Source: Scilla litardierei
Taxonomy: Eukaryota; Streptophyta; Magnoliopsida; Asparagales; Asparagaceae
Assembly: GCA_030789695.1 (NCBI GenBank)
Contig: CM061130.1
Coordinates: 8,609,860-8,673,859 of the forward strand
DNA: 64,000 nucleotides
Direction: 5' to 3'
Within the stretch, counting starts at the first letter, position 1. Each line of letters opens with the position of its first letter. A program made the position numbers and the translations under genes. Below are positions 1-64,000 of this stretch, piece by piece. The notes under the pieces are model-generated. The model made no database searches and had not been told where the DNA came from. It was given only the letters and a program-made list of their open reading frames with translations.

Positions 1-454
1 TATTTCAAATTTTTTGAAAAAGATGTTTTCAAATAGGTTATGTCCCATCCTTAATCGGGATAGCGCAATTTAGAATTCCAAGTCCTACCACGATCCGGCC
101 ATGGTCATCTAACCCATGGGTGTGTAGAACAGGTCTCGTGGCTTGGCAATTGTTGCGCTAAAATTCTTTGCGCAAACTCTCACCTATTCCATTTTGAAAG
201 ATATGTTTTTCAAAAGTATTTTTCCGCTGCTGGTACCATACGGGTATCATTTCTGATTTCTTTTTACATGAGATAAGTAAGAGGGATACTTTGAAAGTTA
301 CTTCTAGATGGTAGTTGTGAACGAGTGAACTTCTCGATTCTAGAGTAACATTTCAGCGCATCCAAGGAACTTATCAAGTGTTTAAAGAATCGAAACTTTA
401 TGCACAGAATTTTGATCGTGTTTTTCATTTTCTTTGCAGTTTTTTGATTCGAAT
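1..454 (+). other. Leader/LTR-end region of a Copia element
   Basis: This stretch precedes the gag start of the Copia element and should be the end of its 5' LTR plus the untranslated leader. A clean initiator-tRNA primer site was not found; the nearest candidate is the GGTACCATACGGGTATC stretch near 229-247, which is not a convincing match. A TTTGCAG tract just before the gag ATG looks like a 3' splice site. No open reading frame was supported. The left LTR border lies outside the window or cannot be seen. Confidence 0.4.
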
Positions 455-3400
455 ATGTCTACCGCTTCTAAGAACATTGTCGCCGAGCTTAACAAAGGTG
501 AGAAGCTCAAAGGCGACAATTATAAACTTTGGTCAATAAAGATCCAATATGTTTTGGAGGAGCAAGATGTGCTCGAAACACTCCAAAACGTAATGGAAGA
601 ACCTGAGTTGGGCAATACGGCCCAACACAAGAGGGACCGAGAAGCTTATGAGACTTGGACTCGAAAGAACAAAATAGCACGTATTACGTTATTGTCCGCA
701 ATGGACAATGACATAATGCGTCTATTTCGGGAATTCGACCTAGCCAAAGACATATGGTCTGGGCTATAAATAAAGTTTGGTGGAACTTCGGTCACCAAAC
801 TCCGCTCCTTAAATATTCAATTTGATTCGTACAAAATGCGGCGAGATCAATCTATGAAAAAGCATCTCCGCCACATGGCGAATCTCATAGCTGAATTGAA
901 GGATGCGGGTCTTACGGTGTCTGACGAACAGCAGATCCAAGCAGTCATTCGTTCACTCCCAGATAGCTGGGATAACATGAAAATGCACCTCACTCATAAT
1001 GAGTGCATTAAAACTTTAAGCGATGTATCCAAACACCTCGAACTCGAGGAAGAGCGGATTCAAGCCGCAAAACCTAGTGCCGAAGTGCACATGGCCGCTA
1101 GTTCCTCACATGGAGGAAAGAAGCGGAAGGATAAATGCTTAAGGTTTATGAACGAACGAAAGCAAGAACCGGAAACCTCAAAGAAGACTAAGAACAAAAA
1201 GTGGCAAAAGAAAGTGCACTCAAAGAAGAAAAACTTGAAGAAGATCAAGTGATTTAAGTGCAACAAGTACGGTCACTTCGCCCGTACGTGTACGGATGGA
1301 AGTGATAAGGTAACTTGTAGGGCTAGTTACATATGTGTTTCTAGTTCCATGTTTCTTGCTGAATCTAACTATTTTTGGTTGATTGATTCAGGGGCCACAG
1401 ACCACGTAGCGAAGGACAGAAGGTTCTTCGTAGAGTATCGAAGGATAACTCAAGGAACAAAGTGGATATACGTCGGCAACAACACTCGTGTTGAAGTCAA
1501 GGGCGTCGGAACATGCAAGCTAGTTCTCGACAACGGCCGGACTCTATTATTGCACGACGTCCTCTTTGCTCCAGATATTCGAAGGAATATCGTATCCGTG
1601 ATCATGTTAATGTCTTTAGGTTATGAATGAAGGTTCTATGAACAAAATGTTGACCTTGTTTGTAATAGTTCTTTAGTTGGGTCGGGTAATGTTTGTAATG
1701 GATTGATTGTTTTAAACACTATGTATGATGATTCTTCTTCTATTAATGAAAGTTTCCATTTGACAAATGCTTCTAATTCTGAATCTGAGATCATTTGTTG
1801 GCATGCAAGACTTGGTCACATTGGACCAACTAGAATGGATAGACTTGCCAAAAGTGGCTTGCTATCTAATGTTTCAAAAGTTGAAATGTCAACTTGCGAA
1901 CATTGTCTTGTAGGGAAAACTTGTCGCAAGCCGTTTGGAACTGGCACAAGGGCCGAAGTTCCATTACAGCTTATCCATTCGGACATTTGCGGTCCAATGA
2001 ATGTTAAGACAAGACGCAGGAAGTCCTATTTCATCACCTTCATTGATGACTTCACCCGTTTCGGTCACATTTATTTGATTTTCCACAAACATGAAGCTTT
2101 ATCTTGCTTCAAAAACTATATGAGTTTAGTGGAAAATCAACTAGATCGCAAGATAAAGGTCTTGCGAACCGATTGGGGTGGAGAATATCAATCAACGAGT
2201 TTTAAGGAACTCTGTGATGAAAAAGGCATAGTTCATCAAATAACTATGCCTTATACTCCGCAACAAAACGGTGTTGCGCGGAAAGAAGAAATAGGACGTT
2301 GATGGAAATGGTCCGATCAATGATGTCTCAGGCAAATTTGCCCATCACCTTTTGGGGTGATGCATTATTGACGGCAGCATTCATCTTAAACCGTGTACCC
2401 TCGAAGTCGGTAAGTTCTACTCCTTATGAGTTGTGGAACAATAGAACTCCAGACTTAAGCATTCTAAAACCTTGGGGTTGTGCCTCTTACGCACATTTAT
2501 CTTCTCACAAATATGGCAAACTTGGGCCACGTGGGAGGAAGTGTATCTTCATCCGATACGCTGAAAACTCCAAAGGATATGTTTTCGTCGGTCAAGAGGA
2601 CAATGGGGGTCTAATAGAATTCGAATCGAGGAATGTTGTCTTCTTGGAAAACGAGTTTCCAAGACAGGGTGAGATAAGTCAAGACTTATCCTTGTTTGAG
2701 ACTTGGGATCAAGAAGGATCGGAACGTTCAAGTGGGAGAATCCTTGATGAAGAAAAAAATACGTTTCAAACTTCACCAATGGATGATACGAACGATACCA
2801 ATTCTATTCCGAGTGGGAGTGATGTTATTCCAAGTGGGAGTGATGTCATTCCAAGTGGGAGTGATCAAACTCAAGCAAGACGTAGTAATCGAACGAGGCT
2901 AACACCTCTGAGATTTGAGGATGAATTTCATCAAACTTTCATGACATTACTACAAGATGATGACGAACCTGCAAATTTCAAACAGGCCGTCACATGCCCT
3001 GCTAAAGATAAATGGATAGCGACGATGGAAGAAGAACTTCAATCCATGAAAACAAACCAAGTCTGGGACTTGGTTGAATTACCTAAGGGACGTAGAGCCA
3101 TTGGGAACAAGTGGGTTCTCAAAATCAAGCATAAGGCTGATGGCTCCATCGAGAAATATAAAGCTCGCCTTGTTGCGAAAGGTTTCACGCAACAGGAAGG
3201 AATAGACTACGAAGAGACTTTCTCTCCTGTCGTGCGTTTTACCTCCATTCGCTTAATTCTGGCAATGGTGGCTTGTTTGGACCTCGAGTTACATCAGATG
3301 GATGTAAAGACTGCTTTTCTTAACGGAGAACTAGATGAGGAGATCTATATGGAACAACCAAACGGGTTCGTACAAGAAGAAAACAAACATAAGGTTTGTA

Positions 3401-4503
3401 AACTTCGTAAATCCATATATGGTCTTAAACAATCCTCAAGGCAGTGGTATATGCGCTTTCAAGAAGTCATTTTGTCGTATGGTTTCTCCATGCTCGACGA
3501 AGACAACTGCGTATACATTAAGAGGATTAAGAACAAGTATGTAATTATGTCTCTTTATGTAGATGACATACTTATAGCCGGAAATGATAAGCGTCTTATC
3601 ATGGATATCAAAGCTTGGCTTTCATCCATCTTTGAAATGAAAGACATGGGTGAAGCTGCATATATCCTTGGGGTTAAGATATCAAGGAATCGTTCCAAGA
3701 AACTTCTTTCTCTCTCTCAAGAGACATATATAAAGAAAGTTTTAGAACGGTTTAATATGCAGGACTGCAAGCCAATTGATACTCCAATAAGCAAAGGCGA
3801 GGGTCTATGTTTGGAGATGTGTCCCAAAGATCCAAAAGAAAAGAAAGCTATGGAAAAGGTTCCATACTCCAGTGCTGTCGGGAGTCTGATGTACGCCATG
3901 ATGTGTACCAGACCGGACATTTGCTATGCTGTTGGTATGGTAATCCGTTACCAATCCAACCCAGGACAGGCACACTGGAAAGCGGTGAAGAGGATATTAA
4001 GGTACCTCAAAGGGACTGCGGACTATGCGTTGTGCTATCAAGGCAATACCTTGAGACTCGAAGGCTATACCGATGCTGATTGGGCAGGTGATCTCGACGA
4101 GCGAAGATCTACCTCAGGCTTTTTTTTCTTGCTCGGGAATGGTGCAATATCCTAGAGCAGCAAGAAGCAAACCTGCATCGCCCTATCAACCATGGAAGCC
4201 GAATTCGTAGCATTCAGCATGGCGGTCCAAGAAGCTGTTTGGCTTAGGAAATTCTTAGACAGGCTGACGAATGCCACTAACTCGAGCACTGTTCCTATAT
4301 ACAGTGATAGTCAAGCCTCGATTGCCTATGTCAAAGATCCTAAATTTCATTATAAGACCAAACACATTGATATTCGATTCAAGTTTGTGAAGGACTATGA
4401 CAAACGGAAGGAAGTAGACATAGGATACATATCCACGCATGAGATGATAGCGGATCCCCAGAGATGTGTTCTACAAACACTTATCATCTATGGGAATGCG
4501 TAG
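455..4503 (+). pseudogene. Ty1/Copia (Tnt1-like) gag-pol, broken
   Basis: This encoded the Copia polyprotein: capsid, aspartic protease, integrase, reverse transcriptase and RNase H. Seen in order: a gag domain with KGDNYKLWSIKIQYVLEE near its start; a zinc knuckle at about 1253-1290; protease WLIDSGATDH near 1380; integrase zinc region (HARLGHIG) near 1800-1920, with catalytic-region motifs HSDICGP, FIDDFTRF and a DWGGEY/QQNGVA end by 2280; reverse transcriptase with YVDD at 3556-3567; RNase H with YTDADWAGD near 4066. It is dead. In-frame stops lie at 767, 1250, 1628 and 4153. A 2-nt insertion near 2280 shifts the frame, and a small deletion near 4456 alters the C-terminus. The stop at 1250 falls where relatives have the first cysteine of the knuckle. 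The likely ATG is 455. Gene order PR-INT-RT-RH excludes Gypsy. Confidence 0.93.
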
Positions 4504-5550
4504 GTGCTGAGCTGTATCATGTAATATTTCCCATGTCTATAGAAGATCAAAGTTTAATAAAAGGAAGAAGTTCTTTTATATATTGCATACAAGTTTCTTA
4601 CAAATGATTTTATACATTTGTGTTTAAGTCTCAGCTATTTTATTGTGTGTATGTCGGACAGATTAAGGTTGGCTCTCTCACATGAGCAACCGCCTTATCT
4701 TATCAGATGGATAAGATAGAGATGAGACTAGTTTAAAGTCAAAATCATTAGACAAATGATTTAGAGTCATGACTTAAACAAGATAGTCGAATGAAAGATC
4801 TGCATCATATGGATGCTTACAAAAGATCTGAGATCTGTATCACAAGGATATTTAAAAGAGATCTCATAGGATTTTTTAAATCCTATCTGTCTTATGCAGG
4901 ATGAGAGTCCGGGAATATTTCATGGGTAGTAAGGGGACTCAAAAGATAGGCACTGTGGTGTCTGATCTTTCATCCGTACAACATCATTAAGACATACTCT
5001 CCCTGGGAAAGGAGTGATGTTGTAATACGTGTTCATACCACGTATGCATTTCGACCACTGAGTTAGTAGCAATAGAGTTTGCTATTATGTGAGACTCAAA
5101 GGCCAAATGGGTCTTAATTCTTACCCTCAAGGACTCCAATTGGTTCCTTTAGATTTGACGAGATGATCGCTATCTTAGCGTGTTGCTAATGGGCTATGAT
5201 AATTCGGCTCGGCGGGGCACGTTAGAAAAACGAATCAAGTCAAGATCAGAAGGTTCGCAAGAAGAGGAAGATTGATTTCATATTCGCATTTGGACTTTAA
5301 TGATTCAAAGCTGGCCAGCCAATTGTAATCCAGATGGGATTCAATTGTTGAATATAAAGTATAAGAAATGTGAAGAAATAATCTAGGGTAAAGCATGCGT
5401 TGAACTACTCAACTTTGCACCTTCGAGGTCGTTGTGTATCTCTAACTAGTGCACAACAACAGACTCTACGCGCATGACGGTCGCACGGTCTATTTCTCGG
5501 TATGATAGATGAAAGAACTAAGAGAAAGACGTTCTCTTACAATCCCCTCA
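4504..5550 (+). other. Long 3' untranslated region of the Copia element
   Basis: About 1 kb between the end of RNase H and the polypurine tract with no supported coding content. It contains several short imperfect repeats around AGATCTGAGATCTGTATC (4830-4860) and a self-complementary AGGATTTTTTAAATCCTA at 4868-4885. Nothing recognisable as a gene was seen. Confidence 0.5.
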
Positions 5551-5565
5551 AGTGTGAGTGGGAGA
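5551..5565 (+). other. Polypurine tract of the Copia element
   Basis: The purine-rich AGTGTGAGTGGGAGA lies directly before TGTTGG, the usual start of a Copia LTR. It would prime plus-strand DNA synthesis in reverse transcription. Its position after the pol gene on the same strand fits a 3' polypurine tract. Confidence 0.7.
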
Positions 5566-5870
5566 TGTTGGATATGGAAGACGTTTGTACACCCTTGTGG
5601 GGGATGTATGAGGGAATACGGACCTCGAACGTCGCGTACACGAAGTCGTGTGCAAAGGGAATCTGTTCCCTTGCGGAGAGGATCTCTAGATTAATGGGAA
5701 AGTCGCATTATATGTGCATAAGTGCATGCGACATATGGCTAATAAAGGGGTAATATCTTAAGCTTATGTTGTACCATGCATATGGTACAACTTAAGCTTA
5801 TAATGTGCCATGTATGATGGTACACCTTAGTTAAATTGTTCCAAAGGAACAATTACTCCTAAAATAACTA
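5566..5870 (+). mobile_element. Start of Copia 3' LTR, truncated
   Basis: The sequence begins TGTTGGATATGG right after the polypurine tract and runs about 305 bp, then gives way abruptly to Gypsy protease/RT coding sequence at about 5871. It includes a short inverted repeat around GTACCATGCATATGGTAC. No TATA box or R region was seen, so the LTR is probably cut off at the junction. The opposite LTR is not fully in the window, so pairing could not be tested. Confidence 0.6.
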
Positions 5871-5871
5871 C

Positions 5872-8273
5872 ATGTCAAACTTCGATGCGATATTCGGCAT
5901 GGATTGGTTAGGAAATTTCTATGCTACTGTCGATTGTCACAACAAGAAAGTAGTGTTTGAAATCCCTAATCATCCTGTGTTTGAATTCATGAGCATAGAC
6001 CGTTCACTTGGGCCTATCAAGTTTCGGGCCAAGCCGAACGAACTAATCATTGCATCGATGCAAGTTGAGCCCGTAAAACCTCGAGTGGTTCGCGACTTTA
6101 TAGACGTATTCCCTGAAGATATTTCAGGATTACCGCCTGATCGAGTTCTGGAATTCACTATCGACCTTATGCCGAACACTCAACCTATTTCGAAGGCTCC
6201 TTGTCGCATGGCTCCTGCTGAACTGGAGGAACTTCAAAAACAATTCGACTACCTGTTGCAGAAGAGATTGATTCATCCCAGCGTATCTCCTTGGAGTGCG
6301 CCAGTTCTTTTGGTCAAGAAGAAGGATGGGTCGAGAATGATGTGTGTGGACTACCGAGAACTGAATAAGGTAGCCATAAAGAACAAGTACCCGTTGCAGC
6401 GCATTGACGATATCTTCGATCAACTTGGCGGATCGTGAGTATTCTCGAAGCTGGATCTTCGAAGTGGTTATCATCAAGTGAAGGTCAGAAGTGGAGACAT
6501 CCCGAAGACGGCATTCCGGACCAAGTATGGGCACTATGAATTTGTAGTCATGCCATTCGATGTGACTAACGCCCCAGCAGTATTCATGAGCCTCATGAAC
6601 TTGATCTTCTATGAGTTCTTGGATAAGTTCGTAGTGATCTTCATCGATGACATCTTGGTCTACTCGAAGGATGAAGAAGAGCATGCCGAGCATCTGCGAA
6701 TTGTACTGGAGACATTGCAACATCATCGGTTATACGCCAAGTTCAGCAAGTGTGATTTCTAGCTCGACCGAGTCGCCTTTCTTGGGCATGTGGTATCAGG
6801 AGATGGTATCTCTGTCGATCCGGAGAAGGTCAGTTCAGTCAGGAACTGGCCGACTCCTCGATCAGCTACCGACATCAGGAGTTTCCTAGGATTGGCATGT
6901 TATTACCGTCGATTCATCAAGGACTTCTCGAAGATTGCCGAGCCTATGACACGCCTGACGAGGAAGGATGTCAAGTATGTATGGTCAGACTCTTGTGAGC
7001 AGGTGTTTGGGATATTGAAGGCCAAGCTGACGACTGCACCAGTGTTAGCTATACCAGACAGGACTAGGGGATTTGAAGTCTTCTGTGACGCATCTGGCAA
7101 GGGACTTAGATGTGTCCTGCATCAGCATGGTCATGTGGTCGCATATGCTTCTCGACAGTTGAAGATTCACGAGAAGAATTACCCGATGCATGACCTGGAA
7201 ATGGCAGCACATCACTATGGATTTCGTGACTGGACTACCTCGGAGTACTAAGCAGAATGATGCAATTTGGATGATCGTTGACCGATTAACCAAATCAGCA
7301 TATTTCATACCCTTCTGAGTAGGACAACCTACGGAAATACTTGCTAAGAAGTATATGGAGGAGATTGTTCAATTGCATGGTGTTCCGGTGAGCATCATCT
7401 CTGACCAGGACACTAGATTCACATCTTAGTTTGGGAAAAGTCTGCAATCCAATTTGGGTACCAGTCTGAGTTTCAGCACTGTGTATCACCCGCACACGGA
7501 TGGCCAATCAGAGCGTACCATCCAGATATTGGAGGATATGTTGCGAAATTGTATGCGGGATTTCAAAGGCTCGTGGGAAGATCACCTACACCTAGTAGAG
7601 TTTTTCTACAACAATAGCTACCAAGCCAGCATTGGCATGGCCCCATTCGCAGCACTCTATGGAAGGAAGTGTCGATCCCTGCTGAGTTGTGATGACATTG
7701 GTGATCGAGAATTATTGGGCCCGGAGATAATTGTTGAAACTGTTGGTGTAGTGCGTAACATCAGAGACAAGTTATGCATTGCACAAGACGGTACAAGCAT
7801 TGGTCTAATGCCAAGCGTCGCCACTTGGAGTTTCAACCAGGAGATCATATTTTCCTGAAGATATCCCCGAACCGAGGAGTGATACGTTTTGGGAGGCGAG
7901 GCAAGCTCAGTCCAAGGTTCGTTGGACCCTTTGATGTGTTAGAGCGAGTTGGAGAAGTGGCTTATCGTCTAGCTTATTGTCTAGCTCTATCGTCATCATT
8001 GGAGGGAGTACATAATGTTTTCCTTGTCTCACAACTGTGTCGTTATATCAGTGACCCTACGCATGTGTTTGATCATTCAGAGATCACGGTGCGACCAGAC
8101 CTTACCTATGAGCAGCAGCCTGTTCAAATTCTTGATCGACGTCAGAAGGCGCTCAGGAATAAGGTCGTCGAAATCGTGAGAGTGATGTGGTGACATGACT
8201 CGCCAGGAGAATCCACCTGGAAGCGAGAAGATGAGATGCGAGGAAGTTACCCCTACCTTTTCCTTGCACTGTA
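5872..8273 (+). pseudogene. Ty3/Gypsy chromovirus (Tekay-like) pol, broken
   Basis: Remains of a chromovirus pol. Seen in order: the end of the protease (FGMDWL, near 5887); reverse transcriptase with [10 protein letters not shown] near 6310 and the catalytic FIDD at 6640-6651; the start of RNase H (FCDASGKGL near 7080); then, after an internal deletion near 7205-7217, integrase (MDFVTGLP at 7217, catalytic-region SDQDTRF and TDGQSER); and a C-terminal chromodomain-like segment (QPVQILDRRQKALRNK, 8113-8160), typical of Tekay. Most of RNase H and the integrase zinc finger are missing. Stops are at 6436, 6760, about 7315, about 7425 and 8191, and a 1-nt loss near 7785 shifts the frame. The 5' end is cut by the Copia junction at 5870. 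Confidence 0.93.
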
Positions 8274-8299
8274 GAGAATTCCGGGGACGGAATTATTCT

Positions 8300-8312
8300 A
8301 AGGAGGGTAGGA
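8300..8312 (+). other. Polypurine tract of the chromovirus
   Basis: AAGGAGGGTAGGA immediately precedes TGTAAC. The preceding ATTCCGGGGACGGAATT is a close variant of the sequence that commonly lies between pol and the 3' LTR of Tekay/Del elements. Confidence 0.8.
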
Positions 8313-10974
8313 TGTAACGGCATGTTTTACTAATCGTGTTTGACTGCTGTGTGCGTGTATTTTTACTTCGTTGATCCAGTTACTATCGTCCGAGTATCCT
8401 TCGTCCGCACGTTGACGCGAGCGCATCGTTATTTTCGATTTTACCGTAACGTAATTTTAATCTGTTAAATCGTAATTGTTTTTAAATTAAAAATTAAAAT
8501 CCCTAATTATCTTTAACTAAAAAGTTAATTACTAATTAAATTATTACTTTTTACTAATCACTTTTCCTAAACTACTCTTACCAAGTTACTTTACCCTAAC
8601 CTATTCAATCCCCACCGTAATGAGGTGAGATCCAACATCCCGCATCAATTTCATAATCATCTCCCCTACCGCACAACCAACCCCCTTCAAAGCTGTCTCC
8701 CTCCACACCGTTCTTAAACCAAACCCACAACAACCACAAGCAACCACCCTCCACCAACAACCACACCAACAAGCACCATCCCACGTTCCACCATCATCAC
8801 CCCCTTTAACCTTACAACAACAATCTGCCTCCACCATCAGCCTCCACAACCTCCTTCCACCAGCAAGCATCAAACCCATTTCACCATCCCTCTCCCCCAT
8901 TCAAACCAGCCTCCACCATCTCCTTACAAACCAAAAACAAAACAGAAATTGAAGCCAAAAACAAATCGAAATCCAATCCCAAATCAACAAATTGGAACCC
9001 CAAATCCCCTCCTCCGATCCGTCACCGTGAACCGATCCACGCCGCACCTCAGATCCCGCGCGCCGCCTGGAAGCCGCCCGCGCCCGTACACCAACGCCCA
9101 AGCCCGGATCGCTGCGCCCGAACCGTCGCGTGCCCGAAGCCGCCGTCCCCCGCCCCCGATCGCCGTCCCCCGCCCGGATCTCCCTCACCGTGACCCCGAT
9201 CAGTCGCCGTCGTCGCCTTTGGGTCACCGCCTCCGCGAATCGCGCCATTCCGCCCCCGATCCGCGCCCCGCACAGCCCCCGAGGACGCCGCCACCGCCTT
9301 CGGAGCCACCGCCATGCCGATCGCCGCCCCGATCACCGGATCCCTGCCACTGCCGCTTGGAAGCCGCTCAGCCCGATCCGCCGCCGCCTTGCGTCGATCG
9401 CCCTGCAACGAAAAGAAAGAAAGATAGGGGAGAACGACAGTAAGAGAGAAGGGGTGAGGAACTATAAGAGGTGAGATATTATAAGTTTTTTTTTTATTAT
9501 TATTATTATAAAGTTATAAGTTAATTATTATAAGTTAATATTATAGTAGTATACCTTATGAGTTAAGTTAAAATTATTTGGTGTAAGTTAACAAAGTTTA
9601 GTTATTTTGTTAGTGAACTTATTTAAATAAGTTTAAATTAAGTCTAAGTTAATAAGTTAAGTTAGTATAAGTATTATTAACTAAGTTATTATATTTACCA
9701 TTATTAGTTTAAAATCGATTCCGTTATAGTAGCAATTAGGTAAATAGTTAATGTTTTAATAGGTTAGTTTAATGTCTTATAACTGGTTAATAATTATGGA
9801 CCTAATACCACAATTCTATGATGCAGATAAAACATGCTTCACGTTACCACCACCCAGACACCCACACCCACGTCAAGGCAAGTATTTCTAGTAATGAATT
9901 GCAAATCTGGCCGTTCGAACTTAGTGCTAAAATCTGATGTGTTTGTCAAATTCCGGTAGCCAGATATCATGTTTCACTTTGCTTATTGCGTTTTTAACTT
10001 AATTGGACTGCTTTTACTATCTGCATGCTAATAAGCTAAATTAATTGGGAAAAATGAGTATGTTACAAACACACATGTGATAACCATGGAATACAGATGG
10101 GATATAACCATCGAATACAGATGGGGTGAAACCATCGAATACAGATGTGGTGAAACCTAGGCGATGACTATACAGTACACTTTGGGTGGGGTTGGTCCAT
10201 TGTAGTAGGGTTTGTGAGTGTGTCTCGAACACGATTACGGCCCCTCCGGTGGAGGCAAGCCATTGTGTGGAGCGTCACGGTAAACCCCGGTGATAAGGTG
10301 TATCGAGAACATTTCACCTACCCAGGCATGGACTTATCACGTGCACAAATAATCAAATACTCAACATACAACTATTTTACTTTTAAAACTGCAAACCCAA
10401 GCATGCTCATAATTTACTTTTCTGCACTTATTATTCATAACTGTGTACTAACGCTCTTTTGTCCTCTTATAGTTGTTCCTCGTTTTCATTACTTTAAATA
10501 TCTTGCCGAGCTTATCGCTGACATATATTTCAACGTGTTATAAAATATATGTTAGGTTCAGAGACATAGTACCGTGATGACCCTACCTTTGAGGATCCTA
10601 CCTTAGGGGTGGACCCCGCTGATCAGAGCTACGAAGACATTGAGATCCTCCCCGCGGAAGGCTAGAGCGGGACATTTATATTTCAGTTTATTATTTGTAT
10701 TGTTATTTTCAGGTGTGTTTGCTTTCAGCAGATTGTAGGCCATGCTAGGCCTTAATTACTTGTGTGTTTGCTTTGGATGCTGATATTGTAATGTAATAAA
10801 TATTTGTGCTGCTTCTGAGATATTCGCGTGCAGGAACCTGCCTTCGCTAATTAACGCTTATTGTGCTTAAGTCAAAGAAGAAAGAAAAAATAATAAGTAC
10901 CTCTTCTTTGCTTTAAGCACATGCGGACCCGCTCGCGTCCTCGCCCCAAGTATACCGGGAAGCAGGGCGTGACA
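8313..10974 (+). mobile_element. 3' LTR of the chromovirus (about 2.66 kb)
   Basis: Starts TGTAACGGCATG after the polypurine tract and ends GGGCGTGACA, the same ending type as the solo LTR at 11469-14268. It contains a very CpG-rich, low-complexity island at about 9000-9420, AT-rich blocks at 8450-8600 and 9480-9760, and a short run of related 24-bp units (GAATACAGATGNGGTGAAACC) at 10085-10160. A short acidic open segment ends with a stop at 10663. The end is placed by analogy with the solo LTR; the partner LTR is outside the window, so the border is less certain than the start. Confidence 0.7.
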
Positions 10975-11305
10975 CGTAGCTCGGTCCTTAACCCACCTGA
11001 CGCCCATTGAGGGTGAAGCTCGTAAGCTTGCCCCGGAGTTGAGATAGGGGTAAGTGCGAGCCGTCGCTCGTTCCTTGTCCCACCTGGCGACCCTATCGAG
11101 GGCGAAGCTGTCATGCTTGCCCTGGAGTTGATGGAGGTGAAGATGCTAGCCGTAGCTCGTTCCTTAACCCTCCGGACGATCCTATCGAGGGCGAAGCTTG
11201 TCAGCCTGCCTTGGAGTCGAGGGAGGGGAGGGTGAGAGCCGTAGCTCGGTCCTTAACCCACCTGGAGCCTATCGAGGGCGAAGCTCGTAAGCTTGCCCCA
11301 GAGTT
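10974..11305. repeat. Tandem repeat, 87-89 bp unit, about 3.8 copies
   Basis: Units begin at 10974, 11061, 11150 and 11239. Each starts CCGTAGCTCG(G/T)TCCTTAACCC, continues with CCTATCGAGGGCGAAGCT and ends with a GGAGTTGAG-like purine run. The spacing is 87, 89 and 89 bp, and the last copy is incomplete. The copies differ by many substitutions, so the array is old. No protein-coding reading was supported. It lies directly after the chromovirus LTR end. Confidence 0.85.
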
Positions 11306-11463
11306 GAGTTAAGCTTGCCCATGCACATCCACAACACCACCCCACCCCCTGCACATCCCCACCCACACGCACATCCACCACCGTCGCTAGACCACTTCCA
11401 TCCCAACCCCCACCACAGTCAGCACGTAGAAAGGAGTTGGCCCATAAGCCCTCCTCCTCTACC
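11306..11463. other. C/A-rich unassigned sequence left of the solo LTR
   Basis: A strongly C- and CA-rich stretch (CACATCCACAACACCACC and similar). Its composition matches 14274-14355 on the other side of the solo LTR, as expected if the LTR inserted into one continuous sequence. It may be the leader of the Athila-type element whose ORF1 starts at 14356, but this is inference. Confidence 0.4.
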
Positions 11464-11468
11464 CCCAC

Positions 11469-14268
11469 TGTAACGACCACTTTTCGTGGTACGTTGTTCG
11501 TGCACGTGCTTTTGACCGTGCACGTGTTTGTTTTAGACTTTGTTTGTTCGTGAACACTTTCGTGTGATATGCCGTTGTGAACGTCTCTGAGAGTATTAAA
11601 TAGTGGCACTATTTTGGAATGACGTTTCTCGAGTCGTTTTCCCACAATTTAATCTTACTCGATGAGACGTGGCGATTCTCACTTTTGACGGGAGACGTTT
11701 CTATTTTTGGTTTCGTCGTCCGACGTCGAAATTGAGATCCGTCTTCTTAGTTAGCTCACTTTCGTCACCACGATCACCCCGATATTTATTTTATAATTTT
11801 TGGAGTTCATTTGACCACTTTTACATTTTTAGCAAGCTTTAAAATATTTTTAATAATTAATTTTTAAATTATTTTCGACCAAATAAAATTTATTTGAGTT
11901 TTAAACGTTTTAAAGAATTTTTGAGCCAATTTCCAGCTCATTTGGACCAGGTCAAATCCTTGGGTGAGTTGGAGAAGTTGAATTTCAAATTTTAAATTAT
12001 TTTAAACTTCTAATCCTATTAGATTTAGCCCTAGACCAAGTCAACCCATCTATACTATATAAGCAACCCCTAGGAAGACCTATTTTCGCAAGAAATTAGC
12101 CCTAGCCTCTTCCAAAACCCAAATTGAACGTTACGACGTTCAGCCCCCGCACTGACCGAGAAAACCAAGCAATTTACCCCGCTCCGACCGCTAGCCGCCC
12201 CCGCATCCATCGCCGCCCGCATCGCAGCGCTTCGCCCCGCTCCGTTCCCTCGGTCTGACCGAGGGCTTGGCCCGCACCCCGCTCGCATCCGCTCCGCACA
12301 GCGCTCCGCATCGACCCCCGCCTTGTCGCCCCGCTCCGCACAGCGCCTGACCGACCCGCATCTCCGCACCGACCGACGATTGCAACGCTGCAACGTTGCA
12401 ACGTCGCAGCCCTCGCATCCAAGCGCACGACCGACCCTCCCTACCGATCTGACTGAAGGAGGCCCCCGCACCCGCGCTGCTGCACACCCCCAAGCGTCGC
12501 ACAGCCCCGTTCCCCGCAGCGACCGAAGGATCTCCCCGCACCGAGGCTGTACGACCGAGAGTCATTCGTCGCAACCCCGCATCCGTCGTACCACTTGCCT
12601 CCGTGGGCCCCCCAAGTTCTCCAGAGGTATTGTGGTTCTCCCAAAGGTCCCTAGGACTACTGTGGGCCCCACCTAGGTGCGTTCTCTTTGACGACTTGCC
12701 GCGTACGACGTCGTCGCACGTCGTAGCCCGTCGTCGCACGTGCTAGCTTTGGAATCTGGAACCGTCGCCCGGGTTGATTGCTCTGAAATTTCCAGCGAGG
12801 AATCTAATTGGAATCTGGACTTGGAGCGCGATCTTTTATTCCAACCCCCGGCGTCGCTACCCGACGCCGGTGTAGCTTTCGCGTCGTGTTGAGGTAACGC
12901 TTTGCACCCCTAGGACCCCCAACCCAATGCATGCTAATCAAGACTAAAATCAGTATTTTTAAAGTATTTTTAAATGTTTTAAATTCACTAATCAAGATTA
13001 ATAAAACGGATGTAGGCCGGTGGACTTGTGCACGTAGGATTATTATGTTTTGGACTCGTTGGACGGTGTTGCTCAGACGTGATACTTGCAGGCAAGTGAA
13101 ACTTGCCAACTCTTGTGTAGGGCCATGTTTTTAGGCCACTTCCTTGCTTTCAGCGTAAAAGAGACTAGTCAGTGAAATGATAGCTGGCTAGACGCCTACT
13201 TGATCTAGTTTGACAACGAAACTAGATCCGTCACCTAAATGATCTAGCTTGACAACGAAGCTAGATCCAACCCTTTAAACTTGTTGTTCATGCATACTAA
13301 ACTGTCACGTTTACTTTCCTTACCTGTACGCTTTACTACTTGCCATGTCATGTCATCCATGCATTGAATGTCGCATTCGTAGCACACGCTACATACTTGT
13401 ACTTGCTTGTCCCGGGCTAGGTGCACCCCTACGCCATACTTGTTAAAACACTTCCTGGCTCGTGATCCAGAAGCGAGCATTCCCGTTCGGGGGTAAGGCA
13501 CTGGCTCGATACACATGGAGGGGTAGGGTTGAGCGACCACTCAGCGTAGAAGTGTGCCCGTACAGCCTCTTCAGCTGTAAGGCGTGAACTCTGTGCACGA
13601 GGTGCTTACTTTTCTTGTCTTGTACTTGTCTTGTGAATGTCATGCCATGCCCGTACTTTACTTTGCTTTACTTTACCTGTTGCACTCATTACTTAAACTG
13701 CCATGTCATTGCATCATGCTAGAACTTTTAGGTTGCTTTTACTTGTACTTTTAGTTTCCTTGCACAAGTCTCTTGTAGACTTGCTAACATGTGCCCCTTG
13801 CTCTTTTAGGTGTCACATGTTAGACCCTGAGCCAGAGACCGTTGCTGAGTACGTGGTGTTTGCTGACGCTGAGCCTGAGTCCATGTCTGCCTAGGAGGAG
13901 TTTTATGGATGCCAGTGAACTTTCTTGGTGACTTTGCTGAGCTTTCCTTTGTTTTAGGTTTTCTGTTAGTTGTCGGTGCGTAGCACCGTTGTTTTGTACG
14001 TTGTACTTTTGTTGGCCATGTTTGGGCCTTTAGACTCTCTTTTATTTCAGCCTAGTGGCTTTTCTGTGATGTTGAAACTTATTTTATGGATATTCTGAGA
14101 TTATTCTTTCGTCTCAATTCATTATTATTATCTTTGTTTCGTTTTGCGTTGCAAGGACCTGCAGTTTAAAAGTGATTGACGCTTATCGGACTTGTCGCTT
14201 TGTAGCTTCAAGTCTGAGCGGACCTTCTCACGCTTCGCCTCCACGTTTTTGGGAAGCGGTGCGTGACA
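11469..14268 (+). mobile_element. Solo LTR of a Tekay-like element, 2.8 kb
   Basis: The element starts TGTAACGACC and ends GGTGCGTGACA. It is flanked on both sides by the identical 5-bp sequence CCCAC (11464-11468 and 14269-14273), the target-site duplication expected for an LTR element. There is no internal region, so this is a solo LTR, presumably left by recombination between two LTRs. It holds a TATA box (TATATAAG, 12056-12063), a CpG-rich downstream region with short GCAACGTTGCAACG-like repeats near 12380, paired CTAGATC(C/A)-containing units near 13200-13270, and a short open acidic segment ending at 13894. Confidence 0.92.
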
Positions 14269-14355
14269 CCCACGCACTTCCACCCCCGCCAACACACCAA
14301 AACCATCCCAACCTGCACCACCCCCACCACCGGTCCTAAGAAGAGGAAGTCCCAC

Positions 14356-14394
14356 ATGGCTCCTCATTCTAAGCCACGCACCGCCATACGCACT
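14356..14394 (+). pseudogene. First codons of Athila ORF1-like gene, cut by insertion
   Basis: An ATG at 14356 opens a proline/serine/basic-rich reading frame that stops being continuous at 14394, where a 6-kb LTR element begins. The same frame and composition resume at 20403 after the second copy of the target duplication GCACT. The two pieces are therefore one gene interrupted by the insertion. Confidence 0.8.
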
Positions 14395-15861
14395 TGATTC
14401 TAGGAGAATATTATATTTATTACCCCTCATTTGACTGTATTTTGCGTATATATAATGTCTAATTGGTCTTTAATATGTGTATTTTTGTAATATCCTTTAA
14501 TATTAGAGCATATCGCTTGATTATGCGCAAAATACCATTTTATGGTCTAATTTTGTCTCATTTGTATTTTTCAGGTGAAGATTGCAATTTTCCAAATACA
14601 ATGGTTATTTTTCACATTTTTCGGACATCGGTGCAATTTTCTGTGAATTAAAGGGGCAAGATTGTTTTTTTAAAAACATAAAAAGAAAAAAAAACCCGCC
14701 TGACGCCAGCGCAACGCGCATTGGCGTGAGCCAGCTAAAAACCCTACCCCGTGGGCGGGGCGGTTTCTCAGCAGGTCGGTCCAGCGCCCGACCCGCTCCG
14801 CTAACTGGAGGGCGCCAACAGCCCACAAGTCAAAGCGGGCAGCCGCCCGCATTGACCACGTGGGCGCCCGCCCGCCTTGACTGAGCGGGCGGCGCCTGCC
14901 TTTACTGAACCCGCAAGCCCAGTAAGACCTAATTTTGCTATTTAAAGGGATTTTGGACGTAACTTCTTCATGAAAGCTCGGTTTTGAGCGAAATTTAAGT
15001 TGGGGGCTTCTCCCCCAAACTCCAGAGGAGCTAAAGCAGCTGTTGGATAGATTTGGGGGCGTTTGGGCTTCAAATTGGGTGAAAAATATCCTTTCTTTTC
15101 TTGTTTTAATTATGTTTTAATTATGTTTTGTAATGAAATGATGTTCTTATTAATAAAGATTGTTGTTTTTATTACCATGGCTAGCTAAAAATATAGTGAG
15201 TGTGATGTGTAGTAGTTAGTATTGATGGGTTTCATGTATCTTGTCTTCATAGTTCTTGTATTAATCGAAAACGTTGAATATGTCGTTTTTTGCTATCTTA
15301 ATTAATTACGCGCTATCCGAGATGAATCCGCTTAGGATGACATGCCGCGAGGCATCTTCTACATGCACAAACCCGTAGAGGGGCCCAAGGAGGATGATGA
15401 ACCGCGAGGTTCAACTAGTTATACTTTATTGTTTAGAAAAACAACCGAGTTAACGTTAATGTAATTTGCTATAAAATCACCCATCTTTTAAATGTTAAAT
15501 CATCTGATCCACATACCTTGGCATGGATGAGGAATTGAGTTATCCATGTAGAATGATTAGCATGTTATCCTACAAAACTAATGAGAACACAACACACACA
15601 CACACACTTTTACCATATCACTTTTCACGTTATTTACTTTCGTAACTTTTAGTACATGTTTTATCTCAAATCAAAACTTAAGCAAAAATTCACTTTCAAA
15701 TGGTGGTTTATATTTCACCAAATAATTTTCACGCTTAATTTCAGATTGTAAAACTTGTAGATTAGTTTGTCCCTGAGGAATACGATCCGGGACTCACCAG
15801 GATTACTACTTGACCGACTTCCTATACTTGGGAATATCACTGCAACATTTTGAACCAGTCA
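14395..15861 (+). mobile_element. 5' LTR of the gag-only element
   Basis: 1,467 bp, TG...CA, closely matching the copy at 18901-20397. A GC-rich array with inverted GCGGGC/GCCCGC motifs (14696-14911) ends about 28 bp before TATTTAAA (14939-14946), a probable TATA box. Near 15591-15607 it carries a (CA)n microsatellite exactly where the sister LTR has a (CT)n tract. Confidence 0.92.
14696..14911. repeat. GC-rich palindromic array upstream of TATA box (5' LTR)
   Basis: Contains repeated inverted motifs such as GCGGGCAGCCGCCCGC, GTGGGCGCCCGCCCGCC and GCGGGCGGCGCC, with several more diverged copies. The array sits in U3 directly before TATTTAAA. A matching copy is at about 19210-19420 in the 3' LTR. 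Confidence 0.75.
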
Positions 15862-15900
15862 AGTTTTTTACGTTGTTGTCGGAGACAACGGTCTATATTT
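15862..15900 (+). other. Primer-binding/leader region after the 5' LTR
   Basis: Directly after the LTR lies AGTTTTTTACGTTGTTGTCGG, a degraded relative of the GGCGCCGTTGCCGGGGA leader seen after the 5' LTR of Athila/Tat elements. The true primer tRNA cannot be named from this. Confidence 0.45.
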
Positions 15901-16184
15901 TTTATGATTTCTAATTAGCTTGAAAATTTTGGTGAGATTTGCCCACTTTTTGTGTATATATTCTTTGTATATCCATATTTTCAACTTTTTTCCTTTTGGT
16001 TATTCATTTTTTTGTTACGTTTTCTATAACTAGTTTTTTTATTTTGGATGTTTGGTTAGCGTGTCCCATCTTGAGTGTGTGATTTAAAATTTCTTTCTTT
16101 TACATTTTTAAGTCATTTTGTTTTCTTTATATTTTTACTTTTCTTTATATAAACAAAAAAATTCAAACTTTAAAAAAAAATTTA

Positions 16185-17679
16185 ATGCATCGTGCTATTG
16201 ATAGTGATGCAATCGTTTCCGACTTTATTACGGGGTTGATTCAAATCCAACCAGTTTTTCATGGTACGAAGGAGGAGAACCCACATTTACATTTACAAAA
16301 GTAAGAAACGATATGCCGCACTTTATTTGGTGGGAGTGCATGCATTGATGACTTATTTCTTAGATATTTCCCATATTCTTTGAGAGATTTTGCTAAGCTT
16401 TGGTTTGAAACATTGCCTCTTGACTCGGATTCTACTTGGTTGTCGTTTCAGGCTGAATTTCTTCGAGTATTTTTTTCCTATTTTCTTTGAGCAGATAGAG
16501 GGGCGGCAGGCCACGAAGCACCATGTAGCGAGCTTTGCTCAAGTTGATGAGGAGGCATACTATCAAGCTTGGCATAGGTTCAATGATTTGATGCTTGCAT
16601 GTCCACACCACAGCTTCCATGATGATCATCTCCTACAAATCTTCTACACGGGATTACTGCCTTCTGTGCAAGATTTCGTGCAGCCGAGCTACAATGGGAA
16701 ATTCTTTGCTTATTTGACCGAGGAAGCATGTCAGTACTTGAATGATCTTGCTGAGTATGAGGTTGCACTCCAACAGGTTCACAGCTGGCTTGAGGTTCTG
16801 CCTATAAGCTCATTCCAGTGCGACCCTCTGGAAAAACTTGAAGAACATATTGATGGGGTGCAATGGAGCTAAATGAAAGAAGCCGAACGATCATATCTTG
16901 AGAAGCAAGAGGAGGTGGATGATGGGGTGCAAGTTGACCATGATAGAATCTACTTTGATGATGCCGAGGAGGATATGTGCTAGGGAGCAAGCTTACAGAC
17001 CCCGACGGAGCTCGAGACATACCATCCTCCGACTTCAATGCTGCAACTCCCACTACCTTCACCTCAGGAGGTGATTGATGGAGATTGCGAGATGGTCTAC
17101 ATTGAGCCAGTGTTGTTTTACCCTCCAGACCCACTTCTACAGACACTTCCTCCACCTCCTGAGGCAGAGTATCAGATCGTGCGTAGCGACACATACCAGG
17201 GGAGTTCCCACAATTTCACGCCTTGTATTATTGAATCACAAATTTTAATTCCATATACTTTTGATTCAAAATGTCGTCAATTGAATTTAAACTCTTTAGT
17301 TAATTTTGACGACCCATTTTAGACCACTTTTGTTATAGGGCATGAGGATAATGCTTGGATTGATGCAGCTCGTCTGGGAGTTGCATTACTGGAATCCAAG
17401 GAGGCTGGTAGAGGCATAGCTTCGCAGCAGCTGGCTGAGGAGCGCAATAAGTTGATCGTGAAGATGCCACCTTTGCTAGAGATTCTGGATCCTCCATTTG
17501 TGATGGAGTTAGCACCTTTACCATACACGGCATGTAGCACTTATTGGATGCCAACTTTTACACAATTGCTTTTGGCATCGCCATCTCGAGCACTGACGGA
17601 GGATATACGCAAGGAGCTTCTGGAACAAATTCCTCCACCGATAGATATCTGTGATCCTCCATTTGGGAGGCTACGGTGA
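16185..17679 (+). pseudogene. Athila-like gag remnant
   Basis: Gag-like capsid sequence. It starts at ATG 16185 and includes PYSLRDFAKLWFETLP near 16371 and, in the next frame, EEAYYQAWHRFNDLMLACPH near 16548, both hallmarks of plant retrotransposon gag (Retrotrans_gag type). A 1-nt shift in a T-run near 16470-16480 separates the two frames. Stops follow at about 16302, 16870, 16981 and 17320, yet the frame stays coherent to 17679 with acidic and proline-rich text. There is no zinc knuckle and no pol. The last part (17323-17679) resembles nothing I recognise. Confidence 0.8.
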
Positions 17680-18900
17680 TCTCTTCCCTTTTTACCATTA
17701 TACGTCGTTATATATATTTGAAAGGGGATATGTTTGTTTATGCATTCACATATATTGATCTCCATATTTTAATCTGCTACCCTTTAAACATTGAGGACAA
17801 TGTTCATTTTAAGTTGGGGGAGGAAGTAGTAGAAATTTAAAAGCTTGCATAAACATTATATATAGTTTGTTGTTTGTTGGCATTATATATAAAAAATTTG
17901 TGTATAGTTTGCATCTATAGTTTTCATTTGTTTGCATAATAAAAAAGAGTGTTGTGTTTTTCACTAAAACCATCTTTATAGCCCTTTGAAGTAGAAATTC
18001 CATCGTCTTTAATTGAACACCTATATTCATTATTGATTAAGAATGTTTTAGCCCTACATATAACTTTCATTTATCATGATTTACATGTAAATTAGTGCAT
18101 GTATCTGCAATTGTAATCTCATAAAACTATTGTTTGGTTTAGGCAATTTCATGTCACATATGCGTTTATGAATTGGTAATTATGTGAAGATTGTTATAAA
18201 TTCATAGGATAACGGCCAACCACATACACAGGCTTGCTACTTAGTAAATGATGGAGAATTTTACTCAAACATGTCTCATGTCAAAAAAAAGAAGTACAAA
18301 TGAATAAAATGCACCGTTCTTCCAGCTCCCATTTAGTAGCCGGGTCCTCGTGCCTCAGGAAGCATTGGAGATTCGCATCGAAAAATGAAGTATGGGGGAG
18401 TGCATAATAATCTTCAGACATTCCGAGTTATTAAGTCTGAGGAGGTTTTCAAAACCTAATGCACTAATCTGTCTGGTTTGGGAGTCATTGACCTAACGCT
18501 CATTACATGGATTGCTCTAAAATGTTATTTAAAAAAGAAAAAAAGAAGAAAAAGAAGAAAAAAGAAAAAAAAGAGATGAGATATTTTGAGTGGATTCGAG
18601 ATCATGATCTTATGATTTGGGTGTTGTGATGGCCTAATCCTAGGAAATTTACAACCTAAGACATTTGATTACCTAATTGATTAAACAATTGCATTTGTGC
18701 GATACTGAATATGTGTGGATTGAGATAAAATTGTGAATTTTTGCTTTAGTCCATGAAAACCCATGATAGTTATTGAACTTTGTTGGGTAAGATTATTCTT
18801 AATTCATTTTAAGCTTATTGAAGTGAATATGGGGTGTATGACATATTTTCGGAATATTCGCTTATTTTGCTAAGAGACTAGCAAAAAGCTAGTTGGGGTG
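17680..18900 (+). other. 3' non-coding region of the gag-only element
   Basis: AT-rich, no supported gene. It holds TTGAGGACAATG followed by AAGTTGGGGGAGG (17791-17823), a conserved pair seen downstream of genes in many Athila/Tat elements, and an A/G-rich low-complexity tract at 18530-18575. TAGTTGGGGTG just before 18901 is the likely polypurine tract. Confidence 0.6.
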
Positions 18901-20397
18901 TGATTCTAGGAGAATATTACATTTATTACCCCTCATTTGACTGTATTTTGCACATATATAATGTCTAATTGGTCCTTAATATGTGTATTTTTGTAATATC
19001 AGTTAATATTAGAGTATATCGCTTGTTTATGCGCAAAATACCATTTTATGGTCTAATTTTGTCTCATTTATATTTTTCAATTGAATATTGCAATTTTCCA
19101 AATCCAACGGCTATTTTTCACATTTTTCGGACATCGGTGCAATTTTCTGTGAATTAAAAGGGCAAGATTGTATTTTTTAAAACAAAAAAAGAACAAAATA
19201 AAGAAAAAACTCGCCTGACGCGAGCGCAACGCGCGCTGGCGTCAGCCAGCTAAAAACCCTACCCTGTAGGCAGGGCGGTTTCTCAGCGGGTCGGGCCAGC
19301 GCCAGACCATCTCCGCTAACTGGCGGGCGCCGACAACCTGCCAGTCAAAGCGGGTAGCCGCCCACTTTGACCACGCGGGCGTCCGCCCGCCTTGACTGAG
19401 CGGTCGGCGCCCGCCTTTGCTGAACCCGCTAGCCCAGTAAGACCTAATTTTGCTATTTAAAGGGGTTTTGGGCATAACTTCTTCATGAAAGCTCAGTTTT
19501 GAGCGAAAATTGAGTTGTGGGCTTCTCCCCCAAACTCCAGAGGAGCAAGTGCAGCTGTGGGAAATATTTAGGGGCGTTTGGGCTTCAAATTGGGTGAAAA
19601 TCTCCTTTCTTTTCTTGTTTTAATTATTTTTAATTATGTTTTGGTATGAAATGATGTTCTTATTAATAAAGATTGTTATTTTTATTACCATGGCTAGCTA
19701 AACATATTGTGCGCGTGTTGTGTAGTAGTTATTATTGATGGGTTTCATGTATCTTGTCTTCGTAGCTCTTGTATTAATCGAAAACATTGAATATGTCATT
19801 TTTTGCTATCTTAATTAATTGCGCGCTATCCGAGAGGAATCCGCTTAGGATTACATGTCGCGAGGCTTCGTCTATGTGCACAAGCCCGTAGGGGGGCCCA
19901 AGGAGGACGATGAACCGCGAGGTTCATCTAGTTATACTTTATTGTTTAGAAAAACGACCGAGTCAACGTTAATGTAATTTGCTATAAAATTCCGATCTTT
20001 CAAAAGTTAAATCATCTGATCCACATACCTTGGCATGAATGAGGGATTGCGTTATCCATGGAGAATGATTAGCATGTTATCCTACAAAACTAATGAGAAC
20101 ACAACACACTCTCTCACTCTCTCACTCTCTCTCTCTCTCTCTCTCTTACCATATCACTTTTCACGTTATTTACTTTCGTAACTTTTAGTACATGTTTTAC
20201 CTCAAATCAAAACTTAAGCAAAAATTCACTTTCAAAAGGTGGTTTATATTTCACCAAATAATTTTCACGCTTAATTTCAGATTGTAAAACTTGTATATTA
20301 GTTTGTCCCTGAGGAATACGACCCTGGACTCACCAGGATTACTACTTGACCGACTTCCTATACTTGGAAATATCACTGCAACATTTTGAAGCAGTCA
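18901..20397 (+). mobile_element. 3' LTR of the gag-only element
   Basis: 1,497 bp copy of the 14395-15861 LTR, with a matching GC-rich palindromic array (about 19210-19420) before TATTTAA at 19454-19461. It has (CT)n/(CTCTCA)n at about 20107-20152 in place of the (CA)n of the sister copy. It ends CAGTCA, followed by the target duplication GCACT. Confidence 0.92.
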
Positions 20398-22180
20398 GCA
20401 CTCCGACACCATCCCCACCATCATCACCTTCACCTCCACCTGCCAAGAAGAAACGCTCGGCTCCGGGCTCCTCATCTAGGACACGAGTCCACGTGAGTGA
20501 ACCCGCACCACCACCTCCCCCCCCCCAGAGGGCGATGCCCTAGAGAACAATGGCATCACATTTATAGACGATGCACACCATCGTCAATTTTCCAATCTCT
20601 CTAGACGCCTAGTCGTATCGACCAAATTCGCTGATTTAGGAGACTTTGAGCTGCTAGACCTATTGCCAGGGATTTGGCAGCTATATAGGAATCTGGGTTG
20701 AGACCACTTCCTAGGTCGCAGGCAAAGACTTACACTCGCCTGACCCTAGAGGCCCTCAGCTCCCTACGTCTTGCCAACAGGGGGATCCGCTTCAGCCTAC
20801 TGGGCGCAGATATGGAGTTCACTTATAGTGGACTCCATGAGCTATTCCAGTGGCCCTTAGTACCTGATGTTGAGACCGCCTATCTCCTTGGCATGGATAC
20901 TCCCCCGCCATTTACACAACATGATTTTGGGAGAGGATATCTAGCTTGCCCGTCTTCAGCACTAGCCGCTCGAAGTCCTCCTCGATCATTCATCCCTGCT
21001 TGAGACTAGCCCAGCGCCACATTACCACCACGATGCTTTGCATGAATGAGCACTGGACTATGACGTCCATCATGCTCATCCTCTTGTTGGGCCTTACTCT
21101 CCCACTTGAGGCGCAACCCGATGGCACCTCTCGCCATGCCTATCCCGTAGATCACACCCAGGTCTTCTGCGACCGCCTATGTTGGGCTGCTTCATTGCTG
21201 AGAGGCCCCATTTGTTGTGGTGGCTTCTTCACCAGTATTGCCCAGTGGGCCAGGCTTCCCATCCCTGAGGACCTTCTAGAGGCACCTGGCCCTACCACCC
21301 TATCTCTGTGAGTGCTTTCTCACATGCTTATTATTAGGGCCCATGGTGAGAGGCATTGGGTATACCTTCATGGTTGTTTTAACGCCGATTATATGGTCCT
21401 CTCGAGCCCTACCGCGACTACCGTGGCCCCTCGGCAGGTAGAGCGGATCCTCCCCATCCAGGAGCGCATCCCTTTCATTTACGAGCTGGAGACCGATGAT
21501 GCGCAGGTTGCCCAGCAGCAACTTGTTCACCAGCCGGGCACCGCCCCTCTACATGCTGAGGAGCCACACCCCACCTTGCCTTTAGCCAAGCCAGCAGCGG
21601 CCCCTTCTATCCCCACATCTGTTGAGGGCCCTGTGATTTCCTCTGAGGCCCATGTCTTTGATTCGACCGCCAAGCCTCCTGTCCACACCTCTGATGTGGA
21701 CCCAGCACTATCAGCTGAGGTCCTCACTTCAGATATGAGCGCTGGTCCTTCTGTTCACACATCACCACCACCCGGGACCACACTAGTGCATGCATCCCTG
21801 TCTGCACCTATCTCTAGCATTGTCTCGGCTATCTGTACGGAGAGTGTGTTGGTGCCTATCTCCACAGCCGTTACCACCACCTCTACCGTGTATGCACCTG
21901 CCATATCAGCCCCTACCTCCAGTTTGCCTTCCTCTTCTGCTCCCACTACCACTGCCCCAGTCTCTGCATAGCCTACACTCCCCTTGCACCACGCCTTCAC
22001 CACACGGGCACCCTATTCGAGGGGTGAATCCAGCAGCCCCACCCTCCCGACATTACAGGTCAATTATATGGGGTGAAGCATGCTATACTTGAGCTCCGCA
22101 GAGCCATTGAGGCACTCACTGACCTTGAGCAGCGGAACAGCGAGAAGCTGGACCGCATCCTTCAACTTCTTCAGCCACCC
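20398..22180 (+). pseudogene. Athila ORF1-like protein, broken (continues from 14356)
   Basis: Continuation of the gene starting at 14356. The N-terminal part is Pro/Ser/Lys-rich (PPPAKKKRSAPGSSSRTR). A stop falls at 20538 just after a ten-C run, and the reading continues in another frame to a stop near 20699. Then comes a segment like the ATHILA ORF-1 / plant-transposon-protein domain (TLEALSSLRLANRGIRFSLL near 20735; GPICCGGFFTSIAQWA near 21206), a Thr/Ser/Pro-rich low-complexity part (21540-21970), and a short charged helix near 22080-22160. In Athila elements such an ORF occupies the env-like position; its biochemical role is unknown. At least four frame breaks are visible. Confidence 0.7.
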
Positions 22181-23828
22181 CCACCCCACACCGGGTGGTG
22201 GTGCTGCCTGATCTATAGCTTCTCGTTGTTCACATGTCTCCCCCTCATATTATTGTGTCCATCTGTCATTTCAGGGCCCGTCTTAGTCCAGCTTGGGGGA
22301 GTCACATTTTGGTGTCCATTTTGTCCGTCATCCTAATCCTCATCATCTCCATCTGCATTTGATGTATATATGCATACTGTATATAGGCATTTGCATCTTT
22401 ATTTTATTTCTCATGATTTTTATTTTCTCATCTCATCCCACTCATCCCACTCTTAGCATTATTTTCCATCTCTACGCGCATGTTCTCAGCGGTGAGGACA
22501 CTGCTGTGTTTAGCTTGGAGATGAGCGCTATCGCTTTATACTTATTCCTTTTCCTTATTCTCACTTTTTAGTTCCATTTCCGCCCCATTTTTCCCTTTTT
22601 AGCATCATATTATTTTTTTCCTCTCTTTCTATTTTTATGTGTTTGCATGCATGTTTTCCTTTTCTTTTTCTTTTTGTTTTTCTTTTTTATTAGATTAAAG
22701 ATGATTCTCCTATGATTGCACTATAAGCTGTGCACACTTAACCTACATGCTCTACACACTCATGTAGGATATATCAAAGTCTATTTGCGCTTCATTGCAT
22801 ATATATATAGGATAGATTACAATTTTGAACTCTATGCTTCCATGAGTTAGAGATATTCCTTGAGTAGGATGTATATTAATATGCTTTTCCATGATTTAGA
22901 TCCTTTTCTCCACGATAAGTATTCTCGAAACAGTTAAGCTAAAAATTACTTGATTAATTGATAATTGAATGAAAAATTGCATGATTGTGTGAAAGCGTGT
23001 ACTTTCGTAATGAATGGTAGTTCAATGGAGTTTGGATAACATACGACACTTAAGTAGCGTTTACTAGATATTCTGACACCAAGCCATGTCCCAATTCTAT
23101 CTTTTTCTTTTTCTTTTTGTATATATCCAATTACTATCTTTGATCGTGCTTTGCATTCCATCGTGTGTACGTGAGTTTGCAAAAATCCCAAAAACATTGG
23201 AAAAATCAAAAAACCAAAAAAATATTACATAAATAAAAGGCCCAATGGGTTCTTCGTAACCCGATGCCCTAAGACTGTCTGGTCTAGGATGCATAGGCCG
23301 CCTCTTGTATATATATATTGAGTTATCTCGTGTATATAAGGAAATAAAAATATGTATATAAAGAAAATTGTATAGCCAAAAACAATTGTACAAAGAAAAA
23401 AATCACACATCCTTACCTTACTTTCTATACAGAGTAGGGACATAGCAAGGTCGATGATGTCTAGGATTCGTGAAAAAGTTTAGTGCGGTGATCTCTAGAT
23501 TTCATTGAATTTACCATCTTCATTTATGAAATGTTAATTCAAATCATCTTGCATGCTTCAAATGATTGATCATGACACTATACACTACTTAGAGAATGAG
23601 TTGTGGAGATTTGGATTCGAATCATGGATATTGTATATTAATTGCATGCTATAATAGGAATTTCCCTCTGACTTCATATCATATACTCGAGTTCACTTTA
23701 TTACTCGAAAAATCCATTCTATATAATCTATGCTAGATTTGATAAATCCTCGTGAGTCGTGTACTTTCATTTTTATTAAGTTGAAGTGCTGATGCGTGCT
23801 TATGGGATGAGGAGATGATTTAGTCGCT

Positions 23829-23864
<36 letters not shown>

Positions 23865-23955
23865 TGATTTCTTTTGCACTTCGTTGTTTTCTCCCTCCGG
23901 TGAACTTCTTATGCGTCTTCCTCGGGGACGAGTAAGAGGAAAGCTTGGGGGATTT
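22181..23955 (+). other. 3' non-coding region of the Athila-type host element
   Basis: T-rich sequence without a supported gene. It has two polypurine-like AGCTTGGGGGA motifs (near 22290 and at 23942-23952); the second directly precedes the LTR start. A (CA)n microsatellite lies at 23832-23862. Confidence 0.55.
23832..23862. repeat. (CA)n microsatellite
   Basis: About 15 CA units, lying about 90 bp before the polypurine tract of the Athila-type host element. Confidence 0.95.
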
Positions 23956-24309
23956 TGTTGTGTCCATATTTTCTATATTTTTATCGTGCATTTCCATATC
24001 GTTTCGATCGCCCAAATTAATGTTTTCATATTATATCGCGCTTTTCTCGATATATTTGATTCATGTGATGTTTTATATACTTTCAGGAATTCGGCGCGAT
24101 TCAGAGCGATACTGGAGCTTGGACACAACTTCGATGCCAAAGCTCGCCTCACCTCGCTACGGCGACTTATGGGGGGCTAAGGAAAGAAAAGAAGCGAAGT
24201 AGGAGAGGGAGAGGATGAAGAGAAGGAGAAAGAAGATGAAGGAGAAAAGTAGAAGAGATTGGAGAGTAAGGAGAAAGAGAGAAGGAAGGAAGGAGATGAA
24301 GAGTTGCCA

Positions 24310-24603
24310 GATCACTTGGTCGAGCGCATGATGCGCTCGACCGAGCTGTGACACCAAGACGAAGAGGCCAAGGATTCAAATGAGCGCTCGGGCAAGCGAC
24401 TCGGCCCGCTCGACCCGCTCGACCGATCGACCAAGTCGCTCGCCCGAGCCAGTCGTCAGTTGAGCCCCAATTTTTGCCTTCAACTCTCTGTTAAAGTGAC
24501 GCTTACTTCGCTCGGTCGAGCGGCTTTTCCGCTCGACCGAGCGGCCTCATCTTCAACCGAGCAACATCGATTCCTTAATATGGTGCTCGGTCGAGCGGCT
24601 TCC
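24310..24603. repeat. CTCGGTCGAGCG palindromic array (left part)
   Basis: Multiple copies and near-copies of GCTCGGTCGAGCGG and its reverse complement, some as tight hairpins: GCTCGGTCGAGCGG, five bases, then CCGCTCGACCGAGC at 24509-24543. The array continues after the inserted solo LTR at 26404-26490, 86 bp before the host LTR's TATA box. Confidence 0.85.
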
Positions 24604-26398
24604 TAGTCGTGGTCCGGATGCACTCCCAAAACAATGTAGTTTTACCGCAAGCGCACGGTCTAGTGACAAGCGGGTATCGATCACGTGGAGAAACTAATGA
24701 TGGTAATCTATATGATTTACTAAGATATTGGTGGAAAATTAGTTTTGAAAGAGTTGGTGTCACAATCGTTTAAGTATCGATGTAAATTCAATATATAAAG
24801 ATGTATAGGGCTTAGGAATCCCCAATATAGATCTCAAGTAATCAATGCAAATTACGAATCTCAATATTACTAAACTTGGGTTAAGGTAAACTTGTCTTAA
24901 CTAAATAGAGAACCAACGCACGCTCTCTCGCTAAGCAAGTTTATAGCAATCTAAACTAGAGCCTCACTCTCTCGCAAGCCTAGTTCAAAATACTAGCACT
25001 AAGATCGACAATTATAAACAATCCCAACTCAAGCTCGCTCTCGCGCAACTTAAGTTTGGATCTAGATCGTAATAGTTCGTACTCGTTTCACCATCGTGCA
25101 AACGAATATAAGTATAGAAATATAATAAAGATGCTAGCTTTGGTCGCTCTCGTGCACCAATTCTAGGGAATCTCGATTATAGATCTAAATCGAATATCTA
25201 GGGCTTCCCATAGATCAAGATCTTCTCTCGAGCTCTTAAGATCCAATGGAAATCCCTAACTATCTGTATTAAATTAATCATAATCTAACCCTTTAACAAG
25301 TTTAGCAACATGTGTATTCAATAATTTCACATATCAAACTTTAAATCTATTGGGTTTATCCCTTTGCCCTAGAGCAAAGAAATTACTTACAAATCATCAT
25401 GAAAAATCACAAGAGAAATAAGAGTGACAAGAGAATTCATTGCAAAACTCAGATCTAAGAAGAGATGTAGCATAAAATGTAAACTTGCAAGAGTTTTAGA
25501 CATATCAATGTCGATTGCAAGCTTCAATATAAAAATCAAGATCCAAGTCTTCAATCTCTCGTCAAAAGAAATCTCTAAACTAAAACTAAAACTCTGAAAA
25601 ATATGGAGTCTCTCCTCTCCTAGGCTGATTCAAGATCCGGCTATTTATATGTGCCCAAAAAGATGCAAAAATCCTAACAATTATGCCTTTGGTCGGCCTC
25701 AAACCCTACTTTGCAATCTGGGCTGACGGTGCCACTTGGCCGAGTGAGTAGCTCACTTAGTCGAGTGAGGAATATGCATCGAAATCGGAATATCGGCGTT
25801 CTGGGCTCCTCGGACCACTCGGTCGAGTAGTCTGCTCACTTGGTCGAGTGGAGTCTTCTGCAGATCCTCCAAAAAAATAGAGAAGTTTCCAAGATTTTCT
25901 TCACAAAATTTTGCTCTACTCGGTCGAGTGGAATCCTCACTCGGTCGAGTGGAATCCTCACTCGGTCGAGTGGAAATTCCCACTCGGCCGAGTACATTTT
26001 AGCTCTCAATCAGGCTTGATTCGTCGTATCAGCTTCACTCTGTCGAGTGAGTTGCTTCATTCGGTCGAGTGAGCAGCTTCACTCGGCCGAGTAGCCTACA
26101 TATCTTCTCAAACCTCTTTCTTCTTGCTTCATCGTCGATTCCTTCGCCTCTCTTCCTCTTCTACTCATCCTCTAGGGCCGTTAGCTCTCCGATATCGTCA
26201 TCAATGATGCTTCGGGATGTGTGTATGCGCTCATGGCTCCAAATCGCTCCTGATTGCTCCATATCTCCTGATATCAGACGAAACCAAGAAATAGTAAAAA
26301 GTATCGCGAAATCGTCGTATAATCATGAAAATTGCGATATGAGCAATCGAAATGGCATGCAATAATGCAAAAATAAAGTGTAAAATATGAGCCTATCA
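24604..26398 (-). mobile_element. Solo LTR, reverse orientation, 1.8 kb
   Basis: Read on the minus strand it begins TGATAGGCTC and ends CCACGACTA. The plus-strand flanks carry the identical 5-bp CTTCC (24599-24603 and 26399-26403). Removing it leaves a pattern matching the neighbouring hairpin of the host LTR, an independent check of the borders. The start region and the CGCTTGCGGT near the end resemble the host LTR, so both belong to related Athila-type families. The minus-strand TATA box is ATATAAAT (25650-25643). No internal coding region is present. Confidence 0.88.
25725..26100. repeat. ACTCGGTCGAGTG palindromic array in the solo LTR
   Basis: About a dozen copies of (C)ACTCGGTCGAGTGG or close variants, including three in near-tandem at 25917-25972 with spacer GAATCCT. 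In the orientation of the LTR the array lies upstream of the TATA box and ends about 75 bp before it. Confidence 0.88.
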
Positions 26399-26403
26399 CT
26401 TCC

Positions 26404-26490
26404 CCGCTCGATCGAGCGGCCCCTCTCAAGCTCCCCAGGATGAAGCTCCACGAGGCAGCGCTTGGTCGAGCGAGCTCCCCGCTCGACCAA
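26404..26490. repeat. CTCGGTCGAGCG palindromic array (right part)
   Basis: Continuation of the array at 24310-24603, separated by the solo LTR insertion. Copies include CCGCTCGATCGAGCGG and the inverted pair CTTGGTCGAGCG / CGCTCGACCAAG. Confidence 0.85.
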
Positions 26491-27214
26491 GTGCTAGGTT
26501 GGCAGACTACGTTTTTTGCTTTCTTATTGGGTTTCGGGTTGGTTTTGCTGTAAAACCCGAAATTAATGGGTTTTGTATATAAACCAAACAGTTTTTAGTT
26601 TAAGTTAAGCTTTATTTTACTGATGGAAACCTTAGAGCTATTAGAGAGGCTCTTTTTCTTGTGATTTTGTTTTACAATCTAAATCTTGGTAGTTATTCCT
26701 TTATCTTTGATTTTTTGAATTGTTGTTTTATATTACTTCCTCTTCGCATTGATATTAGTTTCATAATGTTTGCCCAAGTAATTATGTTAATCTCCATTGC
26801 TCTCACTTTTGTAGCCATAGCCATGCTAGAGTAGTGGGTATCTAGGGATTAGGGATGATCCTTAGGTTCCTAGGGATTGGATGTTAGGTTAGACCTTCGT
26901 TGGATGAATCTAGGGTCTCCCTATGGTGGTTTGAACAATGGTTTTGGGGGATTAGCCTTAGAATTGGAGGACCGCGAAAGCAACTCCATATCTTAGGGAG
27001 AATCCCCACGAATCCGATTTGGGCTTAGTGGCCATTTTCCGGGGCTCGCGCTCACGAGGGTGACTCGAGAGCAGGGGGCAACCATTAATCCCCAATCCGC
27101 TAGCCGATGACTACGAAAGTAGCCCGACCGCTAGAACCGACCATAGGATGGCGTCGCATTCCGTAGAGCACGCGAGTGCCTACGGATTGTGAGGTGGGAC
27201 CAAGTGCGTAATGC

Positions 27215-27297
27215 ATGCATTCCCGTATGAAGCCAGTCGCTAAAGCACGGGTCTATATAGGGATGTGTTAGACGAGCATGATAACGGAAGTCTAACG
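27215..27297. repeat. 83-bp flanking direct repeat, left copy
   Basis: Identical over 83 bases to 39837-39919 and placed directly outside the two ends of the SIRE-like element. It is host LTR sequence, from ATGCATTCCCG to GTCTAACG. See the finding on the unusual duplication. Confidence 0.97.
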
Positions 27298-28042
27298 TGT
27301 AATGCCCTACAAGCTACTGCACAAGTACTAGAGGGGGGGTGAATAGTACTTTAAAAATAACGAGGAGTATAATTCCTAATTATAGTGCAAACAACTACCA
27401 AATCAATTTGCGGAAGCTTAAATTGAAGACAACAACAAAATAAACAATGCTAACAAACGATATTACTGGGTTCGGATCCACCCAAGTCTCCCCGACTTGT
27501 TCCCGGTGATCCTACGTCCCAACCACCCGGATCCCCTCCGGATACTTGAGTTAGAAACCCTAACTCAAGATTTCCACTATGAAATACTTGTGAAAAACCT
27601 TCACAAGTCAAATCATACACAAAGTAATTTGTGACTCCCACAACCCGGGATCACAACCACACTCTCACAACCGAGAGTGAAACTTACAATATGAAATTGA
27701 AATGAAATAAGAAACTTCTTACCGACAAAATACATATGCCTTGAGTAATGCTTACGAATTAGGGCAAGGATGATTTTGAGGAAGAAGAAGTGGCACCAAA
27801 CCCTAGCTCCAAGATGTAGATCAACGATGGAGAGCTATGGGGATTTTGGTGACCTAGAATCAAGCACTTGGCTTGGAAGGCTTCACACTCAATGAATCTC
27901 TCTTTGGAAGTAAGAGTGAGTAGAGATTATTGAATGGAATGAAAGAGCTTTAAATGAGCTTGGAATGATTTCTCTTGATCTCTAAACTTACAATAATATC
28001 AGCCTTGACTGCAATGAATGCAGCCCAACAAGTATTTATAGG

Positions 28043-28045
<3 letters not shown>

Positions 28046-28084
<39 letters not shown>
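28046..28084. repeat. (GA)n microsatellite in the SIRE-like 3' LTR
   Basis: About 19 GA units between the palindromic array and the TATA box. The sister LTR has a longer tract (about 39004-39048), so the length has changed since insertion. Confidence 0.95.
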
Positions 28085-28087
<3 letters not shown>

Positions 28088-28119
28088 GTTTCAATTAAAG
28101 CTCCAACGGCTCTTTTCTG

Positions 28120-28790
28120 AACCCAACTAGTCGGTCAAAGAACAACCACCGACCGACTAGTTCATCAACTAGTCGGTCGGTCAATCAACGTATACCGACT
28201 AATGAGTGAACAGAGAAAAGATCAAAGCATAGACATAAGGAACTAGTCGGTCCAAGAAGAGTAGCTGACCGACTAGTTTCACAACTAGTCGGTCGGTCAC
28301 ACAACTGAGACCGACTAACAGATAAAGCTGAAGTCTGAGCAGAAATAGACTTAGTCGGTCCAAGAACAAATGTTGACCGACTAATTCACCAACTAGTCGG
28401 TCGCCAAATGAGCATAGACCGACTAACGATAAACAGTAAGTTAGGTGAAAAATTGGTATGTACAGTAAAACTAAACTAGTCGGTCCAAGAAGGAAAGTTG
28501 ACCGACTAGTTCATCAACTAGTCGGTCGATCAATGAACACAGACCGACTAAAGATAAACAGTAGCTCAGGCTCAAAAGTGCATATACAGGGAAAGCTCAA
28601 CTAGTCGGTCACAGAAGCATCACTGACCGACTAGTTCACAAACTAGTCGGTCGGTGAGTCAACTTAGACCGACTAACTGTAAACAGTAAAGAGCTTGAAA
28701 ATGACTGAGAAGAACTAGTCGGTCCAAGAAGCTTTGCCGACCGACTAGATCACCATCTAGTCGGTCAGTTCTTCTTCTTGAACCAACTAA
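28120..28790. repeat. ACTAGTCGGTC palindromic array, six units
   Basis: Six units of about 95-125 bp. Each has the pattern AACTAGTCGGTC, spacer, GACCGACTAGTT, short loop, AACTAGTCGGTCGGTC, spacer, GACCGACTAA. Every unit can fold into two adjacent hairpins. The spacers vary between units, while the 11-mers are largely kept. The array lies in U3 upstream of the TATA box. Confidence 0.95.
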
Positions 28791-29184
28791 CATGCACAAG
28801 AAGTCGCGAATCGAAGCACGAAGCTTCGGGAAAGATTGTATGGACTTCTACTAAGATCTTAGAGCTAAGATATGAGCGTTATGAAGATTTAAACCGTAAG
28901 ACCTACTCAAGGCTTAACATTCTACGAAAGAAGCTTAAAGACTATAAATAAAACTTGACGATTCCGTCTTCAATAGCTTCAATCGAATCTTCATGACTTC
29001 TAAAAAGGTCCATAAGCTTCAACGAAGCTTTAGGCATACGATCACGTGCTTTGAGAAGTCTTGAGACGTCGTAATTGATATTCATATGAATTTGGCGACG
29101 ATCTCCATAACTGCGCTCACAAAGTGTTAGTTCACGTTATATTTATGTTTGTTCATCATCCAAAACCAAATCCGGGGTCCAACA

Positions 29185-29200
29185 TTCTCCCCCTTTTTGG
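29185..29200 (-). other. Polypurine tract of the SIRE-like element
   Basis: On the minus strand CCAAAAAGGGGGAGAA directly precedes the LTR start TGTTGG. This is the usual plus-strand primer form in SIRE-like Copia elements. Confidence 0.92.
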
Positions 29201-30178
29201 TGATGACAAACCAACATAAATAATAATCAAAAATAATAATTCAAATGAAATTTACGTACTCCCCCTGCATTGATGACACGTTAATTCCAATTTAAACAAA
29301 AATAATACGCATCAAGCAGACGAGTGAAGTATATGAAATGAGAATCGATTATTGAATTATCGAATACCAAACGTAGGTTATTGAAATATCGGATTTGAAA
29401 ATCCATTTATATATCTTAACTCCCCCTGAATCTAACATATCAAGTTAGATTCTTGGAATAATTCTTTAAATTTTCATTTAGCACATCGTTATTATTATAT
29501 CTCTCCCCCTTTGGCATACGCAAAAAGAGCGGGAGGATAACAACGACAACAACAATGGCCACAAAATAAAAAAGCACGGGAGTCGTAGAATACGACGATG
29601 GTTCAAGTGACACCAAAAGAAATACGAACAAAATCAAGGCGTGTCAATGAAACCATAGTCGAAAATCGTAAAACGAAATCATCAAAACTCAAATCATTTT
29701 TATGGATTGAGTTATGGAATATACTCTCCAATATCAACATTCTTGGTTAATTTAGTGCATGGAAAACAATTCTATGTTTCCATAGAAGAAATTTCTATTA
29801 AACCAAGTTAATATCGTCGAGCGACGAAATCAAACATCAGAGACAAATAGGAAATTAGAAATTGTGCACAATAGTATGAAATGTCAACGTCGATGTATAT
29901 ATATAAAGGATATGAACCAGAGTACATCAAATATAAACATCACTGACATACAAAACATCGATCCACCGATCGGTGCACAAAATACAACATCATATCACAG
30001 ATAACGGAGTATCAAAATACATGAAGATACATCATCAAAAGTAGCAAAATACATCAAAATATCATCAAAGTACATCAAAATACATCATCAAAAAGATCCA
30101 AAACCCCACTCTATCCTAACCAAACTCTCTCAGACTGGATGTATCATCTAAGGAGCATCGGAGAGTCCTCAAAGAAGC
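29201..30178 (-). other. 3' non-coding region of the SIRE-like element
   Basis: A-rich sequence between the env-position ORF and the polypurine tract. It includes ATACATCAAAATA-type short repeats at 30010-30090 and a second CTCCCCCTTTGGCATACG-like stretch near 29502, similar to sequences around polypurine tracts. No gene was supported. Confidence 0.6.
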
Positions 30179-31823
30179 TCAAGAGGAACCGGCAGGATCT
30201 GCAGCAACAGTAGTCTCTACAGGAGAAGTGGCGGAAACTGGATCAGCAGGAACGTCTGGAATGTCAGCAGGAGCGACGGAAGAAGTGGCAATCTCTGGAG
30301 CAGCAACAGTAGTGGCCTCGGGAGCACCAGTCGGAGTATCCACCGCAGGAGTGGTGGCAACAGGTGTGCTCTCGGGGGCACCAGCAGACGAAGCAGCAAC
30401 AGCAGCACCAGAAGTGCCCTCGGGGGCACGAGTGGAAGCACGACAAAGCTCCTCAATGTCCTCCTCAGCCAACTCATCCATCTCCTCATCCTCAGAAACA
30501 GGAGGAGGAAGCTGAATACCCATCAGACTAGCCATACGGCAAACTACCTCCTCGGTACGAGCCAAACGAGACTTGTGACGACGAAGTAACCGGACGACAT
30601 CATCAAGGGTGGCAGAGGGAGCAGCAGAGGCAGAGGCAGAGGCAGACACTGAAGGTGTCGTCCTCTGAACGTGACGGAGCGCCGCAAGAGATTTCTTGAC
30701 GGCCGTCGCGTTCAGGGGAGGACCAAGTGGACGCTCATCGTCACGAGACAAAGGGACACGGAAGTGACAGAAAACAAGGGTCAACAAGCACGGAAATGGG
30801 ATATGAGCCGATTTCGAGGACTTGCGAATACACTCGAAAGAGTCAATCTTATCGAGTATAATGCGAGCCTAGTTAATCGAGCTCCCCATGAAAATGGCAT
30901 AGATCAGCTTCAGAAAAGGCTGGGACGGTAGAGATGAGGAGCCGTACTTGGGAAGCAAGCACGACTTCAGAATCAAGTTGAGGACCCATGCATTTGGCTT
31001 GAAAGATTTGGAAGGCACGCCAATCATGGCGGGAGGAATCTGATGGAAAATCTCAGAGAGGACGGTCTGATCAAGGGAAGAAATATCATCAACAGAAATG
31101 TCTGAGGGGAGGAGGCCAGACGAGGAGATACCCAAAATCTCTCCTAAGATTTCTGTTGTGAGGGACTATAGGAGTCCCCAAAACAGTCGTCTCAACAGAG
31201 TGGGTCTCATCGTACTGACCCCGGATCCTATTGGCATAGAATAGCTTTACTAATCGAGGGTAGGGGTGAGGATTCGCCTTCGGGTCATATCGAAGGTAAT
31301 CGAGAAGACCCGAGGACGAAAGAAGATCAGCTAGCCCTATGAAGTCACTGAACTGGACGAAATGCTCCAGAAGCAGCGGGCAATGTTCGATACGGTTGTA
31401 AGCCGCGAGACACATAGGGTCGTCGCGACACAACGAGATATCGACACCGCCAACCGGCATCGGAGCCTTTCCCTTAGGCTTACGGGTAGACGTGCGAGGT
31501 CGGGAGCTAGACTCAGGATGGGTAGGAGGAGTGGGTTCCCTATGAGTCTCAGGCTCGGGGATATACTCGGTGTCGGAATCCGAAGCACCGGGAGGAGTGG
31601 GAGCACGAAAAATAACTGGCTTGGGCTTGGGCTGAGATCGGGCTCGGGGTTTCGCAGTCGCCGTCCTCTTACGCTTAAGAGGAGGCGAAGACGAAGAGGG
31701 TTGGGTGGTCTTAGCACGACGTCTAGGAGGGGTTCGCTTAGGTTGATCGGGATCCGTAGGGTTAGGTTCTACGGTCATCGGCGAGGGGCTAGATGGAGTG
31801 ATCGGGATACGTGTTCTTGCCAT
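30179..31823 (-). pseudogene. Env-position ORF of the SIRE-like element, broken
   Basis: Starts at ATG 31823 (minus). The N-terminal ~130 residues are basic and Pro/Ser-rich (KRTPPRRRAKTTQPSSSSPP). Next is a globular part with YPRLVKLFYANRIRGQYDET, resembling the 'putative plant transposon protein' domain of plant elements. After a frame break near 31140 and a stop near 30890, the C-terminal part has a predicted helix (TLDDVVRLLRRHKSRLARTE) and a long Ala/Thr/Pro-rich tail ending at 30179. No clear signal peptide or membrane segment was seen, so 'envelope' refers to position only. Its function is unknown. Confidence 0.75.
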
Positions 31824-32159
31824 AATCGAAGCAAGACACGACGCACGAGATCGAATCGAAGAAACCCTAGCACAACCCTCGGAATTCCGAAACCAAAAGA
31901 AGCCCTAACTGAAAATGAACTAACCCTAACCCGAGGAATAGAAATCTGAACCCTAGACAGGAGAGGGAGTGAGAGGGGGTTACCCTAGGAGGAAGACGAC
32001 GGCCGGCGACGGAGAGGATGGCCGAGAAATGGCCGGAAGTCGAAGGGTCAGTGCGGGGGTCGGGGGTTTTGAGCTGAGAGAGGGAAGTTTCGATCGATTA
32101 AACGCGGAAGAAGTCGGTCGATTTGACTTAATAAGTCGATTAGAAGCCAAAAGACGTGA
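31824..32159 (-). other. Region upstream of the env-position ORF
   Basis: On the minus strand this reads like a plant 5' untranslated region: pyrimidine-rich, with CTAGGGTTTCTTCG and several TTAGGG/CTAGGG stretches before the ATG at 31823. It lies between the ORF and the palindromic array at 32160-32590. No TATA box was convincingly seen. Confidence 0.45.
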
Positions 32160-32590
32160 CTGCCCCTGAGCTCTTAGTCGGTCTAAGTTCAAACGCTGAC
32201 CGACTAGATGACGATCTAGTCGGTCGGTTAACGAGCTTGAACCAACTAAGTGTAAACAGAGAACAGTCGAAGATTTCCTGAACGAGAATTAGTCGGTCTA
32301 CGCTCAAGTACTGACCGACTAGAACTCAATCTAGTCGGTCGATAAGTAAGCTTGAACCGACTAAAGAGTTAAGCTGGAGAGGAAACTCAAAATAGCTTGA
32401 GTTAGTCGGTCTGAGTTCTTTTACTAACCGACTAGATACGAATCTAGTCGGTTTGTGATTGAACTGAAACCGACTAAAGGAGTTCAAAAGTTGAGAGATA
32501 GAGCTAGTCGGTCTGAGTTTATTAGCTGACCGACTAGATGCGAATCTAGTCGGTTGGTTAATAAACTGAGATCGACTAGATGAGTCCAAA
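32160..32590. repeat. Internal palindromic array, four units
   Basis: Four units of about 105-115 bp built like those in the LTR: TTAGTCGGTCT, spacer, CTGACCGACTAGAT, loop, ATCTAGTCGGTCGG, spacer, AACCGACTAA. It is diverged from the LTR array and placed between RNase H and the env-position ORF. Confidence 0.93.
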
Positions 32591-32655
32591 AATTGATAAT
32601 TAAGTTCTCTCCTCAAAACACTTGGACGATACATCGCAATCCTCTCAAAAATCAT

Positions 32656-35600
32656 CTAAACTACCCCATTAAACATTGAAATCTCAAATACGACATTCAA
32701 ACATGAATTCGAGCAAAAATTCAAAATATCACATAAAATCCCGAAAAATCCAATAAGTCTAGCATGAATGAAATATTGCGAAATATAATAGCATGCAAGA
32801 TTATTGAATGAAACATGAATCCTATATCTCGGATTCACCCATAATCCCAATTCTCGACGCAACCGCACAAAGGAGTCCTCCTTTAGGGGTTTCGTGAAAA
32901 TATCGGCGATTTGCTTTTGGGTTTCAACGTACACTAAAATGATGTCCTTTTTAGCAACATGGTCATCTAAAAAGTGGTGTCGGACATCTATGTGTTTCGA
33001 ACCGGAATGGTGTACCGGGTTCTTGGAAAGACATATTGCACTTTGGTTGTCAACCATGATAGGACAAGTATCACAGTTTATACCAAAGTCTTTAAGTGTG
33101 TGTCTCATCCAAAGAACTTGAGCACACGCGGCACCGGCGGCAATGTATTCCGCCTCGGTGGTTGAAAGTGATACGGAATTTTGCTTCTTGGAAAACCAAG
33201 AGACAAGGGAATTTCCTATAAAATGGCAAGTGCCACTAGTACTTTTCCTGTCGGATTTGCATCCCGCATAATCGGCATCACTATATGAGATTAACTCATA
33301 CGTGCTAGATTTTGGATAAAGTAATCCAAAATCAAGTGTATAACTTAGATAACGGAAAATACGTTTTACCGCTACTAAGTGAGACTCCTTAGGTTGAGAC
33401 TGATAACGAGCACATACGCATACGGCAAACATAATATCGGGCCTACTTGCGGTAAGATAAAGTAAACTACCTATCATACCTCGATATAGACGAATGTCTA
33501 CATCCTTACCGCCGGTATCCTTATCAAGATGTGTAGTCGTGCTCATTGGAGTCTTTTTCCCGGAGGCACTCTCCATTCCAAATCGATTTAGCAACTCCAC
33601 CGTGTACTTCGTTTGGTGGATGAAGATTGCATCGTCCATTTGGCGAATTTGGAGACCTAAGAAATACTTGAGCTCACCCATGTGGCTCATCTCAAATTGT
33701 TCCTTCATAACATTAGAAAATTCTTCGCAAAGAGCAAAGTTAGTAGCACCGAAAATGATATCATCAACATATATTTGAACTAAAATTATATCATTATTCG
33801 AATGCTTAACAAAAGTGTAGAATCGGCTTCTCCCATTTTAAAATTCAAATCCAAAAGAAAATTCTTTAGGCGATCATACCAAGCTCGAGGAGCTTGTCTC
33901 AAGCCGTAAAGTGCTTTCTTTAGTTTAAAAACATGATTTGGAAATTTTTCATTAATAAAACCCGGAGGTTGAGAAACGTAAATTTCCTCAACAACATCTC
34001 CATTTAAAAATGCACGTTTAACATCCATTTGAAATAATTTAAAATCCTTATGGCATGCAAAAGACAATAATAATCTAATTGATTCTAATCTAGCTACCGG
34101 AGCGAAGGATTCTTCGAAATCAATACCTTCCTCTTGGCGGTAGCCTTGAGCAACTAACCGAGCTTTGTTCCGGACGACGACTTGGTTCTCGTCGGTTTTG
34201 TTCTTGAAGATCCACTTTGTCCCTATGACGGTGTGGTTCTTCGATGGCAATGGAACAAGCTCCCCAAACTTCATTCCTCTCGAATTGAATGAGTTCCTCC
34301 TCCATGGCTAAGATCCCAGCGCTATCTTCGCATGCTTCATTAACATTCTTTGGCTCTATCGAGGAGGCAAAGGCACAATGAGCGAAGCAGTTCACTTGCG
34401 ATCTCGTCTTGACACTATCATAGATATTGCCAATGACTTGCTCATGAGGATGGTCACGAACGGTATGAAGCCGTTTGGGAATACCTTGATCACTAGGAAC
34501 ATTCTCAACAACTTCATTAGATGGGTTAGTCTCAATAGAATCAATAGAATCATTAGAGTTAGAATTACCAATTGAATCACATAAGACATCCATAGAGTCA
34601 TCATCATTAGTAATTCTAGTTGGAACAAATCCTTCATTAAATGACACATGAAGCGACTCCTCGATCGTTGAGGTTCGTTTGTTGAATATCCGGTAGGCTT
34701 TGCTACACGAAGAATATCCAACAAAAATCACCTCATTGGATCTTGGATCGAATTTGTCCAAACTACCATACGTGTTTTTAATAAAACATTTCGAACCAAA
34801 AACACGAAAATGTTTAACTTGAGGCAACCTACCAAACAACAATTCATAACAAGTTTGTTTAGTGCCGGGCCTCAAAAGTATTCTATTAAACACATAGCAA
34901 GCTGTGTGTACCGCTTCCGCCTAAAATTGATGGCCAAGTTGGCTATTATCAAGCATAGTGCGAGCACACTCCACTAGCGTCCGATTCTTTCTCTCAACTA
35001 CACCATTTTGAGGAGGTGCACGAGGAAATGAAAAGGTGTGTGTAATACCAACTTCATCACAAAATGTCTCAAAAGACTCATTCTCAAATTCACCTTCAGT
35101 AGTGACTATGGTGGTTCCTAAGAGATTTTGTACTTTCTTAACAAAAATTGTGAAGTTTTCAAAAGCTTCATTTTTATTACACAATGAAAATACCTAAGTA
35201 AACCTAGAAAAGTCATCAACGGTGACAAGTCCATATCTAGCATTACCTAATGAAGCAACTCTAGTTGGCCCAAATAAATCTAGATGTAATAGCTCTAGAG
35301 GCCGCTTAGAAGAAATGCTTTTCTTAGGTTTAAATGAAGATTTTGGAAGCTTTCCTCGTTGACACGAGTCACAAAAGCTTTTCTTTTGAAAGACAAGCTT
35401 AGGAAAGCCTCTAATAGACTTTAACTTGGAAAGCTTAAAAAGTGTTCCAAAGTTCACATGACCAAAACGTCGATGCCATAAGTGTTGTTCACGTGTGTTG
35501 GCAATAAGACATTGTTCATGTGATCTTGGAAGATCTAGGATATATATATCCTTATGGAGTGTGCCGGAAAACAATAATTCATTATTATCTTTTCTTAAAA

Positions 35601-35880
35601 TATGGCACATTCCTTTCGCAAAGTTAACTTTGTTACCTTTGTCACAAAGTTGACTTATTGAAATAAGATTGTGGTTTAATCCTTTAACAAGGTAAACATC
35701 ACATATAATGGGTTTAGAAGGATTACCCACTTTACCAACACCTATGATGGTTCCGCTCTCGTTGCCTCCAAACACGACGCGGTTTCCATTTGCAATGGGA
35801 AACACTCCGGAGAGCAATTGAGCGTCACCCGTCATGTGTTTTGAACACCCGCTATCGAGTATCCAATTCCCCTTGGAGCT
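32656..35880 (-). pseudogene. SIRE-like pol (PR-IN-RT-RH), broken
   Basis: Minus-strand Copia pol. Protease active site WILDSGCSKHMTGD near 35862; integrase zinc region HLWHRRFGHVNFGTL near 35500 and CDSCQRGKLPKS; integrase core with LDLFGPTRV, VDDFSRF and PPQNGVVERKNRT; RT with [16 protein letters not shown] near 34030 and the catalytic YVDD near 33760; RNase H with SYSDADYAGCKSDRKSTSG near 33290 and the conserved ADIFTKPL near 32900. Stops near 35194 and 34921 lie where relatives have tryptophan. A 1-nt loss near 33815 shifts the frame within RT, and another break lies near 34120-34270. It would have copied and integrated the element. Confidence 0.92.
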
Positions 35881-35978
35881 AAATTTAAATTTGTTGCTCC
35901 TTTTCTTTTTCTTTTCCTTGAGTACCTAAAGATAGAAAATTTCACATCATGGTACCCAAGGTCATTGGGTCCAAAAGA

Positions 35979-38226
35979 TTAGACCTTTGGAAGCCAAGTC
36001 CAATTGGACTTAGACTTCCCCACATAATTTCTATTATGCACAACATCCGAAAAATAAGCATTCATGTAAACTTGTTTTTCATCCATGCTTGTGTCCTTTG
36101 GGCTCCAAATAGTGAAAATCTTGGGAGCACTCATCCTATTGGATGCATGCATGCGTTGCTTGTTTCTACGTGATGCATGTCGTGGATAGGCATAAGGAAC
36201 ATGATGGAATGGTGCATGTGGATAATTATTCATATGATGTTGTGAGTGAACATATGCATGTGTGGGAACACGTGCGTGAGGGTGTCTCACATGGTGTGCA
36301 CGTGCCCGAGAATGTGTTGCATAAAAATCATCATATGTGTAAGCCGGTGGAGTAGGACGTGTGTTCCTACGTGGCATAGTATTGGTGTACATATAAGCAT
36401 GCCCCTTCTTTGGAGGTCCACCCAAAGTGGGTTTCTTTCCGAAAGAGGGTGTGGACGAGGTGGAAGCACCATTGGTAGAAGAACTACCAATAGAGTGTTT
36501 GCTACCACTCGTTGAGTCACCGGAAGTTGGCCTAACAAAAGTAGTGGCCGATTTGGATGAACATCCCATCGTATACCCCAAGCCAATGTGGTGATTGGCC
36601 GGAAGTAAGTCACTTAGGATTTTATCCAAATGGTCCTTACCCTTATTGAATTTATTAATTCGGCCTAATGTGTTCTCATATTTCTCGGTGAGAGAACGCA
36701 TAGAAGTATCCAAGTTGGATACTTGCGATGTGAGCACATAAACACGAGATTTAAGATTCTCATTCTCAATACTCAAAGTCGAGTTTTGAGAATTCAAATC
36801 CGCTATCTTGTGATCCTCGGATCTTCAATGCTAACATGTTCGAGTTGAGTCTTGAGATTAATAATCTCATTCCTCAACCCTTCAATAACAGTGTCGTTGT
36901 TGTTGATGATAGTTTTAGGCGAGGTTTGAATGCTATCTAGGTCATCTTTTACTTTAGTATACCTATTTACTAATTTAGTATACTTAGACCATAATTGAGA
37001 ATTAGCATTCCTAAGGTCATCCATATTTACCTCATCGCCTTCGTCGTCACTATCATCAGAAGAGGAGGATCCTTGATCATGCTCCTCTCTTGCCATGAAG
37101 CACATGTGCGCTTGCTCCACTTGCTCATCGTCCGACTCTCCGCTTGAGGAATCCTCGGAGTCGGTGAATGTTGCTCCGACAAGTCCCTTTTTGTTCCCTT
37201 TCTTGTACTTCTTGGACTTATCGAATTTCGGCGCCTTCCACTTCTCTTTTTGCTTATTTAGAGGACACTCCGCTTTCATGTGTCCTGGCTTATTGCACTT
37301 GAAACACAAAGGAGAGGAAGAGGCGTTAAAAGAACCAAATTTAGCTTTGTTCTTATAGTTACCTTTTCGGAAAAAACGGTTGAACTTCTTGGCCATGAGT
37401 GCCATGGACTCCAAGTCCATCTCGTTTCCGAGTCTTCATCATCGGTTGATGTGGATGTGGATGGAGCGGCCTTGAAAGCAATAGCCTTCTTCTTTGGCTC
37501 GTCTTGCTTTAGGTAAGACTTCATCTTTTCCTACAATTTTAGCTTGCTATCCTTGCGTACCTCGTATGACATTAAAGTACCCATTAGTTGAACTACGGTG
37601 TACTTGTTCATGTCATTACCTTCCTCGATGGCGAAGGTACGCTTTTCCCAAGAAGAAGGAAGTCCTTCGATAAGCTTCGAACACTTCTCCTTTTGGGTGT
37701 AGGTTTTGCCGAGAGCTTCCAACTCGTTTATGATGTCGACGAAACGAGCGTAATACTCCTTTATCTTCTCGCCCTGTTGCATATGAAATATTTCGTAATC
37801 TTTGTTAACAACTACGAGTTTAGAGTCTCTTACCCTACTCGTCCCTTCATATAGTATGAGAAGTGAGTTTCAAATTTGATATGCACTCTTACATGTGCAT
37901 ATCTTATTGAAGTCCTCGGGCTCCAATGCGCATTGCAAGGTGTTCATTGCCTTGGCATTGCTTACCTCCGCGGCGACCTCCGCGGTTGTCCATTTCTCAA
38001 AGTCTTCTTCGGCGGGCTCGACGTATTCCTTCATCGTGGTCCTCCATAGAGATGCACTCCGGAGGAAGGTTTCCATCCGGCATTTCCAGTACCCGTAGTT
38101 GGTACCGTTGAAGAATGGAGGCCTCGTAGAGGAATGTCCTTCCATCACCGAAGATGCTCCTTCACGGTTCCTGAAGGTGCCATAGTCGGAAGGTGGACGC
38201 ACGGTCTTGTTGTCGTTGGCAGACAT
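35979..38226 (-). pseudogene. SIRE-like gag, broken
   Basis: Starts at ATG 38226, about 10 bp after the primer-binding site. The N-terminal part has FFNGTNYGYWKCRMETFL, typical of Copia gag (DUF4219/UBN2 type). A middle part has GEKIKEYYARFVDIINELEA. A CCHC zinc knuckle CFKCNKPGHMKAEC lies near 37280-37321, followed by an acidic Ser/Asp-rich stretch, a coiled-coil-like region and a His/Arg/Tyr-rich tail ending GKSKSNWTWLPK. Stops near 37870 and 37531 and shifts near 37430 and 36800 break it. Nucleic-acid packaging is the expected former role. Confidence 0.9.
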
Positions 38227-38236
38227 AGCTAAGTAT

Positions 38237-38253
38237 CTGGCTTTGATACCAAA
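38237..38253 (-). other. Primer-binding site, initiator tRNA-Met type
   Basis: On the minus strand TTTGGTATCAAAGCCAG follows the LTR end CATTACA. It is a close match to TGGTATCAGAGC, the site complementary to the 3' end of initiator tRNA-Met used by most plant Copia elements. Confidence 0.92.
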
Positions 38254-38996
38254 TGTAATGCCCTACAAGCTACTGCATAAGTACTAGAGGGGGGGTGAAT
38301 AGTACTTTAAAAATAAAGATGAGTATAATTCCTAATTATAGTGCAAACAACTACCAAATCAATTTGCGGAAGCTTAAATTGAAGACAACAACAAAATAAA
38401 CAATGCTAACAAATGATATTACTAGGTTCGGATCCACCCAAGTCTCCCCGACTTGTTCCCGGTGATCCTACGTCCCAACCACCCGGATCCCCTCCGGATA
38501 CTTGAGTTAGAAACACTAACTCAAGATTTCCACTATGAAATACTTGTGAAAAACCTTCACAAGTCAAATCATACACAAAGTAATTTGTGACTCCCACAAC
38601 CCGGGATCACAATCACTCTCACAACCGAGAGTGAAAACTTACAATATGAAATTGAAATGAAATAAGAAACTTCTTGCGACAAAATACCTATGCCTTGAGT
38701 AATGCTTACGAATTATGGCAAGGATGATTTTGAGGAAGAAGAAGTGGCACCAAACCCTAGCTCCAAGATGTAGATCAGCGATGGAGAGCTATGGGGATGT
38801 TGGTGACCTAGAATCAAGCACTTGGCTTGGAAGGCTTCACACTCAATGAATCTCTCTTTGGAAGTAAGAGTGAGGAGAGATTATTGAATGGAATGAAAGA
38901 GCTTTGAATGAGCTTGGAATGATTTCTCTTGATCTCTAAACTTGCAATAATATCAGCCTTGACTGCAATGAATGCAGCCCAACAAGTATTTATAGG

Positions 38997-39051
<55 letters not shown>

Positions 39052-39836
39052 GTTTCAATTAAAGCTCCAACGGCTCTTTTCTGAACCCAACTAGTCGGTC
39101 AAAGAACAACCACCGACCGACTAGTTCATCAACTAGTCGGTCGGTCAATCAACGTATACCGACTAATGAGTGAACAGAGAAAAGATCAAAGCACAGACAT
39201 AAGGAACTAGTCGGTCCAAGAAGAGTAGCTGACCGACTAGTTTCATAACTAGTCGGTCGGTCACACAACTGAGACCGACTAACAGATAAAGCTGAAGTCT
39301 GAGCAGAAATAGACTTAGTCGGTCCAAGAACAAATGTTGACCGACTAATTCACCAACTAGTCGGTCGCCAAATGAGCATAGACCGACTAACGATAAACAG
39401 TAAGTTAGGTGAAAAATTGGTATGTACAGTAAAACTAAACTAGTCGGTCCAAGAAGGAAAGTTGACCGACTAGTTTCATCAACTAGTCGGTCGATCAATG
39501 AACACAGACCAACTAAAGATAAACAGTAGCTCAGGCTCAAAAGTGCATGTACAGGGAAAGCTCAACTAGTCGGTCACAGAAGCATCACTGACCGACTAGT
39601 TCACAAACTAGTCGGTCGGTGAGTCAACTTAGACCGACTAACTGTAAACAGTAAAGAGCTTGAAAATGACTGAGAAGAACTAGTCGGTCCAAGAAGCTTT
39701 GCCGACCGACTAGATCACCATCTAGTCGGTCAGTTCTTCTTCTTGAACCAACTAACATGCACAAGAAGTCGCGAATCGAAGCACGAAGCTTCGGGAAAGA
39801 TTGTATGGACTTCTACTAAGATCCTAGAGCTAAGAT
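38254..39836 (-). mobile_element. 5' LTR of the SIRE-like element, outer end missing
   Basis: Matches 27298-29184 from the inner end but stops at TAAGATAT; the outer ~304 bp, including the TGTTGG terminus, are absent. In place of the missing end the 83-bp host sequence follows directly. The retained part still has the TATA box (39004-38998) and the palindromic array. Confidence 0.95.
39080..39755. repeat. ACTAGTCGGTC palindromic array in the truncated LTR
   Basis: Sister copy of the six-unit array at 28120-28790, with only scattered differences such as one extra T near 39475 and one changed GACCAACTAA near 39507. Confidence 0.95.
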
Positions 39837-39919
39837 ATGCATTCCCGTATGAAGCCAGTCGCTAAAGCACGGGTCTATATAGGGATGTGTTAGACGAGCA
39901 TGATAACGGAAGTCTAACG
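39837..39919. repeat. 83-bp flanking direct repeat, right copy
   Basis: Exact copy of 27215-27297. It begins right at the truncated end of the LTR, where the bases ATG are shared between LTR and host sequence. Confidence 0.97.
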
Positions 39920-40286
39920 CTCGTTTCCATCTCCGGATGCGACACTCCTACCCCAATCTATTGTCCGACGAAGGACCATTTGTCTGACGAAGGGCCTAGC
40001 GGAGAATCCCGAACGCCTTAGACGTTTAATATTTAGTTAATTCCACTTCTCACAACCAACCAATCAATTCCAACGTGACAACCCGACCACACATTATCCT
40101 CCTTCCACAAAAAGCTAAGTGTTAGACGATCGCCTCCCTAGAGTTCGACATTCTATAAATACTTAACGTATCGTGCACTTGCGGTGACCCGTCCGTCTTC
40201 GCGGGCGAGGAACAGTAACACATGAAGGTAACCAAAAAGTTAAATTATCAAAATCTTCTCTTTATGTTGGTAGGTACGAACAATTT

Positions 40287-41321
40287 ATGATGGAGAAGGG
40301 GGTGAGCATAACAGAGATGTACACGCGGTTTACGGAGATCGTCAAAACACTTGCGGGATTGGGAAAGAAGTACACACAAGAAGATCATGTATGCAAGGTC
40401 CTTAGACCCCTCACTCTCGAATGGCAATCCAAAGCTTCGACCATTGAAGAGGGCAACGACACTTCAAAGCTAATCTTGGAGGAGCTCATCAGCAATCTAA
40501 TGGCATATGAACTCCAATTGCAAGAGAGAAAGACCAAGGAGCACGGTGAAAAGAAGAAGAATATCGCATTCAAATCCACATCGAATATGGAGGAATTTGA
40601 TGATGAAGTCAAAGATGAAATGGAGAAACAAATGGCACTCATCTCCAACATATTAAAGAAAATCATCAAATCACGTAAGTCTCAAAACCAAAATTTTAAT
40701 TCTACTAACGAACCTATTTGCTATGAATGTAATAGGCCTGGTCACATGAAGAAGGAGTGTCCACTAAAGAAAAACAGAGACAAGAGAATGAAGTCGTACA
40801 AGGGCAAAAGGCCAAATAGAAAAGCTTTAGCGGCTTGGGATATAAGCGATGAAGAGGATTCAGATAGCTCATCATCATCCGAAAGTGAAGGAGACGCAAG
40901 TAAAAGAAATGAGATGTCATATATGTGCTTCATGGCACGTAGAGATCCCATGGTAAATTCTAACACTAACTCTAGTGATAGCGATAGTAGCAATGATGAG
41001 GACCTTGATTATGAGAAGGAGTTTCATAGGCTTTATGCTAAATATGAGGAAATACTTAGAGAGCTTTTAACTCTCAAAAAGAAGCATAAATCTTGTGGAA
41101 CTAATTCTCCTAATCTTGAGCTAGAAAAGATTAGAGAAGAAAACATAAAATTGATTATTAAAAATAAAGATCTAGTAGAAAAGAATAGATTGCTTTACCT
41201 AGAATATAAAGAGGTAGGAAATAGGTTTAGAGACTTAGAAAAGAACATGACCGCTATTAAGGCAAAGCACGAGGACTTGGTTAATAATATTGCTAAATTT
41301 CTCACAAAGACCATTAACTAG
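40287..41321 (+). CDS. Copia gag (truncated element), open frame
   Basis: 344 residues from the first ATG in frame. Coherent gag sequence continues upstream of it to about 40250, so the ATG is internal to the ancestral gene. Residues 1-80 match the UBN2-type gag domain (EMYTRFTEIVKTLAGLGKKY). A CCHC zinc knuckle CYECNRPGHMKKEC is at residues 145-158. A Ser/Asp/Glu-rich part (185-240) and a Leu/Lys/Glu-rich probable coiled coil (245-344) follow. It binds nucleic acid in the virus-like particle of intact elements. The frame has no stop, unlike most neighbours, but no pol follows. Whether it is expressed is unknown. Confidence 0.85.
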   Translation: MMEKGVSITEMYTRFTEIVKTLAGLGKKYTQEDHVCKVLRPLTLEWQSKASTIEEGNDTSKLILEELISNLMAYELQLQERKTKEHGEKKKNIAFKSTSNMEEFDDEVKDEMEKQMALISNILKKIIKSRKSQNQNFNSTNEPICYECNRPGHMKKECPLKKNRDKRMKSYKGKRPNRKALAAWDISDEEDSDSSSSSESEGDASKRNEMSYMCFMARRDPMVNSNTNSSDSDSSNDEDLDYEKEFHRLYAKYEEILRELLTLKKKHKSCGTNSPNLELEKIREENIKLIIKNKDLVEKNRLLYLEYKEVGNRFRDLEKNMTAIKAKHEDLVNNIAKFLTKTIN

Positions 41322-42041
41322 CCGACATGGCTTAGGTTACAATGTGGCTACTCAAAATGCTAGGATTTCTCAACATCAAGCTAGAGTTCCTAAAACTGAA
41401 AATGGATATGTTAAAGTTTGGATTCCCAAAATTGGAACCGTCCAAATGAAAGACAATTACATTTCTAGTTTTATAAACAACATTCATTTTTGTAGAGATT
41501 ATAGATTTTCTTATGGGAAATCAAAACCCAAATGGGTTTGGTTCCATATTGGTTGATATTTATTATTATGTATGACTAATCTCATGGACTCAAAAGAAAA
41601 GAGTACCAAAATCTGGATTTTTGTATGTACTCACATTTTTCAACGGATTAGTAGAGGATCTCCCAATGAATCTCAAGATATATGCATGGATTAAGGGGAG
41701 ACCCAACTTCAATGATGCTAACATTAAGGGGGGAGCATATGCAAGAAAAATTTATTTTAATAAAAAAGGCATTTTTTTAACACTTGGTGTTAGAGCTTTG
41801 TCTCATAAGATGTATTTTTTCATTAGCACTTATATTTCTCTTGGCATCATACACATGTTGATATTGAGTCACATACACTCCGAGAGAGAGATATGTATGG
41901 GAAAATAATTTTTTTGGGTTTTATATTTAATTTGTTTTACCTTTTTAATGATGCCAAAGGGGGAAAGAGAATATAATATGCACACATGCATTGCATAGTT
42001 TTTAATGTTTTTATGTTTGTATGCAATATATTGTCATCATC
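41322..42041 (+). other. Remnant between gag and polypurine tract
   Basis: A short stretch (to about 41556) still reads as the end of the gag-like linker with VKVWIPKIG and KPKWVW. After that there is no recognisable protease, integrase, RT or RNase H, so about 4 kb of pol expected for the family is missing. The rest is T-rich non-coding sequence. Confidence 0.6.
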
Positions 42042-42055
42042 AAAAAGGGGAAGAT
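42042..42055 (+). other. Polypurine tract of the truncated Copia element
   Basis: AAAAAGGGGAAGAT preceded by CATCATC, directly before TGTTTGATATTG. Same arrangement as in the SIRE-like element. Confidence 0.85.
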
Positions 42056-43799
42056 TGTTTGATATTGAGTATCCACCCCGTGGTTATTTTGATAATGAGC
42101 AACATATTATGGTACTAATGCTTTTCATTGACATTGTGTATAGAAATCATATCATGAATATAGGTGATGAAGCATATGATGGAGAAGCTTAATCAAAAAG
42201 TGCAAAGCATGGATTCAAGAGATGAAAGCTAAGAGCAAGCATGATAAACCATTCTCAAGGACATTGGAGAACAAAAGCTAAATGAATCCAAGAGAAACGA
42301 AGAATTAGAATTTTGGCTTGGTGTAAGTGTTTAGTATATGAAAGCTCTTGATAAAGCCACACACACGTAGAATATTCCAAAAATGACTTTAAAATGTTTT
42401 TAAAATGTGTTAAAATGTTTTAAATTAGTATATAATTAATTATAAATATTTTCAAAGTATTTTTATGTAGAAAAACTCAAGTTTCAGGAAATAGCCGACT
42501 ATCTTAAACAGATAGCCGACTATCTACAGTCAGATTTTTACCCAGAACTCTCGGGTTTTGAAATAGCCTACTAGTTTCGAAAATAGACGACTATCTGAGT
42601 AGATAGCCTGCTATCTGGGTCAACTTTCAGCTTTTAAGGAAATTTTGATTTTAAATTAACTAGTCGTTTGAGAAGATTTTTTGGGCTGATTTTGTGCTAA
42701 TTTTAAGCTATTTTTTACTCTATAAATAGCCAAACTTTCAGAGGTTTTTAGACATCAAATCATTCATTTCAAAATCATTATATTGCACAAAAGTTCTCAA
42801 TGCTCTCTCATTTTTTGGAAGTCTTTTTAGGCATTGTTCAAATTTTTGTGCGGAAAATTATTTGCCGAGTTTATTTATCTTATTGGCCTAACACTAAATT
42901 TATTTGATCTCCAAAGCTTATAGCATTTATTTTAGAGATTCAAACTTCAAGTTTACATTTTTGATCTTTGTGTTTGCTCACTTATGTTCTTTCAAAGATC
43001 AAGTCTTGAATATTGATCTCTATAAATCTCAAGTGCTAATCTTTTAGAAAATCAATTTCATTGATCAAGTTTATGTTTAACATTCAATATTTTATTTGAT
43101 CAAAAGAATTTCAATTTCTTTTAGCCACGATATTCACTCACATATACATTGGTTATAAGAATTTTGTGAGTTCATTAAATCTTGTTTTAATCTCTGTTTT
43201 TGGATTTAAACCAAGTTTATTTTTGATCTCTCAAGCTTCTAAAAGATTTTCATATTTGAGATCAAATTCACTCCTATAGCAATCACATACACAAGGGCTT
43301 CATCAAGCAGCTAAAGGTATTTGTAAATCTTCAAATGTTGTAAGTAACTCTTGCTTGGGCTTTAGGAAGATGGATTTCTTCATTGTATGTGAGGATTTGT
43401 AAATCCTAGTTGGAGGCTAGGTGGTGAGTAAACTCTTGTTGTAGGCAATGAGTTTGTAAAAGTCATTGGCTTGTGAAGCAATGGAAAATCATCATTAGAA
43501 GTGTGGTGGTTTGTACTATTTACCGAAAATAGTGGATTAAAGCTCGACAAAGATTCGGGGACTGGACGTACCCAAGTTGTGGGGAACAATGATAAAACTC
43601 TGTGAGTTTGCAATTGTGATTTATTCACTTGCATTTACATTCCACTGCTTATCTTTATTATTGAAAGTATTTGTTGACTAAGATTAATATTAGGTAATTC
43701 TATATTAATCTAAGTGAGAATTCTAGAGGTAAAATTTTATTTTCTGAAAACACTATTCCCCCCCCCCCAGTGTTCTCTTTGCCATCTCAGGTCCCAACA
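42056..43799 (+). mobile_element. 3' LTR of the truncated Copia element
   Basis: Begins TGTTTGATATTGAG and ends GGTCCCAACA, about 1.74 kb. The TATA box is TATAAATAGC at 42721-42730. A short palindromic array precedes it. A poly-C run lies at 43758-43769 close to the end. No second copy is in the window, so the right border rests on the ACA end alone. Confidence 0.75.
42483..42625. repeat. GATAGCCGACTATC palindromic array
   Basis: Five or six copies of (A)GATAGCCGACTATCT or variants (ATAGACGACTATCTG, GATAGCCTGCTATCT), each nearly self-complementary. It lies in U3, ending about 95 bp before the TATA box. Confidence 0.88.
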
Positions 43800-45212
43800 C
43801 CAATTACGATTCTGGATGAAAAAAAAATGAATAGCTGATCTTTCTTCAAGATGATTCAAATTAGGGACAGAGTTGGAGCCTTATGTTCTATAAGCCATAA
43901 CTTTCAACATAATTGTTTAAAAATTATGATTTTTGTTAATCTGAAAACATATATGAGTCATTTACAGATTTTATTTAGTAACATACATCAAATTCCAACT
44001 GTAGATTGATGATAATTGCCATTCTTTTGGGACATTGGGAAGGATGTGTGCTAATGACAAGTAATGTAAACTTGAAATGTTAGTAGCATAAACATGAAAT
44101 GTTAACATGATAATTGGAAAATACACATGGGGTGGGGTAACTCATTGTCTCGAGGGAGAAAAGGCAATTGGGTCATCACATCGTGCTTAGTGTTCACACC
44201 TTCTAACACCAGAGGGTGGGGTTAAAGATTAGTGTCACTGCCTTCAGACGTATATGCGGGGTTGTGGTTACCCGGGTGAGCGCCCCTTAGGTACGGATGA
44301 CGCCAAAAATGAAAGAAAGGATGCCCTCGGACATGAGTCACACATAGGTTGCTAATACTTTATTGACATGTCATCGATAGAAATGTGCAAATAAATACAT
44401 ACTACTCTCTTGTCTACCATGCCATTAATTCTTCGTGATTAGCTTACTCCATATGTGTCTGCTAGCGCATGTTAGACTTTATATGTTATCATGTTCTTAA
44501 GTTCCTTAATTTAGTTATGAAACCACAAGATCCGATAGCTTGTTAGTATTTTCATTTTCCTGATATTAGGTTGTCAATTTCATTTCATACCATATCATTC
44601 TCCTGTTAAAACATAATTAAATGAAATGGGTGCTTGGGAACCTAAATGAGATTCCTCACTAACATGCAGTGTAATTGTTTAACCAAATTAACGGAGGAAC
44701 TAGGAAATGAAACTTTGATGTCTGGTAAAGATGAGAACAAGTACACCATTTGATTACTTGTGCAAGCCTATTGGATTGCCCAAAGATGATTGATATTAAC
44801 AAGGCCTACCCAACAAACTACCACAGTCGGCACTGTGATATGACGCTAGTATGCATGCACAAGGAATATGGTAGGCTTTCAGGCATTGAATGATTGAAGC
44901 GCCTGAACCGGGAGCACACCCAGATTCATTCATTGTACGCTGTCGGACAGAGCTGCAGAGTTTTCAACCAGCTTCTGACGTTGCCACCTGCAACAGTCGT
45001 TGTTTGCGCATGTCTGAGGAAGTATCTAGTCGTGCACTAAAGTTTGGCCGATATTACCGGTCGCCTTGAATGAGTGCCTAGCCATCATGACGTGACTTCC
45101 ACATTGCTTTAATCACCGTCTTGGTAGGAGGCCTAAATACACCTCAACACTGTCACTCTGACTGACTTCTGACTTGGTAATGCATTAAGCAATCATATCT
45201 CCTTCTATCATT
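43800..45212. other. Intergenic sequence, no gene seen
   Basis: No supported coding or RNA gene. A GC-richer stretch at 44120-44300 (GTTACCCGGGTGAGCGCCCC and neighbours) has the look of a degraded chromovirus LTR fragment, but this is weak. Confidence 0.4.
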
Positions 45213-45220
45213 AAAAAATA

Positions 45221-45391
45221 GATGAAGACTATCTGCACCTCAAAAAATGAGGTGCATGTAATGATTGCCATCATAAACAGTAAAATTGAATATTAAACTG
45301 TGTCCATTCACAATCTCTCTAATATATTTTACCTTTTTTAGAAAACCATCCTTAACTGCACCTCATTTTTGAGGTGCAGTTAGTCCTCATC
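45221..45391. mobile_element. MITE with 8-bp target duplication, 171 bp
   Basis: Inverted ends of about 36 bp start GATGARGACTAWCTGCACC. The element is flanked by the identical 8-bp AAAAAATA (45213-45220 and 45392-45399). Each inverted end contains its own small palindrome, TGCACCTCA, 4-5 bases, TGAGGTGCA. It has no coding capacity. The 8-bp duplication suggests hAT, though the long ends could also fit a Mutator-like family. Confidence 0.88.
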
Positions 45392-45399
45392 AAAAAATA

Positions 45400-47626
45400 T
45401 GGGTGGGGGGGGGGGGAAGATGAAAGCTAAAATAATGTAAAACTGAGGGTTACTTTGGGTTAGACTTGGGGTTTTATTAGTATTAAATTAAAAAACGACA
45501 AGGTTCCGATAGATAGATGGTAGACGGTGATGATGTACCACCTAATAAGGTGACATCAAGACTATCTTTAGTAAAGGCCCATGAGCCCAGAAGCCAAGAC
45601 ATGCCTAGTAGATGCCTAACCTAGACGATGGAAGGCCCGTCATTGAAGAAATTATCAAAATACATCTTCATAAACTCTATATGTATATCCATCCCATTTG
45701 GAAAGAGGTGAGCTCATTCTCATTCTCATATCCTCTCTCATAAGTTCATATGTTCATTAATATTTCTCTTTGGCTCTTATTTAAGCATCCGACTGACGAG
45801 TTGAAACCGACGACGCACTTGGGTTCGACTCGTTAACGTGTTTGCTTGTTGTGTTGTGTGCAAGACACGTGGTAACCCTAAACATGTGGAGGGGAGTCAT
45901 TCGGATCAACTTGTGAGCTACAGCATCATTGCCGCCATCTATAGAAACACAAACACAGATATCGCCAAATATAACGCGTGAAACGCCCAGGAAAGGCCAC
46001 ATGTTAAAAAAGACGAGCATGCCAGCAACAACCATGAGAGATATGTGAATGGTGGCGAACAAGGCTTCCTGCCTCTACCATCGCCTGAGGGGGTACGTGA
46101 TGGTGAAAGCATTTAGCACTCTTCAGGGGTAGTTGTAGGGGCAATTCGTTACACTACAATATAGCTTGCCTAAATGCTGCACTAGCAAGCCTAGTATAAT
46201 ACCCAACATGCTACTCAACAGCAGCAAAACTAGAATGTTCCCAATCATGATGCATACTCACACTAATCATCCTAAAACCATCCTTGTCTTTCTTCTAGTC
46301 AACCTTAGGCTCCTAGTTTTCCACCTACAAGCCAAGGTGGAGATGGCATTCCAAGTATTAATTATAAAGTTGATGAATGTTTTTGAATGAGTTTGCTTAC
46401 TAGGACAAAATGGTGGATAAAAAGACGTCTGTAATTCTAAATGAATGAATGTGTGAGATGAGAGTTTGTGAAAATATTGGAGGTATAACTTTTGCATTAC
46501 AAACATGTTCACTGAGTAGATGGACGCATCAAATTCAGCTCCATGTGCCTCATTAGCGGATAGAAAATGATATGGGAATAATAGACCGATCTTAAGGTTG
46601 TGCCTGCTGGGTCCGATGACATGGCTCGATAAACAATGGGGTCAAAGATACAAGGTCCAACAATCATTATTTCACTAAAGGCATGTCAACCGGTGGTAGT
46701 CAAATCAACATCCACGTTAGACCGATTCTTGTTATTAATTGTCTTAATAACGAGCCCCAAGTCAGTAGTACAAAGCCCAAATAAGAATGAACACCAAAAT
46801 CAAGAGGTGTATAAAGTTTTCCATGCCAGAAAAAGGAAGAATCTATGTAACCTCATATGTTTCCTCTCTCTATCTTCTCATTTTGATTGTATTTAGCACT
46901 AAAAACTAATACACCCCTTGATTTGAGAATGTATATAGCACACATCTCATAAGGCCACATAAGGGCATGTTCCTTTGGTGGAATATGGGATTGTGGGAAG
47001 TTGTAGGTGTATGGAATCTTGGGAGAAGGAAAAGTGGTGTAGTGTGTTTCTTTGTTGGATAGTTGGATGGAAAGTGGAGTTGAAAATTTCATGTGGGACC
47101 CACTAAACTTTCTTGTGTTTCTTTGATTGAAGAAAGTTGGATGAATAAAGTGAGGTTGTGGAGTGTGGAGAACCTAGATAAGATTACCCCTAAATAAAAT
47201 CCTAAAAACTCACTAAAATAAATTAATCTGCTTAAATGCCCAAATTAATAAAGTTCAGCAAATTTAAGAAACCCCACTTCAGGAACAAAACGAAAACCCC
47301 AACTTCAAACTTAAAATTCTATCTTTCGGGGCGAAATTAAAAGCAGTCACCTTCCATTGAATTCGCAGAGAACCCGTTTCAGCAGGGACCTTCATCTCCT
47401 CTCTGATCCAAAAATTGCTTCCACAAGAGAAAGAAGAGTTCTTGACCTCCCTTCTCCCTTTCTATTTCCTTTATCTGTAGTAAGAAAATCAGTAAAAAAG
47501 CAAACTTCTTTTTGTTCCCAGCACTTTTTCTGTACCGAGAAGCTTGAGCTTCAAGTTTATTCCAAATCCTACACTGCTCCCAACAGCTACCCCGCCAAAT
47601 TACAGAAGTGCCCACGTCCCCGAAAT
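45400..47626. other. Intergenic sequence, no gene seen
   Basis: A run of about 14 G is at 45402-45416, just outside the MITE. A stretch starting GGGCATGTTCCTTTGGTGG near 46963 resembles the end of a small DNA transposon but a partner end was not identified. No supported gene. Confidence 0.4.
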
Positions 47627-47758
47627 ATTCGACGGCCCATGGCGGAGAGATGAACGAAGACGTTCGGTCTTGATTCCTTTGCGTATTCGACGGCCCACGG
47701 CGGAGAGATGAACGAAGACGTTCGGTCTTGATTCCTTTGCGTATTCAACGGCCCAAGT
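47627..47758. repeat. 58-bp tandem duplication
   Basis: Two nearly identical copies beginning ATTCGACGGCCCA at 47627 and 47685, plus the first ~14 bases of a third at 47743. Only a few substitutions (ATGG/ACGG, TCGA/TCAA) separate them, so the duplication is recent. Each copy contains GGCGGAGAGATGAACGAAG. Confidence 0.92.
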
Positions 47759-47802
47759 TAATTTTTAGGGTTTTCTCAAAATAGCAACAAGAAGAAACGA
47801 TA

Positions 47803-48285
47803 GTGATGGAGGAGGAAGCCCGATGTGAGGTGTTAATACCCCGTGGGACCCACAAAACCAAGAATCCAAGCGTAATCCCCGCAAAAACCCAGATAAAACG
47901 GGTTTTAGAATTTCTCAGCCATGCAAGCGCTAGCTACGCAAATAACCCCCCTCCAAAATCCACCAAAAGAACATACTTGAGGAACCCAGACGAAAAATTC
48001 AAGCAAACAGTGCGTGAATAGTGGGGTTTTCCCACTTTCTCGCCCAAAATCCATCAAAAGAACAGGCCCATAGCAGCAGCTAAACTGGGGAAGGAAGCAA
48101 CGGTGACGGTGTTTCACAGTTTAGCAGTGAAGGAGACTGCAATGTTCTTGCCAGAACTTAGTTCGCAAACCCTAAGAAATCTTGAAGCAAAGAGTGCAAG
48201 CTTGAGGACAGTTCAAATGCTCAAAGCAGTGGACGAGAAGGTAAGATCAAAGGAGCAGCCATTGGCCACGAATATACCCAAGTGA
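47803..48285 (+). other. Possible gene 5' end or gene fragment, unrecognised
   Basis: Two adjacent reading frames with gene-like composition. One (47803-48021) has VLEFLSHASASYANNPPPKS; the other (48103-48285) has LPELSSQTLRNLEAKSASLR, and its ...GAGAAGGTAAGA resembles a plant splice donor at about 48240. They lie just downstream of the tandem duplication in GC-richer DNA. I recognise no family and cannot show that this is expressed. Chance open frames remain possible. Confidence 0.25.
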
Positions 48286-51200
48286 ATATTGCTTCTCTTC
48301 CCATTTCAATTTCTCTTTCTCTTGCTTGTATTATGGTGTTGGGTTTCTAAGGTTGTAGTTTAAGGATTTTTATTCTCTTTTTCGCTTTTCTTGTATGTTT
48401 CTGCAAACTTTCTTGGGGGTTTTAGAAGATTTGGGTCCAAGATTTCTTCTTGGATGTTACTTAGGAGGGTTTTGCCTTTTCGTTATTGCTTCGGCCGAAA
48501 CCAAGTTTTCGAAGAAAGTATCAGCCCCTAGCAAAACTGGGGCGTGAATCAACTGAACGTATTAGTCTCAACCAAAACCTTTACCTGTGACACAAAGCTC
48601 ACTCGTAATCTTAGCAATTCAGACACAATTGATTTCTTTGCGCCAATTATTTTAAGGTTGTGAAACCCTTTTTTCATAGTTAGAGAATATGACGTGATCT
48701 TCCATTTAGAAGTCTTCTAAGAATCAAGAAGACAATCGGCATGTAGTTTTGTATAAAAGAGAGAATTTTCTTTTGCTTTCATATTTTTCTTGGGAGATTA
48801 TCATTAACTATATAAAACAAATAAAAATGATGACTTTCGGATAAAAAATTTCATTAAACAATTTGTAATAAGAACATTTAAATAACATACGTTGTTTAAC
48901 TATTAAAGTTCTTCCCATGGTTTCCTTAGAGTAATAAGAACTTTGTCCACAATCCATGGTACTCTTAAAATCAAATAATGCCCTCTTTCTTCTCATAACA
49001 AAGGCATTTTACTTTTTTTTAAATTTATTTTTTAATATGTATAGGACATTTAAATTCTATCTAGTCCAATTATTTATCTAATCTATCTAATCTATCTAAA
49101 ACTTGCTATTTTCAATTAAGAAATTTAACTAAATAATATGAATAATTAATGTGAATGTCAATCATCATTCACCGCATAAGAATCATACTTATTCTTTAAC
49201 ATTATTCTTCTCCAATCTCTCATAATAAGTATCCTAAACCCTTTATCTCAAAAAGTTTTAATTTCACCCAAAACAAGTCTCGTACCTCCAAAAGGAGGTC
49301 AATATTTTCATCTTTGATATTTATTGTTGCATTTCAATTTTTGGGGTTTGACTTTCTTTTGAGTCAAGTGAACTTTTTCTTTTGAAACACTTATTTACAT
49401 ATTTTATTTGTGTAATTCTTAAGTGTATATTATTTGTAATTTTGTATATGTCAATATCTATACAACATTCAAGTAACACTCTATATGGGATTTTCTTATT
49501 TACTGTTCTCTTTCATAGCCATGGTGTTTATCCATTGAAATTCTTTTACTGTAATTTAATGTAATTTAATATGTTTGTGCAATTTTTCTTGTTCTATTTA
49601 TTGGTAAAAAATTCATCAAATAACTCAAGTAGAGATTCTTATGGTTTCCCTTAGTTTGGGGAAAAACAACTCTACTTATTTTATTTATAATTATTTTATG
49701 TTTTATTGTTTTTCATAAACAATTTATTAGAATTATTGAACAAATTAATAGTTTAACTAATCCCATTTGGAGTTCCTTCACCACATGTTATTCACATATG
49801 GGACACCTTTAAGATTATATTAATCTAAAAATAGTTTCATGTTCATTCAAGGTTTTTTAACCAAATCAAATTTAAAAATAATTAATTAATGATGAATCCC
49901 TCTATTATTTGTGTGATCCTTTTAGAATTCCATGGAAATGAAAATAAGTTCACATATATGCTTTTCTTTTGGATGTGCAAACAATATAATGTGAATCATA
50001 TTCTCATAGCTACCTCTAAGACAACATATATGTGAATCATATTCTAATGTGAATCATATTCACTTTAGTTAGGTTATCTTCCAGAGAAATGAAGTGAAAA
50101 TTAATGGTTAAATGGCTATGTAAATTAATAATTTTATTACAACCGTGCTACAATGAGATTTTTGGGATAATGTCTATTAAAGGTAATCATAAAAACACAT
50201 TTAAAGCAGAAGATAGTTTTTTACAATCCAGGAAGTTTTAGAATTTAATATAAAAAGAAGGCTTTGCTATCTTTCGTCAACGGCAAGCAGATAGCATATG
50301 GCGGGTACAACCAGTGGAAAATTTTATTGTAGTAAAAATTAATTTAGATTGTAGGTGGTATTTCCCTAGTTGTCAAAGCTTAGCCAATAATTTATTGAAT
50401 GTCAATGGCAAGAAATGGTCGTAAACATCTTTATACATATTATTATATAATATATTGATTTTTAAAAAGGAAGCCTCCACTTTATTTTTAAATTTCTAGC
50501 AAAATTTAAAGTATTTTGGAAACCCTCTGGCATACCGCATTGTGTTACCTCATCACTTAAAAGAGTTTTCCATTAAAAAAGATTTCAATCATAGATGAAT
50601 TAAAAAATTAGGAGTTTGGTCAAGTTAAAAAGAAAACATATCAAATTAGAATTCATTTATGACTATTGAGATAGTTAGAATTGGATGATTAATTTGGAAA
50701 TCTCCATAAAATTCTTATAAATATTCTAGCCAATACATATTTACATTTCGCCAAACTATTTCATTCATCCTTTACCCAAATCTTTTGGTTAAATTTCACA
50801 AAAATTGAACAAAATAATTCTCAGATCTCACCCGAGTTGTAATTTTTTATTTAAGAATTAACGCCAATAACTTAGCTTCAAAATAATAATTATAAATATA
50901 TCTATGATTATAATTATTTTTGTTTAGTTGTTATATCTTCAAACGATTATGCAATGCATAGGAATTTGCTTGTGTATCGTAAATTTATAAGTATAAATAA
51001 AATTCATACCATAATAATTGTAAATCCAAAATGTAAACTTAAAACAATCCCAAAATGAAACCGTTCATATTCATATGTGAAACTATATAATATGTTAGTA
51101 CAAAACAAGCAAGCCTTCATTTTTTATGATTATATTAAAAAATCACGCCTCCTATTTCACAGGAATTGAAATGTTCTAGTTAGCGGTTTACTTTAGTAGA

Positions 51201-51834
51201 ATTATTTATTATAATGATTATAAAATTATTTACCATTACAATATTTTTATTTTTATTTGTTATCTTCAACAACTGTGCATCACACATGTATTTGCTTGTA
51301 AACCTGGACAGATAGCATCAATATCTGCAATCAACATATAAAGTTAATCTATATAAAGAAGGAAGCAGAGAAGCTCATTTTCTGGAATTCGTTTCCTTTA
51401 GTAGCAAGACTTAGCCTGTTATCTGGGTTTCAAGAGGTAATGTCTGATTTCAACAAGGTTTATTTCAAAAAAAGAAAGAGGAGAATAAACTCGGATGTCA
51501 TTGCAAGTGAAATATAATATATTCACTTGTTAGGATAACTAGTTGAATGAGATTGCAGTACCTTCAATCTATCTGCTTGTATATAGCAGTTCATTGTAAC
51601 ACTAATTAACATTCAAAGAATGAATAAGATAAGAACCAATTTAATTCACTGCAAAGAAAAATTAAGTGCACTTTTATATCGTTACCAATGGGTTAATTAA
51701 AAAGAAAAAAACTTTTAAGACAAAAGTTCATAGAAAACAGCCTATAGCACGAGTAAAAATTAAATGGAATCATAACAAACCCCTCACATCAATAATACTA
51801 ACCTACAAGATTAAGAAATGCTTCTTTCATTTGA
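48286..51834. other. AT-rich intergenic region 3' of the CP31-like gene
   Basis: Strongly AT-rich with no supported gene or RNA. The end nearest 51834 must hold the 3' untranslated region of the minus-strand gene; its polyadenylation site was not identified. Confidence 0.5.
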
Positions 51835-51897
51835 TCAGAAGGAGCGTCGTGGTCTTTCCTCGGCAACATTTACTCTAAGAGCCCGACCATCCAGACT
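51835..51897 (-). CDS. CP31: CP31-like chloroplast RNA-binding protein, last exon
   Basis: The final coding exon: 20 codons plus TGA, reading SLDGRALRVNVAEERPRRSF. It completes the last beta strand of RRM2 (RALRVNVAEE) and the short basic tail typical of the chloroplast 28-33 kDa ribonucleoproteins. The acceptor is TTTGTTACAG on the minus strand at 51898, and the phase is 0, fitting the preceding exon that ends ALDGQ. The stop codon is at 51837-51835. Confidence 0.92.
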   Translation of the reverse strand, partial: SLDGRALRVNVAEERPRRSF

Positions 51898-54830
51898 CTG
51901 TAACAAACCAACATAACATGCATGTAAGAAGTTAAGAACATGATGACTCCAAAAGAAATATCACTACAATTATTTTTCTCCAAATGTAGATGAAAACCAT
52001 GTTATCAACGTAAGTGCATGAGTACATGATTTTATGGATGTCTTGAATCCTTTATTTCTACTTAATTTTTCTTAACCAAAATGGCAGCCTGTAATCGAAC
52101 CTAGGAACTCCATAATCTGATTGTAAACCTGCTTTACAATGTTTCTTTGTGATGCAAATATAAGGTTTAGAATCGATATACTTTAGGCATGACTTGGAAG
52201 CACAAAAGAATGAAAAAAGAAACAAGGAACACTAATGTGAAGAAACAGACAGAGAAGTTCCGAATTTCCCATTACATTGCACTTTCCAATCATACTATGA
52301 ATTTTGCTATCTGATACCTATACAAATGCAAGAGAAGCGTTATGCTGCTAAGCTTCTGTTTGGTTAGCTGCAGCTGCAGCTACAACTGCAACAGCTGCAG
52401 CTGTCTGCAGCTACAACTGCAACAGCTGGAACTTCTTGCAGCAAGAGCTGCAGCTAAAATAACCATGTCTCCTGTTGTAGCAGTTAGATGGTATTAAAAA
52501 AATAAAATCTTGCCATTGCTGTACCAGCCAATCTTGTGTTTTCTATCAATGCAATACACCAAACACCGAAGTTGGAGTACCAGCTGCAGGTTGCTAAACC
52601 ATAAAAACATGATTGCACTCCGACTGCAGGAATAAAGGTTACAATCTATGATATGCAGATATGTAAGATAATTCTCCCAACAATCTATGATTTTCATGAT
52701 CAACACATCTAGACACAAAAAGTGTGTCCTCCCTTGTCGAACGCTTACAAAGATGTACATTACTTGTACCTTTAAAAATGTATTACATGATGCATGTTAT
52801 GCCTCTTTTGACCAAAGATATTACTTTACATATTTTTCTATTAAAATTAAATGCTTTATTATATGAATGTAAACCTTATATATCACACGATACATAGTTA
52901 GATATATGCAGAAAAATATAGATATGTAGCCGTGTTCTTTGAGAATGGGGTATATAAGGTGTCGTAACCGACACCCCCATCTCCATGTCAAAGTGTGACA
53001 CACATGCCAATGCCTACAAACCATAGGCTACAATGCAGTTGGAGGTAGTGCAGGTCCAACTACATAGAAAAAATAAGTGAAAGCAGGATAGCATGCCGAC
53101 TTATCAAAATACAAGCTAAGTGATAATATATGGATGCAGAACTACAGTTCACTTAAGTGAATAGCGTTGGTGTTAATTGAAATATGCCATGATATGTAGG
53201 AAATGTTGCCAAACAGAAAAATGGTGTGCCTAAGCGTATCGAACACAACACGAGACATCGTGAACCATAAAAAATATTTATAAACTGATATATGTTCTTC
53301 CGCTCTTCGCAAAAGCTAATTGTTTTATTGGTCATTTTACTAAAATTAGGGTCTTGCAAACCAAAATGCATATTTATGTATTAAATATGCATATATCCAA
53401 AAGAAATATACCAATATAGCCACATCCTCGTATATACTATTTGGACAAGTGCCATGTATGACACTTCGTGCCCATGGCAGAGCCCTATACTCATGTCTGG
53501 CTCCTAATCATAGGAACAATGGGACTGTAATCCAATTTGAAATAAAGACAGACTTCAGCTATTGAAGAATAATGCAACTTTTGGTGTGTCCAACGGAATG
53601 TTATCCATCACATGCAGTGTTGAGGATAACAAAATTGGGAATGAATTGAGTTTCAGATGTTTAGGAAAAATAGAAAATACAAGGAAAATAGCAAAATGAA
53701 AAAAAGTTGATAAGAGAATAATGGATAAACAGCACAATTCCATTAGATTTTTGATATTTTTTCAAGTTTTGATGCTTTAGGATTGATCTACACATCCTAA
53801 AAGTCACAACACACCAAAAATCAAGTGAACCCTAGCTTATCTGGCCATCAATCGGATCGTTGAAAAAAGTTATGTTATCATGTAAAACTGTTGAATTTGT
53901 AAAGTTACGATCGACGATCATATAGGCTAGTATTCACGTGAATTTTGGTGTTATGATTTTAGTATATGTAGATCACTTTCAAAGCATCAAAACTTAAGCA
54001 AATATCAAAACCAGGATTGTGCTGCAACGCATGAAGTTTCCTGCGATAACGGTACATATTCATTATTCTCACATGGTAATTATCCATATTGTTTAAAAGC
54101 AATAGATATACTCTACCATCCATGATATGATCCCACCTAACAATTAGGGAATTGGAAACTAACAATGCAAATAAGAAATTAATAAATCATAAAAACCAAA
54201 TTAAACATCAGTAGAAAACATAGTGCTCCTTTCTATTATAATGAAAAAATACTTTAGGGACTGCTCAATTTGACTAATTTGGTTTCAATTTGGTATCGCG
54301 GCTGTTTTCACCATTTACTTTGTATATGATAAATAATACAACAATAAGTTTATTTCTGTTATGAGACTTTGAAAACTAAAAGGAGGACAAAATTCCAAAC
54401 AATTAGTAAAAAGTATTGGTTCAATATGGAAAAGCCCCTATACTTACTTATTTTACTTACATGTGCATTGTGCACTTGCCAAATATCTGGTACGTATATT
54501 ATCCAAAATAAAGCCGGGGGCTTAAGTGCCCAGAGAGGCTACCATTAAACCTGTGGCTAAAATCAGGCTTTACACGGACTTCTAGAAAAAAGAAACTTGT
54601 GTGTATCAAGTATGAAAATACTAAAGCCCCTATTGGGAAATTTACTTACTGCCGACCCAAGGGCTAAAACACAGAAGCCTGCATGCACCCTCTTTTCATG
54701 TCATGCAACCTTTGGGTAGATTCCCAATGAACATGATAAATATTACCCTATCAGCAATTTCAGTGTTTATAACCAGCATACACTTTGTTATTAAAAATCA
54801 CAATTGAAATGATGGTGGAATTTAAGGCAC
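51898..54830 (-). other. Intron 2.9 kb of the CP31-like gene
   Basis: Lies between the RRM2 exon and the last exon. The donor is GTGCCT, weak against the plant consensus GTAAGT; the acceptor is TTACAG. A CAGCTG-rich repeat lies at about 52365-52458. Retention would add only two codons (VP) before a stop, removing the last RRM2 strand. No other gene was seen inside. Confidence 0.8.
52365..52458. repeat. CAGCTG-rich short repeat
   Basis: Repeats of AGCTGCAGCTGCAGCT and CTACAACTGCAACAGCTG, with a similar inverted stretch AGCTGCAGCTAAAATAACC at the end. It may be a small decayed DNA transposon, but borders and target duplication were not established. Confidence 0.5.
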
Positions 54831-55112
54831 CTGTCCATCCAGAGCAGCAATTGCATCATCCAATTCAGTTTGTGTGGCCATCGTCACAAAGCCAAACCCA
54901 CGAGAACGTCCAGTCTCTCTGTCAAAGACAACCCTTGCACTCGACACTTTGCCATGTTCACTGAAGACCTGTTCCAAACGAGCATCATCCACTTGCCACG
55001 GCAAATTTCCAACATAAATCCTGAGAGAAGGCTCAAACTCTCGTGCAGGTCTGTCCGGGCGGGACCCCCTGGGAGCTGCCTTATTTACAGTCAGAAGTCT
55101 GCCATTGACATC
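54831..55112 (-). CDS. CP31: CP31-like protein, linker and RRM2 exon
   Basis: 94 codons in phase 0. They begin [20 protein letters not shown], the last strand of RRM1 and the linker. RRM2 follows with RNP2 (RIYVGNLPW, about residues 33-41 of the exon) and RNP1 (RGFGFVTM, about 72-79), ending AIAALDGQ. These features closely match plant CP31A/CP31B, nucleus-encoded chloroplast proteins that bind organellar mRNAs and support RNA editing and stability. The aromatic residues of RNP1 and RNP2 that contact RNA are present. The acceptor is GGGGCAG before GATGTC. Nothing suggests decay. Assignment to CP31 rather than CP29/CP33 rests on the linker and [18 protein letters not shown] in the upstream exon. 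Confidence 0.95.
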
Positions 55113-55911
55113 CTGCCCCAATGCACCAAGGATTTCAAACCATAACCAAAATGCAGTATGATTATAAAATGTACTCTAATAATTTTAAGCACCAAATCAT
55201 TTCTTTATAGATTTCTATGGATACATGATATGAAGTGGAAACATATTAATAGGTCAGATGATATGTGTACCCACAATTTCTATGCTCGAAAAATGTCTCT
55301 GTGTCATCAAGACAGCAACCCTAACGTATAATCACATATGATTAAAGAATTAGTTGTTAGTGGCGAGGTTGAAGTGACTGTTATTCTGAAACTTAAAACA
55401 TCAAGCTTCTCCTACCCTGAGAGCTATTCATATTGTATATTCCAATGAAATCAGGAGGTTTGATGTAGAAACATATTTTGCAACCATTACTCATTAGGAA
55501 TTGAAATACAGAGTGTACAGCAATGCAGGGAGCGTATATAATACCTACACTACAGAAGATGCTCAACTCAAGAAACGTGTGGGCAGCTGGCCGTTTTCCA
55601 TTTCTCTCTTTTAATTTCCATGTGAGTTAGCCTCTCCTATTTACCATGTGCTCCCCACATTTGCTCCCTTCTTGGCATTGTATACCTAAGCTCCAGAAAA
55701 ATATCAAACAGTAAACGTTTGCATCTCATTTTAGGTTTTTAAGTCCTATGTATGTATCTTCCTCAACATTTCGCCAACTTCTATCTCTAAGAAAAATCTT
55801 CTCATTAAAATTCAAAAAAAAAATATTTATATCTTTCTATATATCCATATCGTGATTCCTCAAGCAAACCAAAAGATTAAGATGAATTAATGTGGATGCT
55901 CAAAAAAATAC

Positions 55912-58478
55912 GGATAAGAAAGTATATGGTTTTAGTGGAAGAAATTTAGGGATTTGGGGGGGAGAAGATTTTTATAGATCAAAGAGGAATTACAAGATAA
56001 TTAGTTCCAATTAGAGAGAAACCCCCTCTCCCTCCTACCCTTTGATTTGAGATAAAGGCCTAAATCTCCCTAAGATCTAAACTATTCTACTCCTATTCTT
56101 ATCTACTCAATGTTCTTCTTCAATTTTCAACATACGAACTAGCACTAACCCTCCCCCACTATATAAAGGGCTGATTTTTCAATAATTACAAAGATGCCCT
56201 CGACTCCCAAAATAACAAAATTAACACTAGTAGTGTGGCCGTCCCCCATTTCCAACACTACTCTGTCCCCAATGAACCACATTGTACTCAAAGTGGTGCA
56301 TAAATCGTAGATGCACTACTCCAGATGTGAGTGCTCGTCCCCACCTGACTCCTCTCTAGTAGCGACGTCCTCCTCTTCTTCGATGATTAGTACCTACAGT
56401 GCATGATCCCGACAATGATGTCCCAGCACAAATCTCTCGTCACAGCGGTAGCATAACCTCTTGCAATACCTGTCCAGGATCTCCTTCTGTAAGATACTTG
56501 TACTTACCGTCCGTTGGATGCTTGCCGCTCTTTTCATGTGTTGTCTGGACTTTCGCTGGCTAGGGATTCTGGGTCTCCTCGGCACCCGAGTGCAGAATGT
56601 GGCCCTGCTATTCACTCAGTTAGACCGATGTTCTACGATAAGCATGTCATCAACCAATTAGGCCAACTCCATCATCTCCATCAATCCACTCGGGCTCTGT
56701 AAGTAAAGCTTACCTCGGATGTCATGCATGAGTCTTTCATGAAGCTCCCCTCCAACGTCGCCTTGGGAATCCCCATCACCCGACCTGCAACCGTCTCGAA
56801 TCTCTCTCTGTAGTCCCGAACTGTGCCATCTTCCGAAGGGCAAGGAGTTGCTCGTGTAAATCTCCAACCTAGGTATCACGTAATCGGTCCAACAAGTCTT
56901 CCTTAAACTCCTCCCAAGAACGCACTCGCTGTCACTATACCCTCCACAGATACTTGGTTAACGCAATTTCTTCTAAGCAGATGTCGACCGCCCATAGTTT
57001 CTCCTCTTCAGTCAAGCGATTTATCGCGAAGTATCTCTTCGCACGGTAAAGGGATCCTCCCTTTTGAATACTGACAACTTCAGCTTCTAGACCCTAATCT
57101 CGATGCCAAATATCTCCTGCCCTGCTCTCCTCCTTGGCTGGCCAAAAGGCAAATGCTGGCAGGTAGCCTGCTGTGCACCAAGGTCTCCCCACAGGCCTTC
57201 TTCTGCTCCAATGTCGTACCCTGAGTCGCCATCACCCAGCCTGGACATCTGTCGTTTTCAGCAAAGCCCTTGTAGTCATCCTCAATCACCGCCTCCCCAA
57301 GTGTACGGGCCGCAACTCGCAGTCCGTCGCTAAGCCCCCAGAGGCCCGCCCGAAATCATCCCAAGGAACGTGGGGGCCCCGGTCTCTGTTCCAGATCCCA
57401 TTGTCTCAATGCGTCCCAAAAAAGGGGACACCGTCCTTGGATGTCAGCAGGGGGACGCGACCATGTCGAGGGTCCAAAGAAGGGCCGTCGAGCCCTAAGT
57501 AGGGCCGCACAGCTCCTGCTACTACGCCCAGGGGCGGCAAAGCCTCGGAGGCTGTGCTCAAGGTTCACGAGGCCTAGGGGATCTGCTAGGGGGGCCGCGA
57601 GCCCCAGGCTACACCGTCAAGGGCCGCAAGCCACAACCTACTATGCCCAGGGGTCGTGAGGCTCTGGGGAGCTCAGCCAGGGGCCGCGAGCCTCTGGCGG
57701 CTGTATCCAGGGCTCGCGACGGCCCTGGGTGGTTCCCATGGTTTGTCGACCCCAGGACTTGGTTAGAGGGATGGTGCACCCCTCCTATCGGTGATAGTTG
57801 CCTTCCACATGAGTGGGGGAGTTGGGCTCCCACTTTTGCAAATCTTTATCCTCCCCCGGTGGTTCGCCCGTGAAGATCCTAATTTTACCATTCCCCTTAT
57901 CCAAAGCTTATTCATTTCTCATCCAATCTTCATTAGGGACTACATCTTCTCTCTGCTCTGGATTTGATGGGCTCCTCCCTTTAGATCTAAGGCTTCTATT
58001 CATCTCTTCAATTTTTTCATTAGGGTTTCCATAGCTGCACCAATTTGAAGGTTAATTTGGGTTGAGATCTGATTTGAGAGTCTCTTCCATCGTTATAATA
58101 CTCACATCCATCAATGAGAACTTTCCTTTATCGATCTCTTGATCTCCTCGATCTTCTCCCTCAATCTTACTCCCGCCATGACGATATAGGCTCTGATACC
58201 AATTTGATAGGAAAGTCTAGGATTTTGGTGGAAGGAATTTAAGGATTTGGGAGAAGAAGATTTTTATATATCTAAGAGGAATTACAAGATAATTGGTTAC
58301 AATTAGAGAGGAAACCACTCTCCTAGCCTTTGATTTGGGATAAAGGCCTAAAACTCCCCAAGATTTAAACTATTCTACTTTTATTCTTCTCTACTCAATA
58401 TTCTTCTTCAATTTTCAACATAAGAACTAGCGATAACCCTCCCCCACTATATAAAGGGCTGATTTGCCCATAATTATG
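55912..58478 (-). mobile_element. Gag-only Gypsy-like LTR element in the intron
   Basis: Direct repeats of about 275 bp (55912-56190 and 58205-58478) enclose about 2 kb. On the minus strand the right repeat is followed by TTGGTATCAGAGCC, a clear tRNA-Met primer site, then an ATG at 58179. Each LTR has TATATAG-like sequence (CCCACTATATAAAGGGC on plus). The internal part has only gag-like sequence and no RT or integrase, so it is a non-autonomous element of the TR-GAG kind. It has the same orientation as the host gene. No clear target duplication was found. Confidence 0.82.
56394..58179 (-). pseudogene. Gypsy gag remnant with zinc knuckle
   Basis: Starts MAGVRLREKIEEIKRSIK at 58179 and stops after 22 codons. 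Further down, stretches near 56890-56660 resemble gag (helical capsid part, LYLQSPSGLMEMMELA), and a knuckle-like CYRCDERFVLGHHC lies near 56460-56418, as in gag of chromovirus-type Gypsy elements. The middle (57100-57850) is GC-rich with repeated AGGGCCGCNAGCC-like units and does not read as gag. Multiple stops and shifts make it inactive. Confidence 0.65.
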
Positions 58479-58736
58479 ATAATAACCCTTTCGCATTATT
58501 CCAATGGTTCATTTTATACATTTCCTTCCCTCTTTCTTTTTTCTTCTTTTTTTTCAATTAAACTGATTAGAATATAGTAATAGATGTGACAATAAACATT
58601 AAAAGCAATGTAGGCTAAATGCCAATTTTCATATGTATTCGTAATGATTGCTGCCAAGTGAATAATGTAAAGCACATAAGCTATTTGTTTTTCAATCTGA
58701 GAAAATCCAAAATTTGTGTTGAATCATTTTTGTGCA

Positions 58737-59506
58737 GGGTTTTTAGCATATTTGTCCCTTAAATCTTGCATATTTTGATATCTGTCCCTCAAATCTTCGT
58801 ATTTGCTCATAAGTCCCTCAAGTTTTAAACGTTAACCTTAACAGTCCCTCCAACCTGTTTTCTGTTTAAAAATAATATTAATTAACGATTAATTATGTAT
58901 TATGGTTAGTTAATTAAGAAATTATGTTAAATTAATCATTAACCCCCACTTAATTAGGGTTAATTATCCAACCCAAAAAAGGGGGAGGGGGCGGCGCCGC
59001 CTCCCCCTCCGTCTCGCCTCCCCCTCCCCCACCCCCCCTTCCGCCTCAGCCTCAGAGGGGGGTGGGGGTGGGGGTGGGGGAGGCGGAGGGGGAGGCGACG
59101 CCGCCCCCTTGCCCCAGAAAACAAGGGGAGGGGCGGCGCCCCCTCCCCCTCCCCCTCCGCCTCCCCCTCAGCCTCACACGGCGGAGGGGGTGCCTCCCCC
59201 AAAAAAACATGGGGATGGGGCGGCGCCCCCTCCCCCTCCCCCTCCGCCTCCGCCTCCCCCCGAAAACATGGGGATGGGGCGACTCCCCCTCCCCCTCCTA
59301 ACCCTAACCCTAATCTTAACCCTAACCCCCAATTAACCCCTTAATCTAACGGAATATTCATATTCCGTTAGTTTTTAACAGAAATTTAGGGAGAGTGACT
59401 ATTAAGGTTACAAGTTTAACATTTAAGGGACTTGAGAGCAAATACCAAGATTTGAGGGACAGATATCAAAATACGCAAGATTTAAGGGACAGATATGCAA
59501 AAACCC
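58737..59506. mobile_element. MULE-like foldback element, 770 bp
   Basis: Inverted ends of roughly 100 bp begin GGGTTTTT(A)GCATAT and contain the repeated phrase CTGTCCCTCAAATCTT. Flanks show a 9-bp duplication with one mismatch: TTTTGTGCA (58728-58736) and TTTTGTGTA (59507-59515). Nine base pairs fits Mutator-like elements. No transposase is present. The core (58978-59300) is extremely G/C-rich with runs such as GGGGGTGGGGGTGGGGG, followed by CCCTAACCCTAA repeats near 59300-59325. Confidence 0.85.
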
Positions 59507-59633
59507 TTTTGTGTAATGACCTGACTAAATGAGTTTAATAAAGGATTTGACCTGAAGAGAGGCTGAGCAAATGGGTAATGTTTGCATTGTCATTCTTCAA
59601 AGATCGAAGATTCTATTCTACTTATTTGTTAAA

Positions 59634-59635
<2 letters not shown>

Positions 59636-59697
<62 letters not shown>

Positions 59698-59716
59698 AGA
59701 GAGAGAGGAGAGAGAG
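59636..59716. repeat. (CT)n followed by (AG)n microsatellite
   Basis: About 58 bases of CT repeats run directly into AGAGAGAGAGAGGAGAGAGA. Because the second part is complementary to the first, the tract can fold into a hairpin. Confidence 0.95.
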
Positions 59717-62306
59717 ATTGTGTTTAACATGCTGTAATAAAGTTCATTTATAAAACTCAAAAAACGATTAAAAGGTTATCATGGGATCGCCTCTTTTTAT
59801 ATTTTAAAAAACAAAATTTTAAATCCTGAAAAATATGTTGTGCAAGAGACAAGTGTTTTGGTTGTTTGTATATTTGAATAATTTTGTGTGTTTGAGTTCT
59901 ATAATTAGGAGTGTATGCAGTCATTGTGGTGCTAGTAAGTGTTGATTATTCATGCATAGACCAGCATGACTTATTGTGGTATTCATGTTAAAATTTAGAG
60001 CGAAGAAATTTGTGAGAAGTTTAATGTATATCATTCGAGTGGAGAATTTCAGTTGTGGAATTGAGGTGCTTAATGTTGGTGTCCATAAGTAATGCAGAAA
60101 ATGAAAAATAAAGAAAAGGTAACACATTATTGGAATTAAATTTTTATTATGATATCATTCGAGTAGAGAATTTCAGTTTACTTTAAGTATAGATGAACAA
60201 TGCAATGTCAATGGACATTATGTTTAACCCAACAAATAAATAGAACAGAACATCTAATCGCTAATCTCTAAAGAATGACAATTCAAAACTGCCCACATGC
60301 TCAGTCTTTATTAAAGCTCATATTTAATTAAAAACCATTTAGTCGAGTCAATACACTAAAATGATACTCGCTACACTAAACTGATATAACACAGACTTTG
60401 ACTCTCCAAGACCAAACAACTAACAACTTATGTTCGCTCTATTATTCACTTAGCAACAATCATGACAATCACATACAAAAGTTTGCATTTCACCAACATT
60501 TTTTTCAATGCATTTTCGTCGCCTCCATCCCTGCAAACTAAGCATTATATTTGAGAAAAAAGATGAAACAATAAGAGAATGGAACTGCATAAAAATTGAA
60601 TCATTTTAATTCCTCATCACTAACGATCTACGAAATATCCCAATGTTTAGGAGTAACAATTTAAGGAAATAATTTGATACCTTTTTAGGCGTCCAACTGT
60701 ATTTCTCTTTATCTTAAGATTTGGCTGAGAAATTGCAATCCAACTTTAAAGAACAATAACTGATTGTGCAAGAGTAGATAGAAATTTCTTGTTTCTAAAT
60801 TTCAATGTTCAGATTTGACTTGGATATAGGGGTTGGTGATTTATGATGATAGATATATGTGTTTGGGTTTTAATTTTAAAAACTTGAATGAAGCAAGCAA
60901 AGTCAATCCACTTATCCTGCCTTTTGCCAATGAGTTGGATGGGTATACAGATTTTACGGGGAAAGATGCTTCCTAGGCTCATTGTTCCTACACTTCATTG
61001 GGACATAAGTGGTTCGGTATCAATTAATTTATAAATTATTTCAGATTTCCATATGAGGCAGGATTGCTCATAAAAAGTTAAATAGATTTCGACCAATTTT
61101 CCACCAGCACATTTGTAGTATTACGCATGCACCATGGACTCAATCCATCATGGTGACCACTAATTTTAGGGGGGAAGAACTAGCAGTGCAATTTCAAGGT
61201 TTGTACACCAGAATGACAGTTCTATACTGATAAGAATAAAACAAATCTGAATGTAGACCCACTTATACACCAGAGGATTATTACTTAAATCAGCTAATAA
61301 GGGCATACAGCACCCTTCTTAGAAAAATAGGATCCTCATCCTGGTTCAAGGTAGTTGAAGATTTTGATAAACCAAAAAAAAAAATCAGCAGTCTGGTTGG
61401 GCTTGTTAAGATAAAGAAATCACGTGAGCCAGGAATAAGAACCTCAACCAGCTTAAATTTTGGACTTTCAGAAGTGCAGGCTTCCCTCAGACCTCTGAGC
61501 ATCCATACCAAGTCAAGTCCAAACCAACTTGAGCTCAGACATGTTTTAAAAAAAATAAATAATCATGAAAACAACTTGATCTCATAGGCATGAATTACAG
61601 CATTTTAAAGTAGAACTGAAGTGTGTAGCACAACATACTTGAATGCATGCAGAGAATATGAGTTGCTAATAGCACATGATCTTCGAATTGTCCAAATAGT
61701 AAAAGCATGTATTTTTAAACTTTCCATCACATTTTCGTAAACATTAGTGACTGTGTATTGTGGAAAAGTATGTTTTAGCAAAGACCCATATCAAGCCTCT
61801 CAAGGAAATGCAGGTATCAGCTTCAGAAACAAAGCAATAAACATGTTACACCAATGAAAGGGGGTGGGAGAGGGAGGATAAGTTGTGTAGGTAAAGTCAA
61901 GCAATGTGAGTGAAATCAATTGCAGTGTAGGTACTATAACAGGGAAAATCCCAGAAAGTCAAAACCCAAACTAAAAAGATCGTCTCCACAGCATTTAGAT
62001 TCAACATGGCATATACGACAAGTGAATAAAAATCAAATAATCGATATATAAATAGAAAATCAAGGGCACCATGCTAAAAGCTAAATTCAACTTCTTATAG
62101 CAACTTGAATAATAGCAGGGCACTAAACACAACACCCACATGAGGCAATTAAGATATACTATGAAGTATGAACTAATAAAAAAGCATAACCCAAGTCATT
62201 AAGATAGGCAGTTATTACAGGTTACTCTCATTAACACGAACTCTTACAAGTATGAGAAAACTTACATAACTGAAGTCTTAGAAGTTTGAATTTTGAGAAA
62301 ACTTAC

Positions 62307-62408
62307 AAAACGGTGGAACATCTCCACAGCTTTCTCTGCTTCGTCAACAGAACTCATGGTCACAAACCCAAAACCACGACTCTGGTCTGTTTCCCTGTTA
62401 TAGATGAC
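62307..62408 (-). CDS. CP31: CP31-like protein, exon with second half of RRM1
   Basis: 34 codons in phase 0 from [18 protein letters not shown] to [13 protein letters not shown]1 (RGFGFVTM) of the first RRM is intact. The segment is almost the same as the corresponding part of Arabidopsis CP31A. The acceptor is TTTGCATAG (62409) and the donor GTAAGT (62306) is strong. The upstream exon, expected to carry the transit peptide, an acidic region and RNP2 of RRM1, is not in the window, so the gene extends beyond 64000. Confidence 0.94.
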
Positions 62409-62676
62409 CTATGCAAACATACCAAAAGAGAGATATTGTAAAGAGCCTTTACTCATCAAATAAGATACAAAGTTTTTCAACGAGAAATATTATTAAAACT
62501 CATGTTAATGGGATCCCCTTGCAAACTATGCCAAATATTTCCTCATATAATCGTTCATAATTATCTTCAAAACACCAAACATGATACGCTACATAATTGT
62601 ATTTTAGTAAATCTTGTATCACCTGCAACGGAGAAACTATGGGTTAAATCCTTAACGAGAATAATGTAGAAAAGAT

Positions 62677-62800
62677 GGCACCTGATCTAAGATCAGGTGC
62701 CAAGACACAAAAAGTTGGAAAGTACAAGCCCAACGTGGGATTGTACTTTCCATGGGCCCTCCTTTTTGTGTCTTGCACCTGATCTATTAGATCAGGTGCC
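62677..62800. mobile_element. Foldback MITE, about 124 bp
   Basis: Two arms of about 50 bp mirror each other: GGCACCTGATCT...AAGACACAAAAAG on the left and CTTTTTGTGTCTT...AGATCAGGTGCC on the right, then GGAAAGTACAA / TTGTACTTTCC near the centre. Each arm end is itself a palindrome (GCACCTGATCT, 1-3 bases, AGATCAGGTGC). Weaker similarity (ATGTAG / CTACAT) continues outward. No target duplication was identified, so the class is unknown. Confidence 0.8.
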
Positions 62801-63488
62801 ACCTGATCTACATGAATCCCATCCTTAAATTAGAAAACAGCACAAGGCACCATTAATGTTGACTCTTAACTGTAGATCCCTCAAAAAAATTACAAAACAA
62901 TAAATAATTTAAACAAGCTCCTAATTCCAACAATTGAGAATAGCTAGTAGAAATTTTAACCAAAAACTGATCATAAAAGTGACTAGTCCTCACACATGTT
63001 GTCAAAAACTTTCCACGCCTCTCTTCACAAAACAAATCATGTTTAACAAAAGAAATTTCTAACTGTCATTGTACCATATAACTTATGTTACAAGTTATCA
63101 AATCACGTCTTTGTAAAATTGTCTACATATTTGTGCCAATATCACCAAACACACAAAAGTGTCATCTAGCACAAAATCACTCGATTAAAACAAACAAACA
63201 AACAAACAATTGCTCCCTCATTCTTACTGAGAACCAACGCACATCACGTTTATGAACCAAAATAGAGAAAACCCATTTTTTAAATAGGACTACTTAGCTC
63301 CAAAAGTGGAAGCAAATAAGCACAAAAATCTCATCTTTCTTGTAGGGAAAAGGGAAATAAAAATTAAAAGGAAAGGTGGGGGTTAAATAGGTTATGAATA
63401 AGAGCTAAAAGCCCCCATTTAGAGCAATGGAATATCCAAAATTTCTTCTTTACATCAAAATACTATATTTAGACATATATCCAAAATC

Positions 63489-63967
63489 GAGAAAATTGTC
63501 TAACTAGCATGGGTCAACCCTCTCTTTAACTTCTACCACCCAATTTAAAATATTTGCTAGAATACCACACACCCCCTGCGAAAAGACTAAAATACCCCCA
63601 TTAATTATTTTCAACATATACTAGTGTATATTAACGTATATTAACGTATACTAGTGTATATTAACGTATCTTAGCATTTTCTTTACCACATACTTATATA
63701 TACACCAACATATACGTTAATATACCCCCCATTAACTAATATACACTAATATACACTAGTATACGTTAATAAAAAAAATGCTAAGATACGTTAATATACA
63801 CTAGTATACGTTAATATACGTTAATATACACTAGTATATGTTAAAAATAATTAATGGGTGGTATTTTAGTCTTTTCGCAAGGGGGTGTAGTATTCTAGCA
63901 AAGATTTTAAATTGAGTGGTAGAAATTAAAAGAGAGTGTTGACCTATGCTAGTTAGCCAATTTTCTC
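63489..63967. mobile_element. MULE-type foldback MITE, 479 bp
   Basis: Nearly the whole element is a long inverted repeat: arms of about 200 bp starting GAGAAAATTG(T/G)CTAACTAG, with a ~75-bp centre. It is flanked by the identical 9-bp TCCAAAATC (63480-63488 and 63968-63976). Long inverted ends starting with G plus a 9-bp duplication are typical of Mutator-like elements. The inner arms are tandem runs of TATATTAACG / ATACTAGTG. No coding capacity. Confidence 0.93.
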
Positions 63968-64000
63968 TCCAAAATCCACATCAAGTAAAGACCACAAAGA

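Follow-up and report, generated by a model that had tools for sequence, protein, structure and literature searches.

Family-specific palindrome arrays upstream of TATA boxes in Sirevirus and Athila LTR retrotransposons of Scilla litardierei

Sirevirus-type (Copia) and Athila-type (Gypsy) retrotransposons of Scilla litardierei carry arrays of short palindromes in their LTRs upstream of TATA-like boxes. The distance between neighboring palindromes recurs across families, and in two Athila families and one Sirevirus-type element the LTR palindrome appears again at an internal site. We analyzed a 64,000-bp stretch of contig CM061130.1 (hereafter, the window) in which a sequence-only reading had listed five arrays, labeled here (a) to (e), and had placed the feature upstream of TATA in two superfamilies, as we also find. 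Arrays (b), (c), (d), and (e) bear out that list and end approximately 75–95 bp ahead of a TATA box; the remaining one, (a), is a GC-rich patch and a weaker case. We propose, with moderate confidence, that the arrays are candidate promoter-proximal sites for dimeric DNA-binding proteins at the LTR and at an internal promoter for the envelope-like gene.

Arrays (b) and (c) lie in LTRs whose sequence assigns them to Athila (Gypsy). The 5′ part of LTR (b) (23956–24598, +; empty-site comparison) lies downstream of an ATHILA ORF-1 fragment (PF03078; 20925–21308, +; 26.9 bits, cut-off 20.2), and a second copy of the LTR in L025/L031 is 71–79% identical. Its array (CGCTCGGTCGAGCG) is in two pieces because solo LTR (c) (24604–26398, −; empty site), with the TSD CTTCC at 24599–24603 and 26399–26403, inserted within one original array. 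The first piece (24310–24598, +) was recognized by reading, shuffles, palindrome density, and spacing, the second (26404–26490, +) by reading, shuffles, and the empty site, and the TATA box TATATAAA was read directly at 26576–26583 (+). LTR (c) matches L032/L028, an element that encodes gag and ATHILA ORF-1, in three blocks of 71–86% identity. It has an array of its own (CACTCGGTCGAGTG, 25725–26100, −; reading, shuffles, palindrome density, and spacing) and a TATA box, ATATAAATAG, at 25641–25650 (−; direct reading). The domains and primer-binding site found with (b), (c), and the Athila arrays (PF03078 ATHILA, Retrotrans_gag PF03732, and PBS TTTTTGGCGCCGTTGCCGGGGA) place them outside the Sireviruses. 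We did not accept the location of (c) inside array (b) as a sign of targeting, as the insertion preference for palindromes reported in PMC6911290 is weak.

In two Athila families elsewhere in the genome, the family's own palindrome precedes TATA in the LTR as well as a second TATA ahead of ATHILA ORF-1. The palindrome CAACCGATCGGTTG has 34,625 sites, compared to 1 for the reversed control. Seven ORF-1 upstream regions, sampled out of 92 scored hits and mutually 85–96% identical, count as one family; in all seven, eight or nine palindromes (at most two mismatches) stop 12 bp short of CTATATAA, 439–450 bp ahead of an ATG. In the second family (L028/L030), ACTCGGCCGAGT ends at 4877 and TATATAAG stands at 4891, ahead of an ORF matching PF03078 at 40.1 bits. 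The internal TATA is 12–13 bp past the last palindrome in both families, whose LTRs carry the same palindrome ahead of a TATA-like box (94 bp from the last palindrome in the L033 LTR). BLAST comparisons of LTR and internal site gave matches just 30–45 bp long in both. Among the first 50 of the 34,625 sites listed, four clusters are ordered 20-bp doublet, internal sites, 20-bp doublet. One of the two sampled families is a relative of (c).

The internal array could also lie in the 5′ UTR if the envelope-like mRNA is spliced, instead of forming a promoter. Splice acceptors have been predicted for Athila and BAGY2 in the available passages of PMC2829016, and in six of the seven Athila copies an acceptor-like TTTTGCAG stands directly ahead of the array (the seventh, L037, has TTTTGCAA). 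However, splicing leaves unexplained the TATA 12–13 bp past the array in both families and the use of the LTR's own palindrome, and we consider it an unlikely account. Internal arrays, which the sequence-only reading had named as evidence against its claim, do occur; the typed cases precede an envelope-like ORF, and both Athila families examined also have a TATA there.

Array (d) belongs to a Sirevirus-type element on the minus strand. Its 3′ LTR (27298–29184; self-comparison and reading, ends set by eye) lies beside the PPT octamer AGGGGGAG (29187–29194; reading) and contains 23 exact half-sites. The array (28120–28790; motif counts and shuffles) is built of the half-sites TAGTCGGTC and GACCGACTA in inverted order (GACCGACTAG...CTAGTCGGTC), and a TATA box, CTATAAATA, was read after a CT run at 28033–28041. 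The 5′ LTR (38254–39838; self-comparison) lacks about its first 310 bp and has the same array. Across eight (d)-type LTRs (L015 outside the count), the array ends 43–95 bp from the TATA: 85 and 95 bp in the window, 65 in L014, 65 in L016, 53 and 53 in L012, 43 in L009, and 53 in L024. Inside the element are the end of a Copia reverse transcriptase (RVT_2, 32656–33837; domain match), a second array of the same motif (32165–32596; motif search and shuffles), and an envelope-like ORF with a basic N-terminus (31089–31823 from the first ATG; ORF reading) that has no Pfam match at E 5. This internal array was absent from the earlier list. Copies of the motif are upstream of the envelope-like ORF in all three loci examined (the window, L012, and L014, whose ORF has a stop after 8 codons), with no TATA[AT]A between internal array and ORF in any of them. 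The putative PBS, TATCAAAGC, agrees with the Sirevirus TATCAGAGC at 8 of 9 positions.

The two arrays of this element recall the RM boxes published for Sireviruses in 2010 (Bousios et al., 2010, PMC2829016). As presented in the available passages of that paper, RM boxes are many palindromic copies in the LTR shortly ahead of TATA and also upstream of ENV; the motif is element-specific with a CGG-CCG core in all but one, and the boxes are described as confined to Sireviruses and missing from classic Copia elements. Array (d) has a palindromic motif with the CGG-CCG signature in at least eight copies, clustered just before the LTR TATA, with extra copies upstream of ENV, and the element combines PPT AGGGGGAG adjoining the 3′ LTR with a Copia reverse transcriptase. 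Judged by these sequence features, (d) and its internal array match Sirevirus RM boxes. Array (e) probably does as well. It lies at 42483–42625 (+; GATAGCCGACTATC; reading, shuffles, and spacing) in an LTR after the Sirevirus-like PPT AGGGGAAG, with the TATA box CTATAAATAG at 42720–42729 (+; direct reading); a Copia gag (PF14223) is nearby at 40188–41321, and no pol was seen. Thus, the Copia half of the feature was already known, and for it the statement that no description was known is wrong; for the Athila half we found none in open PubMed Central papers represented mostly by titles and passages. The Gypsy half looks new. In contrast to the published boxes, the arrays described here extend to Athila, the Athila internal array has a TATA after it, and doublets are spaced by 19–23 bp; a search of the PMC2829016 text available for spacing terms returned no statement on distances between boxes.

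Other systems share parts of this architecture. According to PMC10760457, the cis-regulatory regions of various TE families frequently consist of repeat arrays, and the repeats can be palindromic. PMC2829016 also names the box I palindrome of Tnt1, a plant LTR retrotransposon, which by description is likewise a symmetric regulatory element. Many Gypsy Del LTRs (Del/Tekay) have a CpG island in their 5′ half, rich in CpG and variable in length, but it is absent from eudicot Del groups and the main text of PMC4029996 uses 'palindrom' 0 times. By base composition, array (d) has a GC content of 0.44 and a CpG observed/expected ratio of 1.00.

Inverted 6-mer pairs in each array were compared with 500 dinucleotide shuffles. 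The first part of (b) (125 pairs; 18.9 expected from shuffles, maximum 37), (c) (129; 23.4, maximum 42), and (d) (873; 61.8, maximum 97) are far above chance. The excess is smaller in (a) (36; 15.3, maximum 31), the second part of (b) (16; 3.1, maximum 16, reached by one shuffle), and (e) (18; 4.1, maximum 16). Strict palindromes (arms of at least 5, spacer of at most 4) number, per 100 bp, 1.4 in (a), 1.7 and 1.1 in the two parts of (b), 2.7 in (c), 0.9 in (d), and 1.4 in (e), against a window background of 0.66; by this count (a) equals (e), and the half-site structure of (d) keeps it near background. In five of the seven LTRs profiled around TATA ((b), (c), (d), L011, and L018), inverted 7-mers were denser in the −500 to −100 bins than after TATA; (e) was ambiguous and (a) flat. 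The latter is the weakest of the five cases. Its GC-rich patch (14696–14911, +; reading, shuffles, palindrome density, and TATA profile) has three palindromes and precedes the TATA-like CTATTTAAAG (14939–14948, +; direct reading) in the 5′ LTR of a non-coding element (14395–15861, +; self-comparison with TSD). The 3′ copy (18901–20397) is 90% identical by self-comparison, the TSD is GCACT, and the interior (15862–18900) has no ORF of at least 180 aa. We dropped (a) as an equal member of the set, given that its palindromes do not repeat a single unit many times and that its density shows no change around TATA.

Inverted repeats of this kind may also act as RNA, since the genomic RNA carries U3 at its 3′ end, and hairpins formed there by the arrays could feed or decoy small-RNA silencing. 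Folding relative to shuffles (number in brackets) gave z-scores of −6.97 (200) for (b), −6.51 (100) for (c), −17.6 (20) for (d), −3.68 (200) for (a), and −3.37 (200, one shuffle equally good) for (e), and, according to Bousios et al. (2016), cited in PMC10760457, small RNAs map in excess to the palindrome clusters of maize Sireviruses. Yet hairpins require neither a fixed 20–22 bp distance, nor a place before TATA, nor a second cluster before the envelope-like ORF, and as the primary explanation the RNA reading seems rather improbable. The RNA and regulation readings can coexist, with the motif selected by regulation and silencing a consequence.

The fixed distance is apparent in 13 arrays, where 50 of 99 neighbor distances are 19–23 bp (12.5 on average, and at most 24, among 2000 random sets), a range picked, like the motifs and mismatch limits, after data inspection. 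It is present in 11 of the 13 arrays, among which L033, L028, and (c), and L041 and L036, are related; L029 and L017 have 0 of 12 spacings in the range, and (d) was left out because its units are half-sites. Neutral expansion by slippage, unequal exchange, or template switching, with CpG-rich palindromes retained by chance, would fit the varying copy numbers and the TRF tandem units in (a), (c), and (d). Some spacers are alike, with two identical AGGATTC in (c) and identities of 0.78 in L036, 0.67 in L033, and 0.63 in L027, and duplication could be the source of the spacing in these three loci. However, the distance is kept despite dissimilar spacers in (b) (0.19), L028 (0.25), L011 (0.36), and (c) (0.45), one motif occurs at two separate sites of a single element, and the pattern repeats with different motifs in two superfamilies, all of which make neutral expansion a poor candidate. 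The cores are family-specific (TAGTCGGTC, CAGTCGACTG, TTAGTCGACTAA, CTCGGTCGAG, CTCGGCCGAG, and AACCGATCGGTT), and most include TCG or CCG. As they differ between families while the spacing recurs, one common host factor, earlier suggested from a supposedly similar core, is unlikely.

The proposal of dimeric binding sites would accommodate these patterns as follows. Each palindrome would be the site for a homodimer of a sequence-specific DNA-binding protein, and neighboring sites two helical turns apart would present two dimers on one DNA face for joint action on the downstream TATA complex. Every family would have its own palindrome. In the envelope-like lineages (Sirevirus in Copia and Athila in Gypsy), it would serve both the LTR promoter that yields the gag-pol RNA and a separate promoter inside the element from which the envelope-like ORF is transcribed. 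We infer protein binding, internal transcription start, and joint regulation from the sequence arrangement. Convergence in two superfamilies, family-specific motifs, and the recurrent 21-bp distance point to protein recognition as the selected property. A promoter module swapped between Sirevirus and Athila is very improbable, for although family palindromes stand at LTR and envelope-like sites in both lineages and recombination among Athila families is known (PMC2410132, available passages), the cores differ between the two and LTR comparisons gave no Copia–Gypsy array match among the matches listed; convergence is the simpler reading.

More speculatively, the 'envelope-like' proteins of Athila and Sireviruses may be no envelopes at all but nuclear sequence-specific regulators, either activators or VANC-like anti-silencing factors, in a self-activating loop, an idea drawn by analogy that we advance with low confidence. 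Such a regulator would bind the palindrome doublets of its own family both in the LTR and at the internal promoter that drives it, and this would account for the family-specific motifs, for the recurrence of one motif at the two sites, and for the N-termini rich in lysine and arginine in the ORFs (MARTRIP...PPRRRAK...PPLKRKR, MPPRTRPRSKRASAKRKR, and MAKDKDKGKG...RKRRK). Residues 1–420 of L030 had no homologous protein at E ≤ 0.001 among 7996 candidates scored. VANDAL elements are DNA transposons, and we know of no VANC-like self-encoded protein in Athila or Sireviruses; the comparison is purely an analogy. VANC targets likewise differ between related elements, are often tandem repeats, and are bound by an element-encoded protein (PMC5735166, available passages). 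Proposed routes for the expression of envelope-like genes include splicing, stop suppression, and an internal promoter (PMC2829016, available passages). With its palindrome array, TATA, and ORF, the Athila internal site opens the internal-promoter idea to direct testing, and the palindrome of that family occurs at tens of thousands of sites. The convergent architecture would steer the search for factors that activate such elements, and palindromes at a putative second promoter are a clue to how the envelope-like gene may be switched on.

Arrays in L017, L026, and L029 fail to fit the promoter pattern. The palindrome array of L026 is in a Copia 5′ leader after the PBS, outside U3, and locus L023 is satellite-like; L013, L014 (7551–8400), and L009 (2001–2400) were left unassigned. 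Two further hot spots in the window (58701–59500 and 63351–64000), which by eye resemble foldback or terminal-inverted-repeat elements, were left out of the set.

The five palindrome arrays and TATA boxes claimed by the sequence-only reading were examined directly in the window sequence; (a) is weaker than the others, a GC-rich patch. Array (a) (14696–14911) lies in an LTR whose element is 6 kb long, has no long ORFs and is flanked by the TSD GCACT. Array (b) is split into b1 (24310–24598) and b2 (26404–26490) by (c), a solo LTR (24604–26398, minus strand; its own array at 25725–26100) whose insertion site lies within the array of (b). A fragment of the Athila envelope-like gene, ATHILA ORF-1 (PF03078), stands upstream of (b), which we therefore took as a Gypsy LTR. 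Array (e) (42483–42625) follows a Sirevirus-like PPT close to a Copia gag ORF, and its palindrome has 482 and 536 matches on the two strands of the genome searched (3.68 Gb, 7266 contigs, with plant-like content; reversed control, 1 and 0). Inverted 6-mer pairs exceeded 500 of 500 dinucleotide shuffles in a, b1, c, d, e and the internal array of the (d) motif and all but one of 500 in b2, with a small margin in a, b2 and e. With strict palindromes counted, the density per 100 bp was 1.4 (a), 1.7 (b), 1.1 (b2), 2.7 (c), 1.4 (e), 0.9 (d) and 0.7 (internal), the measure being blind to the half-site arrays of (d), and 0.66 in the whole window.

Array (d) (28120–28790, minus strand) belongs to a minus-strand Copia element with GAG-pre-integrase, Pol_BBD and RVT_2 domains, the PPT AGGGGGAG, a 1.9-kb LTR and an envelope-like ORF downstream of pol. 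Its motif, TAGTCGGTC, occupies both LTRs and an internal site (32165–32596) between pol and the envelope-like ORF; the sequence-only reading had overlooked the internal copy. Half-sites alternate at 24, 18 and 24 bp, with like-oriented sites 42 bp apart. This is the layout published for Sireviruses, in which palindromic RM boxes precede TATA and also lie upstream of ENV (PMC2829016, available text). These boxes, including those before ENV, are already known, and the earlier statement that no description was known does not hold for the Copia half. TATA[AT]A is absent between array and envelope-like ORF in all three (d)-type internal arrays examined, and any start at this site would have to be TATA-less; the leader is rich in C and T and contains TAGGGTTT. 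One copy (L014) has a stop after 8 codons of this ORF. About 310 bp are missing from the start of the 5' LTR of (d), and beyond it stands an 81-bp sequence (39839–39919) identical to the flank of the other end (27217–27297), an unusually long flank duplication.

Two Athila families have their own palindrome at the LTR and at an internal site. The first is related to (c): its LTR is homologous to the window LTR in three blocks (71–86%), and after it stands TTTTTGGCGCCGTTGCCGGGGA, interpreted as the PBS. The sampled stretch L028 encodes gag (PF03732, 41.7 bits) and protease (PF13650, 27.5 bits), after which come ACTCGGCCGAGT palindromes (4553–4877), TATATAAG at 4891, a leader and an envelope-like ORF (PF03078, 40.1 bits, in L030). 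The internal-site palindrome recurs in the LTR (L033, 2989–3502), 94 bp before GTATTTAAGG, and the two sites share matches of 30–38 bp only. The element (L032, L028, L030, L033) is a tandem arrangement: a 5.5-kb stretch that lies upstream of the 5' LTR and extends into it matches the 3' side at 99.6–99.8%, which suggests unequal recombination.

The second family is abundant. The PF03078 genome search gave 33,173 first-look candidates, of which 92 were scored and listed, all above the cut-off; the upstream 1.9 kb was examined for seven. All seven carry eight or nine AACCGATCGGTT-type palindromes (≤2 mismatches); 12 bp separate the end of the last one from CTATATAA, which is followed by a leader rich in C and T and, 439–450 bp on, an ATG. 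They count as one family because they share 85–96% identity over positions 951–1900. In six (L034–L037, L039, L040) a protease ORF (PF13650, 26.8–31.0 bits) runs straight to the envelope-like site, which suggests that pol is missing there; the seventh (L038) has an integrase end upstream of the array (PF00665, 33.5 bits). In Arabidopsis, the majority of Athilas reportedly have no pol (PMC2410132, available text). The CAACCGATCGGTTG motif has 34,625 genome sites (reversed control, 1). Among the first 50 listed, four clusters have exact 20-bp doublets flanking internal sites (e.g., C1:3941051/3941071, 3945151/3945304/3945388 and 3948672/3948692), and the remaining sites are single. An LTR fetched from such a cluster (L041) holds nine copies (≤2 mismatches), the last ending at 683, then TATAAAT at 696 and the PBS-like TGGCGCCGTTGCCGGGGA; it shares matches of 32–45 bp with the internal array.

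Beyond the window, 21 stretches at fixed positions regardless of content (13 of 10 kb and 8 of 5 kb; 170 kb in total, with a run of N in one stretch) include six with the (d) motif array (L009, L012, L014, L015, L016, L024). Other arrays that have a TATA-like box downstream were seen by eye in L010 (GGAGTCGACTCC), L011 (CAGTCGACTG, with Copia gag), L018 (TTAGTCGACTAA, with PPT GGGGGGAG) and a second copy of the (b) LTR (L025/L031), and less clearly in L027 (CAGACGTCTG). L018 also has palindromes in its linker (5830–6120) and a GC-rich patch resembling (a) (8600–8840). Misfitting or unclassified arrays occur in L009 (2001–2400), L013, L014, L017, L023, L026 and L029. That of L014 (7551–8400) is a CCTTGGCCA/TGGCCAAGG hairpin array with CCACGTGG; L017 (7100–7560) has GCGGCCCC...GGGGCCGC palindromes, several spaced near 60 bp, adjoining the LTR-like start TGTAACGGCCC; and in L026 (560–1060) a large GC-rich CCCTGGCC/GGCCAGGG array occupies a Copia leader between PBS and gag.

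Neighboring palindromes lie 19–23 bp apart in 50 of 99 distances across 13 arrays, a range picked after the first positions had been seen (random placement: mean 12.5, maximum 24 in 2000 trials). Such doublets occur in 11 of the 13, which exclude (d) and are not all independent because c, L033 and L028 are related, as are L041 and L036. The count is 47/91 without L041, 39/82 with one mismatch fewer, 57/106 with one more, and 52/84 in a 10-array run including second copies of (b) and (e); L029 and L017 gave 0/12. Spacer identity in equal-length pairs was 0.19 (b), 0.25 (L028), 0.36 (L011), 0.45 (c), 0.50 (L010), 0.63 (L027), 0.67 (L033) and 0.78 (L036). Longer distances show weak phasing near 10–10.5 bp (Rayleigh p ~0.002–0.005, uncorrected for the nine periods tried).

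The pre-TATA position, the dyad symmetry, the two-turn spacing that recurs and the sharing of one motif by two sites suggest that the arrays are, on balance, probably sites of dimeric DNA-binding proteins, which would act at both places in an element. Our confidence is slightly lowered because the spacing range is post hoc and some spacers resemble each other. A real rival to an internal promoter is splicing into the envelope-like ORF, as an acceptor-like TTTTGCAG lies ahead of the Athila internal array in six of seven copies. The arrays also fold strongly as RNA, and a small-RNA consequence is compatible with protein binding. General remarks on palindromic cis-regulatory arrays of transposable elements (PMC10760457) and CpG islands in Del LTRs (PMC4029996) are in print in the available text of these papers. 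RM-box-like arrays in Athila, a TATA-bearing internal site and the 19–23 bp distance were not found in the accessible portions of the open PubMed Central literature.

Two further regions with inverted repeats lie in the window. At 58740–59510, a GC-rich core flanked by inverted ends (TTAGCATATTTGTCCCTT ... AAGGGACAGATATGCAAA) is probably a foldback or terminal-inverted-repeat element, and at 63613–63855 there is a strong inverted repeat built of GTATATTAACGTATACTAGT units.
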